DNA from: Alistipes sp.
Lineage (GTDB): Bacteria > Bacteroidota > Bacteroidia > Bacteroidales > Rikenellaceae
Reading direction: 5' to 3'
NCBI GenBank assembly: GCA_017481925.1
Contig: JAFUOK010000059.1
Location: forward strand, 1-44,358
DNA: 44,358 nucleotides
This document shows, piece after piece, positions 1 through 44,358 of the stretch. The notes beneath the pieces were generated by a model. That model was not told the DNA's origin and ran no database searches. It saw only the letters and a list, made by a program, of their open reading frames with translations. The translations under genes and the position numbers were made by a program. The number at the start of each line of letters is the position of its first letter. The first letter of the stretch is position 1.

Positions 1-218
<218 letters not shown>

Positions 219-328
219 TTCTTAGTACTTTATCTCATCTCTGAAAAATGTCAAATATAGCGCGTGCGACGCATAGGGCGCGGATAGCCCGATCGCATAG
301 TTTCGATACAATGAAACAAAGAGTTCTT

Positions 329-419
<91 letters not shown>

Positions 420-440
<21 letters not shown>

Positions 441-648
441 TCAAGAGGAGAATGATGCAAATCGTTCTCCTCTTTCTTTTTTATTTGAGTTTCTAGCACG
501 CTTTACTTATGTGGCACTTGGGCTGTACGCGGAGTACTATCCCAAGTGCCACATTTCGTTACATCGCACTATAATTCTCAAATAGAAAAGAAAGAGTTAG
601 AGAACGAGTCATTCTCCTTTTGAAGAGAAGGCTACCTATTTTTCATAT
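420..648. repeat. long imperfect palindrome including an inverted copy of the 5S 3' end and terminator
   Basis: The reverse complement of 566-648 aligns with 420-497: both contain TAGGTAGCC, CTCTTCAA, AGGAGAATGA, CGTTCTC, CTCTTTCTTTT and ATTTGAG in the same order. In the middle is a perfect 14-bp inverted repeat (509-522 with 541-554; ATGTGGCACTTGGG and its complement) around a small GTAC-gcgga-GTAC hairpin. The two arms share one centre near 532, so the whole 230 bp is one palindrome. Neither arm outside 5S appears coding. It may be the remnant of an inverted second rRNA-operon end, or a diverged relative of the 3'-end palindromes found elsewhere in this window. Confidence 0.7.
443..482 (+). 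terminator. rRNA operon terminator
   Basis: A perfect 14-bp stem (443-456 with 461-474) around a GCAA tetraloop is followed by TCTTTTTT. It directly follows 5S. A degenerate inverted copy of it lies at about 597-640 (see the palindrome entry). Confidence 0.85.
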
Positions 649-990
649 ATAATGCAGTATTATTGTCGTTGATGCGCTTAACTGCTCTGTGAAACAGAGG
701 ACGGTCGCAGCAGGCGAGGGCAGAGGGGATATACCTAATATATATATTATAAGCGGTGAAGGATGCTTGATATATCCACTCTGCCGAGCCGCCACCGACC
801 GAAGCCGAGAACAGATTGCCCACGGCAATTCTCGGCAAGTTAAGCAGATGGGCTGGTGCTAATATTATAGGTGTAATATGTGTTATATGAGTTATGAGTA
901 AATAGTATAATACCTATTACACTTATTGCACTTATAGATATACTCCTCCTCGGCAAGTTCGGCGAATGATATATTATATATAGGTATAGA
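649..990. other. non-coding AT-rich spacer
   Basis: No convincing gene on either strand. The stretch mixes AT-rich runs (ATATATATTATA near 740) with GC-rich segments. From about 866 to 935 there are degenerate 9-10 bp iterations of TTACACTTA / GTGTAATA type. A very similar run (CACCTATAACACTTATTACA...) occurs near 21360. Confidence 0.6.
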
Positions 991-1020
991 AGAACCGCAA
1001 CCCCGAAGTATTGCGGCTCT
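991..1020 (-). terminator. possible terminator after the GIY-YIG gene
   Basis: CCGCAA (995-1000) pairs with TTGCGG (1011-1016), extended by AGA/TCT at the outer ends. It lies within 4 bases of the stop codon of the minus-strand gene. The following T-tract on the minus strand is weak (TTCTTCTAT), so this is only probable. Confidence 0.45.
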
Positions 1021-1023
1021 TAC

Positions 1024-1680
1024 TTATTCGTTGGCTTCCATTTTAGTCCTTATATCGTCAAGAATCTCTCCTTTGTAAGAGAAATATTTTGCGCCTTGAT
1101 ATGCTCCTGAATTATTTTGGCGATCCTTTGGCATAAATGTTCCAACAAATGGCGATAATTTATATAAACGACCTTGATATTCGACTTTGTCATCATCGGC
1201 GACTTTTACCTCAATACCTGTTGGGATAAAGGTAATAGTTTCTCCGATTTGAATATTAATCATACTGAACTTAAAGCGAGGTCTTTGCTGTTTTTTTACA
1301 TTGTCATCTACTGACTCGTTAATATGAGTAGTTTTTTTGCGATGTTCGCCAAGATATACTTCGTCAATTTCCGCATCATCTAATGTTGTGGAAATATCTT
1401 TAAGAATATCAAGGGCTTTTGCTGGAGCAACATTAAAGAACTCACGATTTTGTCTAATTCTTAGATCTGTTAATCTGTCAATAGTTTTATGAATTAGTTT
1501 TTCTACTTCATTATATTTAGCAGTTTTCAACGTCGCATAAATCTCAAAGGGTAATGGTACAGCGGTGTTGTCCAACTCTTTTGAGCGAATATCAACGGGG
1601 CGAGAACTTTTGCCTATCTTTACCCAATCCTCCTTAAAACTTGGGTTGGTGAGAATATAAACGTAGCCGGCTTCTTTCAT
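1024..1680 (-). CDS. GIY-YIG (T5orf172-like) nuclease-family protein with RAMA/DUF4357-like C-terminus
   Basis: 218 residues. The N-terminal ~85 residues fit the T5orf172/Mug113 branch of the GIY-YIG superfamily: GYVYILTN at 5-12, VKIGKS at 20-25, Arg27/Arg32, a Glu-rich helix ending in EKLIHKTI (60-67), and NREFFNV (78-84). A charged linker leads to a C-terminal segment (about 140-213) that resembles RAMA/DUF4357 modules found on restriction-modification proteins; this second call is weaker. Family knowledge suggests DNA binding or cleavage, perhaps linked to modified DNA, but no partner gene is adjacent. Base composition is clearly more AT-rich than the surrounding genes, and it sits alone between an rRNA operon and rplS, both signs of acquisition. 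The ATG start lies 22 bases from a good promoter. Confidence 0.75.
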   Translation of the reverse strand: MKEAGYVYILTNPSFKEDWVKIGKSSRPVDIRSKELDNTAVPLPFEIYATLKTAKYNEVEKLIHKTIDRLTDLRIRQNREFFNVAPAKALDILKDISTTLDDAEIDEVYLGEHRKKTTHINESVDDNVKKQQRPRFKFSMINIQIGETITFIPTGIEVKVADDDKVEYQGRLYKLSPFVGTFMPKDRQNNSGAYQGAKYFSYKGEILDDIRTKMEANE

Positions 1681-1701
1681 TGTAGAAAAGTTTGATTATC
1701 A

Positions 1702-1733
1702 CAAAAATAATCATTCTCTATCAAAAATACAAC
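1702..1733 (-). promoter_or_regulatory. promoter of the GIY-YIG gene
   Basis: On the minus strand GTTG (complement of 1730-1733), a 20-bp spacer, then TATTTTTG (complement of 1702-1709), matching the Bacteroidota -33/-7 pattern. A second TATTTTTG at 1722-1729 lacks a -33 box. Confidence 0.55.
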
Positions 1734-1771
1734 CCCTGCCGAGTGGAGTGCTGGGCGAAGTGCTGGACATA

Positions 1772-1806
1772 CAAAAAAAACAAGGCTGCCCCTCGGGACA
1801 GCCTTT
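1772..1806 (-). terminator. rplS terminator
   Basis: The minus strand reads AAGGCTGtCCC-gagg-GGcAGCCTT and then G plus eight T residues. It lies 25 bases after the rplS stop. Confidence 0.8.
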
Positions 1807-1830
1807 TGTGAACCGCAGTAGTAACGCGTA

Positions 1831-2199
1831 CTACTTTGAAATGCGACGCTCCTTGATACGAGCCTTCTTACCGGTAAGGTTACGCAGGTAGTAGATACGT
1901 GCACGACGTACAACACCATACTTGTTAACCTCGATGTGGTCGATGTGAGGAGAGTAGAGGGGGAAGATACGCTCAACGCCTACGCCGTTAGAGATCTTAC
2001 GGATGGTAAACATCTTGGTCTTGCCCGTACCCTTGATCTGGATAACTACACCACGGAAGCTCTGCAAGCGCTCCTTGTTACCCTCGACAATACGGTAAGT
2101 TACGGTGATCGTGTCACCAGCACCAAACTGAGGCACATCAGCGTCAGTCTTGGGCCACATCTGCTCGTTTACGAGCTTAATGATTGCATCTTTGTTCAT
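1831..2199 (-). CDS. rplS: 50S ribosomal protein L19
   Basis: 122 residues, the usual length. The sequence is typical throughout: a D-T-I-T-V-TYRI segment, [40 protein letters not shown] and a basic C-terminal tail [13 protein letters not shown]19 sits at the interface of the large and small ribosomal subunits. Here the gene is monocistronic, with its own promoter, a leader of about 150 bases and its own terminator, rather than being in the rpsP-rimM-trmD-rplS cluster of many bacteria. The ATG is preceded by an A-rich region with no strong Shine-Dalgarno, common in Bacteroidota. Confidence 0.97.
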
Positions 2200-2352
2200 T
2201 GTTGCAACAAATATTAAAAATTAGTCGTTCAACATTATCGCTGCGTAAGCATCTACCATACTGCCCATTGGCTCGTAATCCCATGCATTGCTGCCTCGCG
2301 GCATCGACGCCTATTTGATCTTACGCCCTATATAAGAGGTTGATACGGAGTG

Positions 2353-2383
2353 CAAAGATAGAGCGAAAATTTTATTTCGCAAA
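2353..2383 (-). promoter_or_regulatory. rplS promoter
   Basis: The minus strand has TTTG (complement of 2380-2383), a 19-bp spacer and TATCTTTG (complement of 2353-2360), an exact Bacteroidota consensus. Transcription would start near 2346, leaving a ~147-base leader before the rplS ATG. The leader (2200-2346) is long for this genome and could carry an autoregulatory structure; I could not define one. Confidence 0.75.
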
Positions 2384-2406
2384 GAAAAAGCCCGTAAAAA
2401 TCGTTG

Positions 2407-3399
2407 TTACAGGCACATAATCACCATATTGGCGGCCGCCGCCACGAGCATCAGGCGGTACAGAGTCTCGGTGAAGCCCACTCCCATACGCACGAAGATA
2501 AGCGGTATGAGCATAGCCGCAGGCACCGCCACAAGCACAAAGAGCGAAGCCGTAGCGCTGGGCAGGAAGAACATAGCAACCGTAATGACGAGCATCAAGG
2601 CGTTGAAGCGCATCACGGCACGCGACTTGACCTTCAGCGAGTATTTGTCTGATATGATGAGAGTTATGGCGCACAGCACCATAACGATGATTACGCCTAA
2701 CAGGGCGATGCCGGCAACGTTCAACGTAGAGAAGAAGCTGAACTCGCTCGCCGTGAACATCGACGTGTAGATCTGCTCGACCATAGATAGAAAGCCATTG
2801 CCAGCGCACCAGTTCCAGTAGCATACGGCCGCGAGCGGGAAGAGCATACTTGCCACAGCCACCACCCAGTCGCGCCACGTGCTACGCACCACGAGCACCA
2901 GGATGGGCAGGGCGACGTATAGCAGAGCCGAAGGGGCAACAATCAACGGCAGAAGGCCGTAGTAGAGCATCGCGAGCGAGAGGTCGTTGAAGCTGTCGGT
3001 GCGCATAATGCAGCGTATCAGGTACTTCGTGCCGAGCAGCATAGCTATCATTGCGGCCGTAGAGAGCAGGAAGTCGCTACTCACCATCACGCCACCTGCC
3101 AGGATGCCAAATACGGGGATAGCCATCAGCGTGTAGGCGGGGTAGAGCGAATATTTCGGGCCGAAGCGACCGGCGTCGAGGGCAGCGATGAAGAGCGCAA
3201 TGCCCCACACGATGACCGATAGTGTCGGAATGGAGCCTTGCAGGCTCTGCAGCAACTCTCCTATGGGCGTAGGGGTGTTGGGCATCATCTCATCGCCGGC
3301 AGGCAGAAGTGCCGAGCGAAGCGTAGTGACTATGGCGATGACAAACATTGTCGCCGCGAGGTCTAATATACGATGTCGAACTACTCTTTTTGCTGCCAT
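2407..3399 (-). CDS. polytopic membrane protein of unknown function
   Basis: 330 residues from the ATG at 3399; a GTG ten codons upstream is possible. The protein is almost entirely hydrophobic, with about nine or ten predicted membrane segments separated by short loops, and a basic N-terminus (KRVVRHR) that would stay cytoplasmic. No catalytic motif is visible. Length and topology resemble the Bacteroidota DUF6427-type membrane proteins, but I could not confirm this. It is divergently placed from rnhB with a short intergenic region, and its stop is ~25 bases from the rplS promoter, so it may read through into rplS. Confidence 0.7.
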   Translation of the reverse strand: MAAKRVVRHRILDLAATMFVIAIVTTLRSALLPAGDEMMPNTPTPIGELLQSLQGSIPTLSVIVWGIALFIAALDAGRFGPKYSLYPAYTLMAIPVFGILAGGVMVSSDFLLSTAAMIAMLLGTKYLIRCIMRTDSFNDLSLAMLYYGLLPLIVAPSALLYVALPILVLVVRSTWRDWVVAVASMLFPLAAVCYWNWCAGNGFLSMVEQIYTSMFTASEFSFFSTLNVAGIALLGVIIVMVLCAITLIISDKYSLKVKSRAVMRFNALMLVITVAMFFLPSATASLFVLVAVPAAMLIPLIFVRMGVGFTETLYRLMLVAAAANMVIMCL

Positions 3400-3473
3400 A
3401 CGATTACGCTTGTTGGGTCGGTGTGACACTCCACAAAAATACGAAAAAAGCGCCGAACACGAGAAAATATTTG

Positions 3474-3481
3474 TAACTTTG
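3474..3481 (+). promoter_or_regulatory. -7 element of the rnhB promoter
   Basis: TAACTTTG matches the Bacteroidota -7 box and ends 7 bases before the rnhB ATG. No clear TTTG lies 19-20 bp upstream. The very short leader would give a nearly leaderless mRNA. Confidence 0.45.
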
Positions 3482-3488
3482 TTACGCT

Positions 3489-4085
3489 ATGTTGGAAAAT
3501 ACCTATCAAAATACACTCATCGAGGCCGGATGTGACGAGGCGGGGCGCGGATGCCTGGCCGGCAGTGTCTTTGCTGCGGCGGTGATTCTTCCGCCCGATT
3601 TTTCGCATCCCCTGCTCAATGATTCGAAGCAGATGACCGAGCGTGCCCGCAACATCCTGCGCGAAGTGATTGAGCGTGAGGCTTTGGCGTGGGCCGTTGC
3701 AGAGGTTACGGCCGAGCGTATTGATGAGATAAATATTTTGAAGGCATCTATCGAAGGTATGAATATTGCGGCCTCGCAGCTAAAGGTAAAGCCCGAGTTT
3801 TTGGCCATCGACGGCAACCGTTTTACATCGCACTGTGGTCTGCCGTATAAGTGCATTGTCAAGGGCGACGGCAAGTATGCCAACATTGCGGCGGCCTCGG
3901 TACTTGCCAAGACGCATCGTGATGAGTATATGATGCGCCTGCACGAGGAGTATCCCCACTATGGCTGGGATCGCAATAAGGGTTATCCCACCAAGGAGCA
4001 CCGACTCGCCATTCGGGAGTATGGTCTTACGCCCTATCATCGCCTGTCGTTTAACCATCTTGAAGGTCAGCTGGAGCTGTTCTGA
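3489..4085 (+). CDS. rnhB: ribonuclease HII
   Basis: 198 residues, the normal size. RNase HII cleaves RNA in RNA-DNA hybrids and removes single ribonucleotides from DNA. Visible motifs: GCDEAGRG at 14-21 with the metal-binding Asp16 and Glu17, the LNDSKQMTERAR segment, FLAIDGN with its Asp, and AAASVLAKTHRDEYM, followed by the GYPTKEH and HRLSFN signature near the end. The ATG is close to a TAACTTTG promoter element. The stop codon abuts the left arm of a palindromic repeat (4085-4204). Confidence 0.96.
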   Translation: MLENTYQNTLIEAGCDEAGRGCLAGSVFAAAVILPPDFSHPLLNDSKQMTERARNILREVIEREALAWAVAEVTAERIDEINILKASIEGMNIAASQLKVKPEFLAIDGNRFTSHCGLPYKCIVKGDGKYANIAAASVLAKTHRDEYMMRLHEEYPHYGWDRNKGYPTKEHRLAIREYGLTPYHRLSFNHLEGQLELF

Positions 4086-4204
4086 AAATCCGTCTAATGG
4101 CCTCTTTTGGCGCCTGACTTGATTTCAGGATGCTCACATACGTCAAGTATGCTCCGCTCCTTCAATCTGCGCCATTCTCAAAATAGCCTCATTATACGAA
4201 TTTT
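4085..4204 (+). repeat. 3'-end palindrome, copy 1 (after rnhB)
   Basis: Imperfect palindrome of 120 bp starting at the rnhB stop. The left arm (AAAATCCGTCTAATG...CTTTTG) pairs with the right arm (CAAAATAGCC...ATTATACGAATTTT). The central hairpin is CATAC-gtcaa-GTATG, flanked by GCTCA on the left and CTCCGC on the right. The GCTCA...CTCCGC strand is the rnhB sense strand. A diverged partial copy of the left arm (ATGG-CTCTTTTGGCGCCTG) follows at about 4214-4245. Confidence 0.8.
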
Positions 4205-4245
4205 TGCTGGCGGCAATGGTCTCTTTTGGCGCCTGGCTTGATTTT

Positions 4246-4364
4246 AAAAATAATACGTCATACCACATTTTCACTACTGATGGCCTGGCTGATAGGGTTG
4301 AAGGTTGTAAGTGAAAATGATTGGTATCTACCTTTGTTAAAATGCCTAACTGATACAGACAAAA
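4246..4364. other. spacer with no recognised gene
   Basis: AT-rich spacer between the rnhB palindrome and a bidirectional terminator. A short imperfect inverted repeat (ACCACATTTTCACTA / AGTGAAAATGATTGGT) is visible around 4262-4325. No start codon with a credible coding frame was found. Confidence 0.4.
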
Positions 4365-4400
4365 ATGGGGCTGTCCAACAAGAACGTTGAACAGCCCCAT
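4365..4400. terminator. bidirectional intrinsic terminator
   Basis: ATGGGGCTGTcCAAC pairs with GTTGaACAGCCCCAT around AAGAAC. T-tracts lie on both sides (ATTTCTTT on plus, ATTTTTG on minus). On the minus strand it ends the cupin-VOC transcript after palindrome copy 2; on the plus strand it could end rnhB. A close relative of this hairpin precedes palindrome copy 5 near 21468. Confidence 0.75.
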
Positions 4401-4411
4401 TTCTTTCGGAA

Positions 4412-4525
4412 CGTGTATAAAAAGAGGGATTTCAAGGCCTGCGAAGCCCGGAAAAGCGGAGTTTACTTGGCGTAAATGAGCATTTTAAGGGCGAGCGTAA
4501 CGCAGAAATCACCTTGTTAGACACG
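4412..4525 (-). repeat. 3'-end palindrome, copy 2 (after VOC gene)
   Basis: 114 bp with ends CGTGTATAA and TTAGACACG. The minus strand reads GCTCATTTACgccaaGTAAACTCCGC at the centre, the same core as the other copies. It lies 24 bases after the stop of the minus-strand VOC gene and before the terminator at 4365-4400, so it would be in that mRNA's 3' UTR. It is nearly identical to copy 5 (21508-21629). Confidence 0.8.
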
Positions 4526-4549
4526 TTCATCTTTCGTAAAAGAAAACTC

Positions 4550-4861
4550 TTACTTAAACTCGTTGAACTCGATAGCAACTCCCTCCTCCTCGACAAAAGC
4601 GAGCCACATATGACCCATATCAAAGGGACCGAACAGGAGTTTCGCGTCCTTTATAGCCTCCTCGATGTTAGGCACAGCGTATGCGACGTGAGCCTGCTGC
4701 TGCATCAGTTGTGGCAGTGGAGTGTCGGGCTCAAAATACAAAAACTCAATCTTGTTGGGACTTTGTGAGCAGTCGGTGATGTGAACCTTCAACGGCTCAA
4801 CATAGATCATACCCTCCATCTTCTCTTTGAGGACCATTCCTACGTGATTAAATGTTCTCAT
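4550..4861 (-). CDS. VOC/glyoxalase-like small protein
   Basis: 103 residues. The segment HVAYAVPNIEEAIKDAK (about 58-74) is typical of one beta-alpha-beta-beta-beta module of the vicinal oxygen chelate fold, and FNHVGMVLKEK at 4-14 resembles the usual first strand with its His. The C-terminal VAIEFNEF carries a Glu at the usual third metal-ligand place. Substrate unknown. The start is 21 bases after the stop of the cupin gene, in the same direction, so the two are probably co-transcribed and may act on the same sugar or oxo-compound. The call rests on fold pattern only. Confidence 0.65.
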   Translation of the reverse strand: MRTFNHVGMVLKEKMEGMIYVEPLKVHITDCSQSPNKIEFLYFEPDTPLPQLMQQQAHVAYAVPNIEEAIKDAKLLFGPFDMGHMWLAFVEEEGVAIEFNEFK

Positions 4862-4882
4862 AGTATCTCTTTTTATTTGATT

Positions 4883-5464
4883 TTATAAACTTGCATCGGG
4901 GTTGGTGAAACGCAGACCATCGTTGTCGTGGAACGTACCGTACTCGGTCACCACGGCACCCTCGTCGCCGGCCATCAGGAAGTGACGGCTCTCAATCTGC
5001 TGCAGGGCGCTGATATCACCCACCTTCATAATATGAAAATTGCTCACCGTGATGAACTTATCCTTCTGACTCTCGGGTAGTGCGGGCGGGTTGGGCGTAG
5101 GCTCGCCGATGCCGAAGTTATATACCCAGCCGTTGCGTACCTGCCAGCTCTCGTGCTTGGCGGCGTATGCCGAGGGCACATGGTAGTGCTCCACAATCAT
5201 CTGGTTGGGCAGCAGGTAGATCTCGTGGCCAAAATATTTATACTCGGGGTTATTGATCCAGAATACACCACCCATACCTACATGCTCGAAGTCGCCCAGA
5301 CCGAAGTCATTCACCCAGAAATTCTCCTCAAGGAAGGGGGTGAAGGGTATGCCATAGTGCTCGAACATATCTAAGAAGGCCTTCTTTGCCACATCTTCGT
5401 TGAATTTGCCGTCGGTGTAGTAGTCGGCATTGGTGTACTTTTTGGTGTAAGGTTTCTGTGCCAT
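4883..5464 (-). CDS. cupin-fold protein, D-lyxose isomerase-like
   Basis: 193 residues. The central block GHEIYLLPNQMIVEHYHVP (80-97) with His93 and His95, then KHESWQV with Glu105, and further histidines at 161 and 180, has the spacing of a metal-binding cupin barrel. The overall pattern recalls the D-lyxose ketol-isomerase family (COG3822), which interconverts D-lyxose and D-xylulose; the assignment is by remembered motif layout. Cytoplasmic, with no signal peptide. First gene of a two-gene unit with the VOC protein, from a promoter just upstream. The transcript would end at 4365-4400 after a palindrome. Confidence 0.6.
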   Translation of the reverse strand: MAQKPYTKKYTNADYYTDGKFNEDVAKKAFLDMFEHYGIPFTPFLEENFWVNDFGLGDFEHVGMGGVFWINNPEYKYFGHEIYLLPNQMIVEHYHVPSAYAAKHESWQVRNGWVYNFGIGEPTPNPPALPESQKDKFITVSNFHIMKVGDISALQQIESRHFLMAGDEGAVVTEYGTFHDNDGLRFTNPDASL

Positions 5465-5486
5465 AATTTTTCGGTTTTAAGTCTAT

Positions 5487-5517
5487 CAAAATTAATGTTA
5501 TTTTCCCATATCTGCAA
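5487..5517 (-). promoter_or_regulatory. promoter of the cupin-VOC pair
   Basis: The minus strand has GTTG (complement of 5514-5517), a 19-bp spacer and TAATTTTG (complement of 5487-5494). Transcription would start ~15 bases before the ATG. Confidence 0.5.
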
Positions 5518-5588
5518 CCCACAACGGGGGAAATTATATGATGTCAAATAAAAAAACGGACCGGCGCACGAGAAAAGGAATATTTTTT

Positions 5589-5596
5589 TATCTTTG
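5589..5596 (+). promoter_or_regulatory. -7 element of the surE operon
   Basis: TATCTTTG, a perfect Bacteroidota -7 box, lies 52 bases before the surE ATG. No clear -33 TTTG is seen. Confidence 0.5.
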
Positions 5597-5648
5597 TAAT
5601 GTGACATACTATCCGCCTGTGTGCATCTAAAACGATTATTTGAAGACA

Positions 5649-6422
5649 ATGTACGATAAAGATAGATTAATAGTAGTAACCAACGACGACGGCTACGAGG
5701 CTCCGGGCTTTGCCGCCGCCATCGAGGTGGCGCGCGAGTTTGGTCGTGTGGTGGCTGTGGCACCAGCCACGCCGCAGAGTGGTCGTTCGCAGGCCATAAC
5801 CATCTACGACCCGCTCTTTTTGCGTAAGCACCACAGCGAGCCGGGGCTGGAGATATACTCCTTCTCGGGCACGCCCGTCGATTGTGTGAAGTTCACCTTC
5901 GACCATATGCTCAAGGACGTGAAGGTCGATTTGGTCATCTCGGGCATCAACCACGGCTCCAACTCTACGATCAACGTCCTCTACTCGGGCACTATGGGTG
6001 CCGCCATCGAGGGTAGTTTCTACGGTTGTCCGTCGGTGGGGTTGTCGTTGCTGGACCATTCGCACGATGCCGACTTCACTGATGCCAAACGCTATGGTCG
6101 AGAAATTATCGCCTCGGTGCTGTCGAGCGAGGAGCAGCGCGAGCAGTTGTGCCTGAATGTAAATGTGCCTGCCGTGGCCGAGATCAAGGGTGTGCGTGTG
6201 TGTCGTCAGTGTCGCGGTCTGTGGCGTGAGGATTTCTTCCCGCACGTAGATCCCAATGGTCGCCAGTACTTCTGGCTCACGGGTGACTACACGAACTACG
6301 AACCCCAGGCCGAGGATACCGACGAGTGGGCATTGGCCAATGGATATGTATCGGTGGTACCCATTCAGATCGACCTTACGTCGTATCGGGATATGGACTA
6401 TTTGAATAAAATTTTAAAGTAG
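5649..6422 (+). CDS. surE: 5'/3'-nucleotidase SurE
   Basis: 257 residues from the ATG at 5649; a TTG three codons upstream is less likely. SurE dephosphorylates nucleoside monophosphates and related substrates using a divalent metal. The metal-binding motif TNDDG is at residues 11-15. SQITY-equivalent segments follow: SGRSQAIT, FSGTPVDCVKF, VDLVISGINHGSN, and SGTMGAAIEG. First gene of a plus-strand unit: the histidine kinase begins 30 bases after its stop, then the response regulator and ABC transporter follow with overlapping ends. A functional link between SurE and the two-component genes is not established. Confidence 0.95.
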   Translation: MYDKDRLIVVTNDDGYEAPGFAAAIEVAREFGRVVAVAPATPQSGRSQAITIYDPLFLRKHHSEPGLEIYSFSGTPVDCVKFTFDHMLKDVKVDLVISGINHGSNSTINVLYSGTMGAAIEGSFYGCPSVGLSLLDHSHDADFTDAKRYGREIIASVLSSEEQREQLCLNVNVPAVAEIKGVRVCRQCRGLWREDFFPHVDPNGRQYFWLTGDYTNYEPQAEDTDEWALANGYVSVVPIQIDLTSYRDMDYLNKILK

Positions 6423-6452
6423 CGGCCGCGTGTCGCAGAAAGGAGGTAGAAT

Positions 6453-7457
6453 ATGACTATTAAAATCCTGCTCTATCTGGCAATCATCGTCCAGTTCGTC
6501 GCAATGTATTATGCCGTGCGATTGGTGCGAGCCACCAAGTATAACTCGATATGGATCCTCTTCATCATCGGTTTTATGGTGCTGGCCGTACAGCGAGTGC
6601 TGCAACTATGGATGAGTTATGGCCATCCGGTGCCTATGGAGGCTTCGGTATGGTTCGATATCGTGGTGTCGATATGTGTGTCGGTGGGAATCGTTATGCT
6701 CGACCGCCTCTTTGACTATATCGACCGCCTGAACCGTCACCGCCAACTCATCGACAAGCGTATCCTCACGGCCGTGCTCCGCACCGAGGAGAAGAGCCGT
6801 GCCACCTTCTCCAAGGAGCTGCACGATGGTCTGGGCCCGTTGCTCTCGTCGGCTAAGATTTCGCTCTCGGCGCTCTCACGCACGGAGATGGATCAGGAGC
6901 GCAAGGAGATATTTGACAATACGTTGTACGTTGTGGAGGAGGCTCTGCGATCGCTGCGTGAGATATCGAACAACCTCTCGCCCCACGTGCTCTCGGATTT
7001 TGGCCTTGCGCGAGGCATCCGCAACTTTATCGACCGCTCGCAGGCGCTGCATAATGTTAAGCTGTCGTTCGCCACAAATCTGCGTGGTGAGCGCTACAAT
7101 ACCGATATTGAGGTTATCCTCTACCGTGTGGCGTGCGAGCTTGTAACCAATTCACTCAAACACTCGGGCTGTAGCGAGATACGCCTCACGCTTTCGGCTA
7201 CGGGCGATATTCTGGAGTTGCAGTATAGCGACAATGGCCGTGGCTTCAACCCGCAGGCTATGATGGATTGCGGTATGGGCCTCTCGAATATCAGTTCCCG
7301 TATCAACTCGCTCAATGGCGAGTTTGACATACGCTCGTCGAAGGGTAAGGGTATGACCGCCACCGTTAAGGTCAATGTGCGTGGCGCTTCACGTATGGAG
7401 ACCCCGCCACCCGCAATAGATAAGGCACGTCCACGAAGAAAGGAGCGCAGAGGATGA
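6453..7457 (+). CDS. membrane sensor histidine kinase, NarL/LiaS-type (HisKA_3)
   Basis: 334 residues. Two or three hydrophobic segments at about 4-23, 33-52 and 67-84 form a small sensor with almost no periplasmic domain. A short coiled coil follows, then the HisKA_3 motif FSKELHDGLGP with the phosphate-accepting His124. The ATPase domain has ELVTNSLKHS (N box), DNGRGF (G1) and GMGLSNISSRI (G2). Such kinases sense through the membrane, often membrane stress. The stop overlaps the response-regulator start as ATGA, so the two are translationally coupled. The next gene is a (broken) ABC exporter, a common target or partner for this kinase type. Confidence 0.93.
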   Translation: MTIKILLYLAIIVQFVAMYYAVRLVRATKYNSIWILFIIGFMVLAVQRVLQLWMSYGHPVPMEASVWFDIVVSICVSVGIVMLDRLFDYIDRLNRHRQLIDKRILTAVLRTEEKSRATFSKELHDGLGPLLSSAKISLSALSRTEMDQERKEIFDNTLYVVEEALRSLREISNNLSPHVLSDFGLARGIRNFIDRSQALHNVKLSFATNLRGERYNTDIEVILYRVACELVTNSLKHSGCSEIRLTLSATGDILELQYSDNGRGFNPQAMMDCGMGLSNISSRINSLNGEFDIRSSKGKGMTATVKVNVRGASRMETPPPAIDKARPRRKERRG

Positions 7458-8104
7458 TACGCGTAGCATTGGTTGATGATCACACGCTGTTCCGCAACGG
7501 GCTGAAGATGTTGCTCTCAACACACTCGGGCGTAGAGGTTGTGGCCGAGGCGGCAAGCGGCGAGGAGTTCCTCGCCGAGGTGGAGCGTGTGCGTCCCGAT
7601 GTGGTATTTATGGATTACGCTATGCCCGGCATCAATGGAGCGCAGACCACGGAGCGGGCACTTCGCATGTGTCCCGATATGAAGATCATATCGCTCACGA
7701 TGTTTGCCGACAATGCCTACTACTCGCAGATGGTGGCTTCGGGAGCAAAGGGTTTTCTGCTCAAGGACTCGGAGTTTGACGAGGTCGTGGAGGCTGTGGA
7801 GACCGTAGCCGCAGGGGGTAGTTACTTCAATGAATCGCTCTTGCAGTCGCTCTCGCAGTCGTTGCGTTCGACGGGTAACAATGCGGCCGACAACATTGCC
7901 GAGGCGGATCGTCTGTCGGAGCGAGAGATTGAGATTTTGGTCGGTATATGCCGTGGCGACTCGACACAGGAGATTGCCGACAGATTATACATTTCGAAAC
8001 GTACGGTGGATAAACACCGTGCCAATATCTTGGAGAAGAGCGGTTGCAAGAACACGGCAAGTCTTGTGGTCTATGCTATCCGCAACGGTCTGGTGGAAGT
8101 ATAA
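7454..8104 (+). CDS. NarL/LuxR-family response regulator
   Basis: 216 residues. The receiver domain (1-120) has Asp8/Asp9, the phosphorylated Asp54 in VVFMDYAMPG, Thr82 in SLTMF and Lys104 in FLLKDS. The C-terminal helix-turn-helix is LSEREIEILVGICRGDSTQE and onward to SKRTVDKHRANILEKSG, typical of LuxR/GerE. It is the partner of the kinase upstream, with a 4-base overlap. Its stop shares a base with the ABC transporter start (TAATG), so all are one transcript. Its targets cannot be read from the sequence. Confidence 0.95.
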   Translation: MIRVALVDDHTLFRNGLKMLLSTHSGVEVVAEAASGEEFLAEVERVRPDVVFMDYAMPGINGAQTTERALRMCPDMKIISLTMFADNAYYSQMVASGAKGFLLKDSEFDEVVEAVETVAAGGSYFNESLLQSLSQSLRSTGNNAADNIAEADRLSEREIEILVGICRGDSTQEIADRLYISKRTVDKHRANILEKSGCKNTASLVVYAIRNGLVEV

Positions 8105-9723
8105 TGAGTATTAGAGGATACATAAAATGGTTATGGGCTGCTGCCGAGGGCTTGCGAGCAAGGATATTCTTGCAGGCGGCTGTTGGCGTGGTGCACGTGG
8201 TCGTCTCGCTGATGTATGTCTGGACGAGCAAGCAGTTGGTCGATATTGCCACCTCGCGCGTGGAGGGCAACATCTACCTCTTCATCGTGGCTATGGTGGC
8301 CTGCATCCTCACGCAGATACTCCTCTCGACCTACGTTTCGCGTATGGAGGTGGAGAGCGAACTCGATATGAAGAACCGCTTGCGTCATCGTCTCTTCTCG
8401 CATATGATGGATAGCCGTTGGGCTTCGGGTGCCAAGATGCACACGGGCGATGTGATGAACCGTATATGGGAGGATGTGGATAATATCGCCAATACGGTCT
8501 GCGTCGTCGTGCCACAGACTACCGTTACGTGCATACAGTTTGTTGCCGCGGTGACGTTCCTTGCCATTCTGGACTATCGCCTGGCTATGGCCGTTGTGCT
8601 GATTCTGCCTACATTCCTATTGCTGAGCCGGGTCTATGCTCGTCGCATACGCCACTATACCAAGGAGATACGTGATATAGATTCGCGCGTGCAGGCTCAC
8701 ATTCAGGAGAGTATGCACCACCGTACGCTGGTCTCGTCGATGGAATATACGCCCTGCGTTGTGGAGGATCTGGAGTCTATGCAGGAGGATCTGCGTGAGA
8801 AGGTTATGCGCCGCACGGACTTCACGCTCTTCTCGCGTAAGATGATGCAGATGGGTTTCTCGGTGGGTTACCTCTCGGCATTCGTGTGGGGTGCTTTCCG
8901 CCTGCAGGCGGGTGCCGGCTATGGACTTATGACCGCCTTTATGCAACTCGCGGGTCAGGTGCAGCGTCCTATTATGGAGCTGAGCCGTCAGCTGCCCTCG
9001 TTTATTCACGTCACCACTGCCGTCGATCGCCTGATAGAGCTTACTGACCTGCCTCTCGAGGAGCGTGGCGCGGTGCATCTTGCGGGCGAGGTGGGTATTC
9101 GTATGGAGAACGTCACCTTCGCCTATAAGGAGGGCGAGAATGTATTGGAAAACTTCTCTTACGACTTTGCCGCAGGGCAGATGACTGCCGTGCTGGGACA
9201 TACGGGAGCGGGCTAGAGTACGCTTCTGAGACTTATGCTCGGCCTGATTGACCCCGCCCAAGGGTCGGCCGTGATATATAATGCGGAGCGTGAGGAGCGA
9301 CTGTCGGCACGCACACGCTGCAATGTTGGCTATGTGCCGCAGGGCAACTCGCTGATGAGTGGCACGGTGCGTAGCAACCTGCTGCTGGGCAACCCCTCGG
9401 CCACCGACGAGCAGATGTGGAAGGCTCTGCATACTGCCGTAGCAGATTTTGTGCGTGAGTTGCCCCTGGGACTTGACACCCCCTGCTCGGAGGCGGGTAT
9501 GGGATTGAGCGAGGGTCAGGCACAACGTATAGCCATTGCCCGTGCGCTGCTGCGTGAGAAGAGCGTGATACTTATGGACGAACCTACGGCGGCGTTGGAT
9601 GTAGCAACGGAGGCGCTGCTGTTGGAGCGTCTTTCGCAATATGCCAATCACCGCACTATGATTATCGTGACGCATCATCCTTCGGCGGCGGAGTTGTGTG
9701 ATGCCGTAGTGCGTGTAGATTAA
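8104..9723 (+). pseudogene. ABC transporter permease/ATPase with in-frame amber at the Walker A lysine
   Basis: An ABC exporter half-transporter of 539 codons with one in-frame stop. Residues 1-310 form a six-helix membrane domain (ABC type 1 exporter); the nucleotide-binding domain follows. The Walker A motif reads GHTGAG-stop-ST: codon 371 (9214-9216) is TAG where Lys (AAG) is required, a single A-to-T change. The frame continues intact to TAA at 9721-9723 with Q-loop (VPQGNS), signature LSEGQ, and Walker B VILMDEP followed by ALD. No other lesion is seen, so the change is recent, a sequencing error, or suppressed. Without the lysine codon the 370-residue product would be inactive as an ATPase. 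The start overlaps the response-regulator stop. A distal start at 9235 would lack Walker A and is unlikely to be functional. Confidence 0.85.
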
Positions 9724-9726
9724 AAG

Positions 9727-9845
9727 AAGCCGTCTAACAAGGTGATTTCTGCGTTACGCTTGCCCTCGAAATCCTCATTTACGCCTCAGTAAACTGCGGT
9801 TTCTCGGGCTTCGCAGGCCTTGAAATCCCTCTTGTTATACGACTT
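9727..9845 (+). repeat. 3'-end palindrome, copy 3 (after the ABC transporter)
   Basis: Arms AAGcCGTCTAACAAGgtGATTTC and GAAATCccTCTTGTTATACGACTT. The central hairpin is TTTAC-gcctca-GTAAA in the context CCTCA...CTGCGG. It starts 3 bases after the ABC transporter stop and ends 17 bases before a terminator. The C and G flanking the core are swapped relative to copy 6 (AAATC...GGTTT versus AAATG...GCTTT), a compensatory pair. Confidence 0.8.
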
Positions 9846-9862
9846 CACAAGTAGTCGAGAAA

Positions 9863-9890
9863 TAAAAAAGGAGTCCCGCTGGACTCCTTT
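9863..9890. terminator. bidirectional terminator between the ABC transporter and the DksA-like gene
   Basis: GGAGTCC-cgct-GGACTCC with an A-run before and TTTTCTT after. It can end the convergent transcripts of both neighbours. Confidence 0.8.
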
Positions 9891-9892
9891 TC

Positions 9893-10267
9893 TTACTTTC
9901 TTGCCTCTTTGGCTTCGATGCACTCCGTAGCGTGGGGAACACGCATCAGGCGCTCCTTGGGGATCAGCTTGCCTGTGGTCTTGCAGATGCCATAGGTCTT
10001 GTTCTCGATACGCACCAATGCCATCTCGAGGTTGCGGATAAACTTACTCTGGTGTGCTACCAAACGGCCCGTCTCCTCCTTCGACAGAGTGGCGGCACCC
10101 TCCTCCAGCACCTTGAAGGTGGGCGAGGTGTCGTGAGTGTCGTTGTCGTTTGCGATGTTTGCACGTAGCAAATCATAATCAGCCTTGGCCTGTTCGAGTT
10201 TCTTGAGGATCACCTGCTTGAACTCTGCCAACTCATTATCGCTATATCTTACTCTCTCTTCTGCCAT
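9893..10267 (-). CDS. DksA/TraR-family protein with degenerate zinc finger
   Basis: 124 residues. An N-terminal coiled coil (about 10-90) is followed by the DksA/TraR finger region GICKTTGKLIPKERLMRVPHATEC. The family usually has four Cys in two pairs; here Cys95 and Cys116 remain, while the other pair positions are Thr98 and Ala119. RLMRVPHAT matches the conserved R-L-x-A-x-P helix. DksA proteins bind RNA polymerase through the secondary channel and act with ppGpp. A two-Cys finger of this kind is known among family members, so the gene is probably functional. It follows ileS in the same direction but has a promoter of its own in the 88-base gap. Confidence 0.85.
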   Translation of the reverse strand: MAEERVRYSDNELAEFKQVILKKLEQAKADYDLLRANIANDNDTHDTSPTFKVLEEGAATLSKEETGRLVAHQSKFIRNLEMALVRIENKTYGICKTTGKLIPKERLMRVPHATECIEAKEARK

Positions 10268-10295
10268 AGTTGTAGAATTTTTTAGTGTCTTAATG

Positions 10296-10327
10296 TAAAG
10301 ATAAGATAATTTTTATAAAATACCAAA
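10296..10327 (-). promoter_or_regulatory. promoter of the DksA-like gene
   Basis: The minus strand has TTTG (complement of 10324-10327), a 20-bp spacer and TATCTTTA (complement of 10296-10303), one mismatch from consensus. Confidence 0.5.
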
Positions 10328-10355
10328 TCTTTTATTATAAAACACATACCTTGCA

Positions 10356-13300
10356 TTACAGGCGTGTAACGGCAATCTTCAGCGGCTCCTCGTCCACATC
10401 CGAATCTACAACCACTGCACCTGCGGGCTCGGTCGCTGCCTTAACCTCCACGGCCAGGGTCTGCGATGCGATGTAGGATGCGAAGTGCTCGATGGCTCCT
10501 GCCACCAACTCCTTATCCTCGATCTCGACGCGAATCTTATCCGTCACCTCAAAGCCTGAATCCTTGCGGATATTCTGAATACGGTTAATCAACTCGCGTG
10601 CCACACCCTCACGGCGAAGCTCGTCGGTCAGGGTAATATCCAGCGCAACGGTCAATTTACCCTCCGATGCCACCAGCCAGCCGGGCATATCCTCCGACGT
10701 GATCTCGAAGTCGGCGGGTGTCACGGTAATCTTCTCGCCTGCAAGGTCGAGCACCGACTCTGCCGCAGCCTCGATCTGGGCGATCTGCTCCTGCGTGAAG
10801 GTTGCGACCATAGCCGACATCTGCTTTGCCAACTTGGGATAGCGCTGGCAGAAGTTTTTGAAGTTGAGCTTGATGCGCTTGGTAATGATACCCGTAGTGT
10901 CGCTCAACAACTCAATATCCTTGATGTTCACCTCACCCATGATAAGTGACTTCACGGCCTCGATATGGCGAGCCATATCCTGATCCAGGACGGGGATAAG
11001 AATCTTTGTCAGCGGCTGACGCACCTTGATGTTCACCTTGCGGCGCAGAGCAAGAACCATTGACGATACGCGCTGTGCGATATCCATCATCTGCTCCAGC
11101 TCGCTGTTCACCAGCGTCTCGTCCACCACGGGGAACTGAGCCAGGTGTACTGACTGCTCCTTGTGGCGACCGCTCACAGCGTTCAGATCGGTAAAGATGC
11201 GATCCGAGATGAAGGGAGCAAACGGTGCAGCCAACTTCACTACGGTCTCCAGACAGGTGTAGAGGGTCTGATATGCAGCCAGCTTGTCGTTGCTCATACC
11301 ACCGCCCCAGAAACGCTTACGGTTCAGACGAACGTACCAGTTAGAGAGGTTTTCGCCTACGAACTCCTGAATAGCACGCGCTGCGGGCGTGGGATCGTAG
11401 TCGTTGAGATACTTTGTGACCTCCTTAACCAGAGTGTTCAGCACCGAGATGATCCAGCGGTCGATCTCGGGACGCTCGGCGATAGGTATCTCACGCTCTC
11501 CACCCGTAAAGCCATCCACGTTGGCGTAGAGAGCGAAGAATGAGTAGGTGTTGTACAATGTGCCGAAGAACTTACGGCGCACCTCATCAACACCCTCCTT
11601 GTCGAACTTGAGGTTGTCCCACGGCTGTGAGTTAGAGATCATATACCAACGTGTAGCGTCAGCACCGTAAGTAGCAAGCACCTCGAAAGGATCTACGGCG
11701 TTGCCCAGACGCTTCGACATCTTGTTGCCGTTCTTGTCGAGCACCAAGCCGTTAGAGATGATATTCTTGAACGCCACCGAGTCAAACAACATCGTGGCGA
11801 TAGCGTGCAGTGTGAAGAACCAGCCACGTGTCTGATCCACACCCTCGGCGATGAAGTCGGCGGGGAATACCTCCGTGAAGTCCGCACCTCCATTCTCGAA
11901 CGGATAGTGAATCTGCGCGTAGGGCATGGCACCCGAGTCAAACCATACGTCGATAAGATCGCTCTCGCGCTTCATAGGCTCGCCCTTTGATGAGGTCAGC
12001 ACGATAGAATCAACATAGGGACGATGCAGGTCGATATTCTCTACCGAGTAGTTCTCCTTCGACATATCGCCCACCTTGAAGTTCTTGAACGGATTCTCGG
12101 TCATATTGCCTGCAGCGATACTCTTCTCGATCTCGGCCATAAGCTCCTCCACCGAACCGATGCACTTGAGCTCCGAACGATCCTCCGTAGCCCAGATAGG
12201 CAGCGGCGTGCCCCAGAAACGTGAGCGTGAAAGGTTCCAGTCGTTCAGATTCTCCAACCACTTGCCAAAGCGACCCGTACCCGTCGATTCGGGCTTCCAG
12301 AGGATGGTCTCGTTGAGCTCCATCATACGCTCCTTGAGCGCTGTGGTGCGGATGAACCACGAATCCAGAGGATAGTACAACACGGGTTTGTCGGTACGCC
12401 AGCAGTGGGGGTAGTTGTGCGTGTGCTTCTCAATCTTGAAGGCCTTGTTCACGCCCTTGAGGTTGATAGCGATATATACGTCGAGCGACTCGGCAGCTGC
12501 GGCAGCGGCCTCATCGTAACGACCATCCACGGTGAACTGCGGATCGTAGGCATTCTTCACCCAGCGACCCTCGTAGTCCTTATATGCCTCGGCATTGACA
12601 CACTCCTTAAGGAACTTTTCGTCCAGCTCCTCCATCAGGTAGAACTTACCCGTAAGATCCACCATCGGACGTGTCTCGCCACGCTTGTTAATCATAAACA
12701 GTGAGGGGATGCCAGCCTGACGTGCTACGAAGGCATCGTCAGCACCAAACGTCGGAGCGATGTGTACGATACCCGTACCATCCTCCACCGTTACGTAGTC
12801 GCCCGGAATCACGCGGAATGCCTTGTGCTCGGCCGACTGCCACTCGCCTGCGTCATTAAGCTCCACGGGCTTCACCCACTGGATCAGCTGCTCGTAGTGC
12901 ATACCAACGAGCTCGGGGCCCTTCCAGCGACCCACAACCTCGAAGGGGATAAGTTTGTCGCCTGCCTTGTAATCCTCTAATGCAATGCCCTCGGCCTTCT
13001 TGTTAAAGTGCGAGTAGAGCAGAGGCTCAGCCAATACAGCGGTGATCTTCTCCCCCGTGTAGCCGTTGTATGTACGAACCGCAACGTAGTCAATCTTCGG
13101 GCCTACGCAGAGTGCGGTGTTTGAGGGCAGAGTCCAGGGTGTTGTGGTCCATGCCAGGAATACGGGCGTACCCCAACCCTCCATCTCGGGCTTGGGCTCT
13201 GTGATGCGGAACTGTGCCACCATCGTGGTATCCTTCACATCGCGGTAGCAACCCGGCTGGTTCAGCTCGTGAGTCGAAAGACCCGTACCCGCAGCGGGCG

Positions 13301-13844
13301 AATAGGGCTGGATGGTGTAACCCTTGTAGAGCAGGCCCTTGTCGTAGAGCTGCTTCAGAAGCCACCACAGTGTCTCGATGTATTTGTTGTCGTAGGTGAT
13401 ATAAGGATCGTCCATATTCACCCAGTAACCCATCTTCTTGGTCAGGTTCTCCCACATGTCGGTGAACTCCATCACCGCCTCACGGCAGGTGCGGTTGTAC
13501 TCCTCGATAGAGATTGTCTTGCCGATATCCTCCTTTGTGATGCCGAGTTTCTTCTCTACACCCAGCTCCACGGGCAGACCGTGCGTATCCCAACCCGCCT
13601 TGCGGTGTACCAAGTAGCCCTGCTGTGTCTTGTAACGGCAGATAACATCCTTGATCGTACGTGCCATAACGTGGTGGATACCCGGCATACCGTTTGCCGA
13701 GGGGGGACCCTCGTAGAATACGAATGTGGGATGACCCTCGCGAGTGGTGATACTCTGATGGAAGGTGTCGTCAGCGTCCCATTTCTTCAATACCTCGTCG
13801 GCTATTGCAGCCAAATCGAGACCTTTGTACTCGTTGAACTTCAT
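10356..13844 (-). CDS. ileS: isoleucyl-tRNA synthetase
   Basis: 1162 residues, typical of the larger IleRS type. It charges tRNA-Ile with isoleucine and edits valine. The class I signatures are visible: NGMPGIHHVMAR (51-61, the HIGH equivalent) and KMSKR at 708-712. Between them lie the CP1 editing domain (LAWTTTPWTLPSNTAL) and the catalytic WFRTT-like block (SWFIRTTALKERM, LSRSRFWGTPLPIW). The C-terminal part has the anticodon-binding domain (WYVRLNRKRFW) and the extension of this clade, without the four-Cys zinc motif. Start ATG at 13844. No T-box leader is visible in the 260 bases upstream. Confidence 0.98.
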   Translation of the reverse strand: MKFNEYKGLDLAAIADEVLKKWDADDTFHQSITTREGHPTFVFYEGPPSANGMPGIHHVMARTIKDVICRYKTQQGYLVHRKAGWDTHGLPVELGVEKKLGITKEDIGKTISIEEYNRTCREAVMEFTDMWENLTKKMGYWVNMDDPYITYDNKYIETLWWLLKQLYDKGLLYKGYTIQPYSPAAGTGLSTHELNQPGCYRDVKDTTMVAQFRITEPKPEMEGWGTPVFLAWTTTPWTLPSNTALCVGPKIDYVAVRTYNGYTGEKITAVLAEPLLYSHFNKKAEGIALEDYKAGDKLIPFEVVGRWKGPELVGMHYEQLIQWVKPVELNDAGEWQSAEHKAFRVIPGDYVTVEDGTGIVHIAPTFGADDAFVARQAGIPSLFMINKRGETRPMVDLTGKFYLMEELDEKFLKECVNAEAYKDYEGRWVKNAYDPQFTVDGRYDEAAAAAAESLDVYIAINLKGVNKAFKIEKHTHNYPHCWRTDKPVLYYPLDSWFIRTTALKERMMELNETILWKPESTGTGRFGKWLENLNDWNLSRSRFWGTPLPIWATEDRSELKCIGSVEELMAEIEKSIAAGNMTENPFKNFKVGDMSKENYSVENIDLHRPYVDSIVLTSSKGEPMKRESDLIDVWFDSGAMPYAQIHYPFENGGADFTEVFPADFIAEGVDQTRGWFFTLHAIATMLFDSVAFKNIISNGLVLDKNGNKMSKRLGNAVDPFEVLATYGADATRWYMISNSQPWDNLKFDKEGVDEVRRKFFGTLYNTYSFFALYANVDGFTGGEREIPIAERPEIDRWIISVLNTLVKEVTKYLNDYDPTPAARAIQEFVGENLSNWYVRLNRKRFWGGGMSNDKLAAYQTLYTCLETVVKLAAPFAPFISDRIFTDLNAVSGRHKEQSVHLAQFPVVDETLVNSELEQMMDIAQRVSSMVLALRRKVNIKVRQPLTKILIPVLDQDMARHIEAVKSLIMGEVNIKDIELLSDTTGIITKRIKLNFKNFCQRYPKLAKQMSAMVATFTQEQIAQIEAAAESVLDLAGEKITVTPADFEITSEDMPGWLVASEGKLTVALDITLTDELRREGVARELINRIQNIRKDSGFEVTDKIRVEIEDKELVAGAIEHFASYIASQTLAVEVKAATEPAGAVVVDSDVDEEPLKIAVTRL

Positions 13845-13963
13845 AGGTTTTTATATTTTTATTCTCTTTGTTTTCTCGTTTGTGGGCTCTTAAATGAGCC
13901 TTGCGCCCTGCCAAAAAAGAGGCTTTTTGGTCGCTTTACCTCTAATAAATAATGTAAAACGTG

Positions 13964-13971
13964 CAAATATA
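13964..13971 (-). promoter_or_regulatory. -7 element of the ileS promoter
   Basis: TATATTTG on the minus strand, 120 bases before the ileS ATG. The expected -33 position is in an AT-rich triple repeat of AATTCAAAATT (about 13980-14012) without a clean TTTG. Confidence 0.4.
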
Positions 13972-14049
13972 CACATATAAATTCAAAATTAAGAATTCAA
14001 AATTCAAAATTTTCTGTTTGTCGCCTGCCTCACTGCTATATCACACAAA

Positions 14050-14085
14050 AAAAAGAGCGCCCCGAAAAACGGGACACTCTTTTAT
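14050..14085. terminator. terminator of the outer-membrane protein gene
   Basis: AAGAGcGcCCCG-aaaaa-CGGGaCaCTCTT with A-run and T-run on either side, 20 bases past the minus-strand stop at 14107. Confidence 0.75.
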
Positions 14086-14106
14086 TTTCTTGTATGGCAA
14101 GGTCTG

Positions 14107-14691
14107 TTATCGCTTTCTTCCACCGCCGATAACGCCGCCAATGCTGAAGCCTATATGGTTGTTGGCTCGCTCCTCGACCACGTAATGAACACTCAATCGC
14201 AGATGGTTGAATAACTCAACGCCGATGCGTGGTGAGAAGCAGGGCTTGTTCTTGCCTTCGCCCGTCGAGTAGCCAGCCCAATGTGCGTTGCTCTCTTTGA
14301 TGCTAATCGGATAACTCATCTCCAAAACGCCCAATCCTACACCTAAGCCCGCAAATAGTGATATAGTTCTTCCACGAAAGAAGTTGTAGTCGGCAACGGC
14401 CATTACGTTGAATGACTTGGATTTTAATCTTTCTGCTTGACTGTCAGCCTCTCGGTGAAAGAAACTGCCCGATGCTTGCAGGCCCACGTCGATGGGCAGA
14501 GTGCGGAAGTTGTAACGTAATTCGCCATATATTCTTGGGCCAACAGAGCAATCGTCAAGCACGAAAGAGTTTACTCCATTAACCAACCCAACGCCAATCT
14601 CTCCCTCAAAGCGGCGAACATCAACTCTCTGTGCGAAACTTGTCGCACAACACATCAGCGTGGCAAGTAAGATAGTGATACGTTTTACCAT
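14107..14691 (-). CDS. outer-membrane beta-barrel protein, OmpA/porin-like fold
   Basis: 194 residues. A signal peptide (KRITILLATLMCCATSFAQ, cleavage about residue 20) is followed by alternating hydrophobic/polar strands: EGEIGVGLVNG, RIYGELRYNFRTLPIDVGLQASG, NVMAVADYNFF, ISLFAGLGVGLGV, PRIGVELFNHLRLSVHYVV and a final HIGFSIGGVIGG. That layout fits a small eight-stranded outer-membrane barrel of unknown function. Monocistronic, with its own terminator. No plug or peptidoglycan-binding domain is present. Confidence 0.75.
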   Translation of the reverse strand: MVKRITILLATLMCCATSFAQRVDVRRFEGEIGVGLVNGVNSFVLDDCSVGPRIYGELRYNFRTLPIDVGLQASGSFFHREADSQAERLKSKSFNVMAVADYNFFRGRTISLFAGLGVGLGVLEMSYPISIKESNAHWAGYSTGEGKNKPCFSPRIGVELFNHLRLSVHYVVEERANNHIGFSIGGVIGGGRKR

Positions 14692-14760
14692 ACGTCTTTA
14701 AGTTTTTGGTTATCTGCCACAAATATATGTAAAAAATTCCCCCCCCCAATTTTTTGCCAT

Positions 14761-14790
14761 AAAAAAAACTCCCACGTCGGGGAGTTTTCC
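14761..14790 (-). terminator. apt terminator
   Basis: On the minus strand ACTCCCC-gacgtg-GGAGT runs into eight T residues, 20 bases past the apt stop. Confidence 0.75.
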
Positions 14791-14809
14791 AATATTTTGG
14801 TAGAAGATA

Positions 14810-15370
14810 CTACAAATGAATGAGCGAACGCACGGGAGCAATCTTTTCTAAACGCTCCTTGCCCGCCAAAAAATCGAGTTCCACGATAAACAAAAATTCG
14901 TCAATAACGACCTTATACTCCTTGCCGTCCTTTACGATTTTTTGCGCCATCATCGAGCGTGCCACGCCCTCGGCCGTGCCACCCGTAGCGAGCAGGTCGT
15001 CAAGCAGTGAGATGTGAATCTCGTCGCCATCGGTCTTGGCCGCTGCCAAGTCGCTCAAACGATAGAAGAGATGGTCGGAGCCATACTCCTTTTCGATCTC
15101 CACGTCGCACAAATCACCCTCATTATAAGGCAGTTTGCCGCTCTTGCGCAGGGGAATGATGCTTGCCACTTCGGGCTTCGATTGCAGCAGAGGCGCAGCA
15201 AAGAGAAATCCTCGTGCCTCGGGTGCGGCGATGTTGGGTGCGGTGAGCGCCTCGCCGAGTTTTTCGATCACCTCACCAAAAATCTTCTTGTCCTGCAACA
15301 GCGGGATTATATCAACGAATACGATGCCCTCTTTGGGAAAATCCTTGTAAAATTTCAGAGCCTCTTTCAT
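14810..15370 (-). CDS. apt: adenine phosphoribosyltransferase
   Basis: 186 residues from the ATG at 15370, which gives the normal N-terminus (LKFYKDFPKEGIVFVDIIPLL); a start 15 codons further up would lie outside the family length. The enzyme makes AMP from adenine and PRPP in purine salvage. The PRPP-binding loop SLLDDLLATGGTAEG is at 121-135, with IAAPEARGFLFAAPL (47-61) and the flexible loop RKSGKLPYNEG (75-85). Divergent from lipA. Confidence 0.95.
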   Translation of the reverse strand: MKEALKFYKDFPKEGIVFVDIIPLLQDKKIFGEVIEKLGEALTAPNIAAPEARGFLFAAPLLQSKPEVASIIPLRKSGKLPYNEGDLCDVEIEKEYGSDHLFYRLSDLAAAKTDGDEIHISLLDDLLATGGTAEGVARSMMAQKIVKDGKEYKVVIDEFLFIVELDFLAGKERLEKIAPVRSLIHL

Positions 15371-15483
15371 CTGGTTATGTCTATTTGGTGTTTTAAAATG
15401 TTTGATTCGTAACAAATGTACGAAAAATTTCGCTTTGCAGAGCGTTTTTTGCTCAAAAACCGCGTCGTTTTTGTTTTTTTTGC

Positions 15484-15491
15484 TATCTTTG
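15484..15491 (+). promoter_or_regulatory. -7 element of the lipA promoter
   Basis: TATCTTTG, 27 bases before the lipA ATG, preceded by a T-rich run. The expected -33 position has no clear TTTG. Confidence 0.45.
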
Positions 15492-15518
15492 CATCAATTG
15501 GAAAATAATGAACTTAAA

Positions 15519-16412
15519 ATGCCGAAGTTTTATGACAAGGTAAATGTACTGCGTAAGCCCGAGTGGTTGAAGATCCGCCTACAGAGTAACGACGAATCGG
15601 CCGAGGTCGAGCGTATCGTTAAAGAGCACTCGTTGCACACCATTTGTAGTAGCGGTCTTTGCCCTAACAAGGCAGAGTGTTGGCGCCGTAGAACAGCCAC
15701 ATTTATGATCCTGGGCGAAATTTGTACTCGCGGATGTCGTTTCTGCGCCACAAAGACAGGCATACCCCTTGCCCCCGATCCCTCAGAGCCGGAGAAGTTG
15801 GCCGAGAGCGTTCGATTGATGGGACTTCGACACGTTGTCGTAACATCTGTAACTTGTGATGACCTACCCGATGGCGGTGCCCGACATTGGGCCGCAGTGG
15901 TAGAGGCTATCCGTAAAGAAAATTGCGACGCAACAATTGAGCTCCTTATTCCCGATTTGGATGCAAGGGCTGACTTAATCGAAATTGTAGCCGCATCCAA
16001 GCCCGATATCATCGGGCACAACATCGAAACCGTCGAGCGTCTGACCCCTCAGGTGCGCTCTCGGGCGAAGTATCGCACGAGTATGCGCGCGCTGGAGATA
16101 ATCTCCTCTATGGGCGTAGTCGCGAAGAGTGGACTGATGGTCGGACTTGGCGAGAGCGATGATGAAGTATTGCAGACACTTCGAGACCTGCGTGATGTGG
16201 GTGTCGATATTGTAACGCTTGGTCAGTACCTTCGACCCTCTCTGGAGCACTATCCCGTTGCGGCGTACATCACTCCCGAGAAATTCGATTGGTACCGATC
16301 TCAGGCTCTTGAGATGGGCTTCAGCTATTGTGCAAGTGCACCTATGGTGCGCTCGTCATACCTGGCTGATGCTGCGCTGGAGAGCGTCAAGCGTAAAATT
16401 GCCGAGCAGTAG
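15519..16412 (+). CDS. lipA: lipoyl synthase (radical SAM)
   Basis: 297 residues from the ATG at 15519, which lies just after a TATCTTTG promoter; longer frames run into that promoter. LipA inserts two sulfurs into octanoyl groups on lipoyl domains. The N-terminal auxiliary cluster cysteines are Cys43, Cys48 and Cys54 (TICSSGLCPNKAECW). The radical SAM motif is CTRGCRFC with Cys69, Cys73 and Cys76. The C-terminal segment has the conserved VRSSYLAD. First gene of lipA-lipB; lipB follows after 92 bases. Confidence 0.97.
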   Translation: MPKFYDKVNVLRKPEWLKIRLQSNDESAEVERIVKEHSLHTICSSGLCPNKAECWRRRTATFMILGEICTRGCRFCATKTGIPLAPDPSEPEKLAESVRLMGLRHVVVTSVTCDDLPDGGARHWAAVVEAIRKENCDATIELLIPDLDARADLIEIVAASKPDIIGHNIETVERLTPQVRSRAKYRTSMRALEIISSMGVVAKSGLMVGLGESDDEVLQTLRDLRDVGVDIVTLGQYLRPSLEHYPVAAYITPEKFDWYRSQALEMGFSYCASAPMVRSSYLADAALESVKRKIAEQ

Positions 16413-16504
16413 AGGGGGAGGAGATTAGGACAAGGGCTGGCAGCCATAATTGTCGCTTGTCCGAGGCTTCACCGATCCTCTTCGGCGTAAGGCTTTTGGC
16501 TAAA

Positions 16505-17233
16505 ATGAAGGGGGTATTGTACAAAGATCTGGGCCGTATGGGCTACTCCGAGTGCTGGGACTTGCAGCGGTCGCTGTTCGACTGCGTGCTTGCGGCAAAG
16601 CGAGGTGGGGCGGTCGCGGGAGGTGCTGATGTAGGCACTGCGGATATGGCGGATCTTTCGGGGCACGAAGCTGGCTGGCTTCTCACAGTAGAACACAATC
16701 CTGTTTACACATTAGGCAAAAGCGGTAAGGACGAGAATATGCTCGTCTCGGAGGCCTATTTGCGCTCCATCGGTGCCGAGTTTTTCCACATCGACCGTGG
16801 CGGAGACGTGACCTTTCACGGCCCGGGTCAGATTGTGGGTTATCCCATTCTCGATCTGGAGAAGGTGGGCATCGGTCTAAGGGAGTATATCGACTCCATC
16901 GAGGAGGCCATCATTGGCGTCTGTGCGGAGTGGGGCATCGAGGCTGGCCGTGTGGCTGGTGCCTCGGGCGTTTGGATTGAGGGTGATAGCCCTCGCGCAC
17001 GTAAGATCTGTGCCATAGGCGTAAGGTCGAGCCGTTACGTTACGATGCACGGCTTTGCCCTGAATGTGGCCACCGACTTGCGCTACTTTAACCATATCAA
17101 CCCCTGCGGATTTGTCGATCGTGGGGTTACGAGCATCTCACGAGAGGTGGGCCACGAGGTCGATCTTGAGCAGGTTAAGATGCAGGTTGTTAAACATTTA
17201 AGTGAAAAATTAAAAATTGAAATATATAAATAA
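16505..17233 (+). CDS. lipB: octanoyl-(acyl carrier protein) transferase
   Basis: 242 residues from the ATG at 16505; an upstream TTG at 16457 is unlikely. LipB transfers octanoate from ACP to lipoyl domains, the step before LipA. Motifs: RGGDVTFHGPGQIVGYP (98-114), the catalytic Lys167 (ARKICAIGVR) and Cys201 in NPCGF. A short insert rich in Gly, Ala and Asp (about 35-54) lies before the usual first domain segment. Same transcript direction as lipA and recJ; recJ starts 14 bases after it, so all three may be one unit. Confidence 0.96.
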   Translation: MKGVLYKDLGRMGYSECWDLQRSLFDCVLAAKRGGAVAGGADVGTADMADLSGHEAGWLLTVEHNPVYTLGKSGKDENMLVSEAYLRSIGAEFFHIDRGGDVTFHGPGQIVGYPILDLEKVGIGLREYIDSIEEAIIGVCAEWGIEAGRVAGASGVWIEGDSPRARKICAIGVRSSRYVTMHGFALNVATDLRYFNHINPCGFVDRGVTSISREVGHEVDLEQVKMQVVKHLSEKLKIEIYK

Positions 17234-17247
17234 TAAAATTGTAAGTT

Positions 17248-19011
17248 ATGCCTATAGAGAAGCGATGGGTTGTGCGGCAGCACGGCGATCGCGAGGTTGT
17301 AGAGCGTTTGGCTACTCACCTCCGAATGTCGCCTGTTCTGACAAACCTACTTGTGCAACGAGGCATAGACACCGTAGAAAAGGCCAATAGGTTCTTTAAC
17401 CCGCAACTTGCAGATCTGCACGATCCGTTCCTGATGACGGATATGGAGCGCGCAGTGGAGCGTATCGAGCGCGCCGTCGCACGTAATGAGATGATTATGG
17501 TGTATGGCGACTACGACGTGGACGGTACGACAGCAGTGGCGTTGGTTTATAAGTTCCTCAGGCAGATAGGTCACAAAAACCTTGTTTTCTACATCCCCGA
17601 CCGTTATAACGACGGTTACGGCATATCGGTCAAGGGTATTGACTTTGCGGCCCGCAAGGGTGTTACGCTGGCCATTGCTCTGGATTGCGGTATCAAAGCC
17701 GTAGAAAAGGTTGTTTATGCGAAGCAGAAGGGTGTTGATTTCATCATCTGCGACCACCACCTCCCAGCCGACGAGATTCCCGCGGCTGTGGCTGTGCTGG
17801 ATCCCAAGCGCAACGACTGCAACTATCCGTTCAACGAGTTGTCAGGTTGTGGCGTAGGATTCAAACTCGTGCAGGCCTATGCACAGAAGCACGGTATCCC
17901 GTTCAAGGAGATCGAGCATCTGCTGGACTTGCTCGTGGTAAGTATTGCGTCCGACATCGTACCGCTTACGGGCGAGAACCGTATCCTTGCCTACTATGGC
18001 TTGGAGCGTCTGAACCGTATGCCTTCGTCGGGCCTTGGGTCGATAATCAAGATCTGTGGCCTGGAGCGCCAGACGATCACTATCGACGACATTGTATTTA
18101 AGATTGGCCCACGCATCAACGCCGCAGGACGTATGCGTATGGACGAGAACGACGAGAATGCCGCTCCGAGTGGTGGCTTTGCCGCTGTGGAGTTGCTCGT
18201 TGAGGGTAACGAGAAGCAGGCTCGTGAGTTCTGCGACGTGATTGACTCGTACAATCAGGATCGTAAGAATATCGACCGCAGCGTCACGCAGGAGGCTCAC
18301 GACTACATCGAGTCGAACCCTCACCTGAAGGACCGCAAGTGCACGGTGATCTATAATCCCAAGTGGATGAAGGGCATCGTGGGTATTGTTGCCTCGCGCC
18401 TTATCGAGACCTACTACCGTCCCACGGTGGTGCTGACGATGAGCAACGGCTTCGTGACGGGTTCGGCACGTTCGGTGCCCGGCTTTGACCTGTATCAGGC
18501 TGTTGAGTCGTGCTCGGATCTGCTGGAAAACTTCGGTGGACACATGTACGCCGCAGGTCTTACGATGCGTCCCGAGAATGTTGAGGCCTTCAAGGAGCGT
18601 TTCAACGCCTACGTGGAGAAGAATATCGATCCGCAGATATTGGTTCCGCAGGTGGATATTGACAGCGAGTTGCTCTTCTCGGACATCACGCCCGCGTTCC
18701 ATCGCCAGCTCAATAGTTTCCAGCCCTTCGGCCCGGGAAACACGGCGCCTGTCTTTGCGACGTATGGCGCAAGTTCGCACGGTGAGGCAAAGCTGGTGGG
18801 AGCCGAAATGGAGCATCTGCGTATGGACCTGGTGCAGAAGCAGAAGCCTAATACATCGATACAGACCATCGCCTTCCAGCAGCCCACACATTATGAGTGG
18901 GTGCGCTCGGGACGTCCTATCGATGTCTGCTACCAGATTGTGGAGAACCACTATCGAGGAACTGTGACTACGCAGTTGCGAATTAAGGATATTAAACCCG
19001 TAGTAAAATAA
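17248..19011 (+). CDS. recJ: single-stranded-DNA-specific exonuclease RecJ
   Basis: 587 residues, the usual size. 5'-3' exonuclease on single-stranded DNA in recombination and mismatch repair. The DHH phosphoesterase domain shows VYGDYDVDGTTA (85-97, metal-binding Asp88, Asp90 and Asp92), IALDCG, and CDHH with Asp169-His171. The DHHA1 domain has GIVGIVASRLIE and GFVTGSARSVPGFD followed by FGGHMYAAGL. The C-terminal OB-type domain ends the protein. The stop codon is followed directly by palindrome copy 4, then by the RNase P RNA. Confidence 0.97.
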   Translation: MPIEKRWVVRQHGDREVVERLATHLRMSPVLTNLLVQRGIDTVEKANRFFNPQLADLHDPFLMTDMERAVERIERAVARNEMIMVYGDYDVDGTTAVALVYKFLRQIGHKNLVFYIPDRYNDGYGISVKGIDFAARKGVTLAIALDCGIKAVEKVVYAKQKGVDFIICDHHLPADEIPAAVAVLDPKRNDCNYPFNELSGCGVGFKLVQAYAQKHGIPFKEIEHLLDLLVVSIASDIVPLTGENRILAYYGLERLNRMPSSGLGSIIKICGLERQTITIDDIVFKIGPRINAAGRMRMDENDENAAPSGGFAAVELLVEGNEKQAREFCDVIDSYNQDRKNIDRSVTQEAHDYIESNPHLKDRKCTVIYNPKWMKGIVGIVASRLIETYYRPTVVLTMSNGFVTGSARSVPGFDLYQAVESCSDLLENFGGHMYAAGLTMRPENVEAFKERFNAYVEKNIDPQILVPQVDIDSELLFSDITPAFHRQLNSFQPFGPGNTAPVFATYGASSHGEAKLVGAEMEHLRMDLVQKQKPNTSIQTIAFQQPTHYEWVRSGRPIDVCYQIVENHYRGTVTTQLRIKDIKPVVK

Positions 19012-19132
19012 AAATTGCCTAATTGGGCTGTTTTGTCGTTACGCTTGTCGAGCAAATGCTCACATACGAGTAGTATGCTCCGCTTTGCTCGCCGTCGCAA
19101 GCCTAAAAACAGCCTCAATTATCCAATTTTTG
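19010..19132 (+). repeat. 3'-end palindrome, copy 4 (after recJ)
   Basis: Begins at the recJ stop. Arms AAAAATTGccTAATTGgGGCTG-type and the complementary CAGCCTCAATTATCCAATTTTTG; inner stem GAGCAAA/TTTGCTC; central hairpin CATAC-gagta-GTATG with GCTCA and CTCCGC flanks. The arms share almost nothing in sequence with copies 3 or 6 but pair as well. Confidence 0.8.
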
Positions 19133-19142
19133 GGTGCAAGGA

Positions 19143-19263
19143 TTAGGCATAGCGTTGTTTGGTATGCCTAAAAATATTGGGATGAGGCTCGCTTCAAGAT
19201 AGCCGCTATGCGCTGATTAGGCGTAGGTCGCTATTCGATAGTATGCCTAAAAATATTGGGATA
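19143..19263 (+). repeat. two tandem hairpin units upstream of rnpB
   Basis: Two units, offset by 74-79 bp, each contain TTAGGCrTA, a variable loop, then TATGCCTAAAAATATTGGGAT. The stems are TTAGGCATA (19143-19151) with TATGCCTAA (19163-19171), and TTAGGCGTA (19217-19225) with TATGCCTAA (19242-19250). The second unit ends 17 bases before the RNase P RNA. No obvious TAnnTTTG promoter lies here, so rnpB may be driven from inside these units or read through from recJ. Confidence 0.65.
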
Positions 19264-19279
19264 ACGTCCGTAAGCAGGA

Positions 19280-19676
19280 GTAGCGGGCTTATCATAGAAA
19301 AATTGCAAGTACGCTCTATCGCTGCCCGTAAGGGGAGAGGAAAGTCCGAGCAACACAGAGCGCCGCACGAGTTAACGGCTCGACGTTCGTGAGGGTGTAG
19401 TAGCGTAACAGAGAATAACCGCCTATGTCGGCTTTCGGGCCGGCAGGTAAGGGTGAAAAGGTGGGGTAAGAGCCCACCGCGACGGCAGTAATGTTCGTCG
19501 GCAGTACGCCTTGCGGGTTGCAAGACCACGTATACCGACAATTAAGGGTTGCTCGTCCAATGTCGGGGGGTAGGTTGCTAGAGGCTGTGGGTGACCACAG
19601 TCGTAGATAAATGATAGAGGCCCTGCAAAGGGTACAGAACTCGGCTTATAGTATTTGCAGTGTTATGAGCCCGCTT
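19280..19676 (+). ncRNA. rnpB: RNase P RNA (bacterial class A)
   Basis: The catalytic RNA that removes 5' leaders of pre-tRNAs. Conserved blocks are present: GAGGAAAGTCCGAGC with ACACAGAGC (P4/J3-4 region) near 19336-19362 and ACAGAACTCGGCTTAT near 19634. P1 is formed by GCGGGCT at the 5' end (19283-19289) and AGCCCGC at the 3' end (19668-19674). Ends are estimated from P1. The protein subunit gene rnpA is also in this window, at 40537. Confidence 0.93.
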
Positions 19677-19697
19677 GATGTTGATCAGGCGGGCTCT
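19667..19697 (+). terminator. rnpB terminator
   Basis: GAGCCCGCtTGAT-gttg-ATCAggCGGGCTC followed by TTTT. Its 5' strand overlaps the 3' strand of RNase P helix P1, so P1 and the terminator hairpin compete, a common arrangement for this RNA. Confidence 0.8.
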
Positions 19698-19734
19698 TTT
19701 GTGTGTATGTTGTTGAGGCGCGCCCTCGATAGCG

Positions 19735-20385
19735 CTACTTGAATGTGTGGAACTCCTGCCTGTCGGTCATGCAGTGCGGACAGTAGGCCGTGTGCAGGTC
19801 GCTGTTCGATATCGCTCCGCAGGTGGGGCACACCTGGTAGGGTGCGGTCGGCTCGTTGTCGCAAGCCTCAATCACGTGTTGCAGTATTACGATCTGCGCT
19901 ATGTCGCTGGCGTCGCACCACGTCAGCAGACGTGCTATGTAACGGTTCCCCTCCTCCACGGCACGATGCAGACACCTCTGGGCTATGCCCTCACGCACGG
20001 CACTCTTGGCTTGCAGGGCGAGGTGGAGATGTGTCGGCGTATCCTGCAATGCCGAGGTCTGCACCACGGGCGTATGAAAACGCCCTCCGAGTGATTCTAT
20101 CGCTTTGCGACAGTTGGCGCACTGCACCCCGTCGGCAAATGCCAGGGCACGCAGCAGTGCCGCCTGTACGGGCAGGGAGTCTCGCTCGGCGTGGCGGGCA
20201 TATTCGCCATATAGGTGGCTTTGGCGGTGCTTCGCACGGCATAGTTCGTGCAGCCCCTGCAGAGATTCGTACCATAGGTACTCGGTCGGCTCGGCCTCAC
20301 TTCGCAGACTGAATATGTAGGATGCCCCGATGGCTATGGCGGCCAGCGCAAAGGCGATGATAAATGGTATTTTGATCAGCTTCAT
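19735..20385 (-). CDS. membrane-anchored rubrerythrin-like protein lacking diiron ligands
   Basis: 216 residues from the ATG at 20385. One hydrophobic helix at 5-26 anchors it, with the rest probably periplasmic. The order of the remaining helices resembles rubrerythrin: RQSHLYGEYARHAER (54-68), LLRALAFADGVQCANCRKAIESLGG (78-101), a second helix pair around 120-175, and a C-terminal rubredoxin-like module with CPTC (186-189) and CPHC (202-205). The Glu and ExxH residues that hold iron in rubrerythrin are not at their places: CANC replaces the usual E-x-x-H. The domain call is from pattern. It may have lost its redox site and serve another role. The neighbours (RNase P RNA, an esterase) do not explain it. 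Confidence 0.6.
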   Translation of the reverse strand: MKLIKIPFIIAFALAAIAIGASYIFSLRSEAEPTEYLWYESLQGLHELCRAKHRQSHLYGEYARHAERDSLPVQAALLRALAFADGVQCANCRKAIESLGGRFHTPVVQTSALQDTPTHLHLALQAKSAVREGIAQRCLHRAVEEGNRYIARLLTWCDASDIAQIVILQHVIEACDNEPTAPYQVCPTCGAISNSDLHTAYCPHCMTDRQEFHTFK

Positions 20386-20440
20386 ACCCCTTGCGGAGCA
20401 TAAATTGTGCCGAATGCAGTATTTTTGAGCATAAATAAAA

Positions 20441-20470
20441 AGGGTGCTCAACCTTGCTGAGCACCCTCTA
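20441..20470 (-). terminator. terminator of the esterase gene
   Basis: AGGGTGCTCA-gcaagg-TTGAGCACCCT on the minus strand followed by TTTTTATTT, 6 bases after the stop at 20476. On the plus strand the T-tract is poor. Confidence 0.8.
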
Positions 20471-20475
20471 TTATT

Positions 20476-21309
20476 CTATTTTGTCGAAAGCAATGTCTTG
20501 CTCAAAAAATCGGCACTCGACGCCGCCACCTCGTTGGTCTGCTTTGAGAAGCCGTGGTCGGCGCGGTCGAGAATTATCAATTCACTGCCCTCCCACAGTT
20601 GGTGGAAACGCTCACCATAGGTGTAGGGCACTACACGGTCGCCCGTGCCGTGGATGATCAGCGCCGGGCCCTTGTACCCTGCCGAAGTCTCATATATAGG
20701 CATCGAGAAGGCCGTGCGGATATACTCTGCGCCGAGCTTCAAGCCACGGAACAACTCCACATACTCGCCCGGGTTGAAGGGGTCGTACGTTGCTCCCATC
20801 GTGCTGCCTCGGATGGCGTCATCGCGCAGCACAGCCGCGGGGGCGAGCAATACTACCGACTTAATCTTCTCGGCTCCTAACTCTCCTGCGGTCATTGCCG
20901 CCACAACACCACCCTGCGAGTGGCCCGCGATGGCAACGCTACTCACATAGGGCAATGCCTTTACATACTCAATTACCTTTTTTGCATCTACGATCTCGTT
21001 CAGCACGGTCATATCCTGAAAGCGGCCTTCACTCTGGCCGTGGCCGTTGAAGTCGAAGCGGATGCTTGCTATGCCGCGCTCCTGCAGCAGTTCGGCAATC
21101 TTGATGAGCAGATCGCTCTGCATATTGCCCATAAAGCCGTGGCAGAGTACCACCATCGGAACACGCTCGCCCTGCTTGAGCGTGGGCTTGTGAATCTCGG
21201 CCTGTAACTTGCCGTGGTCGCCATCGATTGTGACCTTCTCGGTCTGCGCCTGTGCGCCTGTTGCCATCAATGCGAAGAGTGCAACAGCAAATAGTTTTAG
21301 TGTTTTCAT
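20476..21309 (-). CDS. secreted alpha/beta-hydrolase (esterase-like)
   Basis: 277 residues with a cleavable signal peptide (LFAVALFALMATGAQAQ, cut about residue 22), so periplasmic or secreted. Alpha/beta-hydrolase motifs: oxyanion-hole segment LCHGFMGN (55-62), nucleophile Ser131 in GHSQGG, acid Asp224 in GTGDRVVP and His252 in ADHGF. The family resembles bacterial feruloyl/cinnamoyl esterases of gut species, but the substrate is not proven. Preceded by a -7 box TAACTTTG (21332-21339, minus) and a terminator follows, so it is monocistronic. Confidence 0.85.
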   Translation of the reverse strand: MKTLKLFAVALFALMATGAQAQTEKVTIDGDHGKLQAEIHKPTLKQGERVPMVVLCHGFMGNMQSDLLIKIAELLQERGIASIRFDFNGHGQSEGRFQDMTVLNEIVDAKKVIEYVKALPYVSSVAIAGHSQGGVVAAMTAGELGAEKIKSVVLLAPAAVLRDDAIRGSTMGATYDPFNPGEYVELFRGLKLGAEYIRTAFSMPIYETSAGYKGPALIIHGTGDRVVPYTYGERFHQLWEGSELIILDRADHGFSKQTNEVAASSADFLSKTLLSTK

Positions 21310-21331
21310 AGTTTTAGTAGCTCTAACAACA

Positions 21332-21339
21332 CAAAGTTA
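21332..21339 (-). promoter_or_regulatory. -7 element of the esterase promoter
   Basis: TAACTTTG on the minus strand, 22 bases before the ATG; no TTTG at the expected -33 distance. Confidence 0.4.
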
Positions 21340-21354
21340 CACTTTTTGACAGAA

Positions 21355-21390
21355 ATATAACACCTATAACACTTATTACACTTAAAATAT
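21355..21390. repeat. short AT-rich iterated motif
   Basis: CACCTATAACACTTATTACACTTA is a run of 9-10 bp iterations, closely resembling 911-934 in the rRNA-flanking spacer. Significance unknown. Confidence 0.45.
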
Positions 21391-21397
21391 ATATAAA

Positions 21398-21665
21398 AAA
21401 TAAGAGGGCCCCGCGTCCATATTTGTAGGCATTGCACTCTGCACCCACGGAGCGTAGCGACCGAAAGGGGCTGTCCAACAAGAAAGTTGAATAGCCTCTT
21501 TTCTTTCAGAGCGTGTATAACAAGAGGGATTTCAAGGCTTGCGAAGTCCGAAAAAGCGGAGTTTACTCGGCGTAAATGAGCATTTTAAGGGCGAGCGTAA
21601 CGCAGAAATCACCGTGTTAGACACGCTCTTTAGAGGAGGGTATAAAATAAGAGGGCCCCGCGTCC
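21398..21665. repeat. 21-bp direct repeats flanking palindrome copy 5
   Basis: AAATAAGAGGGCCCCGCGTCC occurs at 21398-21418 and again at 21645-21665. The right copy is half of the rpmH terminator hairpin; the left copy is an orphan half. The ~226 bp between them carry a terminator-like hairpin and palindrome copy 5. This could be a duplicated insertion target or an incomplete tandem duplication. Confidence 0.6.
21468..21629 (-). repeat. 3'-end palindrome, copy 5, with attached hairpin
   Basis: The palindrome proper is 21508-21629: ends AGAGCGTG and CACGCTCT, core on the minus strand GCTCATTTACgccgaGTAAACTCCGC. The hairpin GGGGCTGTCCAACAAGAAaG...AGCC just before it (21468-21496) matches the terminator beside copy 2, so the repeated unit shared with 4365-4525 is about 160 bp. 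Sense orientation agrees with rpmH (minus), which ends at 21700. Confidence 0.8.
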
Positions 21666-21682
21666 GGTGCCCTCTTATTTTT
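21645..21682 (-). terminator. rpmH terminator
   Basis: AATAAGAGGGC on one side pairs with GCCCTCTTATT across ~13 bases, T-rich on the minus strand (ATTTTATA), 18 bases after the rpmH stop. Confidence 0.75.
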
Positions 21683-21699
21683 CCGACCGAGTCGAAAAA

Positions 21700-21867
21700 T
21701 TAAGCATACTTGAATGTTGACTCATCTGATACGGTCAACTTCTTGCGTCCCTTTGCGCGACGCGCTGCCAATACCTTGCGGCCGTTAGCAGTAGCCATTC
21801 TCTGACGGAATCCATGCTTATTGATTCTCTTGCGACGAGAAGGCTGGTAAGTTCTCTTCATTGCCAT
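21700..21867 (-). CDS. rpmH: 50S ribosomal protein L34
   Basis: 55 residues. Translation gives [20 protein letters not shown], followed by [20 protein letters not shown] and a short tail, the classic L34 sequence. L34 is a small basic protein of the large subunit. In many bacteria rpmH precedes rnpA; here rnpA is 19 kb away (40537), so the usual rpmH-rnpA pair is broken. It has its own promoter and terminator. Confidence 0.97.
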
Positions 21868-21940
21868 AACGATATCGTTTTTGTGTTTGTTTCACTTAAG
21901 TTTCGCTCGGATTGTGCCGTAACATAATCTTTGCGGAGGG

Positions 21941-21972
21941 CAAAGGTAAAACGTTTTTTCCGAAAACGCAAA
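21941..21972 (-). promoter_or_regulatory. rpmH promoter
   Basis: The minus strand has TTTG (complement of 21969-21972), a 20-bp spacer and TACCTTTG (complement of 21941-21948), about 73 bases before the rpmH ATG. Confidence 0.65.
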
Positions 21973-22052
21973 CTATTTTCAAATAAAAAACTCTCTGTCT
22001 GCCGTTTTTGCCTCTGCGAGTGGGTTTTGAAGGCTCTTTTTTCGATGGAAAA

Positions 22053-22610
22053 TTACATATCCTTGAACAAATCCACCTCGCCACGCTCCACCTTGCCATA
22101 CATTGCCGCCAGGTGTGCCACCACGGGCGATACCAACTCGATGGTGTCCTTTATGGCCTCGCCGTGCTGCTTCTCGCCCTTGATGCGATAGAGCATAGCG
22201 GCATATAGGGCACGGAACGAGAGCTCGGTGTCGGATATATCCTCCTTGCCGACGAGCTTACGCAACGTGGGCAGCTGCGGAGCCAGACGAGCAAAGAGCT
22301 GACGGTAAGGCTCACCCACGGGGTGGTGCATAAGTTGCAGGTGCAGGTTGTGCACGTCGGCAATCAGGTGCAGTGTATGCTCCAGGTGGCCGCTCTCCTC
22401 CTTACCCTCCTTGCGCAGAAGGTTCACGATGTCCATATACCATAGCAGGTAGAGGTGCTTCTGCTCCTCCTCCACCTCGCGAGGTGCAACGAGCTGCGAG
22501 TATATCGCCTCGGGACTGAATTGCAGGGCTCGCAACAGATCCTCTATCTGCCATAGGTAGAGGATGTATTCGGCTATGTTTTCTTTTCGTTTTGCTTGTG
22601 CTATATCCAT
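22053..22610 (-). CDS. DUF4924 family protein
   Basis: 185 residues, helical, without signal peptide or membrane segments. The N-terminus (AQAKRKENIAEYILYLWQIEDLLRA) is the recognisable signature of DUF4924, a Bacteroidota-restricted family of unknown function. His-rich positions (EHTLHLIADVHNLHLQLMHHP) lie in the middle. Last gene of the cdd operon, starting 21 bases after the nuclease stop. Confidence 0.8.
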   Translation of the reverse strand: MDIAQAKRKENIAEYILYLWQIEDLLRALQFSPEAIYSQLVAPREVEEEQKHLYLLWYMDIVNLLRKEGKEESGHLEHTLHLIADVHNLHLQLMHHPVGEPYRQLFARLAPQLPTLRKLVGKEDISDTELSFRALYAAMLYRIKGEKQHGEAIKDTIELVSPVVAHLAAMYGKVERGEVDLFKDM

Positions 22611-22631
22611 AATAGTAGTTCGTTTGGCATT

Positions 22632-23603
22632 TTATAAACCCCAGTCCGAGGCGTTGGCCTCACGCTCTGGGGCGTGGGGTACGTTTGCGAAGAAGTCGAT
22701 ACCCGTCAGTCGCTCCAACTCCTTTATCGAGATCATATCATCGGCCGAGGGCTTGCGACCCGATGCCGAGCGGTGTCCCACGATAAAGGCTGCACACTTT
22801 AGCTCCGAGGCCTTGCACTCCTCGACACTGCGTCCCGTGCGACCCGAGCGGGTGCGCAGCAGGGCCTTATAGTATGCCGTAGGCACGCCTATCTGCTTGT
22901 TGTCGTTCTTGTTGCGCGTTGTGCGGGGCTCGATCAGCGCTCCGTCGCTATCGGTGAATGGCTCATATATGGCACCTGTCACGACGTATAGCGTGTCGGC
23001 ACACACCTGACGATCAACAAAATACTCCAGGTTGTTCCACGCTCCGCCACGCTCGTTGAAACCCTCACGCAGTTGAGGGGCTATGTTGGTCGAGTAGAAT
23101 GTCTGGTTGTTCATCTCGCGTGAGGCCGTGCGCTCGGCCGAGCCCAGCATATGACCACGTGTGTAATCGCCATACGAACGGGCAAGGCGAGTTTGAATGT
23201 TCACGGGCAGCGTGGGGTCGAAGTCGTAGTTATCCACACGCTTCACATCTCCCTTGTAGGCGCGATGTACGGGTGCAGCCACCCACAGCGGAGCGTGATG
23301 CTCGCTGCTGTAGCAGACCGTATAGTTGCGCTTGTCGCCAATGTGATGCGTGGTGATGTAGATCTCGTCACCCTGACGCTTCATTGTGGGGAGCTCGGCC
23401 CACTGTGCGCCCGTCGCCTTGCGGGGTGCAGTCTCGGCGGAGGGCTCCTCGCTCGTAAACGCCACCTGCTCCGTGTAGTCGGCAGCTATGGCTGCTTCGG
23501 GAGCAAAATTATCGTAGAGGTAGTGCGCCGCAAGCAGCAAACCCACAACGATGATATATATCAGTGTGCGGCGACCGCCCATAGGTTTTGTTCTTCTTCT
23601 CAT
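22632..23603 (-). CDS. DNA/RNA non-specific endonuclease (NUC1-type), membrane-anchored
   Basis: 323 residues. An N-terminal hydrophobic segment (about 12-30) follows an Arg/Lys-rich tip, so the enzyme is exported and probably tethered in the periplasm. The nuclease domain has YTRGHMLGSAER with the catalytic His151 (the family usually has DRGH; here Thr replaces Asp), FYSTNIAPQ (169-177) and AWNNLEYFV with the metal-binding Asn near 190. The C-terminus keeps the family's PTAYYKALLR strand. These enzymes degrade DNA and RNA without sequence preference. Fourth gene of the cdd operon. Confidence 0.88.
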   Translation of the reverse strand: MRRRTKPMGGRRTLIYIIVVGLLLAAHYLYDNFAPEAAIAADYTEQVAFTSEEPSAETAPRKATGAQWAELPTMKRQGDEIYITTHHIGDKRNYTVCYSSEHHAPLWVAAPVHRAYKGDVKRVDNYDFDPTLPVNIQTRLARSYGDYTRGHMLGSAERTASREMNNQTFYSTNIAPQLREGFNERGGAWNNLEYFVDRQVCADTLYVVTGAIYEPFTDSDGALIEPRTTRNKNDNKQIGVPTAYYKALLRTRSGRTGRSVEECKASELKCAAFIVGHRSASGRKPSADDMISIKELERLTGIDFFANVPHAPEREANASDWGL

Positions 23604-23605
23604 CT

Positions 23606-24058
23606 CTACTCTCTGTTTCGTGAGTCAATCCATATCGTTACGGGACCATCGTTCACAAGCGCCACCTTCATGTCGGCACCGAACTCGCCCGTGGCAACCT
23701 GCTTGCCCGAAGCCTCGGCTACGGCCTGCACGAATCTCTCATACATAGGTCGTGATATAGCCTCCGCCGCAGCACGGAAGTATGAGGGGCGGTTGCCCTT
23801 CTTTGTCGAGGCGTGGAGCGTGAACTGACTTACCACCATAATCTCGCCCCCGATCTGCTGCACGTCGAGATTCATTACGCCCGCCTCGTCGTCGAAGATT
23901 CTAAGGCGCAACAGCTTACCCGTGAGCCAATCTATATCCTCCTGTGTGTCGGCCTCCTCGATGCCCACCAGCACCAGCAAGCCTTTTCCTATCTGTGAGT
24001 GCACACGGCCCTCGATCGTAACCGAGGCCTCCGCTACACGTTGAATCAGCAGTCTCAT
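23606..24058 (-). CDS. dtd: D-aminoacyl-tRNA deacylase
   Basis: 150 residues, the normal length. Removes D-amino acids (and glycine) from mischarged tRNAs. Motifs: SQFTLHAST with Ser77-Thr80 and NDGPVT with the cross-subunit Gly138-Pro139 pair. It lies between the pseudouridine synthase and the nuclease with 2-base gaps on both sides, clearly one operon. Confidence 0.96.
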   Translation of the reverse strand: MRLLIQRVAEASVTIEGRVHSQIGKGLLVLVGIEEADTQEDIDWLTGKLLRLRIFDDEAGVMNLDVQQIGGEIMVVSQFTLHASTKKGNRPSYFRAAAEAISRPMYERFVQAVAEASGKQVATGEFGADMKVALVNDGPVTIWIDSRNRE

Positions 24059-24060
24059 CG

Positions 24061-24744
24061 TTACATCGTTTCAAAAAATTCCCACAAATTATCCTTCGGC
24101 ACGGGTGCCGTGATCGTGATCATCTCCTTGCGCACGGGGTGCAGGAACTCCACACGGCGCGAGTGGAGCGATATGCCACCGTCGGGGTTCGAACGCTTGG
24201 CGCCATACTTCAAATCGCCCTTAATGGGACAACCTATTTTTGATAGTTGGGCACGAATCTGATGATGACGACCCGTGAGCAACTCCACCTCCACGAGTGT
24301 GTAGCGAGTCGAGCATCCTGCCACATGATAGTTCAATACGGCTTTCTTGCCGTCGGCTTTAGGCTTGTCGTAGGCGCGTGAACGGTTGGTGCGACCATCG
24401 CGCACGATGTAGTGCGTGAGCGTACCCTCCTCCACGTCGGGGCGTGCCTCGGTGATGGCCCAGTAGGTCTTGTGAATCTCTCCCGAGCGGATCATCTCAT
24501 TCAGGCGTGTGAGCGCCTTCGAGGTCTTGGCAAAGAGCACAGCACCACTCACGGGGCGGTCGATGCGATGTACGACGCCCAGGAAAACATCGCCGGGCTT
24601 GTGGTCGCGAACCTTGATCATTGTCTTTATGTCGTTCTCCAGCGCCTCGTCGGTCTCGCAGTCGGGCTGTACCAGATAGCCACAACGCTTGTTCACCACG
24701 ATCAGGTGGTTATCCTCGTAAAGTATATCTTTGGGGTGTATCAT
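24061..24744 (-). CDS. RluA-family pseudouridine synthase
   Basis: 227 residues with no N-terminal S4 domain. The catalytic motif is GVVHRIDRPVSGAVLFAKTS with Asp62. Also GRHHQIRAQLSKIGCPIKGDLKYG, the conserved RluA C-terminal block. It converts specific uridines in rRNA or tRNA to pseudouridine; the target is not predictable here. Starts 3 bases after the cdd stop. Confidence 0.92.
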   Translation of the reverse strand: MIHPKDILYEDNHLIVVNKRCGYLVQPDCETDEALENDIKTMIKVRDHKPGDVFLGVVHRIDRPVSGAVLFAKTSKALTRLNEMIRSGEIHKTYWAITEARPDVEEGTLTHYIVRDGRTNRSRAYDKPKADGKKAVLNYHVAGCSTRYTLVEVELLTGRHHQIRAQLSKIGCPIKGDLKYGAKRSNPDGGISLHSRRVEFLHPVRKEMITITAPVPKDNLWEFFETM

Positions 24745-24747
24745 AAT

Positions 24748-25203
24748 CTAAAGTTTGAATGTAAAGGGCAACAATGTCTCGGCGCTCTCCACAACGGTAG
24801 CCGTGCCACCTCCGGCCATAATGATGCGTATGGGGCTCTGCTGACGCTTTTCGGCGTCGAGCAACACCTGTCGGCACGCTCCGCAGGGATAGCATTCGCG
24901 CTCCGCAGGGTCGGATGCAATGGCAAGAGCCACAATGTTGTCACACGGATGGTTGCTCGCGTGGAAATATAGCAGCGAGCGCTCGGCACACATCCCCGAG
25001 GGGAATACTTCGCTCTCGCAGTTGGCGGCCGTGATTGTGGCTCCGCTCTGCAGACGTGCCGCCGCACCTACCCGAAAATGTGAGTAGGGGGCGTGAGCCG
25101 AGAGGGTAGCCTTTGCAGCGGCCTCAATGAGTGAACGATCCTCGGCGGGCATATTCTCGAGCGAGGCAAAGTGCTCGTAGTGTATAACTTTTTGCTCTTT
25201 CAT
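24748..25203 (-). CDS. cdd: cytidine deaminase
   Basis: 151 residues. Zinc-dependent deamination of (deoxy)cytidine to (deoxy)uridine in pyrimidine salvage. Zinc and proton-shuttle residues: Cys72 and Glu74 in MCAER, then Cys107 and Cys110 in PCGACRQV. First gene of a five-gene minus-strand operon with 2-21 base gaps (cdd, rluA-like, dtd, nuclease, DUF4924), driven from a consensus promoter just upstream. Confidence 0.95.
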   Translation of the reverse strand: MKEQKVIHYEHFASLENMPAEDRSLIEAAAKATLSAHAPYSHFRVGAAARLQSGATITAANCESEVFPSGMCAERSLLYFHASNHPCDNIVALAIASDPAERECYPCGACRQVLLDAEKRQQSPIRIIMAGGGTATVVESAETLLPFTFKL

Positions 25204-25219
25204 TACACTATTCTTTCTG

Positions 25220-25250
25220 CAAATATACTACAAGCCGAGCCGAGAACAAA
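25220..25250 (-). promoter_or_regulatory. promoter of the cdd operon
   Basis: The minus strand has TTTG (complement of 25247-25250), exactly 19 bp, then TATATTTG (complement of 25220-25227). It is back to back with the pfkB promoter; the two -33 boxes are only 7 bp apart. Confidence 0.75.
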
Positions 25251-25257
25251 ATTTATT

Positions 25258-25289
25258 TTTGCGAATCCCAAAACACTTTTCTATATTTG
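25258..25289 (+). promoter_or_regulatory. promoter of the pfkB-def pair
   Basis: TTTG (25258-25261), 20-bp spacer, TATATTTG (25282-25289). The leader to the pfkB ATG is ~87 bases and contains a 13-codon open frame (25319-25360) of doubtful meaning. Confidence 0.7.
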
Positions 25290-25382
25290 TATCATAAAAT
25301 AGAGGTGTTGCGGTTAAAATGGATTGCATTACGCTCTGTTTCTGGATATGCAGTAAGTAATAACTAAAAAATACTATTCAAA

Positions 25383-26279
25383 ATGGATTTATCAAAACAG
25401 ATGTATATTGTCGGCATCGGCGAGGTGTTGTGGGATATGCTCCCCGAGGGTAAGCAGTTGGGCGGTGCGCCCGCTAATTTCGCCCATCACGTGGCGCAGT
25501 GCGCTATGCCTGCCTACCTGGTAAGTGCCGTTGGTGATGATGCTTTGGGCGAGGAGATTCGCTCTACCCTGGCAGAGAAGAAGGGTCTTAAAACACTTAT
25601 TCACACGGTGTCACAGCCTACCGGCACGGTGGAGGTCAAGCTCGATGAGCAGGGCGTTCCCCAATACGATATTTGCGAGAATGTAGCGTGGGATAACATC
25701 CCCTTCACTCCCGAAATGGAGGAGCTGGCAAAGCATACCGTAGTAGTTTGCTTCGGCACGCTGGCACAGCGTAGCGAGGTTAGTCGCAAGACCATCGAGT
25801 CCTTCGTCGCCGCTATGTATGAGGAGGCGGTTAAGGTGTGCGACATCAACCTGCGCGGCAACTACTATACGGCCGAGATCGTTGAGTCATCGCTCAAGAT
25901 GGCCGATACGGTCAAGGTTAATCGCGAGGAGCTGGAGGAGGTGTGCCGTCTGGTTGGTATCGAATATACCGACATGCACTCGGTAGCACGTGTTTTGATT
26001 GATAATTACGGCCTCGATATGCTGGTGGTTACGTGTGGCACGGAGGGCAGCTTCGTATATTGCCAGGATGAGAACGCTTCGTGCCTGCCTACCCCGAAGG
26101 TGGAGGTCGTAGATACCGTAGGTGCCGGCGACGCCTTCACGGCAGTATTTGTGTCGGGTATGCTGGGCGGTCTGGAGGTGCGCTGGGCACACGCTCTGGC
26201 TGTTGAGGCTGCAGCACACGTCTGTACACAGGCAGGTGCTACACCCGATTTGCCCGACGACATCAGAGAGAGAGTATAG
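25383..26279 (+). CDS. PfkB-family sugar kinase (fructokinase-like)
   Basis: 298 residues. PfkB signature 1 region is GGAPANFAHHVAQ (27-39) and signature 2 is DTVGAGDAFTAVF with the catalytic Asp250 and anion hole GAGD. The N-terminal GIGEVLWDMLP is the pattern seen in fructokinase-like members. The likely reaction is ATP-dependent phosphorylation of fructose or a related sugar; the exact substrate is inferred. First gene of a two-gene unit; the deformylase starts 2 bases after its stop. Confidence 0.88.
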   Translation: MDLSKQMYIVGIGEVLWDMLPEGKQLGGAPANFAHHVAQCAMPAYLVSAVGDDALGEEIRSTLAEKKGLKTLIHTVSQPTGTVEVKLDEQGVPQYDICENVAWDNIPFTPEMEELAKHTVVVCFGTLAQRSEVSRKTIESFVAAMYEEAVKVCDINLRGNYYTAEIVESSLKMADTVKVNREELEEVCRLVGIEYTDMHSVARVLIDNYGLDMLVVTCGTEGSFVYCQDENASCLPTPKVEVVDTVGAGDAFTAVFVSGMLGGLEVRWAHALAVEAAAHVCTQAGATPDLPDDIRERV

Positions 26280-26281
26280 CA

Positions 26282-26890
26282 ATGAAACGCCTTCTGATTA
26301 TGATAGCAGCCACTTTGGGTCTTGCCGCTTGCGGCGAGACCTTCACTGCGGCTGAGCGTGAAGTGATTCACGCCGGTGGCCACGGCATAATGCGAGTGTT
26401 GAGTATCGACAACGAGGCCGACTCGTTGGCTCTGCGCGAGGAGTCCCGACCCATGAGCGAGTCGCTGCTCCGCACCGAGGAGTATGCTCTCTTGCGGGAG
26501 CGTATGTTGCAGACGGTGCAGAACCCCGAAGCCGAGGGTGTGGGCATTGCCGCACCGCAGGTGGGTGTGCGCCGTGCGATGATTGCCGTGCAACGTTTTG
26601 ATAAGGAGGGCGAACCTTTCGAATTTTTCCTGAATCCCGAGATCATTGAGCTTTTGGGCGAGAAGGCCGATGGCGGCGAGGGCTGCCTCTCGGTCCCCGA
26701 ACTGTATGGTAACGTGAGCCGTTGGCAACATATCCTGCTGCGCTATCGTGACGAGCAGTGGGTGGAGCACACCGAACACATCGAGGGCTTCACGGCCGTC
26801 ATCTTCCAGCACGAGGTGGATCACCTCTCGGGACGTCTTTTCATTGATTATCTCTCGGCCGAGGGGCTTGAAGAGCCTATCGCAGAGTAA
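26282..26890 (+). CDS. peptide deformylase-like lipoprotein
   Basis: 202 residues. All three deformylase motifs are intact: GVGIAAPQ (86-93), EGCLS with the metal Cys135, and HEVDH (177-181). Unlike housekeeping deformylase, it begins with a lipoprotein signal: a hydrophobic stretch and LAAC, with Cys17 as the lipidation site. It should therefore be exported and act on formyl-peptides outside the cytoplasm, or have another substrate. Acidic residues follow the Cys. It overlaps the 3' end of the convergent Dma-type gene by 14 bases. A cytoplasmic deformylase is presumably encoded elsewhere. Confidence 0.88.
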   Translation: MKRLLIMIAATLGLAACGETFTAAEREVIHAGGHGIMRVLSIDNEADSLALREESRPMSESLLRTEEYALLRERMLQTVQNPEAEGVGIAAPQVGVRRAMIAVQRFDKEGEPFEFFLNPEIIELLGEKADGGEGCLSVPELYGNVSRWQHILLRYRDEQWVEHTEHIEGFTAVIFQHEVDHLSGRLFIDYLSAEGLEEPIAE

Positions 26891-28133
26891 ATCGTAATCC
26901 TACTCCAAGATTGAAATCCAGCGGGCGCTCGTTGTAGAGCGTCTCTATTGTTGCGCCGTTGTCGAAGTGGTAGCCTATGCCCGGCTCGGCATATATAGCC
27001 ATCCACGGCGAGAAGTTGTACTGCACACCTGCGGCAGCATTTACTCCCCATTGCAGGGGCTTTATTCTAACATCCGAGCGCAGAGTATTGATATTCTCGC
27101 CATTGAGGAAATAATCTGTTCGCATACTTCCCGAAATGGCCTTCTCTACCATCACTCCTGCCGACGCATATACCGCCAGACGGCGCGATTGGTAGATGTT
27201 GTACACCGCATTTACGGGCAGACCGATGTAGTGCAACGAGGTACGCTCGTCGTAGTAGTTGGAGCGGTTGCCAAGCGAGGTCTCGGACGACAGGTTGGTG
27301 TATGTCACACCGCTCTCTATGGCCCAGCGATCCGATAAGTTGTAACGCAGCGTCACACCTACGCGTATGGGTGTGCGATGGTGGCGTTTGGATGAGATTG
27401 CACGCTCCTCATCGTGGAGCAGCACATCCGTGGCTTCGCTCTCCCCGATCTCGTCATTGCGCACACCGTAGAGCGTCGAGCTTACCATAAATACCTGTTG
27501 CGTGGAGTGGATACTCTTTCCCGCCGTAAGTCCCGATGCAAGCAGGCTCATTGACAGACGGCCTGCATTCTTGCGTGGCGCCATTGCGACGATTCTCTCC
27601 TGTGAGGGCTGTGTGGCACGTTGCTGTGTGGTGCGAGGTTGAGCCGAGCGTTGTGTAGTGTTCTTGCGCTCTACGGTCGGCTCTTCGGGCGAAGATTGCT
27701 CTTCTGCATGCGCTTCCATTACCTCTGCGGGTGGGGGTGGCACGGGCGTAAGCTCTGCCGATGGCTGCGGTTGCTTCCGCGCAATGGGTTGTTGGGCGCG
27801 AGGTTTTGGCTGAGGCGTCTTCTCTGCGGTTGCATCGGCAAGCAGGGATGCCTGCTCCGAGGTGGGTGCCGACTGCTGGAGGTATGAGGGCTCCGCATCG
27901 GCTACGACATTATCAGCGATGGGCATAGGAGTGATGAGCGTGAGGTAGCCTGCAGCAATGGCTATTACGACAGCCGCCGCTATGGCAATACGACGTGGCC
28001 ACAATCTCACTACGGGTGCGGCGGGCGCCTCTACGGGCAGGGCACTCATTATATCGTCAAAGAGATCGTCGGGAGCCGGAGCCTCATACTGCTCCATGCG
28101 GCGTCGAAGATCATCGTTCCATTTGTTACTCAT
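26877..28133 (-). CDS. Dma-type dual-membrane protein: anti-sigma-like N-terminus, TM, linker, outer-membrane barrel
   Basis: 418 residues with an unusual order of parts. Residues 1-45 are a short charged cytoplasmic segment (KWNDDLRRRMEQYEAPAPDDLFDDIMSALP), as in ECF anti-sigma factors. One membrane helix spans about 49-67. A Pro/Gln/Glu-rich, presumably disordered linker covers about 70-185, long enough to cross the periplasm. From about 190 to the end is a beta-barrel of the outer-membrane type (RVGVTLRYNLSDRWAIESGV ... NLGVGLRFTLR). This layout matches the dual membrane-spanning anti-sigma (Dma) family described in Bacteroides thetaiotaomicron, which with an ECF21 sigma controls outer-membrane vesicle formation. 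The sigma gene ends 2 bases upstream. Confidence 0.82.
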   Translation of the reverse strand: MSNKWNDDLRRRMEQYEAPAPDDLFDDIMSALPVEAPAAPVVRLWPRRIAIAAAVVIAIAAGYLTLITPMPIADNVVADAEPSYLQQSAPTSEQASLLADATAEKTPQPKPRAQQPIARKQPQPSAELTPVPPPPAEVMEAHAEEQSSPEEPTVERKNTTQRSAQPRTTQQRATQPSQERIVAMAPRKNAGRLSMSLLASGLTAGKSIHSTQQVFMVSSTLYGVRNDEIGESEATDVLLHDEERAISSKRHHRTPIRVGVTLRYNLSDRWAIESGVTYTNLSSETSLGNRSNYYDERTSLHYIGLPVNAVYNIYQSRRLAVYASAGVMVEKAISGSMRTDYFLNGENINTLRSDVRIKPLQWGVNAAAGVQYNFSPWMAIYAEPGIGYHFDNGATIETLYNERPLDFNLGVGLRFTLR

Positions 28134-28135
28134 CT

Positions 28136-28684
28136 TTATATCTGGTTTTGGGTTTTATACTCCTTGATTTTTTGTGCCAATATGGCCTTTGCCCTGTGCA
28201 GTTGCGAGGCCGATGTGCTCTCGCTGATGCCTAACCGCTGTGCTATCTCGTGGTGGCTCTGCTCCTCGAAGACGTAGAGGTTGAAGATCGTTCGGTAGCC
28301 GGGAGGCAACTCGCGTATAAAGCGGTGTATAATCTCAATCGGGACATCCTCCACCTCGGGTTCCTCCTCCTGTGCTATATCCTCATATTGTGTGAATGGA
28401 GAGGTTTTTGCCGAGCGACGCAGATGGTCGAGTGCCACATTCACTACGATGCGTGAGAGCCACGCTCGGAGCGATCCCGCCCCACGATATTCAAAACGTC
28501 CGATAGCGGTATAAATCTTAATAAAACTCTCCTGCAACACGTCGTGCAGTTCGCCGTCATCCACATAACGAGCCGCTACGCCCGTCAGGTAACGAATGTG
28601 ACGGTCGTAGAGTTCTCGCATAGCGGTGCGGTTGCCCTCCTTTACGAGGCGCACCAAGTCGGTTTCTGCAACGTGTTGGATCAT
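28136..28684 (-). CDS. ECF-type sigma factor
   Basis: 182 residues. Region 2 covers about 20-90: ELYDRHIRYLTGVAARYV, LHDVLQESFIKIY and LRAWLSRIVVNVALDHLR. Region 4 covers about 124-172: LPPGYRTIFNLYVFEEQSHH then IAQRLGISESTSASQLHRAK, a helix-turn-helix. A short acidic linker lies between. It directs RNA polymerase to a small regulon and is presumably held by the Dma-type protein encoded 2 bases downstream. Upstream by 37 bases is a NigD-like lipoprotein gene, all on one strand, so the three are probably one transcript. By context it belongs with the ECF21 group, but I could not test that. Confidence 0.92.
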   Translation of the reverse strand: MIQHVAETDLVRLVKEGNRTAMRELYDRHIRYLTGVAARYVDDGELHDVLQESFIKIYTAIGRFEYRGAGSLRAWLSRIVVNVALDHLRRSAKTSPFTQYEDIAQEEEPEVEDVPIEIIHRFIRELPPGYRTIFNLYVFEEQSHHEIAQRLGISESTSASQLHRAKAILAQKIKEYKTQNQI

Positions 28685-28721
28685 AGCGCGTGCGCCAACC
28701 CCTCGGGGCTGGCGCTAAAAG

Positions 28722-29459
28722 TTATTGAAGTTTCAGTGTGGGTCGTACTATTGCCTGTGTGCCCGATTGGGGACTGTCCTTGCGTGAGCAGTAGTCGAAC
28801 TCGTGCTCCTTTACGCCCGAGAATGACTCCCAGCGGAGTTTGAGTTTCACGGTCTTGCCCTCGGTGTCAGGCAGCGTGTTGAGTCGGAATGCCACCAGGC
28901 CGTCGAACATTCGCTCGCCATAGTTATCGCCCTCGGCGTCGTGGCAGAAGGTCACCTCATAGGGGTTTTCGGGGTTCTCGGCAACGAGGTTCACGCGGTG
29001 CTTCTGACCTGTATTGCTCGATATGGTGCGGAAGCGAAGCGTCAGGTAGCCATCCTCGACGATTGTCACCCAGTCATCGACAATCTCCACGGGGTCGTTG
29101 CCATACTCCTCCGTATTCTCTGTGGTGCGTACGATGGTGGGCTTTGTCAGGATGTCGTCCATCCAGGTCACGCGTACGGCCTTGTCATAGGGTGCAGGGT
29201 CTTCGTTAACCTCGGCAAATGACACCAGGGCGCGTACCTCCTCCTCGCCATAGGGCGAGCCCTTCATATTTACGGGTTTGAGGGAGGTGCGGTCGTCGAG
29301 CTGCATATAGAATGAGTTGGCATCGACGGGCTTGATTGTCACCAGGGCATCGGGGTTGAGTACTCCTACTTCGTCATTGTCGTGTACGTCGCACGATAAG
29401 AGTGTCGAGGTAGCCACAAAGGCTACGGCTGCTAAAAGTGAAAATTTGATACGATTCAT
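28722..29459 (-). CDS. NigD-like lipoprotein
   Basis: 245 residues. Lipoprotein signal with LLSC and Cys23, followed by acidic residues (DVHDNDE), which favours surface exposure in Bacteroidota. The mature part has two beta-rich domains as in NigD-like proteins: SFYMQLDDRTSLKPV, WMDDILTKP, YGNDPVEIVDDWVTIVEDGYLTLRF, RVNLVAENP and FDGLVAFRLN. NigD proteins are small lipoproteins of Bacteroidota with unclear function. Here it leads the sigma-Dma unit, so it may be a target or input of that pathway. Confidence 0.85.
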   Translation of the reverse strand: MNRIKFSLLAAVAFVATSTLLSCDVHDNDEVGVLNPDALVTIKPVDANSFYMQLDDRTSLKPVNMKGSPYGEEEVRALVSFAEVNEDPAPYDKAVRVTWMDDILTKPTIVRTTENTEEYGNDPVEIVDDWVTIVEDGYLTLRFRTISSNTGQKHRVNLVAENPENPYEVTFCHDAEGDNYGERMFDGLVAFRLNTLPDTEGKTVKLKLRWESFSGVKEHEFDYCSRKDSPQSGTQAIVRPTLKLQ

Positions 29460-29571
29460 AATCTATTTTTATTTTTGTTTTACCTCTTGTTTGGTCGCCC
29501 TTTCGGGTGCGTCCAATCATTAAACGCCGTAATTGCAAAATCTTGCATCGCAATATAAAATTTTTTTGTGC

Positions 29572-29579
29572 TATATTTG
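29572..29579 (+). promoter_or_regulatory. -7 element of the lnt-folC promoter
   Basis: TATATTTG, 17 bases before the lnt ATG, within an AT-rich stretch shared with the divergent nigD gene. No TTTG at 19-20 bp. Confidence 0.45.
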
Positions 29580-29596
29580 CAATAAATATAAAATTT

Positions 29597-31144
29597 ATGC
29601 GACAAAAACTTCTTTGCGTGCTCTCGTCTGTCGTCCTGCTCTCGGTGGGATGGCTGGGGGGCAGTGGCCTTACGCTACTCGTGGCGCTGGTTCCACTATT
29701 ATATATAAGTGCTTCGTACTCTGCATCGGCTCGCGACTGGTGGCGTATGGCGGGGTGGGCGGCACTTAGCTTTGTGCTCTGGAATGTTGTCACGGTGTGG
29801 TGGATATGGATCGCCACGCCTGTGGGCCCCGTGGCGGCAACATTCTTCTCGACGTGGTGGAGTATGGTGGCCTTTATGCTCTTCCACTACGTGAGCAAGC
29901 GAGCTCCGCGAAGCATAGCCTATACGGTGCTTGTGGCGGCGTGGGTGGCGGCCGAATATCTCTATACCTACACCGAGGTTATCTCGTTCCCGTGGCTTAC
30001 GCTGGGCAACGGTTTTTCGGGCGATGTGTGGGCCGTGCAGTGGTATGAATATACGGGTGCTATGGGTGGCTCTATGTGGGTGATGCTATGTAATATAGCC
30101 ATCTTTGAGGCGTGGCAGAACCGTCGTCGGGCGCAGCGTGTGGTGGCTGCGGCGGTGGTCCTATTGCCCATTATCTTCTCGCTTGCCATTTATTGGAGTT
30201 ACAAGCCGCAGGAGGAGCGTGTGAAGATGGCCGTGCTGCAACCCAATGTAGATTGCTACGAGGAGAAATTCAATGATACGCCACGCAAGCAGTTGGAGAA
30301 CCTCGTGGATTTGATTGCGCAGACACCCTCCGACGTAAAGGTGCTGGTAATGCCCGAGACGGCACTCCCTACCACGGTAGATGAGCGTCAGCCGTTGGAG
30401 ATGAATGCGGGCGTAATCTGGTTGCAAGATGCTCTGCAACGCACTCATCCTGATGCCCTGGCGACCATCGGTGCCACGACCATAAAGTCGTACGATTCGG
30501 CCGTTGCTCCTACCCCTACGGCACGCCGGAGTGCGGGTGGTTACTACGATGTCTATAACTCCTCTATCGCCATTGGCAGCGAGCAGGGCGAGTTGCACCA
30601 TAAGATGCGTCTGGTCATAGGTGTTGAGGCTATGCCATTGTTTTTCAATTCGTTCATCGACCTGGGTGGTATGACGGGCCAGCTGGGACGCAACGATAAG
30701 GCTACAGTGTTCTCACGTGGCGGCTTGACGGTGGGCCCGGCCATCTGCTACGAAGGCCTTTATGGCGAGTGGTTTGCACGCTTTGTGCGCGAGGGCGCCG
30801 AGGTTATGCTCCTGATGTCGAACGATGGCTGGTGGGGCAACACGCCCGGCCATAAGCGTCTGTTCGACTTCTGTCGTCTGCGTGCCATCGAGACGCGCCG
30901 TGCCGTTGCCCGTAGTGCCAATACGGGTGTGTCGGGCTTTATCTCCTCGCGAGGCGATGTGCTTCAGCGCCTTGACTGGGATCAGCGAGGTGTGCTCGTT
31001 CAGGATGTGGAGCGCTCTACGCGCCAGACTATGTATGTGACCTATGGCGATTGGGTGGGACGTATGGCGTTGCTGGTTACGTTCCTTGCGGTGATGTACT
31101 TCACGGCCTATCGCGTAAGACGTAAAAATCACTTGGTGGATTGA
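29597..31144 (+). CDS. lnt: apolipoprotein N-acyltransferase
   Basis: 515 residues from the ATG at 29597; an upstream start would overlap the promoter. Inner-membrane enzyme that adds the third acyl chain to lipoproteins. The N-terminal ~215 residues have about seven membrane segments, then a nitrilase-type periplasmic domain with Glu254 (MPETALP), Lys336 (HHKMRL) and Cys384 (ICYEGLYGEW), in good agreement with the Glu-Lys-Cys triad of E. coli Lnt. Two bases separate it from folC, with which it is co-transcribed. Confidence 0.96.
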   Translation: MRQKLLCVLSSVVLLSVGWLGGSGLTLLVALVPLLYISASYSASARDWWRMAGWAALSFVLWNVVTVWWIWIATPVGPVAATFFSTWWSMVAFMLFHYVSKRAPRSIAYTVLVAAWVAAEYLYTYTEVISFPWLTLGNGFSGDVWAVQWYEYTGAMGGSMWVMLCNIAIFEAWQNRRRAQRVVAAAVVLLPIIFSLAIYWSYKPQEERVKMAVLQPNVDCYEEKFNDTPRKQLENLVDLIAQTPSDVKVLVMPETALPTTVDERQPLEMNAGVIWLQDALQRTHPDALATIGATTIKSYDSAVAPTPTARRSAGGYYDVYNSSIAIGSEQGELHHKMRLVIGVEAMPLFFNSFIDLGGMTGQLGRNDKATVFSRGGLTVGPAICYEGLYGEWFARFVREGAEVMLLMSNDGWWGNTPGHKRLFDFCRLRAIETRRAVARSANTGVSGFISSRGDVLQRLDWDQRGVLVQDVERSTRQTMYVTYGDWVGRMALLVTFLAVMYFTAYRVRRKNHLVD

Positions 31145-31145
31145 T

Positions 31146-32441
31146 ATGAACTACTCTCAAACTGTTGAATATCTGTTTGCTACGACACCGTCGTTTCAGG
31201 CTGTCGGAGCCGATGCCTATAAGCCGGGCCTGGAGCGTGTGGCCGAGTTTTGCCGTGCGCTGGGCAACCCGCAGGATAATTTTCTTACGATCCACGTTGC
31301 CGGCACCAACGGCAAGGGTTCAACCTCCCATATGCTCGCCTCGATACTTCAGCACGCAGGCTATCGTGTGGGTCTGTTCACCTCGCCGCACCTGAAGGAT
31401 TTTCGTGAGCGTATGCGTGTCGATGGGCAGATGATCTCGGAGCAGCGTGTGGTGGAGTTTGTCGCGCACCATCGTGAGCGTATGCAGTCGCTCGGGCTCT
31501 CGTTCTTTGAGATGACTACAGCTATGGCGTTCGACTTTTTTGCTGCGAGCGATGTCGAGGTGGCCGTCATTGAGACGGGTCTTGGCGGGCGGCTGGATGC
31601 TACGAATATCATCACTCCCGTGCTGAGCGTGGTGACCAATATCGGACTGGATCATACCGACCTTTTGGGCGATACGCTGCAACAGGTGGCACGCGAGAAG
31701 GCGGGTATCATTAAGCCCGGAGTGGCCGTTGTCGTGGGCGAGCGGTCGGATGAGTATAACTCCGTCTTTGAGGAGCGTGCCCGCGAAATGTCATCTCGGT
31801 TGATATATGCCGAGCAGGAGATAAAACTACTTGATCAGCAAAGCGTTGCCGATGGTCAGGTGTTTGAGATTGAGAGATGCCGTGACGCTCACCGTTTCCG
31901 TGTGCAGGTCGATCTTGCGGGCGAGTATCAACGCCACAATGTGCTCACCGTTGCCGCTGCGGCGGACTATCTGGATCGTCATACGGCGCTGACCATCAGC
32001 CGTCGCGCCTTCCTTGATGGTATGGCTACGGCTGCCGCCTCAACCTCACTTGCGGGGCGCTGGCAGAGACTATCCAACGATCCACTGCTGATATGCGACA
32101 CGGGGCATAATGCCCACGGCGTACGATATGTGGCCGAGCAGTTGCAGGCTCTCGTAGCCGAGCATCCGCATCTGTATTGCATCCTCGGCTTTGCCCGCGA
32201 CAAGCAGATTGACGAGGTGCTGAAAATGTTTCCGACGGAGGCTCATTATATCTTCACGCAGGCCTCTACACCACGAGCCTTGGAGGCTGAGACGCTGGCC
32301 GAGAAGGGACATCGGGCAGGACTTTGCGGTGAGGTTCAAATATCTGTAAAGCAGGCGCTTGAGCGCGCTCGCGAGCTGGCTAATCGGGAAGATGCGATAT
32401 TTATCGGCGGAAGCAATTATGTTGTTGCCGAGATTTTATGA
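31146..32441 (+). CDS. folC: dihydrofolate/folylpolyglutamate synthase
   Basis: 431 residues. Adds glutamate to dihydropteroate and to folates. Mur-ligase-type features: P-loop AGTNGKGST (52-60), the following FTSPHLKDFRERMRVDG, FFEMTTAMAFDFF, ETGLGGRLDATN and NIGLDHTDLLG. The C-terminal domain begins near 295 with CDTGHNAHG. Starts one base after the lnt stop. A shared terminator follows at 32475. Confidence 0.95.
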   Translation: MNYSQTVEYLFATTPSFQAVGADAYKPGLERVAEFCRALGNPQDNFLTIHVAGTNGKGSTSHMLASILQHAGYRVGLFTSPHLKDFRERMRVDGQMISEQRVVEFVAHHRERMQSLGLSFFEMTTAMAFDFFAASDVEVAVIETGLGGRLDATNIITPVLSVVTNIGLDHTDLLGDTLQQVAREKAGIIKPGVAVVVGERSDEYNSVFEERAREMSSRLIYAEQEIKLLDQQSVADGQVFEIERCRDAHRFRVQVDLAGEYQRHNVLTVAAAADYLDRHTALTISRRAFLDGMATAAASTSLAGRWQRLSNDPLLICDTGHNAHGVRYVAEQLQALVAEHPHLYCILGFARDKQIDEVLKMFPTEAHYIFTQASTPRALEAETLAEKGHRAGLCGEVQISVKQALERARELANREDAIFIGGSNYVVAEIL

Positions 32442-32474
32442 TAATATTTTGATTGCTATGTTTTGACAAAAATA

Positions 32475-32504
32475 GGGGCTGCTCAACTTTCAGTTGGCAG
32501 CCCC
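32475..32504. terminator. bidirectional terminator between folC and the DUF3467 gene
   Basis: GGGGCTGC-tcAAC-tttca-GTTgGCAGCCCC, T-rich on the minus strand (TATTTTTG), ending the DUF3467 gene and probably folC. Confidence 0.75.
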
Positions 32505-32559
32505 TGTCGTTATCCACAACATCAAAACTGATACCTATTCTTGTCGCCATCAGGCGTTA

Positions 32560-32877
32560 TCAAGCATTTCCCATCGGGCCCATATTCATAATCGGATCGT
32601 CGGCAAGCGGAGCACCGCGATGAATCTCGATTTTTGCGATGTTGCTCTCATAGCGGGTGATGTTCTCCTGCAGCGAGAGGAGCAGTCGCTTGGCGTGTTC
32701 GGGCGTAAGGATTATACGGCTTTTGACGTTGGCCTTCTGCAATCCCGGGAGTGCAGTGGCAAAGTCGATAATAAACTCCGAGGGTGAGTGTGAGATGATG
32801 GCCAAGTTGGAGTAGTGTCCCTCGGCCACCTGCTCGGGCAGGTTGATCTCGATACCCTGTTTCTGATAGTCTGCCAT
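32560..32877 (-). CDS. DUF3467 domain protein
   Basis: 105 residues from the ATG at 32877, downstream of a TATTTTTG box at 32900-32907 (minus). The sequence EGHYSNLAIISHSPSEFIIDFATALPG and SRIILTPEHAKRLLLSLQEN is the recognisable DUF3467 pattern, a small beta-rich protein of unknown function, widespread in Bacteroidota. The C-terminus ends in a Met/Gly-rich tail. Monocistronic. Confidence 0.82.
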   Translation of the reverse strand: MADYQKQGIEINLPEQVAEGHYSNLAIISHSPSEFIIDFATALPGLQKANVKSRIILTPEHAKRLLLSLQENITRYESNIAKIEIHRGAPLADDPIMNMGPMGNA

Positions 32878-33058
32878 AAATAAACTTTTATTACGGATAC
32901 AAAAATAATATTTCTCGGTTGAGGCTCGGAGGTTTGTGGTTGAAAGTTTTCGATAATTTATTAACAATTACGCTTGTGCTAACCAGCTATACGGGGCAAT
33001 AATCACACCATAAAGAGCGAATCTATCCGTTGCGCTTTAATATTTCATATTAAATTCC

Positions 33059-33066
33059 TAACTTTG
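33059..33066 (+). promoter_or_regulatory. -7 element of the 33-41 kb operon
   Basis: TAACTTTG, 27 bases before the ATG at 33094. Its place rules out earlier start codons of the first gene. No clean -33. Confidence 0.5.
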
Positions 33067-33093
33067 CACCCTGGAATTGATTTTTCACCGGTA

Positions 33094-33756
33094 ATGATCG
33101 TAACAGCATTAGATATTTTCTTCCGTGGAATGGGCGTAGGCCTGGCCTCATCGATAACCGTGGGCCCCGTTGCGGTACTCTGCATTCAGCGTACGCTGAG
33201 CAAGAACCGCCGTTCGGGATTGGCTTCGGGTATGGGTGTTGCCTCGGCCGATATGATTATGGCCATCATCGCCTTCTTCTTCTACTCGATGCTGCAGGCG
33301 CAGATCGAGGAGTACAGCGCCATCCTGCAGGTCATCGGAGGAATATTTGTGGTCATCGTGGGTGTCTATATCTTCTTCCAGAACCCCGTGCCGCAGATCC
33401 GCAAGAACCGTGCAGGCAAGAGCAATCTGTGGCAGGACTACTCGTCGATGTTTGTCTTTACGCTGGCCAACTTCGTGGTTGTTATCCCCTATCTGCTCGC
33501 CTTCTTCGCTATGTTCAACGTCGGCTTGCAGGCCGAGGGCGACGTGGCATCGCTGGTGCGTAGCGGTATGACTATCCTCGGTTTCTTTGCCGGTGCTGTA
33601 GCGTGGTGGGTGGCTCTGACGCTGACCATCGACTACTTCCGCCGTCGATTCCGCCCGCGCCATATGCTGACGATAAACCACGTAGCTGGTGTGATCATCG
33701 GCCTGTTGGGTGTATATACTATTATTTCAACCTTTTTTGATATTCTTCCCGTATAA
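33094..33756 (+). CDS. LysE/RhtB-family transporter
   Basis: 220 residues from the ATG at 33094. Six membrane helices. The N-terminal block GMGVGLASSITVGPVAVLCIQRTLSKNRRSGLASGMGVASAD is typical of LysE-family exporters, which move amino acids or similar solutes out of the cell. Substrate unknown. The stop overlaps the cmk start by one base (TAATGG), so it leads a plus-strand unit that seems to continue to yidD at 41230. Confidence 0.85.
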   Translation: MIVTALDIFFRGMGVGLASSITVGPVAVLCIQRTLSKNRRSGLASGMGVASADMIMAIIAFFFYSMLQAQIEEYSAILQVIGGIFVVIVGVYIFFQNPVPQIRKNRAGKSNLWQDYSSMFVFTLANFVVVIPYLLAFFAMFNVGLQAEGDVASLVRSGMTILGFFAGAVAWWVALTLTIDYFRRRFRPRHMLTINHVAGVIIGLLGVYTIISTFFDILPV

Positions 33757-34457
33757 TGGAACAGACCTTGAAAAAGATAATTATCGCCATCGACGGCTTC
33801 TCGTCGTGTGGCAAGAGCACATTTGCCAAGGCTATAGCAGCACGCCTGGGCTACATCTTCATCGACACGGGTGCGATGTATCGTGCCGTGACGCTCTGCG
33901 CTTTGGAGCAGGGTGCCATATCGGATGAGGCAGTAGATGTGGAGAGGGTGGTAAGCCTTCTTCCGCAGATTAACATCTCATTCCGCTTCAATGCGGAGCG
34001 AGGTGCCAGCGACGTATATGTCAATGGCGAGTGTGTCGAGCATAAGATCCGCACCATCGAGGTGAGCAACGCCGTGAGCCGCGTAAGCTCTATCGGTGCC
34101 GTACGCGAAAAACTGGTCGCTATGCAGCAGCAGATGGGCCGCGAGAAGGGGGTAGTGATGGATGGCCGCGATATTGGTACGGTCGTTTTCCCCGATGCCG
34201 AGCTCAAGATCTTTATGACTGCCGATGCCGAGGTGCGTGCCGAGCGTCGCTATGCCGAACTCAAGGCCAAGGGCGATGATGTAACGATGGCGGAGGTGCT
34301 GGAGAATGTCATTTCGCGCGACCAGGCCGATATGACCCGCGAGATCTCTCCCCTGCGTCAGGCCGAGGATGCCGTAGTACTCGATAATAGCCATATGAGC
34401 GTTGAGGAGCAGATGGCGTGGTTTATGGAGCGATACCAGAAGATTGTAAATGCGTAG
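33756..34457 (+). CDS. cmk: cytidylate kinase
   Basis: 233 residues. Phosphorylates CMP and dCMP. P-loop GFSSCGKST (14-22), FIDTGAMYRAVT, MDGRDIGTVVFPDAELKIFMTA and a lid with RRYAELKAKGDDV. Stop followed by ispH after 3 bases. Confidence 0.96.
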   Translation: MEQTLKKIIIAIDGFSSCGKSTFAKAIAARLGYIFIDTGAMYRAVTLCALEQGAISDEAVDVERVVSLLPQINISFRFNAERGASDVYVNGECVEHKIRTIEVSNAVSRVSSIGAVREKLVAMQQQMGREKGVVMDGRDIGTVVFPDAELKIFMTADAEVRAERRYAELKAKGDDVTMAEVLENVISRDQADMTREISPLRQAEDAVVLDNSHMSVEEQMAWFMERYQKIVNA

Positions 34458-34460
34458 CCT

Positions 34461-35327
34461 ATGTACGTTGAGATAGATAAGAATTCGGGATTCTGCTTTG
34501 GTGTGGTGCGAGCCATTTCGAAGGCCGAGGCAGCTCTGGGCGAGTTGGGTGGCGAGGTCTATTCGCTGGGCGATATTGTCCACAACCGTATGGAGGTGCA
34601 GCGCCTGGAGAGTCTGGGTCTGCGCACCGTCACACACGACGATATGGCAAGCCTTGCCGGTCGCGACCTCTTTATCCGTGCCCATGGAGAGCCTCCCACG
34701 ACATTCCGTCGTGCCGAGGAGCTGGGTATCCGCGTCATCGATGCTACGTGTCCCGTGGTGGCGCAGTTGCAGCGCAAGGTCGTGGCGGCACACGAGCAGA
34801 TGAAGGCTGTAGGCGGTCAGGTTGTGATTCTGGGCAAGCGAGGCCACGCCGAGGTTGTCGGCTTGGCGGGTCAGGTTGAGGAGCCTACCATCGTTGTGGA
34901 GCGTGAGGAGGATCTGCAGCAGATAGATTTCACGCGCCCTGTGTTCTTCCTCTCGCAGACTACGCAGAGTCTTGCTCTGTTCTGGTCGCTGGCCGAGCGC
35001 ATGAAGGAGCGCCTGCAGAGTGAGGATATGCTGACCGTGGATGATACGATCTGTCGCCGAGTGTCGAACAGAGAGAAGGCGTTGAGCGAGTTCGTGACGC
35101 GCTTCGATGTGGTTATCTTCGTGTGTGGCAAGAAGTCGAGCAATGGCCGTGTACTGTTCAACGTATGTCGCAAGAATAATGAACGTTGCTACAACATCGA
35201 GGAGGAGAGCGAGTTGCAGGCCGAGTGGTTTGACAATTGCCAGCGGGTAGGTATCTGCGGTGCGACATCCACCCCTGCGTGGTTGATGACTCGCGTGGCG
35301 GATGCTATCCGTGAGAGATTTATTTAG
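34461..35327 (+). CDS. ispH: 4-hydroxy-3-methylbut-2-enyl diphosphate reductase
   Basis: 288 residues. Last step of the MEP isoprenoid pathway, an iron-sulfur enzyme. Cluster cysteines are Cys12, Cys97 (IDATCP) and Cys198 (TICRRVSNRE). Substrate-pocket residues His41 and His75 (IRAHGEPP) are in place. cmk-ispH adjacency is common in Bacteroidota. Confidence 0.97.
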   Translation: MYVEIDKNSGFCFGVVRAISKAEAALGELGGEVYSLGDIVHNRMEVQRLESLGLRTVTHDDMASLAGRDLFIRAHGEPPTTFRRAEELGIRVIDATCPVVAQLQRKVVAAHEQMKAVGGQVVILGKRGHAEVVGLAGQVEEPTIVVEREEDLQQIDFTRPVFFLSQTTQSLALFWSLAERMKERLQSEDMLTVDDTICRRVSNREKALSEFVTRFDVVIFVCGKKSSNGRVLFNVCRKNNERCYNIEEESELQAEWFDNCQRVGICGATSTPAWLMTRVADAIRERFI

Positions 35328-35348
35328 ACAGAATAAAACATTGTGATT

Positions 35349-35798
35349 ATGAGATATTTGGTGCGTGCGGTGAAATATTTCGCTGCTTTTTGCGTTATCT
35401 ATTTAGCCGTTGTGTGGCTCAGCGTCAGCACGATGAATGGCTACGAGCAGAGTGTGTGGGACTATGTGTGGGCTACGCTGCAGACCACGCGCGGACAGCT
35501 GCTCGTTGTGGCCGTAGTGGTGTTGTCGGCGTTCTATCCCCGTTTTGGCTTTATCACACGCCGTGTGGAGTGGGATATGGAGGATGAGCGCGACCAGATC
35601 ATCGCTACGTTTGCTCTGGCTGGCTTCTCGTTGCGTGAGGAGGGTGATGGCCGCATGGTCTTTCGTGCCGACAATATGCTGGATCGTCTGGTGATGCTCT
35701 TCGAGGATGAGATCACGGTGGTGCAGTATGGTCAGTGGATAGATATTACAGGTATTCGTCGCGGTGTGGCAAAGGTTGTCTACCGTATGGGACGATAA
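35349..35798 (+). CDS. conserved hypothetical small membrane protein
   Basis: 149 residues from the ATG at 35349; a GTG two codons upstream is possible. Two membrane helices (about 8-28 and 49-66) and a soluble C-terminal part of ~75 residues (WDMEDERDQIIATFALAGF onward to ITGIRRGVAKVVY). No known domain recognised. It lies in the ispH to S41 protease stretch with short gaps, so it is expressed with them. Function unknown. Confidence 0.7.
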   Translation: MRYLVRAVKYFAAFCVIYLAVVWLSVSTMNGYEQSVWDYVWATLQTTRGQLLVVAVVVLSAFYPRFGFITRRVEWDMEDERDQIIATFALAGFSLREEGDGRMVFRADNMLDRLVMLFEDEITVVQYGQWIDITGIRRGVAKVVYRMGR

Positions 35799-35811
35799 AA
35801 CTTTTACTAAG

Positions 35812-37476
35812 ATGAAGAGTGTGAGAAGATATGGCCTCTGTGTGCTCGTTGTGGCGGTTGTCGCTACGGGCGTGTGGGCCACGCGTGATGACTTCGGTCT
35901 GGGCCGTAATATGGAGATTATGGTCAATATGATGCGCGAACTTGCGGCGCAGTATGTTGATGAGGTCTCGCCCGATGAACTGATGCAGGACGGTGCTATG
36001 GGTATGGTTCGCAACCTTGACCCATACACGGAGTATATGTCCGAGCAGGCAATGTCCGACTTTGAGTTTCAGGCTACGGGTAAGTATGGCGGCATAGGTG
36101 CTACGATTCGTATGAAGCGCGACAGCAGTGGCGTTGTCATCGCACAGCCTTACAAGGGCTCTCCCTCGGATAAGGCGGGCCTGAAAATTGGCGATAAGTT
36201 CGTTTCGATCGATGGCGAGGATGTCACTCGGGCTACTACTGATCAGGTCTCGTCGAAACTCAAGGGTACGCCCGGCACAAAGGTGCGCCTCGGCGTTAAA
36301 CGCCTGATGACGGGCAAGGTCGAGGAGATGGAGATTGAGCGCGAGCGCATCTCTATCTCGGGTATCCCCTATGCCGGTTATGTGGCCGATGGCATTGGCT
36401 ATATCCGCCACAACGACTTCTCGGACGGCTGCTACGACGATATGCGTGCCGAGATTGAGCGTCTGCGCTCTACGGGCGAGTTGAAGGGCCTTATCCTCGA
36501 CTACCGCGACAATGGCGGCGGTAGCGTTGCCGAGGCGGTGAAGATTCTCTCGATGTTCCTTCCCAAGGGCTCGGAGGTGGTCAAGATGCAGGGTCGCTCG
36601 GCCCGCTCGTCGCACACCTATTCTACCGAGTCAAATCCCGTATTGCCTGATCTTCCGCTCATTACGCTTATAAATGCTAACTCGGCATCGGCATCGGAGA
36701 TCGTCTGCGGTGCGTTGCAGGATATGGATCGTGCCGTGCTGATGGGTCAGCGCTCGTATGGCAAGGGTCTGGTGCAGAATGTGGTGCCGTTGGGTTATGA
36801 TGCCTACCTTAAACTCACTACGGCCAAGTATTATATCCCCTCGGGACGTTGCGTGCAGAGGGTGAACTATCAGGGCTCGGGCCGTGACGAGGATGTGCCC
36901 GATTCGCTTATCAGCGAGTTCCGCACCCGCAATGGCCGTAAGGTCTACGATGGTAAGGGACTGATGCCCGACGTGAAGTTGGATCCTGAGTATATCTCGA
37001 CCTTTGCCGTTGTGCTCTATAATATGGGTTATATCGAGGACTTCCTCGACGAGTATATGCGCCGCAACCCCTCGCTCAAGGTCGATAACAAGACCTTCTC
37101 TATCACGGATAAGGATTACGAGGACTTCATCAAGTTTATGGAGGACAAGGATGTGCCCTACCAGTCGCAGACCCGTCTGGCGCTGGAGATGTTGCAGCGC
37201 ACATCGAAGCAGGAGCGTTATGACGATGATTTTGCCGAGGAGTTGAAGCAGATCGAGTCTAAACTCAAGGATCAGAAGCTGGACAACCTGCATAACTACC
37301 GTGCCGAGATCGAGAACCTGATCAATGCCGATGTGGTCTTGCGCCACAACTACCAGCAGGGCGTTGTGGAGTATAACGTCGCACGCGACAGTATGGTGAT
37401 GAAGGCTGTCAAACTGCTGGGCGATCAGGAGCGCTATGCCAAGATCTTGCAAGAGCAGGATACAGAGAAGAATTAG
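35812..37476 (+). CDS. S41 C-terminal processing peptidase
   Basis: 554 residues from the ATG at 35812. An N-terminal hydrophobic segment exports it to the periplasm. A PDZ domain (about 85-165; YGGIGATIR and KAGLKIGDKFVSIDG) precedes the S41 protease core: DYRDNGGGS, then NSASASEIVCGAL with Ser293 and GQRSYGKG with Lys318, the Ser-Lys dyad. The C-terminal ~170 residues are helical and specific to the Bacteroidota type. It trims periplasmic proteins; targets unknown. Followed by a histidine kinase after 12 bases. Confidence 0.94.
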   Translation: MKSVRRYGLCVLVVAVVATGVWATRDDFGLGRNMEIMVNMMRELAAQYVDEVSPDELMQDGAMGMVRNLDPYTEYMSEQAMSDFEFQATGKYGGIGATIRMKRDSSGVVIAQPYKGSPSDKAGLKIGDKFVSIDGEDVTRATTDQVSSKLKGTPGTKVRLGVKRLMTGKVEEMEIERERISISGIPYAGYVADGIGYIRHNDFSDGCYDDMRAEIERLRSTGELKGLILDYRDNGGGSVAEAVKILSMFLPKGSEVVKMQGRSARSSHTYSTESNPVLPDLPLITLINANSASASEIVCGALQDMDRAVLMGQRSYGKGLVQNVVPLGYDAYLKLTTAKYYIPSGRCVQRVNYQGSGRDEDVPDSLISEFRTRNGRKVYDGKGLMPDVKLDPEYISTFAVVLYNMGYIEDFLDEYMRRNPSLKVDNKTFSITDKDYEDFIKFMEDKDVPYQSQTRLALEMLQRTSKQERYDDDFAEELKQIESKLKDQKLDNLHNYRAEIENLINADVVLRHNYQQGVVEYNVARDSMVMKAVKLLGDQERYAKILQEQDTEKN

Positions 37477-37488
37477 TCGTTTGGAGAG

Positions 37489-38664
37489 ATGAAATTTTCG
37501 GGTCTTAAAATATCGTTCCGTAGCCGCATCGTGGTCATCGCCATCGGTGTGGTTCTGGCTGCTTTGTCGCTGGTTTATACCTATAAACTTGCCGACATCC
37601 TGCGCCAGAAGGAGCAGAACGATGTGAACCTGTGGGTGGCGGCTATGGAGCGTGTGAGCCGCGAGGCCTTCGGCAACTATCTGGTTGATCCGCTCATCTC
37701 GCATATCGTCAGCACGCACAACAACATCCCCTTCATCATCACGGACGAGAACCTGGAACTTGTGATGAGCAACCGTATCGACGAGGGTATATTGGACGAC
37801 CCCGAACGTTTCCGCCATAAACTCAACGAGTTGACCGAGGAGAATACCCCCCGCACGGTGCGACTTATGTGGCCGAGCAACCGTAGCCATATTATTTTCT
37901 ATGGGCGGTCGGACCTGCTGACGGCACTCTATTACTTCCCCTATGTGCAGTGGTTGATTATCTTCATCTTTTTGATTTTCACCTACATCGCTCTGCAATC
38001 CACCAAGCAGGACGAGCAGAACCGTGTGTGGATCGGCCTTGCGAAGGAGACGGCGCATCAGCTGGGTACGCCCATATCGTCACTTCTGGGCTGGACCGAG
38101 GTGCTGCGCTCGATGGAGGTCGATTCGGCAGCTGTCGATGAGATGAACAAGGATTTGCAGCATCTGATGAAGATTGTCGATCGCTTCTCGAAGATCGGTT
38201 CGGAGACCGTGCTCACGCCCAACAGCGTGAATGAGGTTGTGGGTGAGACGGTGATGTATTTCCGTAAGCGTGTGCCACGCAACGTGACACTCTCGTATAA
38301 TGGCCTGGCTATGGCACCCGTGAAGGCGAATCTGAACGTAGCTTTGTTTGAGTGGGTTGTGGAGAACCTGATGAAAAATTCGCTCGATGCTATGCAGGGT
38401 CAGGGGGAGTTGGAGGTGCGCCTCTCGTCGAACGAGAAGTCGGTCTTCATCGACGTCTGCGACACGGGTAAGGGTATTGCCAAGAGTAACTGGAAGCGCA
38501 TCTTCGAACCCGGCTTCACTACCAAGACACGTGGCTGGGGTCTGGGCCTCTCGCTTGCGCGCCGTATCGTGGAGGATTATCACCATGGAAAGATCGCCGT
38601 CGCCAAGAGTGAGGTGGGTCGCGGCACCACTTTCCGTATAACGCTTAAACGTATTTTCGAGTAA
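37489..38664 (+). CDS. sensor histidine kinase
   Basis: 391 residues. Two membrane helices (about 12-33 and 154-170) enclose a periplasmic sensor domain of ~120 residues. The phosphate-accepting His190 lies in AKETAHQLGTPISSLLGW. The ATPase domain has ENLMKNSLDAM (N box, 292-302), DTGKGI (325-330) and GWGLGLSLARRI (349-360). No response-regulator gene is next to it, so the partner is elsewhere. Its stop overlaps the DUF4271 start by one base. Confidence 0.93.
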   Translation: MKFSGLKISFRSRIVVIAIGVVLAALSLVYTYKLADILRQKEQNDVNLWVAAMERVSREAFGNYLVDPLISHIVSTHNNIPFIITDENLELVMSNRIDEGILDDPERFRHKLNELTEENTPRTVRLMWPSNRSHIIFYGRSDLLTALYYFPYVQWLIIFIFLIFTYIALQSTKQDEQNRVWIGLAKETAHQLGTPISSLLGWTEVLRSMEVDSAAVDEMNKDLQHLMKIVDRFSKIGSETVLTPNSVNEVVGETVMYFRKRVPRNVTLSYNGLAMAPVKANLNVALFEWVVENLMKNSLDAMQGQGELEVRLSSNEKSVFIDVCDTGKGIAKSNWKRIFEPGFTTKTRGWGLGLSLARRIVEDYHHGKIAVAKSEVGRGTTFRITLKRIFE

Positions 38665-39647
38665 TGGCCATAGATTCACTCCGCCCATCGGGTATTGACA
38701 CCCTCTCCGAGCGTGCGCTTCGTCGTCTGACGGATCGCTGGACGGGTGAGTTGTATTCGGCTGATTCGGTTGAGGCCATATCTCACAATGAGGCCGCCAC
38801 GAGCGATACGTTTAACTCTATCGTTGAGCGTTGGCAGCGTGCGCGCGAGCTCTACCACGACGCCTCGGTGGAGGATGTGATGGGTGCAGGCAGTTCGTTG
38901 GCCGAGGGCGTTGTGCCGGCCGATATGGCAGCGCAGAGCGATATTATGGCCGAGCAGATGATGCACTCTACGACGTGGTGGAATCCTGCAGCGTGGGGTG
39001 CCGAGCAGTATAATCTGCTGATTGCGGTACTCTTTGTTTACTATATATTTTGTCTTTATCGTTATTTCGACGATGTAGTGGCTCTCTTCTCGTCGGCTTT
39101 CCGCCACGAGGTGGTTCCGTCGGGACGTGCTGCCGAGCGTCGTCGCAGCGATATTTTCTATGGTTCGCTGGGTAAACTCTTTATGCTGGGCACGTGTCTG
39201 GTGGGAGTTATTGTGGCGGGCAGTGTGGTGCGCTTCGGCGGAGGCTTACCAGGGGAGGTTGTGTTCTATGCTCCGTTTGCGGGAGTGGCTCTATTCCTGA
39301 TAGTTGTCATCGCGCAAAACCTGCTGCTCGGCATGGTGGGTGTCGTCACCCGCTCGATGGGCGAGGTGGCATCGTTGCTTCGCATTCGGTTGGTTTATTT
39401 CGTTTTGGCAACGCTTCTGGCGGCGCCATTGATGATGATAGCTACCGTGGTTCAGACCCAATCGTCCAATCTTTGGTTCGAAGTGGGTTGCGTGGCCGTC
39501 GGTGTAGCCGTTATTTTGTTTGTGAGAGAGAGTATTGGATTCTTTATTTCCAAAAAAGTTTCGATTTTGCATTGGATTTTGTACCTTTGCACCGTCGAAA
39601 TTTTGCCGTTAAGTCTCCTGTGGCAGGCGGCGAAAAGCTTGAGGTAG
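38664..39647 (+). CDS. DUF4271 membrane protein
   Basis: 327 residues. A soluble N-terminal part of ~110 residues is followed by six or seven membrane helices, ending with FFISKKVSILHWILYLCTVEILPLSLLW, the hallmark of DUF4271. In Bacteroidota this family sits just before hemD, as here. Function not known. A -7-like box, TACCTTTG (39582-39589), inside its 3' end could give an extra promoter for hemD. Confidence 0.85.
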   Translation: MAIDSLRPSGIDTLSERALRRLTDRWTGELYSADSVEAISHNEAATSDTFNSIVERWQRARELYHDASVEDVMGAGSSLAEGVVPADMAAQSDIMAEQMMHSTTWWNPAAWGAEQYNLLIAVLFVYYIFCLYRYFDDVVALFSSAFRHEVVPSGRAAERRRSDIFYGSLGKLFMLGTCLVGVIVAGSVVRFGGGLPGEVVFYAPFAGVALFLIVVIAQNLLLGMVGVVTRSMGEVASLLRIRLVYFVLATLLAAPLMMIATVVQTQSSNLWFEVGCVAVGVAVILFVRESIGFFISKKVSILHWILYLCTVEILPLSLLWQAAKSLR

Positions 39648-39659
39648 TAATATAATAAA

Positions 39660-40529
39660 ATGTTAATGGTTAAGAAAGTTTTGATTTCACAGCCGCGTCC
39701 TGCGGTGTTGGAAAAGTCACCTTTTTACGAAGTATCGACAAAGCATAAAGTCGAGGTTGATTATAAACCCCTGATTCGCGTTGTGGGCGTTACGTTGAAG
39801 GAGTTCCGCTCGCAGCGTATCGAGATCCTTGATCATACAGCCGTAATTTTTACATCTCGTACTACGGTAGATAGTTTCTTCAAGATTTGTGAGGAGGCGC
39901 GCATCACCGTTCCCGAGACTATGAAATACATCTGTAATACGGAGGCCGTAGCACTCTACCTACAGAAGTATATCGTCTATCGCAAGCGTAAGATTTCGTT
40001 TGCCGACGGCACATTTACTAACCTCTTGGAGCTGATCATCAAGCATAAGAGCGAGCGTTTCCTATTGGCACTGAGCGAACCGCATAAGCCCGAATTGCCC
40101 GAGACGCTGGAGAAGCTGAAGATGAATTTCGACCCCGTGATCCTGGCGCGTACCGTTGCTGCCGATATGGAGGATCTCAGGCCTGCGGAGTATGACGTGA
40201 TGGCACTCTACTCGCCCTCTGACGTGAAGAGCGTCGTGGAGCACTTCTCGGTGGATGAACTGCCCGTGGTGGCTACCTTCGGTGAGGCTACGCTGCGTGT
40301 AGCGCTGGAGGCTGGTATGAAGGTCAAGGCGTCGGCACCTACGCCCGAGGCCCCCTCTATGGCCAAGGCTCTGGATCTCTACATCACCAAGATCAAGAAG
40401 GGTGAGGATGTTCAGGAGGTGGAGATTCGCACCGACGATGCCAAGGAGGAGTTCATCCGCACGCAGCAGAATAAGTTGGCCAAGAAGAGCCGCACCCGTA
40501 ACACCACTACCTCTACGGAGAAGAAATAA
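39660..40529 (+). CDS. hemD: uroporphyrinogen-III synthase-like protein
   Basis: 289 residues; ATG at 39660, with another at 39666. Two-lobed fold typical of HemD: ISQPRP, HTAVIFTSRTTVDSFF (58-73), YICNTEAVALYL, and in the second lobe YDVMALYSPSDVKSVVEHF and VVATFGEATLRVALEAGM. HemD closes the tetrapyrrole ring. The C-terminal ~50 residues form a basic, low-complexity tail (KKSRTRNTTTSTEKK) not needed for the fold. Bacteroidota often keep this gene even without a full haem pathway, so its true activity is uncertain. Confidence 0.85.
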   Translation: MLMVKKVLISQPRPAVLEKSPFYEVSTKHKVEVDYKPLIRVVGVTLKEFRSQRIEILDHTAVIFTSRTTVDSFFKICEEARITVPETMKYICNTEAVALYLQKYIVYRKRKISFADGTFTNLLELIIKHKSERFLLALSEPHKPELPETLEKLKMNFDPVILARTVAADMEDLRPAEYDVMALYSPSDVKSVVEHFSVDELPVVATFGEATLRVALEAGMKVKASAPTPEAPSMAKALDLYITKIKKGEDVQEVEIRTDDAKEEFIRTQQNKLAKKSRTRNTTTSTEKK

Positions 40530-40536
40530 GATAACT

Positions 40537-41013
40537 ATGCCCGATTATACCCTCCCACGCGCCGAACGCTTGCGTTCGCTTAAGGCCATACGTCGTATGT
40601 TCGACGAGGGACATTCGGGCTTTGTCTATCCTTTTCGCTATGTGAGCCTTGTCGAGAGGGCAGATGCGAAGAGGGCAGATGCGAAGAGGGCAGATGCAGA
40701 GAGGGCAGATGCAGAGAGTCCAGATGTGGAGATGACGGCTGCTGTGGAGACGATCGATGCGGAGTCGCGTCGTGTGGAGGTGATGTTCTCGGTACCCAAG
40801 AAGTTTCACAAGCGAGCCAACCGCCGCAACCTGTTGAAGCGTCGTGCGCGCGAGGCCTACCGTCTGCATCGTGAGCCACTGCGTGAGCGCCTGCAGCAGC
40901 AGGGTGCAACACTTCGCGTGGCGCTGATATATTCGACCAAGGAGTGTCACACCTATAAAACCATCAGCTATGCCGTGCAACGAATCCTGGAGCAGATTTC
41001 TCAGCGTCTGTAA
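40537..41013 (+). CDS. rnpA: ribonuclease P protein component with repeat insertion
   Basis: 158 residues from the ATG at 40537. RnpA helps RNase P RNA bind pre-tRNA. The core is present: N-terminal [48 protein letters not shown] with the RNR motif, and the ALIYST strand. Between the first and second strands there is an insert of ~35 residues, mostly [10 protein letters not shown] repeats encoded by a 15-bp minisatellite. The gene is larger than usual (~115-130 residues) because of it. yidD starts inside its 3' end (44-base overlap). Confidence 0.94.
40655..40729 (+). repeat. 15-bp minisatellite in rnpA
   Basis: Five units of AGAGGGCAGATGCRR: four near identical (40655-40714) and one degenerate (40715-40729). 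Unit length is a multiple of three, so copy changes keep the frame. It encodes (E/K)RADA repeats. Confidence 0.9.
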
Positions 41014-41230
41014 GCGCGTGAGTGCGTGGCCACTTCTGGCTCTGGTCAAATTTTATCAATACTGCATATCTCCCTACACGCCACCCGCGTGCCGTTTTAC
41101 CCCCACCTGTTCGCAGTATGCTGTCGAGGCACTGCGCAAGTATGGTCCGCTGAAGGGTAGCTGGCTTACGCTCAAACGTCTTTCGCGTTGTCATCCGTGG
41201 GGTGGGAGTGGTTATGATCCTGTCCCATAG
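40970..41230 (+). CDS. yidD: membrane protein insertion efficiency factor YidD
   Basis: 86 residues from the ATG at 40970, inside rnpA; later start codons are possible. Family signature is full: [19 protein letters not shown], then [16 protein letters not shown], and [19 protein letters not shown] ending DPVP. YidD helps YidC insert membrane proteins. The rnpA-yidD pair is the usual bacterial order, without rpmH here. The stop is followed after one base by palindrome copy 6. Confidence 0.93.
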
Positions 41231-41231
41231 G

Positions 41232-41354
41232 CGAAGTGACTATAAAGGCGAATTTCGGCGTTATGCTTGCGTTCGAAATGCTCATTTACGCCTCAGTAAA
41301 CTCCGCTTTCTCACGCTTCGCAAGCCTTGAACTTCATCCTTTATAGTCACTTCG
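41232..41354 (+). repeat. 3'-end palindrome, copy 6 (after yidD)
   Basis: Outer arms CGAAGTGACTATAAAG and CTTTATAGTCACTTCG are a perfect 16-bp inverted repeat. Inner stem GCTTGCG/CGCAAGC; central hairpin TTTAC-gcctca-GTAAA with GCTCA and CTCCGC flanks. TATAAAGGCGAATTT from the left arm recurs as a direct repeat at 41367-41381. The element lies between yidD and the terminator at 41399. Confidence 0.85.
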
Positions 41355-41398
41355 TGGAGAACGAGGTATAAAGGCGAATTTTTGTCTTATATTTGACT

Positions 41399-41432
41399 AA
41401 AAAAGGCTGCTATCGTTTAGCAGCCTTTTTTC
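41399..41432. terminator. bidirectional terminator between yidD and asnA
   Basis: AAAAAAGGCTGCT-atcgtt-TAGCAGCCTTTTTT, perfect stem with A-run and T-run. It would end both the 33-41 kb operon and asnA. Confidence 0.85.
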
Positions 41433-42472
41433 TATATCAGTGGCATTCCAGCCTCCTTGCACACCTTGCGCATCTCCTCGGGCCAGATGCTCGACTGTGT
41501 TTCGCCCACGTGTGCCTTATGCAACAGAATCATACACAGGCGGCTCTGTCCGATACCTCCGCCGATAGATTGCGGCAGCGACCCCTCGATCAGGCGGCGG
41601 TGGAAGTAGAGCTGCTTGCGCTCATCTTTGCCGCTCTCATGTAGCTGTCTTTCGAGTGCCTCACGATTTACGCGGATACCCATCGACGAGAGCTCTATCG
41701 CACGCTCCAATATGGGGTACCACACCAGCAGGTCGCCATTCAGACCCTCCAGACCGGTCCTCGCATCCACGGTCGAGTAGTCATCGTAGTCGGGGGCACG
41801 GCGGTCGTGCTGCTCGCCATTGCTCAGGGTGCAGCCTATACCTATAATAAATACAGCGCCATACTCCTTGCAGATGGCATCCTCGCGCTCCTTGGCCGAG
41901 AGTGTGGGGTAGCGTCGGAGCAACTCCTCGGCGTGGATGAATGTGATCTGCTCGGGCAGGAAGGGGCGTATCTGCGGGTAGGTCTCGCAGATGTGATACT
42001 CGGTGCGCAGTATGGCGCCATATATGCGCTCGACGATGCGCTTGAGATACTCCACCGTGCGCTCACCTTCGGGCATCACACGCTCCCAGTCCCACTGATC
42101 GACATATAATGAGTGCAGGTTGTCCAGCTCCTCGTCGGCACGGATGGCGTTCATATCGGTGATGATGCCGTAGCCACTCTCGACGTTGTACTCGGCCAGC
42201 GTCACACGCTTCCACTTGGCCAGCGAGTGTACCACCTCGGCCTCCGCCTCCGCCATATCCTTGATAGGGAAGGTTACGGGGCGCTCCTGGCCACTCAGGT
42301 CGTCATTCATACCCAGACCCTTCAATACAAACAGCGGTGCTGTCACACGGCGCAGACGCAGCTCGGTAGATATATTGCTCAGGAAGAAGTCCTTGATCTG
42401 CTTGATGGCTATCTCGGTCTGCTGAAGGCTCAGGGCGGCCTCATAGTTGCGAGGGATAAAAAGTTGGCTCAT
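41432..42472 (-). CDS. asnA: aspartate-ammonia ligase
   Basis: 346 residues, normal for AsnA. Makes asparagine from aspartate and ammonia with ATP. The sequence carries the family blocks VTAPLFVLKGLGMNDDLSG, ERPVTFPIKDM, VHSLAKWKR, YGIITDMNAIRADEELDN, LHSLYVDQWDWERVM, and GGGIGQSRLCMILLHKAHVGE near the end. Monocistronic; the promoter is not clear in the ~20 bases before the ATG. Confidence 0.97.
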   Translation of the reverse strand: MSQLFIPRNYEAALSLQQTEIAIKQIKDFFLSNISTELRLRRVTAPLFVLKGLGMNDDLSGQERPVTFPIKDMAEAEAEVVHSLAKWKRVTLAEYNVESGYGIITDMNAIRADEELDNLHSLYVDQWDWERVMPEGERTVEYLKRIVERIYGAILRTEYHICETYPQIRPFLPEQITFIHAEELLRRYPTLSAKEREDAICKEYGAVFIIGIGCTLSNGEQHDRRAPDYDDYSTVDARTGLEGLNGDLLVWYPILERAIELSSMGIRVNREALERQLHESGKDERKQLYFHRRLIEGSLPQSIGGGIGQSRLCMILLHKAHVGETQSSIWPEEMRKVCKEAGMPLI

Positions 42473-42493
42473 AGTAGCGAGAATTGTATTAAT

Positions 42494-42527
42494 AAAAAAA
42501 GCCTTCCAAATATTTTGGAAGGCCTTT
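42494..42527 (-). terminator. orphan minus-strand terminator
   Basis: GCCTTCCAAA-tat-TTTGGAAGGC; on the minus strand it runs into GC then seven T residues. No minus-strand gene lies to its right. It fits the terminator of a tRNA whose body was split off by the integrated element. Confidence 0.7.
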
Positions 42528-42547
42528 GTGAGCCTCTTCGGCCCTTT

Positions 42548-42566
42548 GTAGTGGATAGGGGATTCG
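42548..42566 (-). other. probable attachment site / tRNA 3'-end fragment
   Basis: The minus strand reads CGAATCCCCTATCCACTAC, like the T-loop, T-stem and acceptor 3' strand of a tRNA, followed by the terminator at 42494-42527. No tRNA 5' part exists to the right, where AT-rich DNA and an integrase gene begin. This is what the far end of an element integrated at a tRNA 3' end looks like. The tRNA identity cannot be given, and the call is an inference. Confidence 0.45.
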
Positions 42567-42680
42567 TAGTATAATTTTATTCTATTTTATCCTATATCCT
42601 AAAACTGATGAGAATCAGCCTATTATATGCGCCTATCCTTTATTGTATTTTGTATTGTTTTACCCATTTTTGGGTGAAAA

Positions 42681-42712
42681 TTTGGGTGAATGATTTTTAT
42701 TCCCTACCTTTG
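42681..42712 (+). promoter_or_regulatory. integrase promoter
   Basis: TTTG (42681-42684), 20 bp, TACCTTTG (42705-42712), ~100 bases before the integrase ATG. Near it, TACCCA and TGGGTGA repeats form small inverted repeats. Confidence 0.6.
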
Positions 42713-42814
42713 ATATGGTCAAAAGCACAAAACACCCATATTTCATTGACAAATGTAGTAATAATTATTAACACGACAAAATTTGTACGGGTTTTATAGT
42801 AAGTATAGAAATAG

Positions 42815-44089
42815 ATGGCAATTCAGAAGTATAGTATCAAAAGAGACTTGACTCCTCCAACAAAGGCGGGTGTTAGTTCCGTTAGATTGCGAGTATCCTC
42901 ACGATGCAAGCGAGTAGATTTACATACAGGCATCACTCTTACCGATAAGCAGTGGAAAAACGATAGGGTAAAACAGGGATGTATCGTTAATGGTGTTGAG
43001 AGCAACTTGCTCAATGATTTATTGAGAGAGCAGGAAGAGTTCGTGTCCACCTATTTTAATAATTGCGCATTAAGGAATGAACCAATCAACTTGGAGGAAC
43101 TTAAAAAGCAATTCAACTATACCTTCAAGGATACTGCAGAAACAAGAAGTGAAGAGTTTTTCTATATAATGAACTCGTACATTGAGAATACCGCTCAGAC
43201 AAAATCGTGGGGAGATAGATATAAAGATGAGTGGAAAAGAGTAATGGAGGGATTGCGTTCATATAAATCATCAACAAATTGGAGTAGTCTCAGCGAATCC
43301 TATATGAATGGGTATTTGCAATTTCTGTCTCAAACAATGCTCAATGATAAGATGAAGAAGAATCTTGAGAAGATAAGAGAGTTTTTGAATTGGGCAAAAT
43401 TGAAGAAATATCCTGTCAATGACGACTTTTTCTTATATAAACCAAAGTTGCCATCAACAGATAAAGCGGTTAGATATTTAACGATTGATGAGGTCTCTTC
43501 CCTGATTTCATTAGACTTAAGCGCAAATAGAAGTCTTGAAGAAACTCGAGACTACTTCATATTCCAATGTTTTACAGCATTGAGATATTCTGACTTTAAG
43601 AAATTAAAGAGGCATCATATTGAGGAGAAGGACGGAGTTTACTTTATGGAGACCTTTACAAAAAAAGATAAGGATAGAATCCAATTTAGATTGCCAAAGG
43701 TTGCTGCCACTATATATCAAAAGTATTCCGACTATGAATATGATAACGATGTTGCATTTTGTGTTTTATCCAATCAAAAGTTTAATAACCATCTAAAGGA
43801 ATTGGGTGCATTGGCAAACATTCAAGGTGAGTATGTAGATTATAACAGACGCCTGTCTGCAGTTGAAGAGGAGCGCTCCTTAAGGCGAGATATACAAGAC
43901 CACGATGCAAGACGAACTTTTATTGTTACGGCATTGAATGAGGGAATTGATTTGTCTACCATCGCACTTTTAACATCCCATTCAGATATGAAAGCAATGA
44001 TGCCATATATAAAACTGCATCTTAAAGGTGCAGGAAAGGTTATTGATGCCATTGATGCCGTGTTTGACAAAGCAGAAGATGGTGAATAG
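42815..44089 (+). CDS. tyrosine recombinase / integrase
   Basis: 424 residues, AT-rich compared with the chromosome. An N-terminal arm-binding domain (about 1-95), a SAM-like core-binding domain (about 105-215) and the catalytic domain follow. Active-site residues: Arg257 (FTALRYSDF), His363 and Arg366 (HDARRTF), His389 (TSHSD) and the nucleophile Tyr398 (MMPYIKL). This is the common Bacteroidota integrase of conjugative or mobilisable elements and prophages. It lies ~250 bases from the probable att site and points inward to the element. Confidence 0.95.
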   Translation: MAIQKYSIKRDLTPPTKAGVSSVRLRVSSRCKRVDLHTGITLTDKQWKNDRVKQGCIVNGVESNLLNDLLREQEEFVSTYFNNCALRNEPINLEELKKQFNYTFKDTAETRSEEFFYIMNSYIENTAQTKSWGDRYKDEWKRVMEGLRSYKSSTNWSSLSESYMNGYLQFLSQTMLNDKMKKNLEKIREFLNWAKLKKYPVNDDFFLYKPKLPSTDKAVRYLTIDEVSSLISLDLSANRSLEETRDYFIFQCFTALRYSDFKKLKRHHIEEKDGVYFMETFTKKDKDRIQFRLPKVAATIYQKYSDYEYDNDVAFCVLSNQKFNNHLKELGALANIQGEYVDYNRRLSAVEEERSLRRDIQDHDARRTFIVTALNEGIDLSTIALLTSHSDMKAMMPYIKLHLKGAGKVIDAIDAVFDKAEDGE

Positions 44090-44148
44090 TTTGGGGTAAA
44101 TCCGACTTCTGCAATTCACTCTTTGTGGAAGTAAGAGCCTAATTTTCA

Positions 44149-44180
44149 TTTGGTTTTCTCATATTTTATTTGTATATTTA
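44149..44180 (+). promoter_or_regulatory. possible promoter of the NADAR gene
   Basis: TTTG (44149-44152), 20 bp, TATATTTA (44173-44180), one mismatch from the -7 consensus; the ATG follows 17 bases later. Confidence 0.45.
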
Positions 44181-44197
44181 TAAAAATTGAAAAAAAT

Positions 44198-44358
44198 ATG
44201 ATAGAAAACATTAAAGAATTCAGGTATGACAAAAGTGGAGTGATTTTATTTAATTCGTATAGTAAAACGGAAACTGAGGTTTTGAGCAATCTCCACTTGT
44301 GTAGATTGACGTATGATGGTCGGGTGTTTAATAGTTCTGAGCAACTTTTCTTTTGGCT
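44198..44358 (+). CDS. NADAR-domain protein (5' end only)
   Basis: 53 codons are visible before the right edge. The segment EVLSNLHLCRLTYDGRVFNSSEQLFFW matches the start of the NADAR (YbiA-like) fold: LSN-x-x-x-C/P, then Y-D-G-x-x-F/Y-x-S-S-E-x-x-F. NADAR enzymes are ADP-ribosyl glycohydrolases; some act as antitoxins to DarT-type DNA ADP-ribosyltransferases or in phage defence. It follows the integrase on the same mobile DNA with its own likely promoter. The rest of the gene and any partner lie beyond the window. Confidence 0.7.
   Translation, partial: MIENIKEFRYDKSGVILFNSYSKTETEVLSNLHLCRLTYDGRVFNSSEQLFFW

What the first reader, a model, noticed from the sequence alone, without database searches (positions are those of the whole stretch)
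4085..41354. A family of six covarying palindromes at gene 3' ends
Copies at 4085, 4412, 9727, 19010, 21508 and 41232 share a core (GCTCA or CCTCA, a 5-bp stem, a 5-6 base loop, then CTCCGC or CTGCGG). The central stem is TTTAC/GTAAA in four and CATAC/GTATG in two; a flanking C-G pair in copy 3 is G-C in copy 6. Outer arms differ almost entirely in sequence between groups yet pair in each (16 bp perfect in copy 6). All six have the same core strand on the sense strand of the upstream neighbouring gene. Five start within 25 bases of a stop codon, and copies 1, 2, 3 and 6 lie between a stop and an intrinsic terminator. That points to selection on RNA structure in 3' UTRs (stability, end processing, protein binding) or to a palindromic mobile element with a preference for gene ends. 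I do not recognise it as a named family.
Basis: seen in the sequence. Interest (0 to 1): 0.8.

Follow-up and report, generated by a model that had tools for sequence, protein, structure and literature searches.

The report
Widespread mobile palindromes after stop codons
The six hairpins are copies of a mobile DNA repeat about 120 bases long, which turns up in dozens of copies in this gut bacterium, usually right behind the stop codon of a gene, and whose folded core recurs in distantly related bacteria such as Pseudomonas and Rickettsia; no description of it was found in the searches made here.

Summary
A covariance model from the six copies finds 61 copies in the window's own 1.9 Mb assembly. 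In 57 full-length copies, 35 of 42 pairs change on both sides and 92.7% of cells stay paired. By a crude gene caller 50 of 57 copies follow a same-strand gene, 41 of these 50 starting -3 to +7 nt from its stop codon. Copy number is patchy (0 to 87 in 25 genus genomes) and sites are filled or empty between relatives, so the element is mobile or readily gained and lost. The core recurs, 9 to 150 matches each, in 17 of 17 further genomes chosen by a core-motif match, including Pseudomonas and Rickettsia. The antisense strand folds better in 57 of 57 copies, against simple selection on the sense 3' UTR RNA. No RAYT-type transposase was detected in 14 of 14 genus genomes, though 8 of 10 tested carriers outside the genus have one. 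I read it as a new superfamily of REP/MITE-like palindromes, moved in trans by an unidentified factor.

The parts
4086..4203 (+). copy 1, directly after the rnhB stop codon (CATAC/GTATG apex)
4215..4259 (+). partial second copy (5' part only)
   Evidence: repeat D9; extent read
4364..4407 (-). terminator-like hairpin behind copy 2; together with copy 2 it forms a 165-nt unit repeated at 21464-21628 (92% identical)
   Evidence: D1, I24
4409..4528 (-). copy 2, 21 nt after the stop of the minus-strand 103-aa ORF 4550-4861
9726..9846 (+). copy 3, 2 nt after the stop of an ORF with an ABC ATPase domain (9235-9723)
9866..9893 (+). intrinsic-terminator-like hairpin after copy 3
   Evidence: read
19011..19130 (+). 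copy 4, overlapping the last base of the recJ stop codon; RNase P RNA follows at 19303
21509..21628 (-). copy 5, about 70 nt behind rpmH (21700-21867) and its terminator
21641..21683 (-). rpmH terminator; its distal 25 nt recur at 21394-21418, on the other side of copy 5
   Evidence: (D18)
41233..41353 (+). copy 6, 2 nt after the yidD stop codon (perfect outer arms)
41399..41432 (+). intrinsic-terminator-like hairpin after copy 6
   Evidence: read

Best explanation
The six sequences are copies of a non-autonomous, mobile palindromic element of about 118-123 bp. SHOWN: it is one long hairpin whose arms are almost free in sequence but co-vary, with fixed features: a 5-bp apex stem, a CTCA//CTSCG internal loop, a 2x2 TC//TC loop, and a CGTTA//GCCTTG-like loop. 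It is present or absent at the same gene ends in related species, near-identical copies sit in unrelated flanks, and in the window's genome it sits at the start of the 3' UTR in the sense orientation. INFERRED: it moves as a unit; the structure that matters is the folded antisense (bottom) strand, recognised by a factor that acts in trans, as transposases recognise REP or IS200 hairpins. Insertion falls into the transcribed but untranslated stretch between stop codon and terminator, possibly because that stretch is ribosome-free and prone to expose single-stranded DNA. The moving enzyme is not identified. In Anaerophaga the same core travels inside a conventional MITE with terminal inverted repeats and a 4-bp target duplication.
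For: 61 copies in the own assembly. Covariation: 35 of 42 pairs, 92.7% paired against at most 50.3% when the partner column is slid, 0 of 500 shuffles. Patchy copy number, 0-87 in 25 genus genomes. Presence and absence at recJ, rnhB, rpmH and other 3' ends between relatives, with copy 5 missing in the sister genome G010 whose RecJ is 99% identical. A 96% identical pair with both 50-nt flanks at background identity. G011: the 17 copies fetched (of 36 matches) average 97% identity and 16 of 17 have a same-strand upstream gene, so the placement is there in young copies. Start within -3 to +7 nt of the stop in 41 of 50. Bottom strand folds better in 57 of 57 own copies and 92 of 97 from other loci. 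Same core in 17 of 17 motif-selected genomes; matches at E<=1e-6 in 30 of 296 genomes of the own phylum and 55 of 299 of the phylum of Pseudomonas (12 candidates scored per genome).
Against: No transposase or other mobilising gene was linked to it. No target-site duplication is seen in the own copies. Copies in Anaerophaga show little gene-end preference (13 same-strand, 8 opposite, 2 undetermined of 23), in Marinilabilia 1 same-strand and 3 opposite, and a plasmid copy in Pseudomonas veronii is not behind a stop codon, so the placement is not universal. In the other gut-bacteroidete loci only 23 of 47 same-strand copies start within -3 to +7 nt of the stop. The strand evidence is mixed: over the 39 mostly Watson-Crick pairs AC exceeds GU (59 to 22), but over all 42 pairs GU exceeds AC (124 to 74) because two positions are mostly or nearly always G-U; by column 14 v 6 (p=0.12) and 20 v 9 (p=0.06). 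Copies share ancestry, so 57 of 57 is not 57 independent observations. Selection after random insertion could also place copies in the 3' UTR.
Confidence: 0.68

Rival explanations
1. A cis-acting RNA element of 3' UTRs: the sense-strand hairpin controls mRNA stability, 3'-end processing or ribosome release, and selection on RNA structure causes the covariation; E. coli REPs close to stop codons are reported to stall ribosomes.
For: Sense orientation and stop-codon adjacency; a terminator-like site within 130 nt downstream in 38 of 57 (shuffled 12 of 57); over all 42 pairs the sense strand has more GU than AC cells (124 to 74). PMC12306157 (passages) reports that E. coli REPs within 15 nt of a stop codon stall ribosomes.
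Against: Not kept at the same genes (recJ 4 of 24, rnhB 3 of 21 genomes looked at). The antisense strand is the better folder in 57 of 57 and its internal loops are the purine-rich ones. The core is also kept in Anaerophaga MITEs with little gene-end preference.
Confidence: 0.15
2. Covariation without any function: long quasi-palindromes keep correcting one arm against the other by template switching in replication, and the element is just an old repeat.
For: Outer arms are free in sequence yet pair in each copy; the orthologous rnhB copies of G000 and G016 differ in the inner arms yet both fold into the long hairpin.
Against: Mismatched loops persist at fixed positions in all or nearly all of 57 copies and recur in Pseudomonadota; template switching should erase them.
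Confidence: 0.07
3. A classical MITE family throughout: different DDE insertion sequences in each lineage move it through its terminal inverted repeats.
For: In Anaerophaga the unit has ends TAGTGTCTGTCCATAAAG/CTTTATAGACAGGCACTA, and 16 of 23 scored copies show an exact 4-bp duplication (AATT, AAAT, ATTT or ATAT). Tannerella, Cytophagaceae and Lentimicrobiaceae copies end in long inverted repeats.
Against: In the window's genome the outermost 8 bp are highly variable between copies and no duplication is seen. PF05598 (IS1182-type by recall) was absent in 8 of 8 tested genus genomes. No autonomous partner was recognised among 12 read of 18 end-pattern matches in Anaerophaga.
Confidence: 0.1

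Closest known systems
REP elements and their RAYT (Y1) transposases; GTAG and CGTC superfamilies of Di Nocera 2013 (PMC3733652, passages read)
   Same: High-copy extragenic palindromes across phyla, imperfect hairpin, no gene inside; some E. coli REPs lie close behind stop codons (PMC12306157 passages).
   Different: Three to six times longer (about 120 against 20-40 bp), no fixed GTAG or CGTC tag at the end, no Y1 transposase found in the genus.
Bacterial MITEs (ERIC, Correia, RUP, QMITE2 of Coxiella; review PMC10969869, passages read)
   Same: Short, palindromic, mostly intergenic; the review notes QMITE2 mainly in 3' untranslated regions. The Anaerophaga form is a MITE by structure.
   Different: In the window's genome no target duplication and highly variable ends; the conserved part is the apex and loops, not the ends.
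Rickettsia palindromic elements (RPE; passages)
   Same: Palindromes of about 150 bp in Rickettsia; the Rickettsia endosymbiont here carries 92 matches.
   Different: RPEs are known for insertion inside genes; whether any RPE family is this element was not tested.
Integron attC sites (recalled, no call)
   Same: Folded single-strand palindromes behind cassette stop codons, with the bottom strand as the active one.
   Different: attC is conserved at its base and free at its tip; here the tip is conserved and the base free. Copies are dispersed, not in cassette arrays.
Pseudomonas fluorescens intergenic repeat families R0-R200 (PMC2718517, passages)
   Same: MITE-like intergenic hairpins with bias to convergent gene ends.
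   Different: Consensus sequences sit in a supplement that was not read (no supplement look-ups allowed); identity with the Pseudomonas copies here is untested.

Membership tests
REP / RAYT system | 20-40 bp palindrome | tested here: not met
   118-123 bp in 57 copies
REP / RAYT system | GTAG or CGTC tag at one end | tested here: not met
   no fixed tetranucleotide at either end of 57 copies
REP / RAYT system | Y1 (PF01797) transposase in the genome | tested here: not met
   0 of 14 genus genomes; outside the genus 8 of 10 carriers tested do have one (not G043, not G056), without a test of linkage
MITE | terminal inverted repeats of fixed sequence | tested here: inconclusive
   met in Anaerophaga; not in the window's genome, where outermost pairs vary
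MITE | target-site duplication | tested here: inconclusive
   exact 4 bp in 16 of 23 scored Anaerophaga copies; none above the permuted control outside the element itself in own copies
MITE | related autonomous insertion sequence | tested here: inconclusive
   PF05598 absent in 8 genus genomes; no partner recognised in 12 Anaerophaga loci read; other transposase families not searched
Known Rfam RNA families | match to a curated model | tested here: not met
   no match over the elements in the window at gathering thresholds; in 10 loci with copies at E<=0.1 only a tRNA and two sub-threshold Thr_leader hits at the edge of one copy
Integron attC | R boxes RYYYAAC/GTTRRRY at the base (recalled) | tested here: not met
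   by reading: a GTCTAAC/GTTATAC-like base occurs in part of the 57 copies only and not in the copies of other phyla printed
Rickettsia palindromic elements | sequence match to RPE-1 to RPE-8 | not tested
   no RPE consensus was at hand
ERIC, YPAL, RUP, NEMIS | sequence match to their consensus | not tested

The most novel reading that the evidence does not exclude
A previously undescribed superfamily of mobile DNA, spread over Bacteroidota and Pseudomonadota, defined not by end sequences or an encoded enzyme but by the shape of one folded strand (apex stem plus three fixed internal loops), moved by a still unknown, widely distributed structure-recognising factor and, in some lineages, inserted into the ribosome-free stretch between stop codon and terminator.
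Probability: 0.35. Interest if true: 0.88.

Novelty: new variant of a known kind. Interest (0 to 1): 0.72.

Why it matters
If right, one structural core is shared between phyla, in dozens to at least 150 matches per genome in some of them, without an identified transposase, which makes 'what moves it and how does it come to lie at stop codons' a directly testable question. It also supplies a covariance model by which these repeats, which no Rfam model matched here, can be annotated, and it warns that strong covariation in a bacterial 3' UTR need not mean a regulatory RNA.

Tried and rejected
RAYT/Y1 partner: searched in the own genome and in 24 genomes; none in 14 genus genomes, present in 8 of 10 carriers outside it. 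PF05598 DDE: none in 8 genus genomes; 3 of 14 genomes searched have one, all outside the genus. Autonomous element with Anaerophaga ends: 18 pattern matches in G044 and 0 in G045; of the 12 loci read, 9 were variants of the same element and 3 lay beside other open frames; no transposase was recognised, but only the frames of L365 were listed and none was scanned with Pfam. attC idea: dropped because the base is variable. Intrastrand triplex repeats (PMC4666352, outline and passages): a different, 37-nt GC-rich motif. Target duplication in own copies: the best 3-4 nt signals lie inside the palindrome ends, none outside. Literature searches that found no description of the element: (six core strings as text; 65 papers, 40 listed; by their titles plant, animal, oral and clinical work for the most part, none opened). 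Phages: no match to one copy. Plasmids: one Pseudomonas copy matches 8 records in part (Pseudomonas 6, Halomonas 1, Fukatsuia 1); four were looked at. Viral contigs: 4 match the core pattern, followed only into.

Rows dropped before counts: of the 63 listed own matches, 57 full-length ones were used for covariation, orientation and folding; dropped were three partial (C74:27723, C49:8495, C11:9604), two with an internal deletion (C16:14942, C21:5416) and one weak (C17:33903, E 0.42). In one search, 97 of 109 rows of the cross-genome alignment were long enough. In one search, matches spanning 110 nt or less, copies within 150 nt of a locus end and the viral contigs were left out. The 17 genomes were chosen because they carry the core pattern, so 17 of 17 is not a prevalence. 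Genus genomes not looked at: G013 at recJ; G006, G013, G019 at rnhB, and G010 without a match.
Full report
What was checked. The six palindromes were read directly and folded singly: each gives one long hairpin, with much the same internal loops in copies 1-4 and 6; copy 5's sense strand folds differently towards the tip. On the MAFFT alignment of the six, 24 of 42 predicted pairs have a compensated double change. The covariance model R1 recovers all six and no further copy in the window's contig C54.

How many. In the own assembly (1.90 Mb, 78 contigs, 84% complete) there are 61 matches at E<=0.001 and 63 at E<=1. In the 25 genomes of the genus, own included, counts run from 0 (7 genomes) to 87. 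Two contig lengths shared between genus genomes and records titled 'Alistipes sp.' (675,441 and 19,123 bases) place the genome among Alistipes-like Rikenellaceae; that is an inference.

Covariation. Over 57 full-length copies, 35 of 42 pairs change on both sides in at least one copy, 441 cells are double changes (shuffled mean 116), 92.7% of cells are paired (shuffled 73.0%; partner column slid by 1-3 columns, 36.8-50.3%) and 0 of 500 shuffles reach any of the five measures. This alignment was fitted to the model, which leans towards the structure; the six-copy MAFFT alignment was not. Loops do not drift: the unpaired TCA and CT.C of the apex loop are invariant or nearly so in 57 copies.

Where it sits. 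With a crude longest-ORF caller, 50 of 57 copies have a same-strand gene upstream; two of the seven exceptions (C54:9726, C54:41233) are miscalls, since Pfam supports an ABC ATPase ending at 9723 and YidD ending at 41230. The distance from stop codon to first paired base is -3 to +7 nt in 41 of those 50. Orientation must be judged with care: 29 of 57 lie between convergent genes, where either orientation has a same-strand upstream gene. Between co-directional genes it is 21 for and 6 against, 4 once the two miscalls are set aside; one copy lies between divergent genes; between convergent genes the 5' end is the one nearer to a stop in 25 of 29 (my count from the rows). A terminator-like site follows within 130 nt on the sense strand in 38 of 57 and on the antisense strand in 35 of 57, against 12 of 57 for shuffled sequence and 12 of 57 upstream. 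In a set of loci from other genomes, mostly MAGs titled Alistipes, Rikenellaceae or Bacteroidaceae, 47 of 52 have a same-strand upstream gene, but only 23 of the 47 start within -3 to +7 nt of the stop.

Presence and absence. At recJ, copies stand directly behind the stop in G000 and G010, and 4 nt behind it in G001 (a different copy); in G016 a match starts right behind the recJ fragment by coordinates. That is 4 of 24 genus genomes looked at. At rnhB it is 3 of 21 (G000, G016, G014); the inner arms differ, and the G016 copy still folds into the long hairpin, while the G014 sense strand pairs its outer arm and folds otherwise inside. Copy 5 behind rpmH is absent in G010, whose RecJ is 99% identical to the own one, and in G016, G001 and G014; G015 has a copy there in the opposite orientation. 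At copy 3's site G016 carries a copy of another subtype. The gene upstream of copy 2 has in G001 a fragment of another copy directly at its stop, and in G014 only a terminator. The pair C42:18357/C2:29354 is 96% identical with both 50-nt flanks at background (0.56 and 0.52; background means 0.56 and 0.57), so there the unit is the palindrome; but seven copies of one subfamily also share the terminator behind them (downstream 0.66-0.88), and in G011 the downstream flanks are somewhat alike (0.70, upstream 0.59) (D1). Of 36 matches in G011, 17 were fetched; they average 97% identity, and 16 of 17 have a same-strand gene upstream, in 13 of these at 7-38 nt. No target duplication is found around own copies.

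Beyond the genus. Model R2 finds 9 to 150 matches at E<=0.001 (150 is the scoring cap) in 17 of 17 such genomes. In evenly drawn samples, with only 12 candidates scored per genome, 30 of 296 genomes of the own phylum (own included; 27 of the 30 in one family, f34; these loci were not read) and 55 of 299 of the phylum of Pseudomonas insulae match at E<=1e-6. Of 19 loci read from the latter search, each from another genome, 15 show the strict core, and the other four show it with another apex pair on reading. The strict core does not occur in 56 kb from loci of zero-copy relatives.

A different way of moving elsewhere. In Anaerophaga the core lies in a unit of about 169 bp with inverted repeats at its ends; 16 of 23 scored copies have an exact 4-bp duplication (AATT, AAAT, ATTT, ATAT), and several are in tandem: a conventional MITE. 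Upstream genes there are same-strand in 13, opposite in 8 and undetermined in 2 of 23. The Pseudomonas veronii plasmid copy is not behind an annotated stop.

Which strand. The reverse complement folds better in 57 of 57 own copies (mean -43.9 against -36.9 kcal/mol with RNA parameters; 56 of 57 with DNA parameters) and in 92 of 97 from other loci. Its loops are the purine-rich ones (sense strand 1378 pyrimidines and 404 purines in internal loops). The wobble test is mixed: over the 39 pairs that are at least 60% Watson-Crick, AC exceeds GU on the sense strand (59 to 22), but over all 42 pairs GU exceeds AC (124 to 74), because two positions are mostly or nearly always G-U; by column it is 14 to 6, p=0.12, and 20 to 9, p=0.06 in the wider set. 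On balance the fold energies favour a folded antisense strand, DNA or RNA, over the sense 3' UTR RNA.

Mechanism, as committed to. Most likely a trans-acting factor recognises the folded bottom strand and inserts the element into the transcribed but ribosome-free stretch behind a stop codon. The placement and the fold are shown; movement as such, the factor, single-strandedness and the reason for the target are inferred. RAYT and PF05598-type partners are not supported within the genus; outside it, 8 of 10 carriers tested have a Y1 gene, whose role was not tested.

Relation to known things. REPs, MITEs, RPEs and P. fluorescens repeats are the neighbours (passages read). None was shown to be this family, and six literature searches found no description of it, in a library that lacks most subscription papers; identity with RPE, ERIC, YPAL or the P. 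fluorescens R families remains untested and is the main risk to novelty.

Noticed in passing
window 4364-4407 and 21464-21505; many loci of G000: Several terminators behind copies in this genome share nearly the same stem (GGGGCTGTYCAAC...GTTGGACAGCCCC); G011 uses another stereotyped stem (GGGGAYGRCTAA...TTAGYCATCCCC), also seen in similar form behind its rnhB, where no element is present.
   Followed up: partly
L078 and L080 (recJ 3' ends of G017 and G011): Other palindromes of about 125 nt sit directly behind the recJ stop, with an apex GTAC...GTAC and no CTCA//CTSCG loop: possibly a second family with the same habit.
   Followed up: no
window 21394-21418 and 21641-21665: A 25-nt direct repeat of half the rpmH terminator flanks the stretch that holds copy 5 and its terminator.
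   Followed up: no
window 40639-40742: A 15-nt tandem repeat (GAGAGGGCAGATGC-like, about five units) upstream of yidD.
   Followed up: no
window 906-934 and 21356-21384: Short AT-rich repeats of period 9 (TATAACACTTATTACACTTA) at two places; a somewhat similar stretch lies behind copy C74:34460.
   Followed up: no
G000:C16:14942-15008 and C21:5416-5484: Two copies have lost the whole apex but keep outer arms that look paired.
   Followed up: no
L235-L238 (viral contigs): Four IMG/VR contigs carry the core pattern, one (L238) as a full 121-nt match with long inverted-repeat ends.
   Followed up: partly
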